Part shown: one piece after another, positions 1 to 64,000 of the stretch
Layout of the letters: every line of letters starts with the position of its first letter
Numbering within the stretch: the stretch's first letter is position 1
From: Sipunculus nudus
Taxonomy: Eukaryota; Annelida; Sipuncula; Golfingiida; Sipunculidae
NCBI GenBank assembly: GCA_026874595.1
Contig: CM049315.1
Location: 66,783,916 to 66,847,915, forward strand
Reading direction: 5' to 3'
DNA: 64,000 bases
The notes under the pieces: generated by a model
Databases searched by the model: none
Told to the model about the DNA's origin: nothing
What the model saw: only the letters and a program-made list of their open reading frames with translations
Position numbers and translations under genes: made by a program

Positions 1-2702
1 GCAGATCCATCCTTCCTCCTCACAACTTTGATGTATGTAAAGACATCTCCTCCTGGTTTGGCCTCACTCTCGCACAGGGGCTCCCAACTTTGCTTCACCA
101 TGTCAAAAACATGAACACGGATAAACCACATTTTGGTAGCCTCCTCAGTGCTTGTACATCCCCTACTTTCTCTCTGTTTCTTCCTTTTCTTTTGCTTGGT
201 GCGCCCATCCTTTTTCAGATTAACATCTTTGTATAACACGTTTAATATGTAAACGCCATCACTTAGGCAGATCAGGTTGTATAACCTTCCATAATCCCCA
301 ACCAGCGAATTGGCTGCCCCGCACGGCAGTGCGACCTCTATCGCTTTCTTATCCAACATATTGAATAACTGGACCGTATGTGGCTCAGAATTAAATCCGA
401 CATAGTCTGCGGCATGTCCCACTCCAAATAAATTCAATGTTATGTCTCCATACAGCGCGACGTAGTCGTCAGGAATTCTCACTTTTAGCCACACTTTCTG
501 TGCCGGTCGGTAGATCAGATGAACACCTTTAAAACAGTTACAGTAGTAAATCACTTCTTCATGTTTTCCATCGGTTATGTCTTCTCTGCGCGAGTCCCCG
601 GTGCCATCCTCTCCTTCGTACTCAGCAGATTTGGCCACGGAGGCTCGCACTCCTTCCTTCGTTACACCTGCAGGTTTACACACCGGGGCTTGCGTTTCTT
701 CCTTCGTTACACCTGCAGGTTTACACACCGGGGCTTGCGTTTCTTCCTTCGTTACACCTGCAGGTTTAGACACCGGGGCTTGCGTTTCTTCCTTCAATAC
801 ACCTGCAGGTTTAGACACCGGGGCTTGCGTTTCTTCCTTCGTTACACCTGCAGGTTTAGACACCGGGGCTTGCGTTTCTTCCTTCGTTACACCTGCAGGT
901 TTAGACACCGGGGCTTGCGTTTCTTCCTTCAATACACCTGCAGGTTTAGACACCGGGGCTTGCGTTTCTTCCTTCGTTACACCTGCAGGTTTAGACACCG
1001 GGGCTTGCGTTTCTTCCTTCAGTACACCTGCAGGTTTGGACACCGGGGCTCGCGTTTCTTCCATGGTTACACCTGCAGGTTTAGACACCGGGGCTTTCGT
1101 TTCTTCCTTCGTTACACCTGCAGGTTTAGACACCGGGGCTTGCGTTTCTTCCTTCGTTACACCTGCAGGTTTAGAAACTTGGGTTTGCGATACTTCCTTC
1201 AACAGACCTGCAGCTTTTTTAATTTCTAGAAGAAATTGTTCTCGATCTCCTTTATCCCTCTCACTCCAACGATGTAGGAACTCCATTAGCTCGGCTTGAG
1301 TACAGAATTTCCCAAGACCTTGTTTTATGAAATGTAACAGGTGACTTGGTTGTACATTGTGTGCTTCCTCGAACTTCATAAGGGTATCTTTGAATCTGCT
1401 GATCGCTACGTCCCTCGCTACTTCTTGGACTTCACATATGGATAGTTCAAAGCTAACTCCCCATGTCCAGAGGCAGGTTTCCAATTTAAGTTTCTGCAGC
1501 AAAAACGTAACGCACAGTTCCTCCAAACGCTTCATTCTGAAGAGTTGAGCAGCATGTATAACTTCATTAAAGTTGTCTTTTACAATCTGGATCTCACCGT
1601 AGTAGATGAATCCCAACAGTGCGATGACCGGTCGGATGGACTGAAACTTCCCCGACAGGTTGATTTCTTGTTGAGGACGCTTGCTATTTGTTGAGAAAAT
1701 TTTCCGAAAATATGGGCTAATTGCGGCCAAGACACAACGATGTGCCATCACAATTTCATCGCCGACTATGAGAGTGACGTCACAGTATTTAGATCTCTCA
1801 TACTGCTGACAAAGCAACTCCTGCAGACCATGACGCTTTCTTGCTCGTCCAATAAAGGGTTGTGAATGTTGATCCCACTTTCCGGTCTCCTGAATCAAAG
1901 AATACATTATCATTCTACTGTCACAGTATCAGTATTTATTATATGTTCACATATTATAAACATAAACCCTGAATTCCATTAACTTCAAAATTCGCAAAAA
2001 TACATAGCAATAAATATTATATGATATAAAGCGCAAATTTACAATTATGATCGGAGAGATCCATGAATGCTTATAATTTCAAGTAGATCATTCATTCTGG
2101 TTAAAATCTCTAACTATGTATCAAGCTTAATCTGTACTAAGGGCAAGAGATTTCTTTCAAATTTACAATACAAAACATATGTGGGTGTTTGGTACGTCTT
2201 CATTTTCGTCGAGAAAAATCGAAATAGAATTTATATACATGTATTGTTACAGGGTTCACATAAAAGCGGACTGAACTGTCTCGCGAGTTTCTAGCGTAGC
2301 GGTTGTAACGCCGGACACCTACATGGGTTTGAACCCGGGATCGGACCAATATTCTCTCGTGAGCAAAATGTTTCCTTAACATATGTGGGCTCGACCAAAA
2401 TTACACCCAACATCGTGGACCGGGGAATTTGACGTAATTGAGTATAATACCGCCATCAAGCTTACCAAAAGTGTGAGTTGTTGATCTTGTTCTGATAGCA
2501 AAACGCCCTTAATATAAGAGGGTGTGTGTTACAGGGTGCACATAAAAGCGGACTGAACTGTTTTGCTAGTGAAGCTTTTCTTTCGAAGCGGTTGGAACGC
2601 CGGACATGTGCCCCCCGGACATGGGTTAGAACCCGAGATAGGCCCAATTTTTTGCCCTTGGCAAAATGTTTCCGTAACATTATATTAATATTGTGTGTGT
2701 GT

Positions 2703-2739
<37 letters not shown>

Positions 2740-2889
2740 TACCGCACATCTACAATATAACTAAACAATTGCCAAAGATATAAAAATCAATAAATAAAAA
2801 AATCAATTTACCTCTGTTGGCACTCCTTTATATACACGGAATGGCGAAAACACTTTTTCCATTTCAAAAGGCAAGCGTGCCTCAGACAT
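1..2889 (-). CDS. BTB-BACK protein, gene 1 of cluster (C-terminus outside window)
   Basis: Coding exons are 2812-2889 (26 codons, ATG at 2889-2887) and 1889 down to 1, continuing beyond the window. The intron has GT at 2811-2810 and AG just before 1889, in phase 0. Exon 1 reads MSEARLPFEM and ends VPTE. Exon 2 opens with a pre-BTB segment (FIGRARK) shared with genes 2 and 4, then BTB (about residues 50-160; CDVTL and AHRCVLAAISPYF motifs) and BACK (161-250). A repeat-built linker follows (about 251-436), then the start of the beta-rich C-terminal half (LIYRPAQKVW near 470; PGG and VVRRKDG near the cut). The reading frame is open throughout. About 250 residues should be missing, judging from the paralogues. 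BTB-BACK proteins usually recruit substrates to cullin-3 ubiquitin ligases; the substrate is unknown. The long repeat linker is unique to this paralogue. Confidence 0.85.
661..1215 (-). repeat. 45-bp coding minisatellite (15-residue linker repeat) in gene 1
   Basis: Twelve nearly identical 45-bp units start at 661, 706, 751 and so on to 1156, with a degenerate thirteenth at 1201. On the minus strand each encodes VTKEETQAPVSKPAG, in frame with the BTB gene on both sides. Variants include S to C and V to L or I changes. The units lie between the BACK domain and the C-terminal domain and should form a flexible, Pro/Glu/Lys-rich tether. The same stretch is also open in two plus-strand frames because 45 is a multiple of three. 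Confidence 0.93.
2248..2385 (+). mobile_element. tRNA-derived SINE-like repeat, copy A
   Basis: Shares GTTACAGGG, CACATAAAAGCGGACTGAAC, a GTAGCGGTTG block, AACGCCGGAC and GTTTGAACCCGGGATCGG with copy B 280 bp away. The GGTTTGAACCC segment resembles a tRNA B box and TAGCGTAGCGG an A box. Both together suggest an RNA polymerase III SINE head. Boundaries are approximate. Confidence 0.55.
2527..2688 (+). mobile_element. tRNA-derived SINE-like repeat, copy B
   Basis: Same order of blocks as copy A, with a small internal insertion around ATGTGCCCCCCGG. The B-box-like part (GGTTAGAACCC) is changed from copy A. It ends in the same AAAATGTTTCCGTAACAT-type tail. Confidence 0.5.
2705..2737 (+). repeat. 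(GA)n microsatellite
   Basis: Perfect GA dinucleotide run inside intron 1 of gene 1. Confidence 0.97.
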
Positions 2890-3060
2890 AGACGTCCACC
2901 TACAAACAGTGCGAATTGGTGACTAAGGCAGCAGGCAAGTGAAAATTCATATATAAAGACAGTTCATGATAAAATCCTGCAAATTTGGCATTCAGCCAAG
3001 TTTCCCAGAAACACAAGTCATAGGACCACCAATCATCCCGACCCCCCTCTGCCCTGTCAC
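2890..3060 (-). promoter_or_regulatory. Promoter region of BTB gene 1 with STAT-like site
   Basis: TTCTGGGAA lies at 3010-3002 on the coding strand, 113 bp before the ATG, followed by ACTTGGC. The 16-base core TTCTGGGAAACTTGGC is also in the gene 4 promoter. A TATATA stretch lies at about 2957-2950. No transcription start is visible directly. Confidence 0.55.
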
Positions 3061-4255
3061 GAAATAAGTGCATTTACATATACTTGGCGTTGGTATGGAT
3101 GACATGTGCACTAACGGATCGATATGTCTACATTTTGGTTTTAAATCACAAACTGCCTCCTACTGATAAAAAAAGACTGTAACGTCATAGTGGACAACAA
3201 AAAGCTAAGTCAGCCATCCGTGTCAAAAGCGCTCCAGGAAAGCTTGCTTTATTTATTGATGAACTGCAGAATGCTGGACCCGAGTGTCGATCCTGCCAAT
3301 CAGTCACATAGACAAGCCCTACATATATACAGCTAATAAGTTTAGTCCAATGTATGAGAATCGGAGGCTGCACTCATTCAATTAATAAAATCTCGACATC
3401 CCCGCTTTCAGCCACGGCAGCCGTTTAAAGGGGTTCGAACCAGTTTCTGTGGTCTAGACCCCATAAGTGTCCCTGATATGAGGATCTAATTGAGGTTTTC
3501 TCATAAGCAGTAAGTTGAAGAATATAGATCAAACTGACCAAGTATTTAAAATTAGGAGTACTTTTGAGGACCTCCAAAACATGTCATGATCAACAAGCAT
3601 ACGAGGTTCAAGACCCAAGAAGAAACAACAGCTGAGAAACTAATACAATTGCTGTCATTTGTCGGTCTCGGAAATAGAATAAACTAACAGACAGAGAGAC
3701 AGAGAAACCTAGAGAAACAGGAAGACAGGGGAACATGTGAAAACAGTATTTTGAATGAGCAGTGTCTGGAAGAGCAGAAACAATAACACTTTAATGTATA
3801 AATGTCGATTCTGAAACGTCGCGCACGAATAAACAGACAGACACACACACAGAACATGTTTCCTGACTTTATTTAAACCGTATGGCTTTCAGAAGCATTG
3901 CTAAATCAATGTGGAATCCAGAATTACACGTCGGACCAAAACAACAAGCAGGCAGGAAAGTTGACAACAGCAGATGAACAGATGAAATATTCTGGCCAAC
4001 AGACTTTGTGAGTAAATAACGCAGGCGCACATGAACTAAAATAATGTCCACCATTGTACTCAAGGCCTGGGCGACTACATGAACGAAGATCTGAGCTATC
4101 CTGATCAAAGCTGAGCCGTGGACTACACGGAACGCCGAGTCTGAGTTTATCACACCAACAAGCTGCGGTCGGCTTCTCAGTTACAGTCTGTTGTAACATG
4201 TTAATTACCCCGGCCGGCGTGGCGGTGTTTTCACATATAAACACACAAACACACA

Positions 4256-4256
<1 letters not shown>
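3061..4256. other. Intergenic, no gene seen
   Basis: Short ORFs only. Around 3920-4010 there is a diverged repeat (CGTCGGAC, AACAAGCAGGCAGGA, AAGTTGACA, CAGCAGATGAACAGA) that recurs near 5990-6070, so this is old interspersed repeat DNA. Confidence 0.6.

Positions 4257-4258
<2 letters not shown>

Positions 4259-4293
<35 letters not shown>
4259..4293. repeat. (TA)n microsatellite
   Basis: Uninterrupted TA run after an ACACAC stretch. Confidence 0.97.
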
Positions 4294-4297
<4 letters not shown>

Positions 4298-4484
4298 TTT
4301 TATTATTGTCAGCGTGAAACATTTAAATATATTACAATTAAGTATAAGGTTTTAGAAAATAAGGTATTCTGTTTCCAGTATATGTTTTCCAGCCTACGCT
4401 CGGGTGCACTAATCAGTCGGCAATATGGTTACTTTTGTTATGAATCAGACAATCTTTTATACAAATTTATTCTGGATTTTTTGT

Positions 4485-4597
4485 CATTGTTCAGGTTTCG
4501 GATAAATGGTCGAAATTCCGGTTCTCCGTTTTTTTTATTTGGAATGACCGATTTTTCGGATAAGTGATGTTCGGATATTCGTCGTTCTACTGTACCT
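4485..4597 (-). mobile_element. Possible pogo/Tigger-like transposon end
   Basis: The minus strand reads ACAGTAGAACGACGAATATC from about 4595, then repeated TTATCCGAAA motifs. The CAGTAGAAC..ATTATCCG style is typical of terminal repeats of pogo/Tigger Tc1-mariner elements. A similar end occurs at 61743. No transposase or partner end is evident. Confidence 0.35.
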
Positions 4598-4629
4598 GCA
4601 AGCGCTAACCTATGGTCGTTTAGTTTTTT

Positions 4630-5640
4630 TTTTTTTAGCTCAGCTGACTGACACTCTTTGTCCGTTGTCCGTGCTGTCGTTCGGCCCTCCGGCCGTCTGT
4701 CCGTTAACAGGGCACCAATCGTAACCGCTGGACCTGGAATCTTCTAACTTGACATCCAGAGAGGTTCATAAAAGAACTCATTGGAAACCTGAAATTAGGT
4801 CTCTGATACCTATATTCATTAAGCTATGGGGCTCCGAACACCCCCCCCCCCCCCAGAATAATGATAATTTGAAACAAATGCTCAAATATCTGAACAACTA
4901 ATCAGTTTCTGCAGACTGGTGGCGCCATCTGTATTTGTCGACTTTTTACGATTTTTTTTTTTATTTTCGAGACCTTGAATTATGCGGTCATCTGTTAACA
5001 GGGCACAAATCGTAACGACTGGGCCTAGAATCTTGTATCATGACATGCTGGAAGGCCCATATCAAGTCTCCTAGGAAACCTAAAATTAGGTCTCTGTTAC
5101 CCAAATCCTTTGTAGAATCTTGTATCTTGACATGCCGGGTTGAGGGGGGGGGGCATAAAAAGTCTCCTTGGAAACCTGATATTGGTCCCTGTTAACCATA
5201 TTGTCCGAGCTATGGTGTTCAGAATAACACCATCTGACTCACGGGGCTTCCAAGAATCCTCTTTGAATAATGGATAATCTGATGTATACAAAAGCTCAAG
5301 TATCTGAACAACTAATGCATTGATCACTATGATTGTTTGTATGATATTGATCAAGGAGTGCTTCATCAGTTTCTGCAGGCTGGTGGTGCCACCTGTATTT
5401 TTATATTTTTTACGATTTTTTTTTCTCTATTCTTTAAAAACCTTAAAGATGCGGTCATCTGTTAACAGAGCACAAAAATCCTTAAACCTTAAATTAGCTC
5501 TCTGTTTCCCATATTCTCTGAGCTATGGGGCTTATAAGCACCCCCTAGAATAATTGAAAATTTTATACCAAAGTAGAGCACAAATCATAACCATTAGACC
5601 ATATTTAGTGAGTAAATATTTTTCCTGTTTTTTTTTACAA
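4630..5640 (-). repeat. Interspersed GGTGGCGCCACC-family repeat, about three units
   Basis: The sequence is the reverse complement of the array at 42480-44640. It has TTTAGCTCAGCTGACTGACA, a gacagac-type block (as GTCTGTCCG), then recurring blocks for cannot-miss phrases such as GTTAACAGGGCAC, GAAATTAGGTCTCTG and CTGCAGACTGGTGGCGCCA. Units are about 340-370 bp. Poly-C at 4842-4855 and poly-G at 5146-5154 lie within. No coding capacity. Confidence 0.75.
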
Positions 5641-7058
5641 AGTCCATTATGTTCGGGCCTATAACTTAAAGAAATAACACTTAACAGACTTAATTTCTTG
5701 CATGTATATAGGAAGTATATAGAATAATACTTCTTGTAAATATCAAGAAAAAAAATTAAGTGGTTTTGATATTAGGCAGTCCTGAAGTGTGATAATAGGT
5801 GTTTAAAAGAAATTAGATGTTTTCCTTAATTTCTTGATTAAAAAGAACCAGTTTGGTCTATCACAGGCATGTTTCCATTTTTGTTAGGATGCTAGATGGC
5901 AATTTAGAATTAAACTAAAAAAAGGGCAGTTGAGAGAAATTTGAAAAAAAAATTATGATCAGTCACACTAACTGAACTTGGGTATTAAACAGAATTACAG
6001 TCGGACTAATGAACAAAAAGGCAGGAGAAGTTGACACCAGCAGACGAACAGACAGACATACTGACAGAACCTGGATAACAGGTAAACAGACTTTAAATTG
6101 AGGAATAAAATGAGCTATCGTTCGTGTAGATAGGAAAATATTTGACGAAGTTATGAGCAAAAATGAAAAGATTTAAATAAGTTTTTGATGACCTTGACCC
6201 TTGACCTTTCTTTATTAAAATCAAAAGGCTTATGGGAGTTTTATTTTTCTATCAACTGTACAACTGAGAAGCTAATAAAAGCTGAATGCTTAATTATCAT
6301 GATAAATAGGTTATCTTTGAAATCTTCTTTGAAAACCAAGTTGGCTGCCATTATTTAATTTTGAAATTATCAAATTTAAAGTCCTTGAACCCAAAAATGG
6401 CTATTTAGAATGGTTCTAGCATGATTAAGTGCCGAGATGTTGACAAATTACGTTTCTTATGGCGGCCATTTTGAAATCCAAGATGTCTGCCATACTTCCA
6501 AATGTAAGAATGGAAACAGCATCTTCTTCTCCACGTCTTAAATTAGTAAATTATACCTTTTTCCTATTCTACTTTAACATTTAGCAAAAGTTATATTTTT
6601 AGGTTCTGCCTCCTGACTACTAACCCTTAATCGACATATTATCTACAGTAATAGAAAATGGTTCACGGCGGGTCCATTTTGCGTCGTAAACTGCGATGCG
6701 ATATTGCTTATTTCGAGCCTTGCTTAATTCGTCCTAATCCACAAGAAAGCTAGTCATTTCAGGGATACTAGACCGGAGCTTCTGCCGCTGACACTTGAAC
6801 AGTGACCAGCGCCCGCACGACTGAGTGACCGTGTTTGTCTGGTCTGACGTCACACGTCGTGCCAGCCCAGCTGCTGGGTTCGGCGGCACTGAGCTCGGCA
6901 GATTCCGTAAACAGCGTGATCTCTCCAATATATTTTGGTTTTATCATTAGTTTTCTAATAAATATGGTCGAACATCATTTATCAAAAGTAAATTTAAGAT
7001 ATATACTACTGGAAAAGCTACTTTTTGTGATTTTTGGCCTAATCGTTTCATTTGAGCT
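5641..7058. other. Intergenic, AT-rich
   Basis: No gene supported. A GC-richer patch with a TGACGTCA site lies around 6740-6910 and could be an orphan promoter or exon. I cannot place it. Confidence 0.5.
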
Positions 7059-7062
7059 TTAA

Positions 7063-9011
7063 GGTCTAATCATCGTCAACCAACCTTGGTTTAATTTAGC
7101 TTTAGAATTCATATTAATAATAATTTTAGACACAGTGATGTATATATATATAGAATCCTTAGAATATTCTCTATCAGATGAGATATATTTAAAAAGTGTA
7201 ACAGTGTCCACTTTGAAAATTTAAAACTTGAAATGATTTAAAATTATTTTTTTTTAATTGGATATATCTCAAAATTGGCATAGGTTATGTATGTGGAAAT
7301 AGTATCATTTTAAACTACATACAAATATCTCCAGGCGTTTGTTTTTTGTTATATATTTATTCTCTTTTTTCATAATGAATTTTTAATTTTAAAAAAATGT
7401 GTGATGTTAACAATACTTATTTCGTTTAAATAACGTATTTCTACTGCACTAAAAACGATATAGGAAAAAGAAAAAACGCATTTTAAAATACTTGTTGATT
7501 TACCTATATGCAAAATTTGAAGACCCTATACTGGATGGTTTTTGAGAAATATCGCTCTGAAGACTGTACAGTCTCCTGAAATACTGTTTTGAGAAAACGG
7601 CCAAAAACTGTTTGGGAAGAGAAATTTCGTTTTGAGTGGAAAACAGGGATATAAGCGCAAGTGGATATAAGCGCAAGTGACAGTTGCATTTTTTCACTAA
7701 ATGTTCCGATGAGAATCAGTATCAATGTATAAATTATAAAATTTAATAGTTTATCAATGTTAAAAAAAAAAGGATTTTATTAGGCATCATGACAACTGGA
7801 GAACTGTCAAACTAAAGTAGGCGGAGCTTACTGGTCCGAGGGGTCGGTCATCGGTAACCAGGTCATGGGCTGCCGCGCCGGGGCACGCGTCAGGTGTGAA
7901 GTGACTGATAAGAACGATCACTCTGTTTACTCTGCGCTCTCATTCAGACCACCGTACACCCTAATCAAATTAACAGCTTGTCTCTCCCTCTCACAATTAT
8001 ATATGAGACACTACATAGCTAGCAGCAACACATATCTCTCTCTCTCATTAGATTTATTTACACCAGTCATATACGCGCAAAATCGTGCTGCGGCCGCTCT
8101 TCCTTTACCGAACGCTCTCATAGAGCTCCAAGACTCCGGCGCGGTTCACTTCGCAAAATTTGTTAGCAGGCGACGTGGTGGTGTAACTTGGTGCCGCGTT
8201 CCTCTCACAAAATTCATTCGTGCAACGCATTCTGCCATATTGCTGCACCACCCTCGACGTTTATCTACATCCTCCACTAACGATACGGGAACCTTGTGAT
8301 CATCAGTATGTGACTGTCTCTCGTTCAAATAGCGAATTTTATCTTCGCTCATTCTACTCTATTTTCTTCGACCCATGCAGTCAGTTTGAAGATAGTGTAT
8401 ATTTTAGAAGAAGGAACGATGTATTCGGTAATGGTTTTGGCGATGTAATGATGGAATCTGGGAGAAAATGTTATAGTGAATAACAGGGTCAATATTACAG
8501 AAATAACAATCGGTAAATTCATATTTCTGGGTATATTCTTAGTGCCAGGACCATTATTGGGTGACACTAAAATATATTAGGGCAGTGACATAGACATTAT
8601 TCGGCGACTGGAGGAATACGATGTACAGTTTACTTCTGGGTTAGGCGTATAGGGGGACGTGTTTGTATTAATTAGTGCCAATTAGTAAGTGCCGGTAATA
8701 TAGATAAGCTCTTTCCCGGCTGATTGACCGCGGCTTCCCTACGCCTGTCAATCAACCATTTGCCTAATACCGCGAGCGCATGGTTAACCAATAAGCAGCT
8801 TACACGCTGCTAACTCTGGCCGAGCTGACAGTTGGTCCTGTTTGCACCCCACGTGGGGTTGACATCTGAATTAAAATACTTATATATTCTAATTGATACA
8901 ATATAACCCCAGGAACGTGTTTTTGTGAAAAGATAGATATAGCAAACATCTATAAAACCAGATGTTTTTCAGAAAAATGTAATTTTCATGATTTTTGACG
9001 ATGATTAGACC
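7063..9011. mobile_element. TTAA-flanked terminal-inverted-repeat element (piggyBac-type, non-autonomous)
   Basis: GGTCTAATCATCGTCAA at 7063-7079 is matched perfectly by its reverse complement at 8995-9011. Both copies are flanked outside by TTAA (7059-7062 and 9012-9015). TTAA is the target duplicated by piggyBac-superfamily transposons. The 1.95-kb interior has no transposase-like ORF; the longest frame (7865-8299) resembles nothing I know. The interior includes GC-richer, promoter-like sequence around 7820-8300 and 8700-8860. The assignment rests only on the TIR and TTAA. Confidence 0.6.
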
Positions 9012-9489
9012 TTAAAGGCAGGAATGCATTTTAAATAATATGTTAATTTATCTCGAGCTACTAGTTAAATTTGCCTGAATAAAAAAGTTTCCCTTCAAAG
9101 CTATCCTAATGTATAGAATGCAGGTTACCCCCGGTTATCTGAAATCACTTTCAAGTTATTCCTGGGGGTAGCCTGAACCTAATTTTTGGTGTATCCTACA
9201 CTGTTTAGATTACCGTCTTGCTGAATTAAATCAATGATAAATTTTAATGCTTTTACCAATGATATATTATTTCAATACACTCGGGGAAAGACACAAGAAC
9301 TTAAAGTTTGAAACAGTCTAACAAAAGCTGTCGCATATTGTTAACATTATTATAAAGTGTATTTACTTTACCCGCACACTTCGCAAAAGCGCAGGAAAAA
9401 TTACTTGCAAACAAAGGATATGAAAAGATTCAAACTAATTTTGGAAAACAAGAAGACGTTTATGAATTTTATGTAAATAAACATACAGA

Positions 9490-9780
9490 AGCAGCTGTTT
9501 TGAAATGTCACGGTTTCTATCCGTTTGGTGGTAACCAAAAGCCACATACCCAATCTTTAGTTTTATAAAAATGATTAACTAGCTTTTATTCCTTAGTTAC
9601 CACACTTTCATTGAAATGGCCTGGTTTATATCCGTTAAGTGGCAACCCAAAGCCAAATACACACGTTTGTGTCTTTATAATAATGTTTAGTTGTTTGTTT
9701 GCTTTTTTTACCACAAGCTTCATTGACATACCACAATCTGGATCCGTTTTGTGGCGATTATGAAATGTTTAATTTAATAT
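9490..9780 (+). repeat. Three degenerate repeats of about 110 bp
   Basis: TTTCTATCCGTTTGGTGG (about 9514), TTTATATCCGTTAAGTGG (about 9627) and CTGGATCCGTTTTGTGG (about 9737) head similar segments. The first two are followed by CAAAAGCCACATAC or CAAAGCCAAATAC. Confidence 0.55.
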
Positions 9781-9957
9781 GACATTACCACTTAACAATG
9801 ACTCTTTGTACGGATCCTACTGCGATTCATTTTGTACCATAGTTTGTGTAGGTTGTCCCTATATTAAATTTATAACGACTGTTAAAGGAATTTAAAAGCT
9901 CAAACCAATCTCTAACCCAGTTGCTGTTCTCGCATGAGGTAAATGGTCGTAAACCAC

Positions 9958-10095
9958 AAAAGTAATTGCAAAAGTGATTGCGATTACTTTAAGAAGTAAT
10001 TGTTATTGTAATCGATTACTTTTCTGAAAACAAAAAAGTAATTGTAATTGTAATCAATTAAAAGTAATTGTATTTGTAATCGATTACTTATTGGA
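9958..10095. repeat. AAGTAATTG / TAATCGATTACTT repeat patch
   Basis: Many imperfect copies of AAGTAATTGTAATTG with two copies of the self-complementary core TAATCGATTA. Strong hairpin potential. Similar patches are common in transposon ends, but no element could be delimited. Confidence 0.6.
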
Positions 10096-11710
10096 CCCAG
10101 GTCTGGTATGTTGGTAGCTAAAAGCAAACTTAACACTAGGTTATATGCATTCATATAAAAGTATATTATATGTAATTTCAAATTGCTGTAAACAGAATGT
10201 TGTAAACGGTTTCAATTGATATTTTAAAATTACATCTCCATGTCTGTCAAATAACAATGGAGATTAAAATTAAAGTTGTTGCTTTTTTTAGCCCGTATAA
10301 TTATAAGATGTGTTGATGTTTGTGTGGCTTTGTGCATGCAGTGCTCTTAAGAGCTCCACATAGTTATATGGGGGTACTTCCAAAGTCGTATCTTTTACAA
10401 ATCATTTTCAGTGAATCATCATAACAGATTGATCGTGTACCAAAAATTATTCTTACACACTAGACAATTTAACCAATGACGGTGGGTACTTTAAATGTTG
10501 CTGTGTTATCTAATACATGAAGAGTATGTTACCTTGTGGCTTTTACAAATAAAGTAAGTTGCCATCTAAAGAAATATGGGAAATCGGCTGTAATATTTAA
10601 CACTGGTATTTGCTCTATGACGTGAGAAGTTGAACATTAATTCTTTCGTATTCCAATCTTATTCAGTTCTTTCAGCTCAGTTGATCTTTTAAACGTTGAT
10701 CTATTCATTATTTGACAGTGACAAATCAATCTAGACATAAGGTGTAATTATGTGGAAAACACCTTTGCCAGGGTTCTTACCTAAGGGGAATAATTCGAAC
10801 AACTTGAAAAGCCTTTATCAAAAGCAATACGTGAAGCCCAAATACTGTGGTCACATTAAATGACCCTTAACCATACGCCGGCATGCGATACATGCTGACA
10901 AGTCAACTGTTTTAATAACATATCATGCCACCATATTATTTTATGTCAAAATCAAATATGTAAATGACAGGTTTTGCAGTGCGCCTGATTAATCACAATT
11001 CCAAAGGTCTTCCACTGTACCATCAAAGACAAACAAAAAAATATGCTATTTATATACATTAAGAACTACAACAACAAAAATATGCTTTATATATATATTA
11101 AGAGCTATACATTACATCCTGAACAATTCATATTGGTAAAAGTAGACATTTGTATTCGAATGAATGCATTTCTCCGCCCTTTACTTATTCAGCCCATATT
11201 CCCAGCATAATTCTTGCATAAGTGACTCTACATTTGTAAATAGTCCATCATGACGTTCCTGGATCCGACTCATGTAACGGTTACCATCAATATATGATCG
11301 ATTCTTCATTAGGCTATTCCCGAAATGCCCTGGCGTAGGCACCAATGTCCAATGTCTAATGCATAATGTATATTTAGGGAGTACCTTTTTATGGCACATG
11401 TAGTACATATGACACAGATCTCTAATTTTTATTTTAACCCTGCAATCGCGCTAACCCAGCATCTATTTAAGCTACCGTAGAGCTGACAGCGTTTAACCTG
11501 AGTACTTGGTTGGAAATAAAGGCTGCTTTTTGCCTTTACCAACTGAACCATTATGGACCTTCGCCCAGGCTTATGTGACACGTTATTATGCTCCTCGTGG
11601 CCGAAACATAACGCGGGAACTGCTGCTGTACTCAGTCAGGTGGGATGTGATCCAGCTGGCTACAACTTGACTCAGCAGACGGGGTAATACCCTGCCAGCT
11701 TACGACTCAG

Positions 11711-11895
11711 CAGCTTTCTTTATTCCCCTGAAAGAACAAGACTAAGCAGCTTTTGTTATACCTCAACCAGAACATGACTCTGCATGCAGCTGTCGTTATA
11801 CCTCTGAAAGAACAAGATTTAGCAGCTGTCGTTAAACCCCTGCCAATACATAGATCGGCAGCTGTCTTTACCCCCCTGCCAGAACACGACATCAA
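11711..11895. repeat. 36-bp minisatellite, five degenerate units
   Basis: CAGC-headed units start at 11711, 11747, 11787, 11823 and 11859. Each follows CAGCTGTCGTTATACC..TGAAAGAACAAGA with variation. Diverged flanking units may extend back to about 11620. Confidence 0.7.
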
Positions 11896-12480
11896 CGTTT
11901 CAACCTATTAACTATGTCTAATTATGTCATTATTTTGAATCAACATGCAGTTAATCTTATTGCCCATCTGATTGGAACGTTGGAATGTGAGTCAGCTGCA
12001 GGAAGGAAGGCTCGAAACTGCATGTTCTTGTAGATCAGTAATGCACGTCAGATTTTGAATGTTGCATCCAAAGAAAAGTGACGCTTAGCACGCTCATATG
12101 ACTACCTCGATAAGATGACCTCTAATTTTTGTCCAAGTCTATGTACCATATGTATATACGATGGTTTAAGATAGTTTCATTGAGAGAGAGTGACCAATGT
12201 AATAAAGAGATAATCGTGATTTAGAAAATGTATATATAGAAACGAACCGGTGACGTTTGCGATTTCATTAAATTATTGCAATGCACATTATTTTGCTTCC
12301 ATTGGCCTATTACGGCTTACTCCGACATGAAAATCGGCGAGTTCATTGTATCCCCAAACAAAGTCGGGATACCATGGTTTAGGCATGGTCCCGCCGACGC
12401 CGCAGAGACTTATTTCAAGCGAGATAACTCGAACAATATTTCACGGATCTTTACAAACTTGATATGTGGATAAATATGGG
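11896..12480. other. Intergenic, no gene seen
   Basis: AT-rich sequence without convincing reading frames or repeats. Confidence 0.5.
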
Positions 12481-13660
12481 AAAGAGGATGACGTCTTTAA
12501 AAATGGGACCATGACTTTTTTTATGGAAAGCGACCTTGACCTTAAATAAGTCACTTTTGGGGATAAATCACATAAATTCTTAAAATATCTAAAGAAATCT
12601 TGCATTGATTGATCCAAAAATCAACTTGAATGAAGATCTTTGATAGTGTTGTCATTTGACGGAAACTGGTGGCGCCACCTATTATCCTTTTCTTGTTAAC
12701 GTGCCGTTTAATACCCCCAGCATTGCCACCCTACGGTACTATAAGCATTATAAGTTAAAAACTAATGAATAGATTTCTTTTACATTATGCATATACATAG
12801 GTATGGTTTATATAATTTATAATTTATTTAAATTGGGGTCATGACCTTTCTTGTGAGAGTGGTTTTGACCTTGAATATTGTCATATATGGTGAAAATCAC
12901 ACAAAATCATAAATATCTTCATAAGTGATGCATGAATCGGTCCAAAAATCAAGATGACCGATGATCCTGAATAGTGTTCTCTTCTGCGAAAGACAGGTGG
13001 CGCCACCTTTAACAATTGTTAAAAACACTAATTAACAATTGGGCAGAAATTGTGCATGTCCATTGAAACTGGATAACTCCTTCTTGTATTCAAGACTGGT
13101 GGCGCCATCAGCAATAGTTTTTCTGTGGCGTCCATCCGTACATTTGCTTTAGGTGATCATTGCTCATATCCCAGGAGTGGTTCGATGTATTTGTCTGAAA
13201 TTTGGCTCGTACATACATCTTGGAGAGTTTTCTCGTAGACCAGACAGGTCGCGCCTCCAACCTTCCCTTTTTCATCGAATAAATAATCGATATATCTCAG
13301 TATTGGCCTTAAACTGTACATGTCCATCGATCTTGGGTACCACCATCTTGTATTCAAGACTGGGGCGCCATCTGCAGTTGTCTTTGGGGGCGTCCGTCCG
13401 TCTGTTTGGTTAAATCTTTCATCAGCCTGAAATTTTGGCATGTTTATCCGTCTTAAGTAGCTTTGTGAGAGTGGCCTTGACCTTGAATATTCACATTTGA
13501 ATATTCCAATATTTGTTGAAAAATATTGTTTCTGATGTTGATTTATGGAAGAAACCGTGGTCGCTTGCCAAGTGTGAGTATATGCTGCTGAAGATGAGAG
13601 CATATTCATAAAGGGGGATTTACTGTCTGGGGATACTATGGCTTCTGCGGTGCAAAGAAA
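12481..13660 (+). repeat. Diverged repeats with GGTGGCGCCACC cores and TGACCTTGA motifs
   Basis: Successive blocks of about 300 bp each carry a TGACCTTGA phrase and then ACTGGTGGCGCCACCT or a decayed form (12665, 12995, 13100, 13245, 13360). ORFs in both strands overlap these blocks and are artefacts. Confidence 0.65.
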
Positions 13661-14310
13661 TTCTGGTTGTCTCTAACGTTTTTCGTTTTGTTTTAAGCAA
13701 AAATTAATCGGTAAACAAAGAGGTAAAACACATGGTAAATAATTGCGAATAGTAATCAATGTATGTTCCAAGGCTCCTGATGAATACTTGGAGGCTCAAA
13801 GATCTGTAAAAGTCTGACTGGAAGGAGCCTGTACTATATCAAACGGTCATTACGCATATCCTTCCTTGATACATTATAGACAATGATGTTTAAAGGGAAA
13901 TTTGTAAAAACCAAAAACCCTCTGAGAGACTTGGTCATACTTTAGCAATTTACAACCAAATAAAAATCCACCTTGAACAAATGTTTTTAAACATCCACCT
14001 TTAATCTCCTTTAAAATCCACGGTTACCAACCTTCTAAACTGACAGTGTTTTAAACTAAATGAGGCACCATGAAAGAACACCTTTTTTCTCTGAACAGAA
14101 TTATCACTTTATTATGATTTGGTATTTAAGTACTAAACGTGCACATAATTCATAACTCGGATCAGCCGAACAACCTAGATACAAGAACAAGTCATCCAAG
14201 AACATGTACGTAGACAAATGTAAGCGAGTGTTCCCAACACAGAAGATCAGCAATTAGTCCTACTCTTTGCGGCAACAGGTTTCTCTGCCTTTTTACAGTT
14301 ACGAGGTCCA

Positions 14311-14361
<51 letters not shown>

Positions 14362-14905
14362 AAATACCACCTATTAATGTGGGTGCAAATTAATTAATTT
14401 CTGTGCAAATAATGTTCATTCCACCGAACTGTACCATTTAATATGTTTGTGCTCGTTTGCAAAGGAGAGTACTATTTAAACCACGTTTCTCCGGGCAAAG
14501 AATATTCCGTAACCCAAATGCTTCCTTTCAAATCCCATCATATACAAAACTGAAACAAAAATTGGCTGAAAACATCAAATAACTTGTGTTTTTCTGTACA
14601 TTACATTAACTAGGAAAATAGTAAACAATAAAACGGCTTTACACTATTCATTGGTATTATCAAATAAATGGGAAAAATAACTGGCTTAAGGATACATACT
14701 TCATTTTCTAAACTAACACTTCATTATGTCATCCAGTTATTAACAACAATGTCGTCACATTCGAACCTGAACTGAACGACTAAGTTGTTTGTAAACCAAA
14801 GGCGTCATTACATAGAAACTATTAAACCTGATATTTTTCATCAACCGGGCAAAATGCATTTTACAATATTTAGATATTTCGACCTCTCTAATCTAAGGAA
14901 AAATG
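13661..14905. other. Intergenic, no gene seen
   Basis: AT-rich. Apart from the TA run near 14313 nothing stands out. Confidence 0.5.
14313..14358. repeat. (TA)n microsatellite
   Basis: Uninterrupted TA run. Confidence 0.97.
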
Positions 14906-14911
14906 TTTATT
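14906..14911 (-). terminator. Candidate polyadenylation signal of BTB gene 2
   Basis: AATAAA on the minus strand, 310 bp after the stop of gene 2. The A+T content makes chance hits likely. Confidence 0.35.
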
Positions 14912-15220
14912 GTTTACATACCTCAATTTTCTGAAAATTATCAATGAGAAAAAATATAAGGCCTTCAAGAAGATTGTATGCATTAGTATGTTAATAATAT
15001 TAAGCTATGTGGATAAATATTTTGAAAATTACATATAAAAACCACAGAGGGTATCGCAATATAATTAATATTGGTAAGTTTAGAATAAATTGATACCATT
15101 AACAATGCGCAATTAAAAGTAAAACCTGACACGTCAACCACCATTTTAAAAAGATAAAAAAAATATCTTCAAAGTTAGTATTCTTGAATAACAATATAAA
15201 AAAATTCTTAAATATTTTTT

Positions 15221-17957
15221 TCACAAAAATTGGGGAACAGCAGAAGGACACTGCATCCATTGCCTGACGATGGTGTCCGTGAAGACGGCGTCAGAGTCGT
15301 CTTCTTCCTGTTCGTCCGCATCCGCTCCATCACTTACACGTGCCACCGCCGTGCCATCCTCGTGAGACATTGATCCCTCCCTCCTTCGGTTCCTGATTTC
15401 CGTTAAGGTCTTTCGGATGTCACTTGGACTAAGTAAGCATTCATCCATGTTTTCGTCGCAGGAAACCTCATCCAAATGGTCCAGGAAGGTGGACTTCACC
15501 ATTGTAATATGTATTCTTGATGGTGGATGTTTTGATGGCACGGGCGGGATCTCTGCATAACGCTCGCTGAAGGGATTGTAGATACCCATTTTCATGTAAA
15601 TGGACTTGTTTTGTTTGAAGGACAAGTAAAAGACCCCTTCATCTTCACCAGGTAGCGCCGCCATCACCTCATGGGTATTTCTGATTGGACGGTCTTTCGG
15701 AAAAGGTTTTATCTTCCATGCGTTTTTAGGTATGTCGTAAACCAGAGTTTTTTTACCACGCTTAATGAACAGTTCCCTCTCTGTACCTAAGACATCAAAC
15801 ACTTCGTCTAGCTTTAGTTTAGCCAGGAATGCTCTCAGTGGAATATTTCCATCAGGGCATGCCAGCTCTCGTAATTGGCCTAATTGTGGTATCAAATGCC
15901 AGATGAAGAGCTTTGATGAATTCCGCACACAAATAATGTACGCCGTGCCGTCTTTCCTCCTCACAACTTTAACGTTCAAGCAGGCACCTCCAGGCTTACT
16001 CCTTCCCTCACACAGGGGCTGCCACGTTAACGTCTCCAGGTCAAAATACTGAATCCGCAGTCTCCATGTCAGCATGTTCTCACTTATACACAGAACGATA
16101 TCTTCCATAAAAACATCTGCAGAAACATCCTCCTCAAGTATCTCCTCCTTAACACAGTAAAGACTATCACTGAGACACAGGAAGTAGTATCGTTGCCCGA
16201 GATGCCCCATCCGAGACTTGGTTTCAGGATACGCCGGAGGGATCTGAATCACGGTCTTAGTTAATATATTCAATAAATTGAACCTCTCTTGTGCAGACCG
16301 AAAACCTACAAAATCTGCACCGGGTCCAGCTCCAAACAAATGCAGGGTAATGTTCCCGTACAGCTCGGTGCAGTTCTCAGGGATCTTCACCGTCAGCCAT
16401 TTCTTCTTTTCGGGTCTGTAGATCAGGTGTATACCCTCACTGTAATTACGGTAATAAATTACTTCTTCCAGTTTTTCAGTGTTGTCTGTTGCGGGCTGCC
16501 AGTGACAACCCTTTTCTGCTTTGGCAGTCTTACACTCTGCACTAGTTGTTACTGACTTCTTCAAGTAGCTTGCAGCTTCTTCAAGATCTCCTATGATGCC
16601 CTCCCTTCCCGGTTTATCTAATTCCTGCCATCTTTGTAGAAAGTCCTTCATCATGTGGTAGGTACAAAACTTACCAATCCCTTCTTTTATGAAATGCAGC
16701 AAGTGACGCAGCTGTACATTGAGTGTTTCTTTTGACTTAATGAGGGTATCATGAAACCGACTGACTGCCACTTCCTTGGCAAAGACTTCAACATCCCCCA
16801 TCAACAACTTATGGCTTAATGCCCAGGTCCAAAAACAGGTTCTCAAACTAAGTGTCTTCAGCAGAAACTCCACGCAGAGTTCCTCTAAACCTTTCATTTC
16901 AAATATTCGAGAAGCAGATATAATCTCTTCTATGTTGTCCCTCTCAATATTGAGTTTACGTTGATAGATAAAAACCAAGACCAGATTGACTGGTCGGATG
17001 GAATCGAACTTATTTGATAGGTTTACCTCTTCTTTCCGAGAACTGTCATAATTTGGGAACTTCCTCCTAAAATAAGGACTGTTGCCGGCCAGAACACATT
17101 GATGTGCAACTCTCTGTTCATTTCCAACCGTGATTCTGACATCACCGTACTCGGACATTTGACATTTCTGACACAGCTGCACCTGTTGACCTTCAAACTT
17201 TCTTGCCCTACCGATGAATGTGGGCTGGTCACTCTGTAGTCTTCTGTCCTGGAAGCAAAATCATAGTAAAGATTGTTAGCTTTCGCTAAATACAACATTT
17301 TATTTTAATAGACAGTAGTGTTTAGTCAAGAAGGATGTCCATTTAATACTTTAGCCACTGATACAGGAATTTGCAGATTTTCCGCTTTGTCATTGATACT
17401 TTAATAACAAATATATGGTGAGTATATCATTATTCTGGAACATAAACATAAAAAGTAGTAATGACATTTGTCACATGATTATATTCATATTGGCTCAAAT
17501 AAATGTACTGCAGTAATCTCATCTTATTTAAATTTAGAGTAAATTATTTATTTCATACATTAAGGTATATACTATATAAATACCCATATTAAATTAAACG
17601 TAAATTATATGTCAGATTATTTACCAAAACAATACAAGACAAAGCGAAATACAGAAATAAATCCATATCAGGTAACATATTAGATATAAAAAATCTTTTA
17701 AAGAGAATTTACGTAATTCTAATAAATATGTTTGTACTCAAAAAATCAAACTGAAGCAGCAAAACTAATCTTTATGTGTTTATACACGCGTGTAGTATTA
17801 TGTCAGTTTTAATCCAACTATGGACAATTATCTTAACTTTTGTAGGTCTCGACAGGGATTTTTTATATTTTGAAATTAACCCAAAAGGGTACAAATGGCA
17901 TACTCTATTTTTCGAAATCAGGCGTTCAAAATGGGTGAACACCTTTCATCTTACCAT
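15221..17957 (-). CDS. BTB-BACK protein, gene 2 of cluster
   Basis: The main exon is 15221-17248 (675 codons plus TGA). Its acceptor (TTGCTTCCAG) lies just before 17248. The exon opens DRRLQSDQPTFIGRARK, matching genes 1 and 4. The proposed first coding exon is only the ATG at 17957-17955, directly followed by GTAAGA. An in-frame stop lies upstream and no other ATG precedes it. That gives 676 residues: BTB about 24-135 (VAHQCVLAGNSPYF), BACK about 136-230 (FWTWALSHKLL; LLHFIKEGIGKFC), a beta-rich kelch-like region about 260-600 (LIYRPEKKKWLTV, VVRRKDGTAYIICVR, FPKDRPIR, MGIYNPFSERY) and an acidic tail (ADEQEEDDSD). The kelch diglycine pairs are absent. Predicted role: cullin-3 adaptor, substrate unknown. 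The internal GTG at 17182 is not a real start. The main exon is secure; the first exon is tentative. Confidence 0.88.
17249..17954 (-). other. Intron 1 of BTB gene 2 (proposed)
   Basis: 706 bp, AT-rich, donor GTAAGA, acceptor TTCCAG, phase 0. No repeat of note. If the true first exon lies elsewhere the acceptor still holds. Confidence 0.55.
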
Positions 17958-18200
17958 ATTTTCCTGAGCGGGAAAGCGGGAACTTCGTTCCAGTCGAATA
18001 GATTTAGCCTACGTCTGTAAAACTGAACTCCACCAGACACAGATTCACTTAGGCACCCTATGTGAGCTGGGGACGGGTGGTAAATGGAGAGAACCCGGTA
18101 GTATACAGTATGACCGCTGTTGGTGGATTGCAAAACAAACATTTCCAAACTGGCTATGGGCCAATATTCCCAGAAATACCTTTTATCCACCGTAGCACAG
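17958..18200 (-). promoter_or_regulatory. Promoter/5' UTR region of BTB gene 2 with STAT-like site
   Basis: TTCTGGGAA at 18175-18167 on the coding strand within GGTATTTCTGGGAATATTGG, about 210 bp before the proposed ATG. The adjoining ATTGG is an inverted CCAAT box. The core is nearly the same as upstream of gene 3. A 102-residue frame over this stretch has no recognisable domain and is probably UTR. Confidence 0.5.
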
Positions 18201-18780
18201 GTACTAGGTAGATCAGGTAAACATACCATAAACAGACCTGTAGCCGAGTTAACGACCACGTGAGAACCATAGAATACTGTTTTTTGTTGAATGTGTACAT
18301 TTGCCTGCTGGGAACACAGAATGAATGCCTAAATCGTTATGATCAAATCATGACAGGAGTACATTTTATGACCGGAATATGTGTTAAGTCTGGCTCTAAG
18401 TTGTATACTAGAATTTAATAATCAAAATACTAATTCAGTGCTACAATACCATATTACCGATTTTGCTTCGGGCTTATTTACAAATATCAAGTGATTTTTA
18501 AGGGGATTTATTTTCTAGTTTATATTAATTTATATCGCCAAACATATACAATTTTTTAAATAAAACATATTATCTGGATCAGCAAGCTGGGAAGGCTTCA
18601 GATCAAGTACAAAGATTTAATACAGATTTAATTTGTTTTCCAGCATATATGTCCCTATCGCTGTGCGCGTCAATAATTCTAAATGGACATGTTACTTCCC
18701 AGTCGTTTCCAATACGTATTGCACTAGATGGAATGTTGGCTCTTTGCCCTTAGGCATGTAAACACAGACCTTAAGCCCCT
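18201..18780. other. Intergenic, no gene seen
   Basis: AT-rich sequence upstream of the gene 2 promoter with nothing I can identify. Confidence 0.5.
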
Positions 18781-19056
18781 TTCACACATTCACGGATAGC
18801 ATCACGGATCATCCCGGATAATCGTTCCGGGATCGTCCGTGTTAATTTCGGCATCATCCGTGTTAACTCCGGCATCATCCGTGTTAACTCCGGCATCATC
18901 CGTGTTAACTCCGGCATTACCATGTAGGCATCCGGGGTGATCCTTGGTGCACCGGCATGTTCGGAGAAAAAATTAAACCTGCGGAATTTTTCGTTCCGGA
19001 GTACACGGATTTAAAATTGCCCGTATCACTCCTTGTTGGCACCGTGCACCTCCGTA
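18781..19056 (+). repeat. Interspersed repeat with four 21-bp tandem units
   Basis: GTGTTAACTCCGGCATCATCC-type units, broken by small changes, run from about 18838 to 18920 inside a segment rich in CACGGAT and CATCCGTG. The LINE 3' tail abuts this segment, so the LINE probably inserted into or beside it. Confidence 0.7.
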
Positions 19057-19391
19057 TATTTATTTATTTATTTATTTATTATAATATTGTGAAGGGTGGC
19101 CTGTACCAGAATAAGAATTCTGTTATAAGCAGGGCCCTCTTCCAAGATATACAAGATATTATAAACAATGGAACATGATAATAAAAATACATAAAAGTAC
19201 ATGTACAATGCGAAATATAAAAGACATAATGCGACTGTAAAATCATTACAAAGGAATGATAATATCATAAAATTAATAAAAGGGACGGTACTAACAGCGG
19301 TAAGAGCAACGATTACATCTAGAACAATTTCGTGCTGTGATAAGATTATGACATCATTGTAAAATCGGAGAAGTACGAACGTGATAATTTT

Positions 19392-22330
19392 TTAAAAATG
19401 CTGCAAATTAGAAGCAAACTTCATGTGTCGAGGAAGGGAGTTCCATAGAGTACTGCCTGCATAAAAAGAGGTAGCCTTGAAGGCTTCAATACGCGGTTTC
19501 GGAAGGATACAGTTTTTGTTTTCGGTTAACCGCGTCGAATAATTATGAATGCCCTTCGCCATATGAAAATTCTTACATAAATATGAAGGGGCTAAATCAT
19601 TTATGCATTTATAGGTTAAAATAGATAGGAGGTACAAATATCACTGTTCAATTGTCATTAGGCCTATTTCTTTCACTAAATCTAAACTTCTTTGAGTTGG
19701 GTCGTAATTTTTTGTTATTATCCTAGCCACACGACACTGCATTCGTTGGATTGCGGCACGGAATGTGCTGGGACAGCTGCCCCATACTGTTAGACTATAA
19801 TCTATTGAGGGTTGAACAAAGGCGTGATATAAAGTGACTAAAAACTTCTGTGGTAGAAATTTGCTGAGCCAATGTAAAAGTCCAATTTTGCAACATAGCT
19901 TTTTAAAAACGGTAGAAGTGTGAGATTTCCATGTGAGATGGGCGTCAATGATCAAGCCAAGATGAGAAAATTCATCGACATTCGGGACAATATCTTTATC
20001 GATAATTATTTGTAATGAATTTGATTGTTTGCGTTGCTTGGAACTCACAAGCATAGTAGCTGATTTTTTGGCGTTTGCAATTAGTTTGTTTTTATTAAGC
20101 CATTTAGTAACTTGGTCTACAGCAGCCTGTAACTTATGTTGTGCTGATTCGCGATCGATGCCGTCTGCGTATAGCGTGATGTCGTCAGCATAAATCGGGC
20201 ATTTTGCGTTTGTTACATTATCGGGCAAGTCATTAAGATATAGTAGGAAAAGAATGGGTCCAAGTACAGTGCCTTGTGGTACACCTGTATCGATGGTTTT
20301 CACCTCAGAATTATAGTTATTGAAGCAGACAAACTGCTTTCGGTCGTATAAATAATTATAAAACCAGGTGTGCGAGTTTCCATTTACGCCATACTGTTTT
20401 AATTTACCCAATAATATATCGTGATTTAGGTAATCAAAACCTTTTTTAAGGTCGAGAAAGCATATGGAGTTTACACGTCCGCAGTTCATAACTGTCAGCC
20501 AATTATCAACTATTCTATGTAATGCAATTTGGGTAGAGTTGTTTGCAAGAAAGGCAGTTTGTTCAGGAGATATCAAGCGTTTGTGGTTTAAGTAATTAAG
20601 GAGATGACGTTTAATGTGCTTCTCTTAGATTTTAATCACATGGCTGGTGATCGAAATTGGCCGGTAATTGTTAGTATCAGAAAGTTTCCCCTTACCCTTA
20701 TAAATGGGTACCACCCTTGCACACTTCCAGTCAGGAAGAACTATTCCTGTACTGAGTGATAAGTTAAGAATATGTGTCAGCGATGGCGCTAAGATGACCG
20801 CGGCCTCTCCAAGTAAGAACCCCGGCATATTAAGGACATCAATTCCATGTTTATTCTTAAATGCGACTAGAAGTTTCACGACATCCTGTTGGCTCATTTG
20901 AGGGATTGAAAACCAAGAATCAGTAAAATCAGGTTGGTCCTGCACAACATCTTTGGTAAATGCTTTGGTTAAGGTTTTTCCAACTGAGGCAAAGAAGTCA
21001 TTCAGGTCATCCGCAGTTAGATCTGGACTATCTTGACCCCGGCTAACTGGATTGATCACGTGTTTTAAAGACTGCCAAATCTCCTTGGGAGATTTTGATG
21101 ACTGTGCCTTGTGTCTATAAAAGGAACGTTTCAGTTGACGGATCATGCAAGTGACCCGATTACGTAACCGCCTGAACTGTGCCCACAGCTGTGGATCATT
21201 ATTTGACACAGCAGATTTACGAATGCGTTCTCGGTTATATATTAGACGCTGGATATCAGGTGACATCCAGGGATTGTGTCTATTATTTCTAACTCTAAAC
21301 GTTCTAAAAGGTGCGTGTTTATTACATATGGTCAGAAATTCATCACGCCATAGATTCCAGGCTGAGATGACATCATTTACATCAGGAAGACAGTGAAATG
21401 TTAATGATGACTGAATGGACCGCTTGAAGGCAAGGGGATCAAATTTCTTAAAGGACTGAATGGACCGCTTGAAGGCAAGGGGATCAAATTTCTTAAAGGA
21501 CCTAACTCTCACAAATTTGGTTCCTTTTTGGCAACTGCCTCCTGAGAGCCGGGTAAAAATAATATAATGATCGCTAAGTGACCATGGAATAACGCCGGAT
21601 GATGAGTGAATACTGGGTGTATTTGTAAAAATCAAATCTATCGTACTGGATGAGGTTGCGGTGACTCGAGTTGGGGAGGTTATAAGTTGATGAAGGTTGT
21701 ATGATGTGGCCATATTCACCAACTCAACATTTATAGACGCTTTGGGGTTATTGAAATCAATATTAAAATCGCCTATGATCACTGTATGAACATGTTTAGC
21801 CATAGCAAGGCTAATGTTATCGAAGAGAAGTTGTAAATAACTTTTGTCAGAGTGAGGCGGTCTATATATACACCCGATCAGAGAGTTACGTCTGTTCCAT
21901 TGAATTTGGACCCAGATTATTTCTAGATGATCATTAGAAATAAAAGGACATACGATAGATTGCAAGGAACTTTGTACATAAATGGCAAACCTCCACCATG
22001 TCTAGTTCGGTCTTTTCGGTAGAGAGTATACCCCGGGATTTCGATTTCATGGGTTGCGATACTATCGTCCAACCGAGTCTCAGTGAGACATACTACATGG
22101 ACCGAACCAACCTTTAGGAGGAGCACTAATTCGTCGAACTTGGGAGGAAGACTTCTTACATTTAAGTGGATTATAGTTAGGCCATTCTTCTTTCGGATAC
22201 ACTGTAGGAGTGTTTCAATTGAGGTACCATTATCATGCGTGTTTGAGGAAGGCACGTTTTGATAATCGGGAATGAACCCGTCATTGTTGTGACCAGGTAA
22301 GTAACTCTCGTTGTAAGGGGTACTGTTCAT
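19392..22330 (-). pseudogene. LINE ORF2: endonuclease plus reverse transcriptase, broken
   Basis: The frame begins at ATG 22330, three bases after the ORF1 stop. Endonuclease motifs seen: HLNVRSL, LTETRLDD, GDFNIDF and SLSDHYI (exonuclease-endonuclease-phosphatase fold). A frameshift lies near 21965-21940, where GGG is followed by a damaged segment. Reverse transcriptase motifs: LDLKKGFDYLNHDIL, TGVPQGTVLGPILFLLY and the catalytic YADD at about 20190. The CR1-style C-terminus (STLWNSLP) ends at 19392. In-frame stops are TAA at 20627-20625 and TGA at 19643-19641. A 45-bp direct duplication at 21409-21500 repeats SFKKFDPLAFKRSIQ. If intact the protein would be near 980 residues, normal for the group. 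Confidence 0.88.
21409..21500 (-). repeat. 45-bp tandem duplication inside LINE ORF2
   Basis: Two identical 45-bp units in direct tandem, keeping frame and repeating 15 residues. Perfect identity suggests a recent event after insertion. Confidence 0.9.
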
Positions 22331-22332
22331 GT

Positions 22333-24486
22333 TTATTCTATTACTGCTTGCTTGTGAAAATTTTTTTGAGAGGTTGCGATTTTGATTACATCACATATAT
22401 TTGAACGGAATGCCTTTGAGCCTTTCTTGTTTAGATGGAGGTTGTCAGATTTTAGTGTAAATGGACCAAGGTTATCATTCATTAGCAGAGTCCATCCGTT
22501 TTTTTCAGCGTAGATTTCTAGTGCGGCAATCAGAAGTCTTATTCTTTTAGAGTATATCTTAGAGGGTCTGCTAATCACTGTGCTAAATGTGTGGTGCTTA
22601 ATACTAGGATTCTGTTTTATAATTGGCACAATCTTACGGAACTTACGAATGCTAGTGTCTGCATTTTCTTTGCTTACATGATTTGTACCGATGTGTATGA
22701 GAAGATGGTCAGATTTGACTTGCTTGATCCTATCAATAGCATGATCAAAAGTAAACACACTTGAGTCCACATGCACATTGACTTTGGTTTCATCGGAGAG
22801 GTCAGAAGAGTTCAAGTTCTTTGTCATTGAGTCCCCCAGGACAGTTACGTAAGAGGATTGGCAGGGCCTTGTTTTGTGTTGTTGTGTTCGTGTGAAGGCT
22901 TGGGCGTAGAGTTCCCTGATTTCTTCTGAGCTCTATTTACATGGCATGTTGCTGGGTTTACATTGGAGTCGTTGTGTACTTCTGAGGAAGCGTCTGTGCT
23001 AGGACACGCGTTTACGTCTCGGAAGCTGATAGTTGAGGCTGTTATCTTCACTCGTTGGATTTGATAGTGTGGAGTTTAGAAGAGTAATGGGTGTACTGGT
23101 ATTCAGCGTAGTCTGTGTTGCAGTGGTCTTGATTTTTGGAGTTGAGGGTGGATCATTTACTGGTGATGACGAAAGGCAGTTTGTTGTTACGTTACATTTG
23201 CATTGACAGCATCGTGTTGAGTTCGATGGAGTGATACGTTCCATGAAGGCATTAATCTGGGTTTGAAGGGCTATGTTTATCTCAATTAGCGACTCAAGGC
23301 GGGTAGCAAGGAGGTTGATTTTGTGTGGATAGTTTCTGCACGTTATACACGTCCAGATGCCAAGAGTTCCACTATCCTCTCCTACACATACTGGATGGAA
23401 CCAGCTCATACAGATGCAGCATCGAACCATAGATTCATCAGCATACTTGCGATCATATACACAGTCCTTAGAGCAATATGATTCTTCTTGATCTTTGGTT
23501 TCAAGGTTGCGTTTTGATTGCACTTTAAATGATGTTCTTTTTTTTTTGTATTACGTGTATGACGTTCACATGTAGCTTTATCAGGTGTTAGTTTATCACA
23601 GTTTGATTTTTTGTTCACCTCATTGTATGAATTAGGAGAGCAATGGGTGTTATCATTCAGCTCAGCGTTTGAAATAGGGGAGCAATGGATGTTATCATTC
23701 AGCTCAGCGTGTAACATTACACTAATATCCAGAGGTGATGGAGGCGACGTAAAGGCTGGCGATAATGGAGAGTCTTGAGGTATTGATGAGTTTATTTCAG
23801 GTAATGGACTCATTGAGTTGGAATTTTGAGGGGTCTTCTGGAAAAGATCCCCCAGGATGTTGTCTGTTGTTGTTGACCCTTTGTTCTCAATTGGGGATAA
23901 AGCGATGACCGCAACACTGGTTTCACTCAATCTGGTTTGTACTCTGTTGTTTATACCATTAGATATGAATAACGCTTTGCATGAAAGTACAGGTTTTGGT
24001 ATTGACGGGATTATATTGGCAAGTTCTGCCTGGATTGCTGACTTGCATTTTGTTTTCCTGAATTTGTTTAGGTCACACTTCTTCATATTATCACAGGCGC
24101 TTGAATCGCTATTTGTGTTGATATTGGCTTAAATAGTGTTCAATTTACCTTAACAACAATCCCCTACCGTTTAATGAGCTGTAAACCATGTTATATTGTT
24201 TGCCGGTACTTGTTTATATAATAGATACTTCTTAAATAAACAAGTACCGGCAAGCGATATATCATGGTTTAAAGCTCATTAAACGGCAGGGGATTGCTGT
24301 TAAGGTAAATTGAACACTATTTAAGCCAATATCAACACAAATAGCGATTCAAGCGCCTGTGATATTATGAACAGTGGTAATCCAGTTATTTGTGACGTCA
24401 CTGATGGCTTGCTCGAGTTTTTCTTTTGTCGGCACAGACAAGCTATCGAGCAGCATGTTAGATTGTTGAATCAGTTTGTCAGACAT
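22333..24486 (-). pseudogene. LINE ORF1: PHD finger plus SGNH esterase, broken
   Basis: Starts MSDKLIQQSNMLLDSLSV at 24486, then is split by the foldback element at 24361-24092 and resumes as KKCDLNKFRK. A Ser/Pro-rich region follows. The frame slips in an A-run near 23545 into a PHD-like zinc finger (YCSKDC, CCICMSWFHPVC, WTCITC). It slips again near 23040 and near 22850. The last part is an SGNH/GDSL esterase with VTVLGDSM (block I), HIGTNH (block III) and SDNLHL (D..H block V). Such an ORF1 is thought to assist retrotransposition, but this copy cannot make a full protein. Confidence 0.8.
24092..24361. mobile_element. 270-bp foldback MITE inserted in LINE ORF1
   Basis: Arms of about 127 bp (24092-24217 and 24236-24361), roughly 95% matched, around an 18-bp loop. 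Termini are CACAGGCGCTTGAATCGC. ATATTAT occurs on both sides (24085-24091 and 24362-24368) as a target duplication of up to 7 bp. Shorter versions (5 or 3 bp) are possible because the ends are ambiguous. Removing the element and one duplicate joins ..WITTVHN to MKKCDLN.. in frame, which confirms it as an insertion. No coding capacity. Confidence 0.88.
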
Positions 24487-24640
24487 GATTTCTTTTGCGT
24501 ATACACTAATATGAGTTCGATAAAACGTCTTAGTGACTGTTTATAGGAAGATGAGAGAACAGGACGCGGGGTTTGTTTAGTTTCCAGGGGCGACGTCTTG
24601 AATGTTATGATAGATAAACTTACTTTTCCGTCGTTGAAAT

Positions 24641-25224
24641 ATCACTCAAACATCCCCACAACACAGTGTAGGGGAATGCATGGAATATCACAGTTTGTCT
24701 TCTAAAACATGTGCTTGTAAAATCTGTTTTAGAGCGTAAAATCCATTAAAATCCAAGTAAAAATGTGAGCACTGAGAAGTTCGTTCTCGTACACCCGAGT
24801 TGTGCGCAGTCCTTGCATAGCCACCGCATACATCCTGTTACATCAAGTTATGGCACCAAGCTAAAAATATAATTATTATCAACAAGTGAGATATTTAAAA
24901 GGAAAGTCTCTGAAATGTGCATAGTTTTGTTCACCTGCCCACTCAATTAAGCCCTCATCTGACTGTTACCACAAGAAGAGGCCAGAGGTACCCAAGGGAC
25001 ACACACCCTGACATACGCAGGCAGCCAAGCATGACTTTTCCTGAAAACATACCTAAACACACCAGGAAACCACACCCACTCAAATTATGCCACGCCCATG
25101 CACAGTCACGCAACCTGGAACTTTTGGAAGAACAAAATGAACTTTGAATATTTTTATTTACATATAAAATACATTTCATGTGAACTTTCGGCTGCATGTT
25201 ATCATTTGTTTGCATTATTTTTAA

Positions 25225-25274
<50 letters not shown>

Positions 25275-25434
25275 TAGGTCCATATGTATGATGGAATAAT
25301 AAAGGAATAGATGAATAATTATATTAATACTGATTTTCAACTCTTCATAAATGAATGTTGGAATGTAAAAACATTTGTGTATCATAGTAAAAAAACATAC
25401 ACAATGTTTCCATGTTCAATAAATTAATACATAT
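24641..25434. other. Intergenic
   Basis: No gene supported. It contains the (TA)n run at 25229-25271. Confidence 0.5.
25229..25271. repeat. (TA)n microsatellite
   Basis: Uninterrupted TA run. Confidence 0.97.
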
Positions 25435-25975
25435 ATAGCCGTGACAACCCGACTCAGTAGGCAATCGGATAATTGGGCTGGTAAGCCTACTCGAGTCGTG
25501 ATACAAGTTATATCTAGGAACGTATCGCAGTGGTCTTGCATCAGGTTGCATTCATATCGTGGTAAACGGCCCATAATCTCAATATTATGCTAAAAATAAT
25601 GAATTACACAATAGTATACATGTGAGCTCACAACCCAAACGGAAACACCGTCTCCATGGACACGGGTCATTTCCTGTATCGCCTGCAAGCTGCCTGTGTC
25701 CTGTAACCCGTCCGAGCCATGCTTGTGTTCATGCGGTCATAAATTCAACAAACACGCCAAAGGGTTTACCAATGTGCTGGGTTAAAACAGAACTTTTCTC
25801 GCTCATGTTTGGTATTATTAGTAAGTACACAAAAATGCTAACGATTGGTCTGGTTTATGTTGATTGACAGTTTACCTGTAGGCCATGAAGCATTGTCAGA
25901 AATGACGAAAATATTTGCATCTTCATTAATGCGTTCCTCAGACATAGATGAAATGACACTCTGGCGCTAGTAATC
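25435..25975 (+). repeat. Interspersed repeat, 540 bp, copy A
   Basis: Matches the reverse complement of 36035-36580 along its length. Shared blocks include ATTGGGCTGGTAAG, ATCGCAGTGGTCTT, TGCATTCATATCGTGGTAAA, GCGGTCATAAATTC and GGGTTAAAAC. It has short frames that look alike in both copies (for example SHACVHAVINS and SHACIHAVINS), but no domain I recognise. Confidence 0.75.
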
Positions 25976-26730
25976 TGGTCGTAATGCCAGAGAGTCGATA
26001 TGACGCTAATACATATACAGCTACACATATTCAGACAATGTGGACCTTTCATTTTTTTTTTAATACCAACAATACATCACACAATATTACCTTTTATTGT
26101 TGTACGTTATTTCATGGGCTGAACAGGCCGTACCTATCTTCTGATGTACCTGAAATAAAATACAGATAATTTAATTAAAAAACAAGTATACAGGTAATAC
26201 AATATCTTTCAGTGTGTTAATTATATTTGTTAACCAAGCTTAAACTTAACCAGTTAACTGAAGCCGTGGAGGTATTTTAAACTTATTAACAACAGCTACG
26301 TTGTATGTACAGAAAGTGTTATAAAAATAAAACAATAATATCAGGAATATTTACCATAAACAAATTACTTTTAGAAACAGAGTAATAACAAATACTCGCA
26401 TGATCAACCATGGCATTATTATTATTTTTGTCCACTGACACTGTGAAATACATGAAGTTAAGCGTCCCGCAGACATCGTGACACGATCAATCACAGAACT
26501 GTCAAACACCGGGTTGTTACGTAATAATCAGCTGTCATTCTGACGGGTGACAGCAGATGAAAACACATCCTGACAGTTACAAGAGAGTGAGATCATACTG
26601 ACCAAAAACATCAATTTTAAGTATAATATATATTTACCAAGGAAAGTGCCCCAAATGCTTCATTTTGACTACATATTTCATATTTTCTCACAATGTCGAA
26701 GGGGGGAGTCCCAATGAAGGGACATTGGTC
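25976..26730. other. Intergenic, no gene seen
   Basis: AT-rich, only short frames. Confidence 0.5.
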
Positions 26731-26733
26731 TTC

Positions 26734-26788
<55 letters not shown>

Positions 26789-26791
26789 GTA

Positions 26792-26861
<70 letters not shown>
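26731..26861. repeat. (CT)n-(TA)n compound microsatellite
   Basis: CT run to 26766, then TA run to 26861 with small interruptions. ORFs across it are artefacts. Confidence 0.97.
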
Positions 26862-26864
<3 letters not shown>

Positions 26865-27643
26865 CGGGTTTTTTTCTCAGTTAGTGCACCCCTTGGAATT
26901 TCTTTCAGCGTACGGTTCTGACATAATGCCGAAAGCCCGTGTCAGACCGAATAACGAACCAAAAACATTAATTTATGAAAAATGGACGTCGAAAGCGAAA
27001 TTTTTAAGCACCTATCACTTCGGGAAAGCGAATAATAAAAAGTGGATCACTAGCTTAAATCCGTTTTTCTGTCACTTTCTATGCGCCCATGTCAGAATCG
27101 ATTCGCTGACTTCGGTTCACAATCAGCCAAAGACAAAAACGAACAAATACCGACACGGTGAATGAAAACCGACACAACAACGACATGACCGAATGAATAC
27201 CGAAACCATACTGCACTGAGCAAACTAAAAACGAAGTTTTTATTTCTGAAGGTTTGGGCGACTCAAAAGCGTCATTATTCCCTCGACTGAATAATATCGC
27301 TTTTTGTTTCGGGCAATTTGGCGAATGAAAACCGAGAAATCGATTGAGACATCATTGAGACCCACAATGGTATAGAGAGGGAGATATGTATTTATTTTTG
27401 CACCAAAAAAATTGCTTTTCTGCAGGGGGATTTACAACCCTTTCAATGGTAAGTACGTGGACGTTCCATCTGTCTCCTCACAAACCTGTTTCCTACCGAC
27501 AAAATAACGGAATACGTGAGAAGCAGCTTTTTGAAGCCTACTGTGAGATTCCCTTGATGGAAGAATGCCTTCTTGGCAATGTTTGGATCAATACGACGTG
27601 AAAAGCTGTCAGACGCCGATGGCAAAAGCAAGAACGAGAAGCC
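26862..27643. other. Non-coding or exon-poor stretch before the acidic repeat ORF
   Basis: TTTTCTGCAG then a 23-base stretch then GTAAGTACG at 27411-27453 could be a tiny exon. The frame of the downstream repeat ORF continues back to about 27386 but is broken by TGA at 27599-27601. No gene model is supported. Confidence 0.35.
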
Positions 27644-28945
27644 ATGTCTCATTGTGAGAATCTTGATGACACTGAAGATATGACGGTGAAATTAGATGAT
27701 GACGATGACGTAGATCTGACGGTGAAATCAGATGATGACGACGACGTAGATCTGACGGTGAAATCAGATGTTGACGATGACGTAGATATGACTGTGAACC
27801 CAGATGTTGACGATGACGTAGATATGACTGTGAAACCAGATGATGACGATGACGTAGATATGACGATGGAATCAGATGATGACGATGACTTAGATATGAC
27901 GATGAAATCAGATGTTGACGATGACGTAGATATGACTGTGAACCCAGATGTTGACGATGACGTAGATATTACTGTGAAACCAGATGATGATGATGGCGTG
28001 GATATGACGATGGAATCAGATAATGACGATGACTTAGATATGACGATGAAATCAGATGTTGACGATGACGTAGATATGACGGTGAAACCAGATGTTGACG
28101 ATCACGTAGATCTGACGGTGAAATTAGATGATGACGATGACGTAGATATGACAATGAAATCAGATGATGATGATGGCGTGGATATGACGGTGAAATTAGA
28201 TGATGACGATGACGTAGATCTGACGGTGAAATCAGATGATGACGACGACGTAGATCTGACGGTGAAACCAGATGTTGACGATGACGTAGATATGACGGTG
28301 AAACCAGATGATGACGATGACGTAGATATGACGGTGAAATCAGATGATGACGATGGCGTAGATATGACTGTGAAATCAGATGTTGACGATGACGTAGATA
28401 TAACTGTGAAATTAGATGTTGACGATGACGTAGATATGACGGTGAAACCAGATGGTGACGATGACGTAGATATGACGGTGAAATCAGATGTTGACGATGG
28501 CGTAGATCTGACTGTGAAATCAGATGTTGACGACGACGTAGATCTGACGGTGAAACGAGATGTTGACGATGGCGTAGAAATGACGGTGAAACCAGATGTT
28601 GACGATGGCGTAGAAATGATGGTGAAACCAGATGTTGACGATGGCGTAGATATGACGGTGAAATCAGATGATGACGATGGCGTAGATATGACGTTGAAAT
28701 CAGATGATGACGATGGCGTAGATATGACGGTGAAATCAGATGATGACGATGGCGTAGATATGACTGTGAAATCAGATGTTGACGATGGCGTAGATATGAC
28801 TGTGAAATTAGATGTTGACGACGACGTAGATCTGACGGTGAAACCAGATGTTGACGATGACGTAGATATGACGGTGAAACCAGATGATGACGATGGCGTA
28901 GATATGACCAGGTTTGGCTACTGCTTGTGCAGTAATGTGGATTGA
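27644..28945 (+). CDS. Acidic repeat ORF (36-bp units), gene status uncertain
   Basis: An open frame of 433 codons starts MSHCENLDDTEDMTVK and ends FGYCLCSNVD. In between are about 34 copies of a 12-residue unit, MTVKSDVDDDVD with S/P/L, V/D, D/G and T/M variants. The protein would be extremely acidic and without a signal peptide, membrane segment or known domain. Because 36 is a multiple of three, a minisatellite without a stop stays open by chance. Many changes between units alter the protein, so codon constraint is not obvious. It may be a repeat-containing exon of an unrecognised gene or a pure minisatellite. Confidence 0.35.
   Translation: MSHCENLDDTEDMTVKLDDDDDVDLTVKSDDDDDVDLTVKSDVDDDVDMTVNPDVDDDVDMTVKPDDDDDVDMTMESDDDDDLDMTMKSDVDDDVDMTVNPDVDDDVDITVKPDDDDGVDMTMESDNDDDLDMTMKSDVDDDVDMTVKPDVDDHVDLTVKLDDDDDVDMTMKSDDDDGVDMTVKLDDDDDVDLTVKSDDDDDVDLTVKPDVDDDVDMTVKPDDDDDVDMTVKSDDDDGVDMTVKSDVDDDVDITVKLDVDDDVDMTVKPDGDDDVDMTVKSDVDDGVDLTVKSDVDDDVDLTVKRDVDDGVEMTVKPDVDDGVEMMVKPDVDDGVDMTVKSDDDDGVDMTLKSDDDDGVDMTVKSDDDDGVDMTVKSDVDDGVDMTVKLDVDDDVDLTVKPDVDDDVDMTVKPDDDDGVDMTRFGYCLCSNVD
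27680..28905 (+). repeat. 36-bp minisatellite, about 34 units
   Basis: Unit GATATGACGGTGAAATCAG followed by ATGTTGACGATGACGTA, repeated with point changes only and hardly any indels. Some longer blocks of several units are duplicated (higher-order copying, for example 27770-27870 and 27910-27990). Confidence 0.95.
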
Positions 28946-30154
28946 GCTCATTTTCCAGAGTATTAAAGAGTGTAAATCATATTTCATATTTTAAAGTACA
29001 AAAGTAGATCAACTGACATTGTACTTTTCAAGCTTGAGCTAATTATCTCTTCTTTATATAAACTCAAATTGATATAATAGTTAAAACAAATTTATATAAT
29101 ATTTAAAACGGAGTTCTTCGGTCTGACTTCCGGTATAGCGTATTCAACCTGCTTCGTCGACGAGGGTCTGGCCTCCAGGGTAGTGTTCTTGGCCTGCATG
29201 ACTTAACGCTACCACAAACATAGAGGCCGTCATATCGGCCATGCTTTAGGCCGCTGAATTTTGAAGATACCCACAACAGCAGTTGCAAATGTTCGTACAG
29301 CTACCGAGGCTGCTTCTATGTACATGTTAAGAGCACACGTGACAGAATTAAGACCATTGCGTAGCAACTGCATTCGCATACTTTCGTTACAAAACATCAA
29401 CAATGTGTGCACATATATGCTTACAGAAAATATGTTTGGATTAAACTGCATGGCGTTTTCATGGATCAGTTGAATTACCAAGTTATGAAACCAGACTTAT
29501 AAGTATTATACATCATAATCACTCTGCTCTTTCCTAATCTCTATGATCTGTGCATAGTGATTAGTGTTAAATATCAACGATCCTGGACCCCCATTTCCAC
29601 GAAGAAGGTCCTTTCCTGTGACTAAGTGCAGGTACCCAGCTATAGCGTGACTGGTCACGTGGGCGGGGGGGGGGGGTCTGCAGGAAGGACGGCCTGTTTA
29701 AAAACATACAAGTACATTACCAGTGTAATCAGCTGCTAATTGAGATATGTCATATAAATATCATATTTATTCTATAAGTCCGTGTGCAGCTTCGTGGTAT
29801 CTAAAGTTACTATTCATAAATCATATTCACATTTGTGCAGTCACTTTGAATTTTGTTGCTGAACTCATGACCTGATATTCTACTGATTATTATTATCGTT
29901 TTAATCATCATAGTTTCACAGAACAAACATCTTTTTTAATCTGGTGGCTGGAGCTGAATATGAAACATCTTCCTGGTATCAGTCATATTTACACCAAAAA
30001 ATTAAACGATATTGCTGATTTATCACTGTCATATTGGCTTACCATATTTTGTAAATATATTTTATATTTTAAATCACATATTAAAATATAATACATACAT
30101 TATGCCATTAATATTCTACAGAAAGCTTGCTAGACTTGCATTATATTTGCAATA
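28946..30154. other. Intergenic, no gene supported
   Basis: GC-richer patch at 29100-29290. Overlapping short frames on both strands between 29230 and 29481 have no recognisable domain. Poly-G at 29664-29675. Confidence 0.45.
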
Positions 30155-33100
30155 TTTTGTATTGCGGATAAATAATAGTCTAGTCAATGAACGATTCTTA
30201 TCAATTGAGGTTGGACAAAAATGTTATCAAAGGTTTCTCACCTGAAATGGATTCATTGATAATGTCTTAGTGCACAAATAAAACCTCACCCGATTCCACC
30301 CATGGCAAAGTGTCATTTTCACCCCAATTCCAAGATGGCCGCCATTATAAGGGGTGAAATATTTGAAAAGCCATAATTCCATAACTAAATGACATAGAAA
30401 CACATTTAACGTGTCATTTCTATCTAACATTAGGATGCCCGTTCATTTTGTGACACTTCTGAGGTCATATAAGGTACACTTCTGGTATAAGGTCAAGGTC
30501 AATGTCAAATTTTGCAGATAAAAAGCCAAAATGTTTCAACCAAATGTTATAAAAACATACCTCAAGTATAATTTCCCTTCGACATTAAGCTGCCCATTCA
30601 TTTGGTGATACGTTTTAAGTCAAAATGATATATAAAATGCTGTAAGGTTAAGGTCAAACTTGGAAGAGAAAAAGCATCAATCGCCATGAGATGGCATGTT
30701 TTTGCATGAAAATGACATTAAAATGCATTTTTAGTTTTCAATTCTGACTAACTGTGGATTGCCCATGCATTTGGTGGTACGGTACTTCTAAAGTCAGGAA
30801 AGGTACATACCATGCATGTAGGTCAAGGTCAAAGTCAAATCTGGAAGAAAAAAGTAATAATCGTCATGATATATAGCATGTGTTTTGCAGGAACGTAACA
30901 TAGAAGCACTTTCAAAGGGTCATTTCATCTAAATTTAGATTGCTAATTCTTTTGGTGATAGTTTTAAGGCCAGGAAAGGATTATATCATGCATCAAGGTC
31001 AAGGTCAAGTTTTATTGAAAAACACCAGTACTGTCCATGATATCGCAAGTATTTGCAACAAAGTGACATTTAAGGTGCAACTTCTAGCTAACATCAGAAT
31101 GCTAATTGATTCGGTGGTCCTCCTGGGGTCAAAAAAGATACAAACCATGCATCAAGGCCAACTTGATAGGAATATGCTCATCCCCATGATTTGGTTAACA
31201 TGGCACTAATCATAGAAAACAAACTTGATACGTGCTTGTAACAATACATGTGATTAATAATTTGATATGAGTCTATCATTCCATATACATGTATATCTAC
31301 AACCCATGAAGTTGTGAACCTATTCTTCGTTTAAAATATCATCATTATCTTGTTCATCATCATGATCCCTATTAGTAACATACTGGTGAAGTATGTACAG
31401 CTCCTCCTTACGATAAGCACATGTTTATTTTCTCATATAACCCCAACAGTTGCACTTAATTATTTTGAAATAATCAGGTGCTGCTTGTTGTGTAACCCTG
31501 AGAGACAAAGGGAAGATGGAAACCGTTCCCCCGAAGCATACATGATAAGCTTAAAAACCCTAGCGTCTATATAAGCGGCTGATTCTGACAGGTTGAGTGA
31601 GATCCTTTGCAGAAGAGATGGTCAAAACAAGTATCTCTGTTGAGCATGTAGAAAGAGATGCCGACTGCTAAATTGGAAGGGATATTTCTTGACTAAAATT
31701 CCAAAAGTTCTTGCAGATTGTTCTGATTTATTTAAGTTACGCACATACCATGCTGACATCACAGGTAATAGTTTCAACCTATTCATGGTAACAGCAAAAC
31801 AGTCAGTTTGTATAACTACACTAAAGAAGCCTCCACAAAATATCTAATTTATGTGCTTGTAAGTGGATGTGATACCCGCTCAAGGACACACAGTATTCAG
31901 CACACAAAAAAGCCAGCTGCTAACTCCATGTCTCCAACTTATCTAAAATGTTAGAATGGCAAGCATGTAGATCAAGAAAGCTCTAATTATGATGTAGGAC
32001 CCCCCCCCCCCCCCAAAAAAAAAAAAAACTCTCATCTGATCGAGTTGTAAAATTTCAACCCAGAGTCTCAACTTCTACTGGGTATGTTCTTCCACTGCCA
32101 CCAACACAAAACCCAGAGTGTCAACTTTTATAGGTAAAGTTCTTCGACTTCCACCAACACAAAATGTGCATCACGATGCTTAGGCCTGATGATATATGCG
32201 ATGACTATGGGAGACTGAACTTTGTCAATGCCACATGGGCATCAGGTGGTATCGCATCTACCTAAAGAATGCAGACGGAGAAGTCATTTCATGTAGTCAA
32301 AATCTGATTACTCTTCCATGTAGTCATACAAATAGTCCGTTTTAATGTTATCATAAAAAGGTTTAAACTACATCGTTTTACCTGTGGTATCAGCATAGTG
32401 TCTGTGTGGCATAAATGCATCAGCAACCTCTGCAACAACAGATTGGCTTTTAAGTAGCAGAAATAAAGTTTTTTTAAGCTGTCGTGCAGATTCGGCATTC
32501 TGCATGCTCATCAGAAATGTTAACTCTGACCTTCTCTTCTGCAAAGCATATCACTGATACCTATCATAATCTGCCATTGACAATGATTTTTTTAACCGCG
32601 TCAAGAATGCATCCGGGGTAAGAATTCAGATGGATTTCCAGAGTCCTTATCAGCGGTTTATCCTGACATATGTCAAATAGATCCTTCTCCTGGATTTCCT
32701 TACAAATATCATCAGGTCCAAGCATTGTGTGACGATAACATCCCCCGGAGGTGTGGGGTTTGAAATTATCTCCCATTGCTCCTTTGCCTTTCAGGGTTAC
32801 ACAACCAGCAGCACCTGAACATATCAAAATAGTAAAGTGCAACTGTAGTGGGAACCTGATCTCATAAGCGTTTACCTGATGAACTGCTGTGTAAAACAGT
32901 ATGTGGCTAATGCCAAGAAATTGCTTGCATGAATGTTACACAAATTAAGAGTAGGGATACGCTTGAAGAAGATAATGCTGAAGGTTCCAAACTTCATGGA
33001 ATGTACATGAACAATGCATATTTATGGTAAGATACATTCATATTAATCTTGTTATTCAAACGTATCATAACATGCACATGTGAAATTTGTTTTCCTTTTC

Positions 33101-34490
33101 GATGATAAGGCATAATCAAAATAGTCACAGTGACAAGTTAATAGATCTACCTACATCTCATTACTGTCATTTTTTCCAAATGACCTAAGCAATATCACCA
33201 AATGAGGGGGTATTCCATTGTTAGCTGGAAGTGGTGCCCTTAATGTTTTTTTTTTCCTTGCAAAAAAATGCCACATCGTCGACAGTTAGCAGTTCTCCTA
33301 AGAACTTGACCTAACCCTAAATGCATGATATGAAACTTTCCTGCCCTCAGAACTATCACCATATGAAAGTCCATTCTAAATTTAGATGGAAAACTTTGAA
33401 TGTTTCTATGTCATTACCTTGCAAAAACATTTCATATCATAGACAGTTTGCCTGTTATCCTTAGAATTTGAATTTGAACTTAATGCATGATAGGAACTTT
33501 ATAATTTTCTGGCCTCAGAACTGTCATCACATGAAAGTCCATTCTGAAGTTAGAAAGAAATGACACTGAGAATGTTTTCTAGGTCACTTTCATGCAAAAA
33601 CATGCCATATCATGGACAGTTTGCAGTTTTCCTAAAAACTTGACCTTGACCTTAATGCATGATATGAATCTTTCCTGGCCTTTAAACTATCACCAAATGA
33701 ATATGTGCGTTTTAAATTTAGATGAAAATGACCCTTTGCATGTGTATAACAATAACACTCTCCTGCAAAAACATGCTTTATATATACTGGCGATTGTTAC
33801 TATTTCTCATCCAAGTTTGGCTTTGACCTTGACCTTATTGCTCGATAGAAACCTTTTTTGACCTTATAGTTTTTACAAATAAAATGGGCATCCTCAGCAT
33901 CCTCAAGTCAAGTGGAAATGACACTTAAAATATGTTTCTGTAACACGTTAGAAAAAGTAACATACCATTACGAGTGTTGCTTTTTGCTCCCAAATTTGTC
34001 TTTGACCATGACCTTGATGCATTGTATATGCATTTTCAGACCTCAGAAGTGCCACCAAATGAATGGGCATTCTAAAGTAAGTTAGAAATGACAACTTTAA
34101 TGCATTTCTATGCCACTTCCTGGCGATTTTGGTTTTTTTTTCTGCGAAATTTAACCTTGACCTTGACCTTATACCGGAAGTGTACCGTTTTTGACCTCAG
34201 AAGTGTCATAAAACGAACGGGCATCCTAATGTTGGATGGAAATGACACGTTAAATGTGTTTCTCTGTCAGTTAGATATGGAATTATGGCCATTCAAATAT
34301 TTCACCCCTTATAATTGCGTTCATCTTGGATTTGGGGTGAAAATGACACTTTGCCATGGGTGGAATCTGGTGGGGTTTTATTTGTGCACTGAGACACAAT
34401 CAGTGAATCTATTTCAGGTGAGAAACCTTTGATAACATTTTTGTCCAACCTAAGTCATTCGTTGACTGGACTAATACAGATTCCACTATT
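30155..34490. repeat. Imperfect 4.3-kb palindrome (two inverted copies of one repeat)
   Basis: The left arm (30155-31700) reads the same as the reverse complement of the right arm (about 32400-34490). The outer 350 bp is close to 90% identical by eye (for example CACCCATGGCAAAGTGTCAT and AGAAACACATTTAACGTGTC in both). Each arm then carries about five tandem units of 150-180 bp with AAGGTCAAGGTCAA, then GCTG.TTGTGTAACCCTGA and TTTGCAGAAGAGA blocks in the same order. The centre is about 31900-32250. Poly-C/poly-A sits at 31999-32028. Confidence 0.8.
32564..32842 (-). pseudogene. Exon-like coding remnant inside palindrome, right arm
   Basis: After an acceptor-like ATATGTTCAG near 32816, a frame reads GAAGCVTLKGKGAMGDNFKP and continues to IIVNGRL. 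Further along the minus strand (32555-32385), past another TTTGCAG, a second open frame reads LQKRRSELTFLMSMQNAESA and on to HYADTTGKT. The left arm has a decayed copy of both blocks in opposite orientation (31455-31830). I do not recognise the family. It may be a captured host exon pair or part of a transposon gene. Confidence 0.4.
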
Positions 34491-36034
34491 GGTGGCCTGA
34501 GATAAGACAGATGGTTTACTTAGAGTTCTCCATGGTAACAGGTAAAATAAGAAGCAGGATACAAAATTTGATTTTAATTTTTCTCACTACAGGCTGCGCC
34601 TTTAAAAATCATTATAGACTACCTATCATTTCAACAATATCATTGGACACAGCATGATGTTAATGTTTAATATATAAGTGTATATATATAATATATGATA
34701 TATAATATACATGTATATATAATAAGTGTATTTAAGAGGCCTGAGTGGAGGTATTATACTGTTTTCTTTGACCCATTTAGTGTCAACCTATTAAATATTA
34801 AATAAGCATTGTAACTGAAATCGTTATAAATACTGGAATTCTTGTCGCAGATACAGTAATAACAAAGTTCATCGGAACCTGAATGTATGTCTTAGTTGAA
34901 AGCTGTTTCAAAGAAGTTTACACTGTAGACATGATATTTCTCTGGGACAGGAAACCGTATACCAATCTTGATCTATACGCTGTAGAATTGTTATATGAAT
35001 TGTCAATGAAACATACTGGTTTACATTTATTTTTACTTGATTTTTACTCACGTTTTCCTCATGTGGTTCACAGTTACTGTAAAGGGCACAGGTTTGCCCT
35101 TAATTGACATATACTTATATATTATGAGAACTTACATGAGTTAATCAAAATAAAATCACATTTCGAACAAATTAAATCAAATTGATACGTATACATTCGT
35201 TTTTCCTTGTCAAATCAAGATTTAACAGAAAAATATATAAAACGTTCTGTGTTTGTTGAGGTGAAGTAAAATTTCAGAAATGGCTCCCTCACTATTGTCA
35301 CAAGGTTTGGTATTTGTGCGGGACATTAAATGAAATCGACAAGCAGCACTAGACGTGTGACGTCATTTCTTTCAGTGACTCACCGCCCCGGAACGAAACT
35401 GACAACACAGTAGGATGTGTGAAGGTGCCGTTGAAGTGTTTCATATCAGTACTGCATGAAATAGGGTATATGCATTGACAGTGTAGCTAGATTGCGTGGC
35501 CGTTTAATAAACAATATTATGAATAAGCGACTTGGGTATTGCCTTTCTGTTTGCCTATGGGAAACCGTATCGGCCGGAACAAGCCGGTAAGTATTGTGTA
35601 AGTATTCGACATGTACGTCATAGGAAACACACATTCTCTGATACTGCATACAAAGAGATATGTCATACCATACATATTAATATTACTAATGAAAGACTTA
35701 ACACCCGACATCAAAAGAGAAGTGTGTCTGCATGTGTGTGTTATTTGGAGAAGAGATAGTGGTCGTTGGTTTGTAGATTTTAACCTAATTTATAAGCAAT
35801 GTAGCCTAATAAAGTAGCCGTTTTAGCACTTGTTTTGATGTTGCTTGGAAAAAGGAAACTGCTGCACACAGTCAAACCCTTTGCATTGCAAATTAATTTT
35901 ACTAGGATACTGAATAATAGTATATCACACTGATATTTATTGTTTTTACTTGAAGTTTTGCCTGTTTTTCGTAGTTGTTTAGGAATAAAGGCACTTACTC
36001 TAGCGCACTCTAACATTAGAAAGACAAGCGTACT
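34491..36034. other. Intergenic, no gene supported
   Basis: Short frames on both strands between 35446 and 35817 overlap each other. A TGACGTCA site at about 35358 and moderate GC nearby could mark a promoter, but no exon chain follows. Confidence 0.4.
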
Positions 36035-36580
36035 GGGTGTCAGAGTGCCATTCCATCCTTCAGCGAGGAGCGCACTTTATGCTTCTATGAGGATGCAGAT
36101 ACTTTCATTTTTTTACAACGCCTAATGGCTTACAAGTCCGCCGTCACATCACATAAAATATACCAATCATTAGACTTTTTAGTATACTTTCTACCAAAAC
36201 CTAGCATGAGCGAGAAAAATTCCGTTTTAACCCAGCATATTGGTAAATCCCTCCGTATGTTTGTGAATTTATGACCGCATGAATACAAGCATGGCTCATA
36301 CGGGTAACTGCACGTAGCCAACTTGTATGTGTTACAGGAAATGACGCGTTACCATAGAGACGGGATTTCAGTTTGGCCTGTGAGTTCACATGTACTCTTT
36401 TTTGTTAATTCATCATTCGTACCCCAATGTTAAGATTATGGGCTGTTTACCACGATATGAATGCAGCATGATGGAAGACCACTGCGATGCATTCCTCGAT
36501 ATTGCTTGTATCAGGACTCAAGTTAGACTTACCAGCCCAATATGACCGTCTACCGAGTCGTGTATTCACGGCTATACCTA
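36035..36580 (-). repeat. Interspersed repeat, 540 bp, copy B
   Basis: Inverted relative to copy A at 25435-25975 and aligned with it throughout. Moderately diverged, with small indels. Confidence 0.75.
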
Positions 36581-39500
36581 TAGACGATGAGAGCATATAT
36601 GAGTAGATCCAAGTGAAGATATATCATTCCACCAATAAAATATTTCAAACAAATCAAATTTGTAAATATGCCTAGAGTTTTGCCGGTTCCATCAACCTTA
36701 AACAGACAAATATCTCGAATGCTCCTGTTTTGTTTGAATGTCGCAAAACCAGGGACATGCCCCATTTACCACTGTTAAAGGTCCCATGTTTGTCGGGACG
36801 GGGGAGGGAGGGGGTGGGTGCATTACTAGTCTTCCCGTCTCAAGGTGACCTAGTCCGCCACGTACGGACTCCATTTATCTGTGAGATGGAGTCCGACCGT
36901 CTAGCGGTGAGAGTTCACCCTGCCGTACATGGAGGGACCTGTAACATAAATTATCACTGCTTGTTGTGTGTAGAGAAACAATCTTGTATTTATATATAGA
37001 AATAAACTTTTTATGTATCAAATTAAATCGATATATCACCTTTATGTGCGCCTGTAAATGTTTTTTATCCTTTGAACTGCCGGGGTTCAGTTGTTGCATG
37101 CCAACTGGACACCGCCGGAAAAGGAATCCCATGCAAATTAGGTGGGCAATCTATGCAAAAGATGAATTCGGGGGGGGGGGGGGCTTTTCCCAGGAATGCC
37201 AGTGCCGGGCACTAGGATAGACCATATTTTCATAAGCATCCTTCCCATCATACATCGCTTGTTGTCAATGATGCTAATTTCCTATTGGTTGTTCCAACCG
37301 GAAAGCGCTATCGGCCAGACGGAGACGAAGCAATTTTTGACTTCATCCAGAGTAAGTGCTCATACTTTATTAATGCTGATCATCCAGCAAAAGTTTTGGT
37401 CCCAACGGAGTCTAAGCATCTGTAACAATTATAATATGTGGGGTTTGTTTGGTGTCCTCACGCTTCACAAGGCATATACGTGTCTGAGGGTCTGTACGGA
37501 TCCGTACAAACTTAGATAGTATACTCTCCCCGCCAGAGGCTGCAGCGCTTGTATTGTTTACTATATGTATGTCAGCGCTGCAAGACTGCAGCAAAAGGTG
37601 ACCATGAAGGCGTTTGAAAATACTACCCGTTTAGGGGCATCCGAACGCCAGTGAATTTCCTTGTTAATAGCTGTTTCTGGGAAGACTTGGTCGCAGCAAA
37701 GTAAATCATGTCGGCGTCGTCTCTCCATTCAACTTGTGCATGCATGTATGTGCCTATTGATCTTGTGTGTGCCTATAACTTGTTCTAATTTATAAAGCTA
37801 TTATTTACTTGATTGATTTTACGCAGGTTTTCATCACTATGATTGCAGGTTCAATATATAGGTCTAACGCACGGATGGATCGGGGGGGGGGGGACTAAGG
37901 CGGTAACAACCCCCCCCCCCCCTTTCCCCGCCTATACCTGGGAAATCATTTTTTATGGAGTTATTTTCTATGTGTGTGGATTGGCTGGGTTGTGGGTGCA
38001 TGCCCTCTCTCAATGTGACCATGTTGATAATGATTAAAGCTGCTCCTAAGTGGATTCAGTGACAGCTACGTCTGAAGTTTGTTTACCGTTTCAGCAAAAC
38101 TACACCTCTGTGGAGAAATCGTATACAAGCACACCAAGTTACTGTCACTTTAAATTGGTGGTACCTCCTTGTGGCATCTGATTTTTTTTTAAAGAAATTC
38201 CTGTTGCACTGTTGATAAGTATATCTGGTAAGTTCCCCAACTTTCCATTGAATTTCTTTCAGATGCAGGGTTATCCCACTCCCGTTCTTTTAATCAGTCC
38301 ATTATTTCAATCAGTCCTCATGCACTCTAGCAGTTTTTTCTTGAGAAAGAATTCCCAATGGACCTCTAAGGAGACGGGATGTTACTGCTGTTCATAATCT
38401 GTTTAGTTACATGTAAATATCAGTGAGGCTATATTTATTCTGTGTTAGAGGCTGTTTTGGACTCTCGCCATATGATGAACAAAGCATATCATATATAATA
38501 TGGTAAAATAGTCACGTATTTGTTTATAAACTTACGTGAAATACGATTAGAACAAGCAACTTAATATACCCAGCTCGTCTCTCATGGTTGACACAGTATC
38601 GACTGTCTATTCATTTAAAGGTAATTAACCTTGGTGATGGCAAGTGATAAGCATAGTTAGCATAAATATAATTCAATAAATCCTGTCGGTCTTTGGGCTA
38701 TGAATATGAGAATTATAATGATGTCATTGATATAGAATTAGGATATTTAAAAATATCGGCTTAGTTAGTGTTGTGTTAATGACCATTTTTAAATAACAAA
38801 GAAAAAAATATTGTTTGTGTTTATGGAAGTGTCAAAGTATCCCCTTGATGTCCCTGAATGATTCGAACAGTCATGCCACCAAAACCTACACAAGAAGCAT
38901 ATTTCTTCGTGTAGTTGACTATTGAATGTACAACCTATATATCTATTTTATATGTATTCTTCTGATTAAATAAATTAACCAATATATAACCCCCTATATA
39001 TTTGTCAAGTATATAGGTATGTATATAAAAGACACTGTAATACAAGATTATATCCGTTATGTATATAACAGACACAGTTCTACAATATTATTTCTATTAT
39101 GAATCATACATATAATATACAGAAACAATGAAAACTAGTTGACAATTTTGATCTATTAACCATCATGCTAGACCATCTCTATACACTTAATCATCATGTC
39201 CTTCAGAATTAAATTCGTATTTAGACTTTGGGAATATTAAGCCTGGAGCATTACCTACCATACCTGGGTTAGCCAATGTAACCAGAAAAATAATCAATTT
39301 AGCCTTTTTGTCTGCATGTATATTTATTTTTTTAGATTAAAAATGATTTGTACATACATAAATCAATAAGACCCACTGTAAAGCATGCCGGGCAAAATCA
39401 CATAAACCAGGAATCCATTCTTTTTACGTGAGTCGGCTGCACATCGTCAGTGCTGGAAAATGGTAGGCGTTGATCGCTTATCGGGGTTATGTGATCTCCC

Positions 39501-39748
39501 GCATATTCAATTTGACAGATTTAAGTCGAGGGTTACCCCAGAAGATATATATATCTACTACTTTTTAAGGGCATTTATTTAATTTCACATGACTACAGTA
39601 TAGGGTACACTTGACTGACAGCAAATGTTGAAACACTGACTGGAAAAAGGGTGTCCTTCTGGTTATCCTCCAAAACGGCCAGAGTGACTTGTAGGTTATT
39701 TTGCACTCTTTGATATCACTAATCTGAAATACAACATGAATAAGCTTT
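36581..39748. other. Intergenic, no gene seen
   Basis: Poly-G/C runs at 37161-37172, 37880-37890 and 37911-37923, and a diverged 47-bp tandem pair near 39017-39100. The plus strand at 37675 has an orphan copy of the BTB promoter core. Confidence 0.5.
37674..37690 (+). promoter_or_regulatory. Orphan STAT-like promoter core, opposite strand
   Basis: TTTCTGGGAAGACTTGG on the plus strand resembles the gene 1/4 core (TTTCTGGGAAACTTGG) and the gene 3 core (TTTCTGGGAAGATTGG). No BTB exon follows on the plus strand before 39700. Confidence 0.35.
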
Positions 39749-39754
39749 TTTATT
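39749..39754 (-). terminator. Candidate polyadenylation signal of BTB gene 3
   Basis: AATAAA on the minus strand, 162 bp after the stop codon of gene 3. Confidence 0.5.
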
Positions 39755-39915
39755 GTCGTTTTAATTATGCCACGTTTATCCTTTTAACATTAAATCAATT
39801 AATCTGACATACTTTGTATGTAAATCATAAAAAATAAACATGTCAATAATAATATCTCTGAGAGACCATGGGTCACTCATAACCAGGTAACACATTTAAA
39901 CTCACTGACATGGTC

Positions 39916-42900
39916 TCAGAAAAGATTTGGACGAATTGCAGGCCTTTGAAACCAGTCTCTTCTCATAACGTCACTCAGCCAGGGATCACGTTCAAGAAGA
40001 TGGAGAATATCCTCCTGATCCCTTCCCGACATTCCCTCAGCGTCTTCCCCTTCCAGGTTTTGTTCATTCCATCTGCTTCTGACTTTCTTCAGTATCCTTC
40101 GGATTCCACGCTGATCAAAGAAACATTCATCCATGTTGTCCTCCAAAGACGCTTCCTCAAGACGGTCCAAAAAGCGGCATTTTACAAGTGAGGTAAGTCC
40201 ATCGGTTGGCATGTAATAAGAAGGTGCCGGTGGAACATCAATGTACCGGTCTTGGAACGGACTGTAGATGCCCATTCCGAAAAATACCGATCTGATTGGT
40301 TTAAAAGACAAGTAGATGTCACCATCTCTTCCATAGTGGCTCCCTAAAATATCTGTTTCTGATATTGTGCACGGACGTTCTTTGGGGAACTTCTGTACCT
40401 CCCATGTATTTTCTTGAATCTTGTATACCAGTGCATTGTTCTTCAGCTTAACGAACAGTTGATCAGCGGTCCCGAATAAATATATATACTCCAAGTACTG
40501 GACATCATCTAGGCATTCTCTTGAGACGACGTGCGCAGCTAGACTGGCTAATTGCTTTAATTGTCCATCAGGTGTGAGATGGTACAACAGGAGTTGTAAT
40601 GGTTCCCTCACACAGACAATGTATACAGACCCATCCTTTCTGACTGAAGTCCTGACTTTCAGAGAGGCACCTCCGGGTAGAGCTTTATCCTCACACAGAA
40701 CCTCCCACTTTAATTTCTTGATATTGAGCCAATCAATGCACAACTTGCACATCTTTTTGTTAGCTGTGACGTACATACCACGCAGCCCTTCGTACCATGG
40801 AGCCTTTGTTTTGCTTGTCTTGGTTTTTGCTGTTCCTTTCTTTTCCAGGTAGACTAGTTCTCTTCCGACGTAAAGAACCCCCGAACATTCAACATGAAAT
40901 GATACACAACATTGTAATGATTCTCCCAATCCAACGTGAAAATCATTGTTCGAATAAGGAATGTCATTTATTTGTTTTGTTGAAATATTGAACAACCTTA
41001 ACCTTTCTTTGATCTTGAAGCCAACTATGTCCGCCGAAGGTCCAAGCCCAATTGAAGGGGGGTAGTCTTCATCCAAATAAATACGCTTTTTTGGTATCAC
41101 AACTTTCAACCAAATCTGCTTTTCTGGTCGATAGATTAAAAGGTTGTTCGTTATAGAGTTTAAATGGACAAAAACCTCTTCAAATCTTTCTAGTTCGGTT
41201 TCTTTACTCTCTGTATTCTTCTCCTTTGGTAGAGTCTCAATATTTTCTGCATCTTGTACTTGTGAATCTTTCTTGAACAGATCTATTAATTGCTCAAACT
41301 GATTGATGTACTTCTCTCTTTCACATTTATGTTTCTCACACCAGCTCTGTATGAATGCTTTCATTTTCTCTTTCGAGCAGAACTTCCCCAGACCTCCTGT
41401 CATGAAATGCAGGATATGAGTCGGTTTAATATTTAGTGCCTCGGTGTGGTTGATGAGGGTATCGTGAAATCGACTAACAGCTACGTTTTGTGCAATATCT
41501 TCTACTTCGCCAATGGAGAAGTCAAAGCTGATTGCCCATGTCCACAAACATGTACTCAGACACAGATTCTTCAACAAATACCGTATACACAGTTCCTCTA
41601 CACGTTTGATGCTGAACAGCCGTGCTACCTGGAGAAGTCCTTCAACTTCATCTTTTTCAATCTGGATATGTCCAGTGTACAGGAACTCCAACACAGTAAC
41701 GACTGGCCTGATGGACTGAATCTTGTCTGACATGTCAAACTCTTCTGGTCCAGGGCTCTCATCGCGTGGGGCCATGTTCCTAAAGTAAGCACTGTTGCCA
41801 GCAAGGATACACCAATGAGCAGCTACTTTGCCATTATTGGCTTTCAAAGTGACATCACAGTGCTCGGATCTTTCAAACTGTTGACGTAGCAACATCTGAA
41901 GGTCCTTCCGATTCCTTGCTCGACTGTCATGGCTTGTAAATTTCTCATGTTCTCGCCTCCTCTCCTAAAAAGAAATACAGATGTAAATAAAATGAAGCTT
42001 AATTGAAATTATTTAGGGAATACCTAATCTCTATGTTAGTAGGGGTGCACGTGTTACTAAAATATAGATTTCCAGATGCACCCTGTGGCAGCTCAGACCA
42101 GTGATGCAGTCGAGTGCACACGATCCGAGTTCCATCCCGAGTCCAGACCACTCGAGTCTAAGTCCTTGGGGTTCTAATGCAAGTCCACCTAATTCGAGTC
42201 CGAGTACAAATATTCTTGCTAAAACAAATGCAAACCATGTGCATTACCATGTGACCCCTCGAGTCCTTCCCTCCTACTACAAAAAAAAAAATGCCCCACG
42301 TCACTGAATCATACAGGTGAGGTGGTAATGGCTATTTTAACAAGTGACCCATGGGTCATGACGCTCAGCTGACTGGGAAGAGATTTGCAAAAGGAAATTT
42401 TATCATCTGAATGGTAGTATATACCCATTCAACTGAAGCATCAAACAGATTAACCAACAGGCTGAGATTGTGTCTGTATTAATATATCTAAAAAATAGAA
42501 AAAAAAATTAAAAAAAATACAGGTGGCTCTACCAGTCTGCAGAAACTAATAAAAACACTTAATGTTCAATATCCATGCAAAGAAGCATGGTGGTCTCTGG
42601 ATTAGTTGTTCAGATATTTCAGCTTTCGTATCAATTTTTCCATTATTCTGAGGGATACTTTGCAGTCCTATAGCTTGGAGGATATGGGTAACAGAGACCT
42701 AATTTCAGGTTTCCACAGACACTTTTCATGGGCCTCCTTGCATGACAAGAATGAAGATTCTAGGTCCAGTTGTTACAATTTGTACCCCGTTGACAGATAA
42801 CCACATCTTTAAAGGTCTCAAAAATAAAGAAAAAAATTGGTAAAAATTTGAAAAAAAAATAGAGGTGGCGCACCCAGTCTGCTGAAATTGATGGAACATG

Positions 42901-44942
42901 TCATGATCAATATGTATGCCAAAAATCTCATGATCAATATGCATGCCAAAAATCATGACCATCAGTGATGTAGTTAATGAGATACTGAAGTTTTTGTATG
43001 AAATTTTTCACTATTCTGGGGGGGGGGGGTACTTTGGGGCCCCATAGCTAAAAGGATATGGGTAACAGAGACCTAATTTCTGGTTTCCATGGAGACTTTT
43101 CATAGGTCTCTCAGAATGTCAAGAATGAAGATTTTAAATCCAGTCTTTACGATTTGTGCCCTGTTAACAGAGGTCCACATTTTTAAAAGTCTCAGAAATA
43201 GAGAAAAAAATCGTAAAAAATCGAAAAATACAGGTGGCGCCACCAGTCTGCAGGACCTGATGGAACACTCCATGATCAATATGTATGCCAAAAATCATGA
43301 CCATCAGTGATGTAGTTAATGAGATATTGAAGTTTTTGTATGAATTTTTTTAATATTCTGGGGGGTACTTTGGGCCCGATAGCTCACAGGATATGGGTAA
43401 CAGAGACCTAATTTCTGGTTTCCAAGGAGATTTTTCATGGACCTTTCAGAAAGTCAAGTTACAAGATTCTAGGTCCAACGGTTACGATTTGTGCCTGGTT
43501 AACGGACAGACAGACGGACAGACAGACAGACAGACAACAGACAAAGAGTGATCGCTATAGCTCAGCATGACTGAAAGTCAGCTGAGCTAAAAAATACAGG
43601 TGGCGCCACCAGAATGCAGAAACTGATGAAACACTCCATGATCAATATGTATGCCAAAAATCATGACCATCAGTGATGTAGTTAATGAGATATTGAAGTT
43701 TTTGTATGAATTTTTTTAATATTCTGGGGGGTACTTTGGGCCCGATAGCTCACAGGATATGGGTAACATAGACCTAATTTCAAGTGTTTAAGGAGACTTT
43801 TCATGGGCCTCTCAGCATGTCAAGAGAGAAGATTTTAGGTCCAGTTGTTACGATTTGTGCCATGTTAACAGATGACCACATCTTATGAGGTCTCAAAAAT
43901 AGAGAAAAAAATTTGTAAAAATAAAAAAATAAAGGTGGCGCCACCAGACTGCAGAAACTGATGAAACATTCCATGATCAATATCCATGCAAAGAATCATG
44001 GTGATCAATGCAATAGTTGTTCAGATACTGGAGCTTTTGAATCAAATTTTCCATTATTCTGGGGGGTATTTCGGAGCCCCATAGCTCAGAGGTTATGGGT
44101 AACAGAGACTTAATTTCAGGTTTCCAAAGAGACTTTTAATGGGCCTCCCGGAATTTCAAGAGAGAAGATTCTAGGTCCAGTCATTACAATTTGTGCCCTG
44201 TTAACAGATGACCACATCTCAAGAGGTCTCAAAAATAAAGAAAAAAATTCGTAAAAATCGAAAAAATATAGGTGGCGCCACCAGACTGCAGAAACTGATG
44301 AAACATTCCATGATCAATATCCATGCACAGAATCATGGTGATCAATGCAATAGTTGTTCAGATACTTGAGCTTTTGTATCAAATTTTCCATTTTTCTGGG
44401 GGGTACTTCGGAGCCCCATAGCTCAGAGGTTATGGGTAACAGAGACCTAATTTCAGGTTTCCAAGGAGATTTTTCATGGTACTCCCTGGATGTCAAGTTA
44501 GAAGATTCCAGGTCCAGTGGTTACGATTTGTGCCTGGTTAACGGACAGACAGACGGACAGACAGACAGACAGACGGACGACGGACAAAGAGTGATCGCTA
44601 TAGCTCAGATGACTTTCAGTCAGCTGAGCTAAAAATTCAATCATAATAACTTCCAGATTTTATTAATCACATGATAATGCTACACTTTTACGCAGGTAAA
44701 TGTGGAATATAAAAATGTCATCATTACACTATGACATGTATTGAGAGTCATCAGTAATCTGACAATAAAATAGTGTCACATGTTCTAAATGCTTATAAGC
44801 TCATACATTAACCGTCACCACTTGCAGCCCTGTCTGAGCAGGTACAACATATTGCAGATCTGCGGCTAATTTGATATTTAAATTCTTACATAAATAAATA
44901 AGAATTCCGTACCTCTTTTGACACATCATCCTTGGTAGACAT
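39916..44942 (-). CDS. BTB-BACK protein, gene 3 of cluster
   Basis: Coding exons are 44913-44942 (MSTKDDVSKE) and 39916-41964. The donor is GTACGG at 44912, the acceptor TTTTTAG before 41964, phase 0. The predicted protein has 692 residues. Exon 2 begins ERRREHEKF and continues SRARNRKDLQMLLRQQFERS, so the internal ATG at 41895 is probably not the start. BTB about 34-145 (CDVTL; AAHWCILAGNSAYF), BACK about 146-245 (CLWTWAISFDFS; HFMTGGLGKFC), a Lys/Glu-rich linker (about 250-275) and a beta-rich kelch-like region (LIYRPEKQIWLKV, VRKDGSVYIVCVREP, NTWEVQKFPKERP, MGIYSPFQDRY, NMDECFFDQRGIR). The C-terminus is a short helix-like tail. Predicted cullin-3 adaptor. Its intron is inflated by a repeat array. 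Confidence 0.9.
41965..44912 (-). other. Intron 1 of BTB gene 3
   Basis: 2.9 kb with donor GTACGG and acceptor TTTTTAG. Most of it is the repeat array at 42480-44640. Confidence 0.8.
42480..44640 (+). repeat. Six-unit tandem array, 335-370 bp units, with GGTGGCGCCACC core
   Basis: Unit landmarks CAGGTGGCGCCACCAGTCTG (or decayed) fall at about 42523, 42861, 43232, 43598, 43936 and 44271. Each unit also has ATGATCAATATGTATGCCAA, ATATGGGTAACAGAGACCTA and TTTGTGCC.TGTTAAC. Two units (ending about 43590 and 44635) finish in (GACA)n, then GAGTGATCGCTATAGCTCAG and CAGCTGAGCTAAAAA. Confidence 0.9.
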
Positions 44943-45270
44943 TGTTCAAATTTAAATCAGATTGGCTAAGGTTTGGCTATACATGTGACTTCCATGAAAA
45001 CCGTTTTAACATATGCATTTTCTCAGCCCATGTACCAGTCGGCTGGTAACTGCAAAAGGTTTGTGCCTGACAACGTCAATATTCCCGACTCTTGGATCTC
45101 GTCCAATCTTCCCAGAAATACGTTGGTAGTGTATTCACTATACTCAGTGGGTACAACGTATTGAGCCGCTCCTGGTGGAGTTATTTGCAGAGAGCTTTAC
45201 GACAGACTACAAGCCTGTAATAAACGAAGTAGGCCATATAAACATATAAATATAAAAGGTCTTATTATTC
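44943..45270 (-). promoter_or_regulatory. Promoter of BTB gene 3, proximal module
   Basis: TTCTGGGAA at 45117-45109 on the coding strand, 167 bp before the ATG, within CGTATTTCTGGGAAGATTGG. An inverted CCAAT box adjoins. The module (about 45040-45270) is repeated at 47270-47510 and 48110-48340. Confidence 0.6.
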
Positions 45271-47269
45271 ATGAATATGTAGTTTGTCAGTAGCGGGCAT
45301 CGTCATTTTTTAAATAAATATACCACATAAAAACATGTGCTAACATCCAATAACTATTATTAGTAAGAAAGCGTAGTCCTTGTGTATAGGAACGCACCGA
45401 AACACATAAAAGCAAGGATCCACAAACTGAAATGTTTAAAATGGACCAAACGTTTTATTGTATTTGTGTCCCGGCTATTCGTGTTCAAGGGGACTCATGT
45501 CTTATGTTTATTAGTATTTCCTCACATCGTAAATATTTGATGATATATCTGTAGACAGAAGGTCTAGGCTATTGCATTAAGATGTTTACCATAAGACGGT
45601 GATATATTTCTATTAAAACTCCAGAATAATACCGGTAATAATAACATATGGTGATATTCCATACATATAAACTGTGATTTCGGTACATCATTAATTATTA
45701 TTATCAATCATCTTTCGGTAGGGTAATCTGTCTCCATAAATTTTTAGGCGCGGATCAACGAGGTCGGGGTCGAGACTCGCCCCGCTCCCGACCAATTTTT
45801 TTTCCAGGAGACCTGTAAATTATGTGACAAAAATTTGCCTCAGAATACTCTTACATTTACTATTTACCATAAATATTCTCCTATATATTCCTATAGACGG
45901 ACTTTTTTCAGGTATACAACTTCGTTTAATCAAGATTCAATTGTATACCCAAAATTACATCTGAATTTTCTAAATTTTTCAAGTTATTAGTATAAAAATA
46001 AACTCAGTACTCAAATTTTGCCGAACTTTGACCATATTGCAAATGTACACAATTTATAAACCTTTTGATTTAATAAAAAAATTAAGATCTAAATGGAACT
46101 TCATATATTATTTTCCTGCAGAACGGGAGATAAAGTGATCAGCTTTGTATGTCTACGAGTCTGTCTATTTTCAATATTCAGTAATTGTGAATGAACTTTG
46201 AATAGGTCTATTGCAAGTGTGTACATTTTATAAAATAAGAAATATATATTTTTAATGATATATTATAAAAAATAGATCTAATTGAACAAATATGTAAACT
46301 GCTGAACTCTCAACAGTTATTAAAAAGCCAACCAATGATCATTCATGGTCATAGTATATATCTTATATTCACAAACCGCTCGCATGCTTCAGTTTTAACA
46401 TAATTAAACACATGGTCAGGTCACAACATCTTATTCGCAACAATTTCTTGCTCATCAATACAAATCAATCATATAAACCAACCATGACCTATGTATTACC
46501 TCTTCCTCTCAGACGTAATCTCCATTTGATATTATTTTAGATTTTTACCTTCAAGGTCAAATTCAGCTGAGTATACAGTGACCCATTGGTCCCTTTTTTA
46601 TGTTAGGCAATAATTACAAATAACATACCAGATACAAAAATCCTGAAAGAAAGATCATCAAAATATCGCTGTACTACTTAAAGCCTTATAATAGTTTATA
46701 GTGCATGTATGTGATGATCCTGCATAAACATAAATATTTTAACATTTTTGCTAATTATCTGATTTGTTAAAATAAAAATTAATGCTAAAAAATAAAAACT
46801 TGGTTAAAATTCAGAGGAAAAATTGAAGGATAGTTATTTGTGAGTAATTTCCTCGTTATACGTCTTCTTAGATGAAAAGTTTTATTCTATTTATTAATGT
46901 TTTAGATTTTAAATTGAAATTGCACATTTGGGTACTATATTGGCCCGATTTGTTCACCAGTTACATCTGTTTGGGTCCGTTGGGTTCTGTTTTATGTCCG
47001 TTGTGGTCCGTTTGGGTCCGTTAGGGTAATTAGTCAGACCCTACATTTATAATATATAGTATTTTAATTTATATACAGATCATATATGTACATTTATATA
47101 TATGGTCTGGGGCCAGACATCCTCTGAAAAAAATTCTGGATCAGCGTTTGATTTGTATTAATATGACTTATCTGACGGATTAAAACAGAGAGGGAAATGT
47201 AGTGCTACAGACAGTTTCAGAATAATAGGTTAAAAACATACACTGCTTACATAAACCCATGAATAAATA
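45271..47269. other. Intergenic, AT-rich
   Basis: No gene seen. Around 46968-47030 there are several GGGTCCGTT.GGGT repeats. Confidence 0.5.
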
Positions 47270-47510
47270 ATAGCCTGTCGTAGGTACAAAGAGATCTGCG
47301 CTTGACTATGTCAACGTCCCTAAAACTTGGCACGTGTCCAATCTTGACAGAAATACGTCCTCAGCAAAATCACGACGCTGTATGTGGACATATTAACGTT
47401 ACTGAGCCGAACGTGGTGATCTGCTTAGCAGAGAGGTATACAACAGACCACGCAAGCATGTAGTCAGTCAAGCGGGAAATGTAAAAAATCGTATCACATG
47501 GATAAGCAGG
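47270..47510 (-). promoter_or_regulatory. Second copy of the gene 3 promoter module
   Basis: Same order of blocks as 45040-45270 (GTCAACGT, GTCCAATCTT, CAGAAATACG, ACTGAGC, GCAGAGAG, ACAGACCACGCAAGC). The STAT-like 9-mer is damaged here (TTCTGTCAA on the coding strand). No coding exon follows, so it is a relic or an alternative upstream promoter. Confidence 0.5.
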
Positions 47511-48109
47511 GCTTTCTATTATTTTGAAAAACTAGATGAAAAAGCATGCATGCAAGTATATACCACAAAAAGACGAAACCCTTCTGGCGTTATTTGCGTA
47601 AAAGAAAACACTGGACACATTAAATCAATTTTTATACCATACAACATTTTGTGACAAATTATGTTTCCTGTGTATGGTAAAGAATACCTTACGTAATTAC
47701 ATTCATTGATATTTTATGTCGTATTCAGTTTATGACAGATCTGTCATAACATTTTTGGAATCTCCCATGTCCTTGGGGTTATGGTGATATGCCAAAACGT
47801 GCTGCTAGAAATCAAAACTGAAATCTGACCAAATTTTAATGTCTCAAAACTGAACAATCTCTGAATTTAATAGCTGATCCTTTCTGTTAATTAAAACATA
47901 ATTAAATTATATCTTTTAAAATGTATAGGCAATCTGTCCTCATAAAACTCGCTTTTTATAAACGATATTCCCTTGCATATGTTTATATGACTAATATGGC
48001 AAAATAATGCTTAGAAGGATATGTGAATATTATACTGCTAAGCACGCTTTCACTCAAATTAAACATATATATATAGGCCTACGCATTAAAAACATATACA
48101 ACAACGCAT

Positions 48110-48340
48110 CTATACCAGCCTTTAGGTAATCGAAAAAAAGGTCCGCGGTTGACAGTAGCAGTTGTCCTCAAATTTGGCTCTAGTCCAATCTCCCCAGAAA
48201 TACGCCGGTAGAGAATTGACTGCGCGTAATGATGACAAAAACTACTGAGCTATACGGGGTGATGTTATTTGCCGAGAGTTGTTCAAGACCACGCAAGCGT
48301 ATAATCAGCCGTGCAAGATATGCAAATAATCATATCACAC
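48110..48340 (-). promoter_or_regulatory. Third copy of the gene 3 promoter module
   Basis: Same block order. The 9-mer reads TTCTGGGGA on the coding strand (one change). It shares ACCACGCAAGC with the second copy. It also contains ATGCAAAT (48320-48327), a perfect POU octamer. Confidence 0.5.
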
Positions 48341-48599
48341 ATGAATGCTGTTCGTCTATATAAATACCCTAAGAATACGCATGCGCACTAAACCAATATG
48401 TATTACCAATATTAATAATAATAGACAGAACCCCTGGCAGCAAAGTGAAACATTCAAAACAACTAGATACGGGTAGTCGACAAGCGACAACTTGTATCCG
48501 CCAAAATCAGAGAGCTAGGTACCGGTGAAGTGAGGAATGGATTGAGTGGTTTGTTGCACCACTCCTGAATGAAGTCCACTAAAACTCTTAGAAAAGGGC

Positions 48600-49035
48600 A
48601 TTAATTTATTCAACAAAAGCAGAGAAGAAGGTGGCACCACCTATCTGGTTATGCAAAAAAATCCAACACTTTGAACCATTCCTGAGATATGAGCAATTTT
48701 GACCCAAAGCAAATGTATGAATGGAGGCCAAGCAAAAATGACTGCATGTGGCGCCACCAGTCTTCAGTTCAAGATGGAGAGATCCAAGATCTATAGACAT
48801 GCAAAATTTCAGCTTAATACATTGTACCACTCCTGAGATATGGGCTAAAAGACACCCAGATGAGTACTGCACAGAAAGGATTGCAGGTGAAACCACCTGT
48901 CTTTGTTATGCACAACTACAGAGGTGAGGGAACAACTATGCCAGGTTTCGGAAAGATCGGGCCAAGGGTCTCAGAGGAGTTTTCTGTAAACGAATGCCAC
49001 AGCCACGTCGGAACCCGCGCAAAAACATAGTATCT
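48600..49035 (+). repeat. GGTGGCGCCACC-family repeat
   Basis: Cores at about 48633, 48748 and 48890 (partly decayed). Its end (GTTTCGGAAAGATCGG, GTCTCAGAGGAGTTTTCTG, CGGAACCCG) recurs at the end of the array at 50800. Confidence 0.7.
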
Positions 49036-49689
49036 GCAAAACTCTCTTTTGGCGGATACAAAAACAGATCCCAAGAACACCATGGTTTATACTATACTTA
49101 TATCATATATTATATTATTATTTGAGTAGATAAATAATGATCATTGTCTGTGATAAAATGTAAACAATAGGGCCCTGTTGCAATAAGAATGTAAAGACTT
49201 AAGCCCCACACCAGAGATAGGCCCCAAAACCCTGACTTAGGCAAGCCCAATATTTAAGTCTGTTGCAATAACCTAGGTTTTGCAAAGACCAGCTTAAGTC
49301 CTAGAAATCCCCTTTTTTAATGCCACCTACGGATGAGTGACACCTGTCAAATTTTTATTGTCAAAGATCTTATTATTTTCTTTCAGAGTATATACAATTA
49401 TTATTTTATTCATTCAACTGCTTTATAAATTTCATCTATCAATGGAAAAATGGTCATTAATTGTGCCAACATCTTGTTTTGAAATGAGACAGAAAGATAT
49501 GCTGCTAGAACGCATCTGATACATCTGATCTGATATAGCCATTGGATATACTCTCAACATAGCCATTAAAATAGCCCATACGAAAAAATAAGTGAAGTAA
49601 CGGACATTTTAGTCATACTACATAAATTTTAACATGACATGGTCACATAAATTTTTTAATGTCACTGCAAAGATATGAGTGATTTTATC
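49036..49689. other. Intergenic, no gene seen
   Basis: AT-rich with short frames only. Confidence 0.5.
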
Positions 49690-50800
49690 CCACAGCAGAC
49701 AAACAGATGGACGCTGTGCAAAAATTGCTGCAGGTAGCGCCACCATTTTTGTGTATGTTATAAAACTATCCAAGGGCTACATTTGCGTAAAAAAATTTTC
49801 CTGATTGGTCAAACGAGTCTAAGGAGATATAAGCATGGATGTCTACAGCGTGAACGTGAATGTAGGTGGCGCCACCTGTCATAAAATAAAGAAAGCTATG
49901 CGGGATATATACGCACGCCGAATTTCAGGTAATTTGGTCAAACCACTGCAGAGATATGAGTGATTTTAACCCAAGGCAGATGAACAGATGGACACTGTGA
50001 AAAAATGGCTGCAGGTGGCGCCACCATTTTTTGTGTATGTTATAAAGCTATCCAAGGGCTACATTTGTACAAAAATTTTTTTCCTGATCGGTCAAACGGT
50101 TCCGAGATATGTGGGTTTATGTGTGGAAACAGACGCACAAATAAACGCTGGGCAGAGAGGAAAGGTCAGTGAGTTATTTTAACCCAAGGCAGACAAACAG
50201 ATGGACGCTATGCAAAAATTGCTACAGGTAGCGCCACCATTTTTGTGTATGTTATAAAACTATCCAAGGGCTACATTTGCGTAAAAAATTTTTCCTGATT
50301 GGTCAAACGAGTCCGGAGATATAAGCATGGATGTCTACAGCATGAACGTGAATGTAGGTGGCGCCACCTGTCATAAAATCAAGAAAGCTACCCAGGATGC
50401 ATACGCACGCCGAATTTCAGGTAATTTGGTCAAACCACTGCAGAGATATGAGTGATTTTAACCCAAGGCAGATGAACAGATGGACACTGTGAAAAAATGT
50501 CTGCAGGTGGCGCCACCATTTTTTGTGTATGTTATAAAGCTATCCAAGGGCTACATTTGTACAAAAAATTTTCCTGATCGGTCAAACGGTTCCCGAGATA
50601 TGTGGGTTTATGAGTGGAAACAGACGCACAAATGGACGCTGGGCAGAGAGGAAAGGTCAGAGGTCAAGGCCAATTGGTTAGGCACCAGTTCACATGTGAC
50701 CCGATAATTTGTGTAAGTTTCGGAAAATTCCGTCCAGTAGTCTCAGAGGAGTTCTCTGGAAACGATTGCGGCGGCGGCGGAACCCGGTCAGAAACTTTTT
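49690..50800 (+). repeat. Two tandem copies of a 490-bp repeat plus tail
   Basis: Copies begin at about 49692 and 50184 with GCAGACAAACAGATGGACGC. Each contains three GCGCCACC cores and nearly identical filler (TATCCAAGGGCTACATTTG, GCACGCCGAATTTCAGG). Near identity suggests a fairly recent duplication. Confidence 0.88.
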
Positions 50801-51229
50801 TATGATAATTACAATTATTAACGCTGTTTTCTTGGAATACAGTCTGTTTCACCACCCATGTCCAACTGTGTTTTCTTAGACGATTTTTAGATGCATTTCA
50901 GAGGAGAAAAAATGTAATTTAGGGTGGGCTTATTTTCAACCAGGGAAATCAACACCTACCTTACCCATCATTTAAGAAACATAATTATTTAAAAAAATAA
51001 AGAAAAAAACAGTCTTAAACTTACAACACATCAGCCCCTCTTATCGCGATCAATATCATCGGTCACATGCCAAGTTAGCCCCACTTAGCAGCTGCTGTTT
51101 GGATGATGTCATGTAAACTGTCTAAAATATGACCAGCTGATGCAAAGATGGCTGATCATGAATGAACACATCTGATACTGTAAGCGAGTTGGGATAGGTA
51201 GGGGAATGTTAGTGAGTAGGTACCAGGAT

Positions 51230-52690
51230 GTCTAATTTTGAAATACGCAGATGATACCGAAGTTGTTGGATTAATTTCCAGTTGTGATGAAAATAAATAT
51301 CGGAAGGAATAGGGACTAGTAGTTACTTGGTGCAAGAATAATCATTTGTTACTAAATCCTTCAAAAACAAAGGAATTGAAAATTGATTTTAGACAAAGAC
51401 CAACCTGTCAATATCCGGTATCTATTGGTATAACAGAAGTAGAAATTGCACAAGAGTATAAATACTTGGGGGTAGTATCAGATGACAGACTTAAATGGGA
51501 TAAAAATGTAAACATACTGTACCTTTAAGGGCAGCAGCATTTATACTTTATACTTCCTAAGGAAACTGAAATCGTTTAATATTGATAGTGAACTGTTTGG
51601 TTTATTCTATTCTTCGATGATCCAGAGTGTCATATCATATGCTTTGATATGCTGGTGGGGAAATCTGACCATTAAGAACAAAAAGAAAATTGAACAGATA
51701 GGAAAAATAGCAGAAAAAGTTATTGATTTTAATATAGAGGACATAAATATTATTTGTGAAAAAAATGTTATGAAAATGATGAAAAAATGTTTGAAGGTAA
51801 AAGCTTGCTTAGTGATTACTATAGTCCGTTCCACACCCCCTGTCCACCTGATTTTTCGCGATTATCTCTACATATGACAGACTTGTCAAACAAATTTGCA
51901 CCAATGGCATAAAGAGGCAAAGCGTAATTTTTGGTACCTTTCCTACTCACGATATAAATATTATTTACTTTACGGCCTGGTTGACATGCTTCATATAAAC
52001 CAGTGGTTCATGGCGTCCCTGATAAGTGGCCATTGTCAATCCTCCTTGGATATGGATATAAAGTAATGTGACGTAACAGTGAAGCGCGTGCACGCGGAGA
52101 ATACAAGTCTCGCTGTAAACAGGAGTAGGCAGCTCTTGATTATTGGTCCCGTGAATGTAGGTGCCTCGTTAGTACGTCACGTCTATTATGACGTCATCAC
52201 TATTTCCTGAAATGGCCATTTCACAGATTAGTGGCAAGATGTCGCTATTGAATAGACTAGATACTCATAAAATGGTTTAAAATTGTTTACAGGAAAAATG
52301 ATAAAAGGTAGGCTTTTATTTCCATAATAGTTAATTACGCTTTTTCCTCTTTCTGCCCTTAGGTCAAAAAGTGTTGGCGTTCTTTGATTCGCAAAAAAAT
52401 AATTGCGAAAAAACAGGTGGACAGGGGTACTGGAACGGATTATAGTATATTGTCTGGCTAAAATCAGGCCGAAGGCTGCAGTCTCTGAAATGCAGAACAA
52501 ACCGGTATTCCAATTCATTTGTACCGAAGGCGATTAGATTGTTTAATGCATAAATAAATCAAAACACAATATTACTACTTTTTTAATAATATACTACTAT
52601 GTCTTTGTTTTTCACTCAGCTCTATGTCTTACATATCACCCGCAAAGCAAATTATTGTATTGGTATGGAATAAATCTTGTATCTTGTATC
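51230..52690 (+). mobile_element. LINE 3' fragment (L2/CR1-like), plus strand
   Basis: Reverse transcriptase YADD at about 51247 (KYADDTEVVGL), then LLLNPSKTKELKIDFR, YKYLGVVSDDRLKWD and MIQSVISYALICWWGN. After an insertion the C-terminus resumes as GRRLQSLKCRTNRYSN and FVPKAIRLFNA, stopping at about 52551. A TTGTATC repeat tail lies at 52676-52692. It carries an in-frame stop near 51309 and a frameshift near 51520. The 5' part is missing. Confidence 0.85.
51822..52447. mobile_element. Inverted-repeat DNA element inserted in the LINE fragment
   Basis: ACTATAGTCCGTTCCA, CCCCCTGTCCACCTG and TTTTTCGC at the left are matched inverted at the right (52395-52447, TGGAACGGATTATAGT). Weaker similarity continues about 130 bp inward. 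It interrupts the LINE coding frame. The target duplication is unclear; TA is possible. Two TGACGT-type sites lie inside. No transposase. Confidence 0.72.
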
Positions 52691-55600
52691 TTGTCTACTT
52701 TGCTGGGAGTTGGAGCCTGTCCAGCGGAAGCCGTCAGCATGACCGTCTGTGGAGAAATAGAAGGTGTTTCCTTGAAATGTATCAAATTTATATTTTGAAG
52801 TATGACATTTGAGACAATTCCTAACTGGAAGGGTTCGTTAAGAGTTGAAGTGACCTATTGGCCGAGCCGTTTAGCACTTGTTGTTGAAATTGACAATGAA
52901 ATCGACAAACACTGAACTCGTGCGCCAGGAGCAAAACATGTTACCATTGTGACGTCATAGATCCCCAACTGGCTATTTGCACGTTACGATTGGGAACAAC
53001 TTAAGCACTCAAAGGAAAAATATCTAGAGTGAGTGAAAACGGTTTATTGTGTTTGTGAATATGCGTGAACATGTAATAAACATATTGTGTTGGGTAAGCC
53101 CAGGTAAGCAATGGTGCAATTTTCCGTTGCTTAATATTTAAAAAATTCTATGCTTACACATGAATCGATGTTTAGCTCAGTGGAATTTTTCTATCGAAAG
53201 CACAAATAAACTTGGTCACATAGTTATGGCTACTCTGGTGTTATTTGAACTTGAAAAATAGTATTTGATCACTACATTGAAGACAGCAATGTGTTTACAT
53301 ATATATTCCAAGCAAGTCTTTAAATATGTCACATGCAAACCTGAAGCGGTTTGTAAAAGGTGTACCAACACAGTGTTACACGTATGCCCTACTCCTGGTA
53401 TCACCGGGGGAACACCCTATGACGTCATGCAACCAGGGGAGGTTCCCTTGGCAATGATGCCATAGATGCTGCTCTTGATTGACCACAGAGCTGGTGATGT
53501 AATCCGTAATCCATCGCTTATGCTACTAACAGATATACTGCTGGGGGGGGGGGGGGTTATTTCAGTATCACACACGTAATACACGTATCACCCCATACCT
53601 AGGCGTATAAATATTCATGTCTGAGTATAATAAATACTAATTAACCGACTTGGTAACTTCCCAAAGTCAAAAGACTAGGTTAGTCTGATGGCACGTTTTT
53701 TTAGATTTGTGTATATATATATTAATTTATATTGTATAACCCCCCCCCCCCCGTTTTGTTAACAGATATCACCTGAAATATTGATCAAAACAATGCAATT
53801 AATGTTATGTAATATATGCCATACCTTATTAAAACATGGACAACGTATAAACATTTCTTTATAAACACCGCGGTCGAGGGCTCAGTACCCCATTCACATG
53901 CACGCAGACACTCCAGTGAGTATATATACACACAAGTATCTAACACCTCACAATAATAATTCCATACATCAACATAATGTTTTCATTCCCATAAGAAATA
54001 TCAGTTACACAAGATGTATGAATAATAAAAAATACCATATTTGCAGGATCAAAGCTAATGAAATGTAGAAACAAGTCTCAATCTGCGGACACCAGTGACA
54101 GGAATTCCATGACTGTGTTTTAAAAAATTTGATCATGATTAGACTAACTAAAATTTCGGGAGGACGGGGTGTAGTTGATGCGTCTATGACCCTTTGTATG
54201 GCTGCTGCAGAAGATTTACTTAATATAATACTTCATATGCTAGATGTTAATGTAACTTTATATATAGGACCTCTTTGGCCTAATTCACATGCAGACATTT
54301 ACTTATGTGAGTATAAATACAGACATAAGTAAATTTACTTATGTAAGTATACTGTGTCATGTGAACAGATTTGCATATATGAGTATAAATACTACTTGAG
54401 TAAACTTTCATGAGTAAAGTTATATTTGCACGATCTCAGGAGGTTGAGCAAAAGTATATTTGCATGCACGTGACTTTAGGTGTTTGAACAGATTTTTTTT
54501 TTGCATGTAGGAGCAACTTGAAATTGCAAACGAAAGTATTTGTCTACTTCTGTTGTTACACCTACCATGGAAGAACATCTAATAAGGCTTGTTTATGCAG
54601 GGATCGACAATAATTTCATTCTTTATATCTGGTTATTTAATATTTATAATTAATTATGTATTTTATTAAGTATTTCTTAAACGAGATATTAAAAATCCCA
54701 TTTGAAATATTGCCCTTATGAACATGCTTCAAAACACATTTTATTTAAAGTCCGAATGATGCCCATGGATCGATACACTGATCAACCGATATGTTGAATT
54801 TGGTCTATTTTCCAGCTCAACAAAGTCATTAAAGTGGGTTCAGCGTACCACCAGACAAGTGAATATATATTATCAGTCATTTGAACTATTTTTTCAAAAC
54901 TTTAAGGATAAATTTGTGAATCCTCGGCATAGCAGAGCAGTTATAGCAGCCATCGCGAAACAGGAAACTGTATAAAAGCATAGGAGGTTTATGCCTTAGA
55001 GCAGGCATTTCAAATTTACAAAATGTTTAACATTGTTGGAAATTCATGTCTGCCTGAAGTTCTCATATCCTAAACGGATTCTCTGTAGATTCGAAATGGG
55101 ACATGTCATGTTTCGTGTATGAAATAATTCTTGATTTTACAGTGTCACCCTATAGAAAATGTCAAATGTGAGCTTTGGGTCCTTGGGCCCTTATTTGCTT
55201 CATATAGTGTGTTAAATGTCAATTTGCATACAGGACATTAGCGACATGTGAACACAGAGAACATTTACTCAAAGAAGATGTTTACTGACAGGTGTAGATT
55301 TACTCCTATACATGTCTGTATGTGAATCTTTACTAAAAATGTTACATGCAAGTTTGATGTTTCTGTTACAAAACGCATAACTGGTAAGTCTCACTGTTGG
55401 GGTCAAGGGAAAAAGATATTATATTTAAATATGCATATGAAGAGCATTGTTTCTCAAATGCCCTGTTTGTTTTTCTTATATTTTAGTAAAATCTATGTTT
55501 AATCTTTTAAATATACAATGTGTAAATTGTGTCACTGCGCTTGACAAGTGACCTTTCAAGGTCATTTGAGGTTATTCCTGAGATGCCTCCCGATCTTAAC

Positions 55601-56630
55601 ATAACACTTACATTTTAATCTTATATTTCTAAATGTTTCATGCTTTTATCATAAAATGCATACTTGGTTAGGTTATCTGCTCCACTTTATGACATGTGTG
55701 TGCAAAGTTCACATACTACTAGTATGGTTTTACTTAAAAGCATAAATATACTCTTTATGCAAAAAAAAAAGATTATATGAGTAAAAGTTAGTTCTGCTAA
55801 CAAGAGGCTGCCAGTGTTAAAATCAACGTTACACGCCACAAAAAGCGGACACAGAGTAATCTCGAGTCTAATATCAGTTGGGTATATATTTATACGTGTG
55901 TCTGTGTGTGTTATAAAACCAATGAAATGGAGGAGATTTTTCTATCACCAAGATTGCCAATAATCATACAAAGCACCCAGGGAAGAAATGTAAAGGAGAC
56001 ATCAGTCACATCGAGAAGATTTATTCCCACCATAAAAAAAATTACACAACATTGGAGGTTGACTGACCTTGATGATCGGACATCACCATTATTGTAACGT
56101 GATTGTCATACATAAGAAATATTATCTGTACCAGCATCACTCGAAAATATATATTCAAAGTCAGTTATCAGTGTGTTAAAAATAGCTGAAAGGGGAGGAA
56201 AACCACAACAGATTAATTAATTTAACCTCTCTTTTTTATTTAAAGTTACACTTAGTTGGAATAACTTTTTGTCTTACTGAATAATTATTGAACTTTTCTG
56301 TACCTCACAGGGTTTATTTAAGAGGTTAAGTCTGAAGTATGTCCAGTTGACACCCTCTGAAAATAAAGTAAAAAGGTGATTTTTGATGAATAAAATGGCA
56401 ACCATCCTGCCAATTTGCATGCTTAATAAACTCTGATATAACAACAAGTTCCATGCGCTGAAACCCTGTAATCCCTTATGACTAAAAAATACTATTTTTG
56501 TCCAGCAATCATTATACCAATCAATGATACAAAAATGTCAATCAATGATACCTTTTTATCCAGAACATACGAAGATTATAAGATTTTTTCACAAAAAGTT
56601 TATCTCAGTGTAAACTGAAATCTTAATATA
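52691..56630. other. Large intergenic stretch, no gene seen
   Basis: Poly-G at 53545-53555 and poly-C at 53741-53752. TTTACTTATGT...ACATAAGTAAA hairpins occur at 54298-54350. TTCACATGCAGACAT near 54286 and an inverted relative near 55316 might bound an old element. Short frames only. Confidence 0.5.
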
Positions 56631-56636
56631 TTTATT
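56631..56636 (-). terminator. Candidate polyadenylation signal of BTB gene 4
   Basis: AATAAA on the minus strand, about 327 bp after the stop codon. Confidence 0.35.
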
Positions 56637-56962
56637 TAAAAAAAACTAAAGTACACACTATTCTGCATCGATGCCCGGCTTTAGTGACAATTGTGCAGAA
56701 AAAAATGAAATTGATGACAGAAAGATTCTCCATAATATTTGAAATTAAATTACAGAACTCTGGCAGAATTACAAATAAAAGTGGAAGATATATGATAATT
56801 TCAGAAAATAACGCTGAATGTCTCAAGCTACATGATTACTTGCTTAAATTGTCTGAATATTAGAAAGCGTCTTTAAAACAAAATGATATAACATGACCTC
56901 TCTAAGTACATAAACAAAAACACATGAAGCCGTTCTGTTGCGAGGCTTCTGTCTCGAGCGCC

Positions 56963-59900
56963 TCAGTAGGAGTCGTATTCGTCATCCACCAGGGACTGGT
57001 GTATCAGCTGCCTCATCGCGATGTCCTGCAACACGGCAGCAGCAACCTTCTTCCTCTCCTCCTCTTCCTCTGGATCTTCTCCATCGCTGTTCCACATCAT
57101 TTCGTCAGCTTCATCCAAACTCTCCCCGTGGGACATGGCATCCAACGCCTCCTCCCTCCATCTACTTCTGACCGTCTTCAGGATCTTCAGTATCTCAGCT
57201 GATTCTAACAAACCCTTCTCAATGTTGGTCTCACAGGTGGCTTCTCCTAAGCGATCCAAGAAGCAGCGCCTTACCAGACCAATACGAATATTGATTGGTT
57301 GATAGCATGATGGAACTGTAGGCACCTCAGTCAGACACTCTTTGAAAGGGTTGTATATTCCAGCCTCCATATATGAAGAGCGGATCTTCTTGTAGAGCAA
57401 GTAGATGTTGCCTTCATTCTCACTATTGAGCGACATCTTTACCTCTCGTGTTGATCTGATGGGACGGTCCTTTGGAAACTGCTTCACTTCCCATGCATTC
57501 TTTTGTATCTTGTACACCAGGGCATTTCTGCCTAGTTTGATAAGCAGTTGATCATCTGTGCCCAGGATGTCAAAAGGATCATTGGTCTTAAGATCAGCCA
57601 GCAGTGATCTCAGAGGAATGTTAGCAGCGGGACTTGCCAACCGCTGTAACTCTCCACTAGATGGCGTCAGATGCCAGATGAGAATCTTCGATGGCTCTCT
57701 CATACAAATAATGTATCCCGCTCCATCCTTCCTGATTACGACTCTCACTTTTAGACAAAAACCTCCTTGCTCACTCTCGCTCACACAGACAGGCTCCCAT
57801 TTGCGTGTTTCCATGTTGTACCGTTCAAATATGAACTTCCACGTCTTCTTGCTGTCGGCACAATAGGCGCCTCGCATTCTCTCATACCATACGCCCGTCT
57901 TTTCTTGATCTTTCTTGGACTTTGCCGAGTCGTTCTTTTCAGTTGACACCTCCTCCTTAAACGAGTACAGGTTACCATCGTTGAAGGATAACACTTGAGA
58001 TTTGTTTGTTCGTCCAGATCCATATTCTCTGTCCTCGGTGTCCATATGTATGTACTTCGTTTCCTTGGAATCCATGTTGAGTAGCCTGAACTCACGGTAA
58101 CCGTATGGAATGCAGGCGAATTCTCCTAATGATCCAATGCCATACAAAGAATGGTTTCCATCGCCATGGACTGTTCCTGAAGCAAGATGACGTGGGATTC
58201 CTACAGTAAACCAAGTCTTCTTCTGCGGCCGGTATATCAACTGTACGCCTTGGTTCCCATTCTCATAAAAAAGCACCTCTTCTACGTGGTTACCATTCGT
58301 TTCCTTGTCATCCTTCTCATCCCCGTCAGCACCCGAGGCCTGGATATCTTCCGTTGACAAACCAGCTGCTTCCTTCAGCTCCAGGAGTTTGGGGCCCCTG
58401 CCTGGATTATCTTTCTCACACCACTGCTTTAAAAAGTCCTCCAGCTTTTGCTCAGAACAAAACTTAGCAAGTCCTTGTTTCAGGAAATGCAGCAGATGAG
58501 TTGCCCGCATTTCCATTGCCTCATTGCTTTTGATGAGAGTATCATAGAAACGGCTTAGGGCAACATCCTTGGACACCTCCTCAATTTCCCTTATTGAGAG
58601 GTCAACACTGACGGCCCAGGTCCACAAGCACGTGGACACGCTGAGGTTCTTCAGAAGAAAGTGGACGCACAACTCTTCTAAATCCTTCATCTTGAATAAC
58701 TGAGCTACCTGGAAAAGTCCCTCGACGTCTGACTTTTCGATCTGGATCTCGCCATGGTAGATGAATTCCAGCACTGATGTGACCGGCTGGATGGTTTCCA
58801 GCTGGTTAGAGAGGTCGACCTCTTTCGGTCCCGATGTACCATCGGTGGAAAACATCTTGCGGATGTAGGGGCTGATGCCCGCCATAACACAATGATGTGC
58901 AAGAGCCTTGTCATCACCAACCTTAAGGGATAGGTCACAGTACTCAGACCGGTCGTATTGCTGACACAGCAACACCTGCAGACCCTTTCTTTTCCTAGCT
59001 CTACCAACAAATGATGCTGATTGTTCATTCTTTCTTCTTGCCTGAAAAAGAATGAAAAAAATGACAGAATCCTGACGTTTCATTGGATGATAACATAACT
59101 GCTTTGATTAACGTAAGGAGAACCAAATTCAATTATTTACAAATAAAAGGCTCTGACTGCTTCGGTGGAGGAGTAATGTATAAACCAGTATACCTTTGAA
59201 CATTTTCGCATGTAAAGATATTTTGAGAATAATTTGACTACAGCCATGCAAGGCTGGAGGGAGATCATTGTCGGTCCTCACTCCACCCGCCTTTTTATAA
59301 GTCATTAGGGCTGACATGATCATCATTAAACCAAGAAAGTTCTCTTAGGAAACCCAAAGTTAGGTCACAGTGACTTATCATTTGACTTGACGGATTTCAA
59401 AGGGTCCTATTCTGATATCTGAGGTCTATTAACTACAGATAATCCCTTGAACCTTTTATATAGACCAGAAAATGCCAGTCCTATGGCACACAGGCATCTT
59501 TTCTTGTCTCCACGTGCTGATAGCATGTGAGGGCCTGCATGCCTACATTATCCAAACACAAACAACGAGGACATTTGGCGGTAAGTCAGACGATCCAGAG
59601 TTTTGCAACGGGCGTTTTGCAACTGGTGACCTTCAAACCTCTGGACATATGCTACCAATCACCTTAGAATACGTTTTCTCCCCGTTTACCAGCATTGCTG
59701 TGTTAATAACAGTTTATATATAATCATGCACATACATCCGTCATGAGAACTTTTTTTAACAGGAATTATAAAGAGTCCATTATCATATATGAAGAGTAAG
59801 TCAGAAAACACATTCTTTCTACAGAAAAAAGTAAGACAACAGCTTGCTTTAAGCACTTAAAAAATAAACCCTTTTAAACCGCACTTTTGGAAATATTTTG

Positions 59901-60615
59901 ACTGAGTAAAATATTTGAGAAATGATGCCTCATTTCATCCCAGTCATCATAATGTATAAAAGAAATGGCCGTAACGCTAATATTCATGCAAACAATCCAT
60001 TATTATTATACGGAAACAAGTTCACGCACACATACAAACCCTGAATGTCATTTTACATCTATTTTTCATGTTAACGATAAAAAAAGGAGAAATTGATCTG
60101 ATACTGACAGCTCAATATTCAAATTTAGTTATCATTACTTAAACACATACTAACCGGAAGTCTCCAAAAGCCACCAAAACAATTAAATGACAATGTATGG
60201 GTGCAATAAACTAAAAAAAATTAAACAATAACTCATTATTCCGTCTGTTTTTATTTGTTCAATCCTTTTACATACACACATGCGCACACACCTGGGTGCA
60301 TGCTTCTGTACTAATGTTCAGCGCACTGTCATGGCCCATGGACAGTCAGTTAAAAAAAGGAGGGCGATGGAACCCGATGAGGAGCTGGTCCTCAAATTGA
60401 TATTTTTTCACTAACACTGAAGAAAAGCAGATGGGCCCAGGGGTTTATAAACCCAGACATGTTTTTTGTGGCCATTCTTAATTAGTACGGGGAAAATGGC
60501 GGCAATTTATGCTTAAAACCATGTAAATCCTGTTCAAGCTGTCCTGAAATATCACCAGTCTGGTATTAAGGAAGCTTACCTCTCTGAGCACCTGGTGCTG
60601 GACAAATGGGAACAT
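56963..60615 (-). CDS. BTB-BACK protein, gene 4 of cluster
   Basis: Coding exons are 60580-60615 (MFPFVQHQVLRE, ATG in a good CCACCATG context) and 56963-59041. The donor is GTAAGC at 60579, the acceptor TTTTTCAG before 59041, phase 0. The protein has 704 residues. The ATG at 59083 lies in the intron. Order: pre-BTB ARRKNEQSASFVGRARK, BTB about 36-147 (CDLSLKVGDD; AHHCVMAGISPYI), BACK about 148-250 (CLWTWAVSVDLS; HFLKQGLAKFC), linker, then a beta-rich kelch-like region about 280-640 (LIYRPQKKTWFTV, VVIRKDGAGYIICMREP, LIWHLTP, NAWEVKQFPKDRPIR, AGIYNPFKE). A strongly acidic EDPEEEEERKK segment precedes the C-terminal helix. Kelch diglycines are missing. Expected role: cullin-3 ligase adaptor, substrate unknown. 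The frame is intact. Confidence 0.92.
59042..60579 (-). other. Intron 1 of BTB gene 4
   Basis: 1.5 kb, donor GTAAGC, acceptor TTTTTCAG, phase 0. No repeat of note seen. Confidence 0.8.
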
Positions 60616-60800
60616 GGTGGCGTCTCCGGAGAGTGTAATTTTGTGTCGACCGAGGTACCCGCTGAAGGACTGTCAAAATTGTCTCGCCCACTCAGCCGGG
60701 GATGTGGGTGCTGAATGCTTGGTAACGACTAAAATGAAGCCTGGCTGGAAGCCAAGTTTCCCAGAATCTTCCCATTCGTGCTTCTGCGCAGTGCAGCAAA
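60616..60800 (-). promoter_or_regulatory. Promoter region of BTB gene 4 with STAT-like site
   Basis: TTCTGGGAA at 60766-60758 on the coding strand, 143 bp before the ATG, followed by ACTTGGC exactly as in gene 1. GC-richer than its surroundings. No clear TATA box. Confidence 0.55.
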
Positions 60801-60960
60801 TATCTCTTGTTTTGAAGCTAAGATGACACGGCAAACAAGTCGGCCTAAGTTCACTCATCTGTAACGGGCAACAGGAATTTAACAAAAAAAACGGCCAGGG
60901 ATATTCAGGCGATCTTGGCACCAATCCATATGTGTTTACTTCTCAGTCGCAAAACCCTAC

Positions 60961-60961
<1 letters not shown>

Positions 60962-61025
<64 letters not shown>
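60962..61025. repeat. (GA)n microsatellite
   Basis: Uninterrupted GA run. ORFs through it are artefacts. Confidence 0.97.
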
Positions 61026-61028
<3 letters not shown>

Positions 61029-62327
61029 TCACCTTGTTCACGATTCACTTTTCAATCACTATTTTCGGATTTGTTTCTTTCGCTTTCCACAAGGTCATGG
61101 ACGCATTTTTTTCAACCAGAGGGGAAATACTATAATATATCTCCAACATTAAACGAGTGTCCCCCCCCCCCCCCCAATAAACAGTGTTCTGATTTTGATA
61201 TATAATAAATACGAGATATTAATAAAAAATGTGTCCCAGTGGTTTATCGATGTCTTTCATCAACCAATAAAATACCAAAAGGGCCTAAAACATGACATGA
61301 CTCACCCGTTTCTACAACAATGTGGAACCTAGACATTAAAGACACAAATTATATTAAATGATTAATGTAGTTTTTTAAGAATAAAATTACGATATTGCGA
61401 AAATTATTCTATCGGAACTAAGGTTTCACTTGCCGTTGGTTTCTGGAACGAGAATATTCTGTTATTTCATACCTAAAAAATGGTAAAAAAAATTGGTACA
61501 AAGTGTAAACTATTCTGCAACCCCACCCCTCCCACACCAAACCCGCTCGGCTGATACACCCCCTCAACAGTTGCGCTTCCATGAAAAAACTTGCCCCTCA
61601 AGCCTCCCCCACCAGTATTAGCAATATTATATTGAGAAATATGTGTTTGGTGAGCTATATATTGTATTCCTCGTTGCAAAGGCCTTTGAAATGAAATTAT
61701 ATAAACTTAATAATATTATTATTATTTATTTTATAATATCACATACAGTAGAGCGTCGTTTATCCGAGAGCCTCCGGGGACAGGCATTTTGTTGGGATGA
61801 ACGATGGTTCGTATGAAAGATTTCGCATGAAATTGCTCTGTGATTAGGCCTACCTCCGAGTTCGGGACATAACCAGATACTGACCGACCAAAATTGATTA
61901 AGATATCCCCTGATAAACGTGTGACAATATATTAGAACATTTTCGATCGATGGAGAAGGCGGATCCCCTGGACCCCCCCCCCCCCCCTCCTTTGGATCCG
62001 CTTCTGCTACTGACAATGTATGTATTTTTCCCTTTTTTTCTTTTAGCTTCCTTGCCTTAAAACACATTTAATTCATCTTTCATATCGATCTATCATATAT
62101 ACGTCTAACAATAATTATATATGTAACCACAATATAAATGTAAAAACATATTTGTACATATCTTATTGAGACAGCATCCCACTGAAAATCAATATTTTAT
62201 TTTAACTTTATGAATAAAAAAAATAGCCACATTCCTCATCTTTTTTCCTCATCTCTTTTTATTCCTCATCTGATACATACCCCCTAACCCCGATACAAAG
62301 CCCGGTTACCGGGTTTATCAGCTAGTA

Positions 62328-62330
<3 letters not shown>
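61026..62330. other. Intergenic with repeat debris
   Basis: Poly-C runs at 61160-61174 and 61975-61987. The sequence around 61950-62010 (GGATCCCCTGGACCC, GGATCCGCTTCTGC) looks like interspersed repeat. The pogo-like end at 61743 is listed separately. Confidence 0.5.
61743..61850 (+). mobile_element. Possible pogo/Tigger-like transposon end
   Basis: ACAGTAGAGCGTCGTTTATC followed by CGAGAGCC. Resembles the candidate end at 4485-4597 on the other strand. No partner end or transposase seen. Confidence 0.3.

Positions 62331-62377
<47 letters not shown>
62331..62377. repeat. (TA)n microsatellite with (AC)n tail
   Basis: TA run followed by ACACACACAC. Confidence 0.97.
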
Positions 62378-62379
<2 letters not shown>

Positions 62380-62399
62380 CACACACACACCCCAATCGC

Positions 62400-64000
62400 A
62401 AAACTCAGTTTCGCCCCTATTTATATGCTTCGTAACACATCGAACAAGCCAAGAAACAGGATCACCTATCCTTCAGTGAATCGATACATAATTATGTACA
62501 TTCATTAGTATATAACATATTAGCTCTGGAACAGGTTTTTTTATATTCTGATATCGAGCAGGGACATGTTGATGGCAACGTAGGTCATAATATCATTAGT
62601 TGGGCTGATTCTCGTTCCAAATCGAGAGACGCAAGTAAATTTGATATGATTGTCTATTTTTATATGTGTTTGTGGTGCGTCTCAAAAGTTGAGTTCCAAG
62701 AAACCAATTTTTGTTGCTGTCAGTTAGAGGATCCCAAAAAGCCTGAGAGCAGAAACACAATCTTGAACTTACAAAAACGTGAGCCTTGATCTCGATTACT
62801 GTAATAATCCTGAGGTCCAAGACATAATGAGCTATCATTTAGAAATTTAGCATGGGTTCCGACAGAGAGGTCTTATATCACCCGAAAAGAAAGAAACGGA
62901 GACCTAGGCAAAATAGCCTTTTTTATTTCACTGAATACAAAATGTCTTACGCATAACTTACCTAATCTGGAGCTTAATTCAATGTACATCAACCGTTTTT
63001 ATTTAATATTTCAACTTCAGTTCCTGTTCTTTGGTTGACATTTTGATGTCTTCGGTGATTTATCAAGCTAAAATGCATTTAATATTATAAAATAGCAAGA
63101 GGACTGACAGCACAGTCGGTCGTGTCATTTCTTAAGGTTATCCCAAATAATGGTTGTATAAACTAGGGATATTTGCAACCACTGATGTATTTTAACCATA
63201 AATGTGCGAATAGTTGTGAAATTTCACAACTCAAGTTATAGTTCCAAGAACTTGTGATAACTTCTGAATTACGACAGTAATATCATATAGATGCACAGTA
63301 TTTCAGATTAGAAACGATACACCGTGACATGAATGTTTAACATGTAGTACCAATGAAGAAAATGGTGGCGCCAATGATTTTGCACAATAATGGACATTTA
63401 CTCAGACCAACGGACACGCCACATTTTAGGACAAGCCACAAGGTTTACTTAAGTTTTAGTACCTTAAATTGAATACTACATGTTGTCAATATTCATATTT
63501 TTTGATAATTTTGAAGAACTGGATTTGTCACTAAAATTTCTGAGAAATTACAGGATTCATGCTTAAATGAGGCTCGTTCCTTTGAACTTAAATAATTTAT
63601 TCGGCAACCTTGAAAACCTTTCTTCTTCTTGAATATTATAAGAATAGTATGGGTTTCCGTGACCTAATTGTACATTTCAGCACCTGTCTGATTATGAAAT
63701 TGATATTTATGATTTATGCCCTGCCGATGAGAGAGACATAATAACCAGACCTTCTATAACACTAGTTGCCTTTGAGTAACCTTTCTTGGCCTTTATCTCC
63801 AAACAGAAAACTTAACTAACATATAATATACCTATATCCCCATTCAGCTAACAGGAATGCCACCACAGGCTGTGGACATCTACTGTAAATACCATGATCG
63901 AGTAACACAAATATTCCAATGCTAGCTTGGTTCACAAGGTCGAATTCTTGCAGACAAAATACAACTAATTAAATCACATCAATGACCCAGAAAACAATGC
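62400..64000. other. Intergenic, no gene seen
   Basis: AT-rich. A single GGTGGCGCC core at 63364 is a relic of the interspersed family. No supported reading frame. Confidence 0.5.

Follow-up and report, generated by a model that had tools for sequence, protein, structure and literature searches.

Why should the BTB-BACK genes clustered in a short stretch of the Sipunculus nudus genome carry the same STAT-like 9-mer ahead of their start codons? Is this 9-mer the unit that was retained, and which factors might read it? We addressed these questions in a window of 64,000 nucleotides (i.e. the whole stretch analysed, from contig CM049315.1) and in the complete genome.

Pattern searches

The genome (1.43 Gb) was scanned with each pattern, the reversed pattern being used as control. 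A 16-base form was derived from the four genes of the window, and an 18-base core was fixed after the 16-base scan; five of the nine genes discussed below (g5, g6, C15a, C15b and C16a) had no part in defining the 16-base pattern. The list of close-family genes was obtained with one query protein, 63 of 103 candidates being scored. A matrix was built from the nine sites, which themselves score 30.5-40.1 bits.

The BTB-BACK genes of the window

The following exons were delineated, the first coding exons being putative:

1..1928, minus strand, main exon of gene 1; open frame running off the window, with an in-frame tandem repeat
15221..17248, minus strand, main exon of gene 2; BTB domain, acceptor read by eye
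39916..41964, minus strand, main exon of gene 3; BTB domain, upper coordinate taken from the open frame, acceptor unassigned
56963..59041, minus strand, main exon of gene 4; BTB, BACK and a C-terminal half modelled as beta-rich with low confidence, acceptor placed by eye
2812..2889, minus strand, putative first coding exon of gene 1; ATG to gtaaat donor, read by eye
17955..17957, minus strand, putative first coding exon of gene 2; ATG immediately ahead of gtaaga donor
44913..44942, minus strand, putative first coding exon of gene 3; MSTKDDVSKE, one among five candidates
60580..60615, minus strand, putative first coding exon of gene 4; MFPFVQHQVLRE

The gene 4 peptide MFPFVQHQVLRE is close to those of C15a (MFPPFHAQVLRE) and g6 (MFPFFHQGLQRE), and first-exon peptides are alike in g4, C15a, C15b and g6, and roughly so in C16a. 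A BTB domain was detected in all ten aligned members, Pfam BACK in four of them and Kelch_FKB95 in six (both at E up to 0.01, the latter below its curated cut-off in the member shown). The family profile can be aligned with KLHL11 and KBTBD4 across their BTB-BACK region. In a low-confidence model of gene 4 (pLDDT 57.7), the C-terminal half is beta-rich and the best PDB matches are KBTBD2 and KBTBD4, with low TM. The family products are probable ubiquitin-ligase adaptors of BTB-BACK(-Kelch-like) type.

A composite element ahead of the four genes

As the original prediction stated, TTCTGGGAA lies on the minus strand ahead of all four BTB-BACK start codons (3002-3010, 18167-18175, 45109-45117 and 60758-60766), and the putative ATG follows the end of the 9-mer by 113, 210, 167 and 143 bp in genes 1, 2, 3 and 4, respectively. 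The window holds a fifth copy that had been overlooked (37675-37683, plus strand), i.e. five copies for 0.64 expected; none of 100 dinucleotide shuffles reached five, the largest count being 4. Enrichment was not clear for the looser TTCNNNGAA, with 31 copies for 23.5 expected and 31 reached in 9 of 100 shuffles.

The TTGG announced 3' of the 9-mer is present in all five copies, but the unit proved longer, a 25-mer, the CCA of a palindrome having been missed: it stands exactly 7 bp 3' of TTGG in each of the four copies linked to a gene and is absent from the fifth. This fifth copy, whose TTGG is one base off, was taken as a chance occurrence and discarded as a composite site. The pattern TTCTGGGAA-N2-TTGG(C)-N5-(G)CCA fits all four genes of the window. 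It associates a STAT/GAS-like half, TTCTGGGAA, with an NFI-like palindrome, YTGGC-N5-GCCA, exactly 2 bp away (about 25 bp in total):

2985..3010, minus strand, composite site of gene 1; TTCTGGGAA AC TTGGC TGAAT GCCAA
18150..18175, minus strand, composite site of gene 2; TTCTGGGAA TA TTGGC CCATA GCCAG
45092..45117, minus strand, composite site of gene 3; TTCTGGGAA GA TTGGA CGAGA TCCAA, differing from the 18-base core at two positions
60741..60766, minus strand, composite site of gene 4; TTCTGGGAA AC TTGGC TTCCA GCCAG
47327..47352, minus strand, decayed extra copy upstream of gene 3; three mismatches, within a duplicated promoter block
48174..48199, minus strand, decayed extra copy upstream of gene 3; two mismatches, within a duplicated promoter block

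Genome-wide concentration at the close family

Nine close-family genes, located on three chromosome-sized contigs, carry the element with at most two mismatches (g1 to g6, C15a, C15b and C16a). It is in sense orientation relative to the gene in 9/9 cases, and the putative ATG stands 121-218 bp after its first base in the eight genes with an inferable first exon. The TGG in the middle of the 9-mer is invariant in the nine sites, partly by construction as the searches tolerated only 0-2 mismatches. The right half deviates in g3 (TTGGA-N5-TCCAA) and g6 (TTGGG-N5-GCCAA), and the left half of g6 is CTCTGGGAA instead of TTCTGGGAA, a departure from TTCNNNGAA. Gene 5 seems frame-broken, yet its site is perfect.

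The exact 16-base form gave 10 matches genome-wide (reversed control, 0), seven of which lie upstream and in sense of close-family genes. The scan with the extended core came out in favour of the original prediction: within one mismatch, 7 of 11 matches (control, 0) precede close-family genes in the sense orientation, on three contigs, so that the proposed sharing of a regulatory element is well supported. The JAK-STAT pathway invoked for this co-regulation is only a possible explanation. At up to two mismatches, 88 matches were found (control, 7), which adds g3 and g6 and brings the count to nine of the 12 close-family genes. Changing the spacer, with one mismatch allowed, gave eight matches at 3 bp and five at 1 bp, none of them at the family. 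The shorter core TTCTGGGAANATTGG was too weak alone to be retained as the unit (26 matches for 10 in the reversed control, 5/26 at the close family). The 25-mer, rather than the 9-mer or this shorter core, is the real unit. Seven of the 26 TTCTGGGAANATTGG matches lie together in a C3 array (65.9-66.3 Mb), five copies of which (L004-L008) are near-identical over at least 1.6 kb and have no match to three window BTB proteins; the 15-mer is therefore unrelated there.

The family is not the exclusive location of such sequences. At up to two mismatches, 75 of the 88 matches lie away from it, against seven for the whole reversed control, which indicates that weaker composite versions are common in the genome. 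Four of the 11 best matches (on C2, C3, C6 and C7) are outside the close family; for those on C2, C3 and C7, nothing matching the window BTB proteins was found within about 10 kb either side. The C2 match is possibly coding, as judged by eye. Conversely, no promoter copy was found within about 1.5 kb upstream of the main exons in three of the 12 close-family genes (C16:25783119, 25810401 and 25833733), and for two of these three the nearest two-mismatch matches are tandem repeats. Among 11 distant BTB loci (10 on C11 and one on C5), each scored over about 1.5 kb of upstream sequence, the highest matrix score was 5.4 bits. The distant C11 cluster has AAATGTNTTTCTGGGAAA in common (three matches in two loci, C11/C5 loci), which was rejected as a comparable element since the promoters of L055 and L057 align over longer stretches and are devoid of TTGG-N7-CCA.

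Conservation of the element against its flanks

Among the nine sites, pairwise identity is 94 % in the core (609/648), a value due in part to the way the sites were found, i.e. by similarity to the core, 32 % in the spacers (80/252), a value near chance, and 26 % both in the 100 bp upstream and in the 95 bp downstream. The nine sites are related by descent and hence not independent, so that Poisson values, which also include the four defining genes, overstate significance and were not used as probabilities.

As the genes are tandemly arrayed paralogues, with a block of about 200 bp triplicated near gene 3, the copies might be recent duplicates or functionless hitchhiking sequence; we rejected this reading, which appears scarcely credible, because the flanks of genes 1, 2, 3 and 4 give no alignment above shuffles and the 94 % identity in the core of the nine sites drops to 26 % in their flanks. 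An origin from a dispersed repeat or minisatellite is also highly improbable. It would account for the C16 tandem repeats, about 45 bp each, that resemble the element, the best copies of which (L039, L047 and L053) score 24-31 bits against 30-40 for promoter sites, and for the part of the 88 two-mismatch matches that, by eye, resemble repeat families; however, no repeat is common to the flanks of genes 1-4, and the C16 arrays inspected sit antisense at the 3' ends of genes or gene fragments. The arrays at 25778747, 25836865 and 25864417 (two mismatches) were for this reason excluded from the count of promoter sites. Two of these three also lie upstream, in sense, of the family genes 25783119 and 25833733, where they may have a regulatory role.

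The element is near-unchanged while its surroundings have changed beyond recognition, and it is thus probably a retained control switch shared by the nine genes. We consider it very likely an ancestral proximal promoter element, of about 25 bp, of this BTB-BACK(-Kelch-like) family, kept by purifying selection.

Candidate readers of the element

Of the nine sites, 8/9 match TTCNNNGAA and the same number fit TTCYNRGAA, a second STAT consensus. TTCNNNGAA is the GAS consensus printed in PMC3564941. A STAT gene is present in the genome (C12:15276158), and literature matches for TTCTGGGAA with promoter include several STAT papers. An activated STAT dimer could bind TTCTGGGAA and induce the cluster on immune challenge, TTGG being secondary. 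We hold this reading only tentatively, as the middle triplet, free in the GAS consensus, is fixed as TGG in 9/9 sites, g6 breaks the consensus with CTCTGGGAA, generic TTCNNNGAA is without clear enrichment in the window, and the palindrome rigidly coupled 2 bp away is left unexplained. It is nevertheless compatible with a nuclear factor I (NFI) reading, in which a dimer of NFI type would be the main reader with a partner on the left 9-mer. This is quite possible, if somewhat short of probable. The NFI consensus TTGGCNNNNNGCCAA (PMC3610271) resembles the right half, with TGG-N7-CCA in 9/9 sites (a count largely imposed, as regards the five genes outside the window, by the search pattern, which contained the dyad), YTGGC-N5-GCCA in 7/9 and a perfect 15-bp site in g1 and g5. 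The genome encodes an NFI gene (C4:71788614), and both decayed copies upstream of gene 3 retain TTGGA-N5-GCCAA, their 9-mer being mutated. On the other hand, the full TTGGC-N5-GCCAA is found in just 2/9 sites, g3 and g6 deviate, and the palindrome, unlike an NFI site, is rigidly coupled to TTCTGGGAA.

The fixed orientation and 2-bp spacer, with both halves near-invariant, GAS-like middle included, are also consistent with a single long-footprint factor, e.g. a multi-zinc-finger protein, reading all 25 bp. We regard this as possible though on the unlikely side, since a right half with dyad symmetry points to a dimer and ZNF143, the known multi-finger candidate tested, gave 0/9. The reverse strand of the element, TTCCCAGAA, recalls the ZNF143/Staf SBS (TTCCCA, two bases, ATGC), of which SBS1 and SBS2 contain ATGC as printed in PMC7154149; ATGC is missing in 9/9 element sites and CCCANNATGC occurs in none, hence this reading was rejected. 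The exact ZNF143 site string had no literature match, and the shorter string was absent among the matches listed. For the NF-Y CCAAT box the agreement is partial, ATTGG being present in 5/9 sites and the other four having CTTGG, ACTGG or GTTGG. Finally, the element itself could be transcribed, and given an upstream transcription start its position would suit a 5' UTR hairpin (TTGGC loop GCCAA) acting post-transcriptionally. The inner pair is kept in 8/9 sites, C-G being replaced by A-T in g3; but it is broken in g6, the outer pair is broken in 2/9, and the best-conserved part, the 9-mer, lies outside the stem, making an RNA hairpin very unlikely.

Significance of the element

The ancestral promoter element that we favour would have been spread with its genes by tandem and inter-contig duplication and preserved by purifying selection, the remaining promoter sequence diverging to chance similarity. 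The most likely mechanism would be its reading by one rigid protein-DNA complex, formed by an NFI dimer together with a STAT-like or BCL6-like factor or, alternatively, by one multi-finger protein; the genes, which probably encode ubiquitin-ligase adaptors, would thereby share a single control. Clusters of paralogous genes are known to carry composite regulatory elements, and the present one resembles these by its fixed-spacing motif pair retained at paralogous promoters; no STAT-NFI element of this form was found in the literature among the matches listed. More speculatively, and with rather low confidence, this undescribed GAS-like and NFI-like element with its rigid 2-bp spacer may define a regulon of fast-duplicating BTB-BACK adaptors on three contigs, which one cooperative complex (STAT or BCL6-like with NFI, or a novel zinc-finger protein) would switch on together as a battery, e.g. 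in immunity.

The promoter logic of expanded families in non-model animals is mostly unexplored. Here paralogy serves as a phylogenetic footprint: the main exons encode proteins 42-55 % identical to gene 4, the promoters are randomised and 25 bp survive. The extra sites of gene 3, g6 and the C16 subclade offer natural mutants, and so short and directly testable an element provides a route to the factor controlling a KLHL-like expansion.

Make-up of the composite element in the window

The original prediction placed a STAT-type 9-mer before the start codons of all four BTB-BACK genes (genes 1-4), and TTCTGGGAA was indeed found at the four places, on the minus strand. A fifth copy at 37675-37683 (+) has TTGG one base further on, without CCA, and is probably due to chance. 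By chance, 0.64 copies of the 9-mer would be expected per window, and five were not reached in any of 100 shuffles; the generic TTCNNNGAA showed no clear enrichment in the window (31 vs 23.5 expected, 9/100 shuffles being as high). Alignment of the four gene-linked copies revealed a composite element, i.e. TTCTGGGAA, two free bases, TTGG and then (G)CCA at a fixed distance, with C directly after TTGG in three of the four copies. Its right half shares the dyad symmetry of a nuclear factor I (NFI) site, and the gene 1 element holds the perfect 15-bp consensus.

Composite element at the four genes of the window
Gene 1 site, minus strand: TTCTGGGAA AC TTGGC TGAAT GCCAA
Gene 2 site, minus strand: TTCTGGGAA TA TTGGC CCATA GCCAG
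Gene 3 site, minus strand: TTCTGGGAA GA TTGGA CGAGA TCCAA
Gene 4 site, minus strand: TTCTGGGAA AC TTGGC TTCCA GCCAG

Other features of the window
519-1299, minus strand: in-frame tandem repeat in the gene 1 main exon (open frame of 884 codons)
19641-22827, minus strand: open frames resembling, by eye, a LINE-type retrotransposon
27379-27682, plus strand (opposite to the genes): short relic resembling the C-terminal part of BTB-BACK proteins
27644-28945, plus strand: long acidic repetitive open frame with DDDVDMTVKPD-type repeats, likely a minisatellite
44.0-44.6 kb: repeats reminiscent of molluscs

Gene family and genome-wide distribution

The gene 4 protein was searched against the genome; 63 of the 103 candidates were scored, giving 67 matches. 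What we take as the close family comprises 12 putative genes among these scored candidates: six on contig C10 (genes 1-6), two on C15 and four on C16. The search also retrieved a more remote BTB set, mainly on C11, and three loci with fragments on C16. Gene 1 appears split in the family listing due to its in-frame repeat, and gene 5 in frame-broken pieces.

The assembly (1.43 Gb, the window being C10:66783916-66847915) was scanned with the patterns and their reversed controls; match counts are lower bounds and all comparisons lie within one genome. The shorter core TTCTGGGAANATTGG was weakly enriched (26 matches vs 10 for the control, 5/26 at the family). The 16-base form TTCTGGGAANNTTGGN7CCA gave 10 exact matches vs 0, seven of them lying upstream of close-family genes in sense orientation: genes 1-5, C15a (29403238) and C16a (25858534). 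Concentration at these genes, implied by the proposed co-regulation, was upheld with the 18-base core of fixed positions: one mismatch yielded 11 matches vs 0, of which seven lie at the family (genes 1, 2, 4 and 5, C15a, C15b (29400411) and C16a).

With two mismatches, at least 88 matches were obtained vs 7 for the control; gene 3 was recovered, as was a site 3.8 kb upstream of the gene 6 main exon, so that 9 of the 12 close-family genes carry the element. The family accounts for thirteen matches, namely its nine promoter sites, a decayed gene 3 copy and three C16 tandem repeats, and at least 75 lie away from it. No element was found within ~1.5 kb upstream of the main exons of C16:25783119, 25810401 and 25833733; for 25783119 and 25833733, the nearest two-mismatch match is in each case a tandem repeat at the 3' end of an adjoining gene fragment.

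Repeats of ~45 bp resembling the composite occur on C16, where they lie antisense at the 3' ends of family genes or gene fragments (extracted loci L026:5964-6180, L053:728-800, L039:4657-4710 and L047:3500-3600). Among the distant C11 BTB genes, AAATGTNTTTCTGGGAAA is present without the NFI-like half (C11:75285206, 75362928, 75409524 and 75678572; L055:3185, L057:3134), these genes accounting for 4/6 of its genome matches (control 1).

Spacing and position

Changing the spacer of the 18-base core to 3 bp or 1 bp gave 8 and 5 one-mismatch matches, respectively (reversed controls 0), none at the family: the excess there is specific to the 2-bp spacer. First coding exons were predicted in eight genes (gene 1, by eye, genes 2, 3, 4 and 6, C15a, C15b and C16a), several of which gave more than one candidate, chosen by likeness and donor. 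The predicted ATGs lie 121-218 bp after the element's first base, and the predicted peptides are alike in several genes (MFPFVQHQVLRE, MFPPFHAQVLRE, MFSPFHPEVQIE, MFPFFHQGLQRE). For gene 6, the possible first exon MFPFFHQGLQRE lies 205 bp downstream of the site, within the 451-base neighbourhood; for gene 5, a first coding exon was sought and none was found.

Encoded proteins

All 10 aligned members have a BTB domain, and family proteins appear to carry a BACK-like region, together with a C-terminal half predicted to be beta-rich; six of the 10 have weak Kelch_FKB95 matches. KBTBD2, KBTBD4 and KLHL22 were among the best fold matches of a low-confidence structure model (pLDDT 57.7), with low TM scores. 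From the protein families matched, we infer that the proteins may be Cul3 adaptors.

Candidate factors

The GAS consensus is matched by eight of the nine family sites, as a STAT-type site would predict, but the middle TGG is invariant, which argues for a stricter reading of the left half than that of a generic STAT site. The NFI-type YTGGC-N5-GCCA occurs in 7/9 sites and the full NFI consensus in 2/9; CCAAT is present in five and the ZNF143-type CCCANNATGC in none of the nine. Considered as an RNA stem, the inner pair is kept in 8/9 sites and the outer pair in 7/9. The genome holds both a STAT gene and an NFI gene, and STAT is a possible reader of the element. The NFI consensus is given in PMC3610271, the GAS consensus in PMC3564941 and the ZNF143 site in PMC7154149 (see also PMC6977252); our literature searches, to which this statement is confined, gave no pointer to a composite of this form.

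Conservation and natural variants

The gene 3 promoter block is triplicated upstream (window 45092-48199; upstream-flank z 10.6-18.2). The 9-mer is intact in the copy nearest the exon; in both outer copies the left half is damaged (TTCTGGGGA; TTCTGTCAA), with TTGGA-N5-GCCAA left intact. These blocks are possible alternative promoters. Gene 5 (C10:66847910-66849939; L042, L045, L051) has several frames and an internal stop with its upstream site intact, and could be a young pseudogene or a gene with extra introns.

Across the nine sites, pairwise identity reaches 609/648 (94%) at the 18 core positions, partly by construction since the sites were found via similarity to the core. For the seven positions of the spacers it is 80/252 (32%), and for the 100 bp upstream and the 95 bp downstream alike 26%. 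Local alignment of the 200-bp flanks of genes 1, 2, 3 and 4 gave none above shuffles (z -1.7 to 1.9). Neither the concentration at the family nor, for the four defining genes, the contrast with the immediate flanks arises by construction. We regard the element with confidence as a putative shared composite promoter element, and from this contrast and concentration we read it as an ancestral promoter element of the family that would be under purifying selection.
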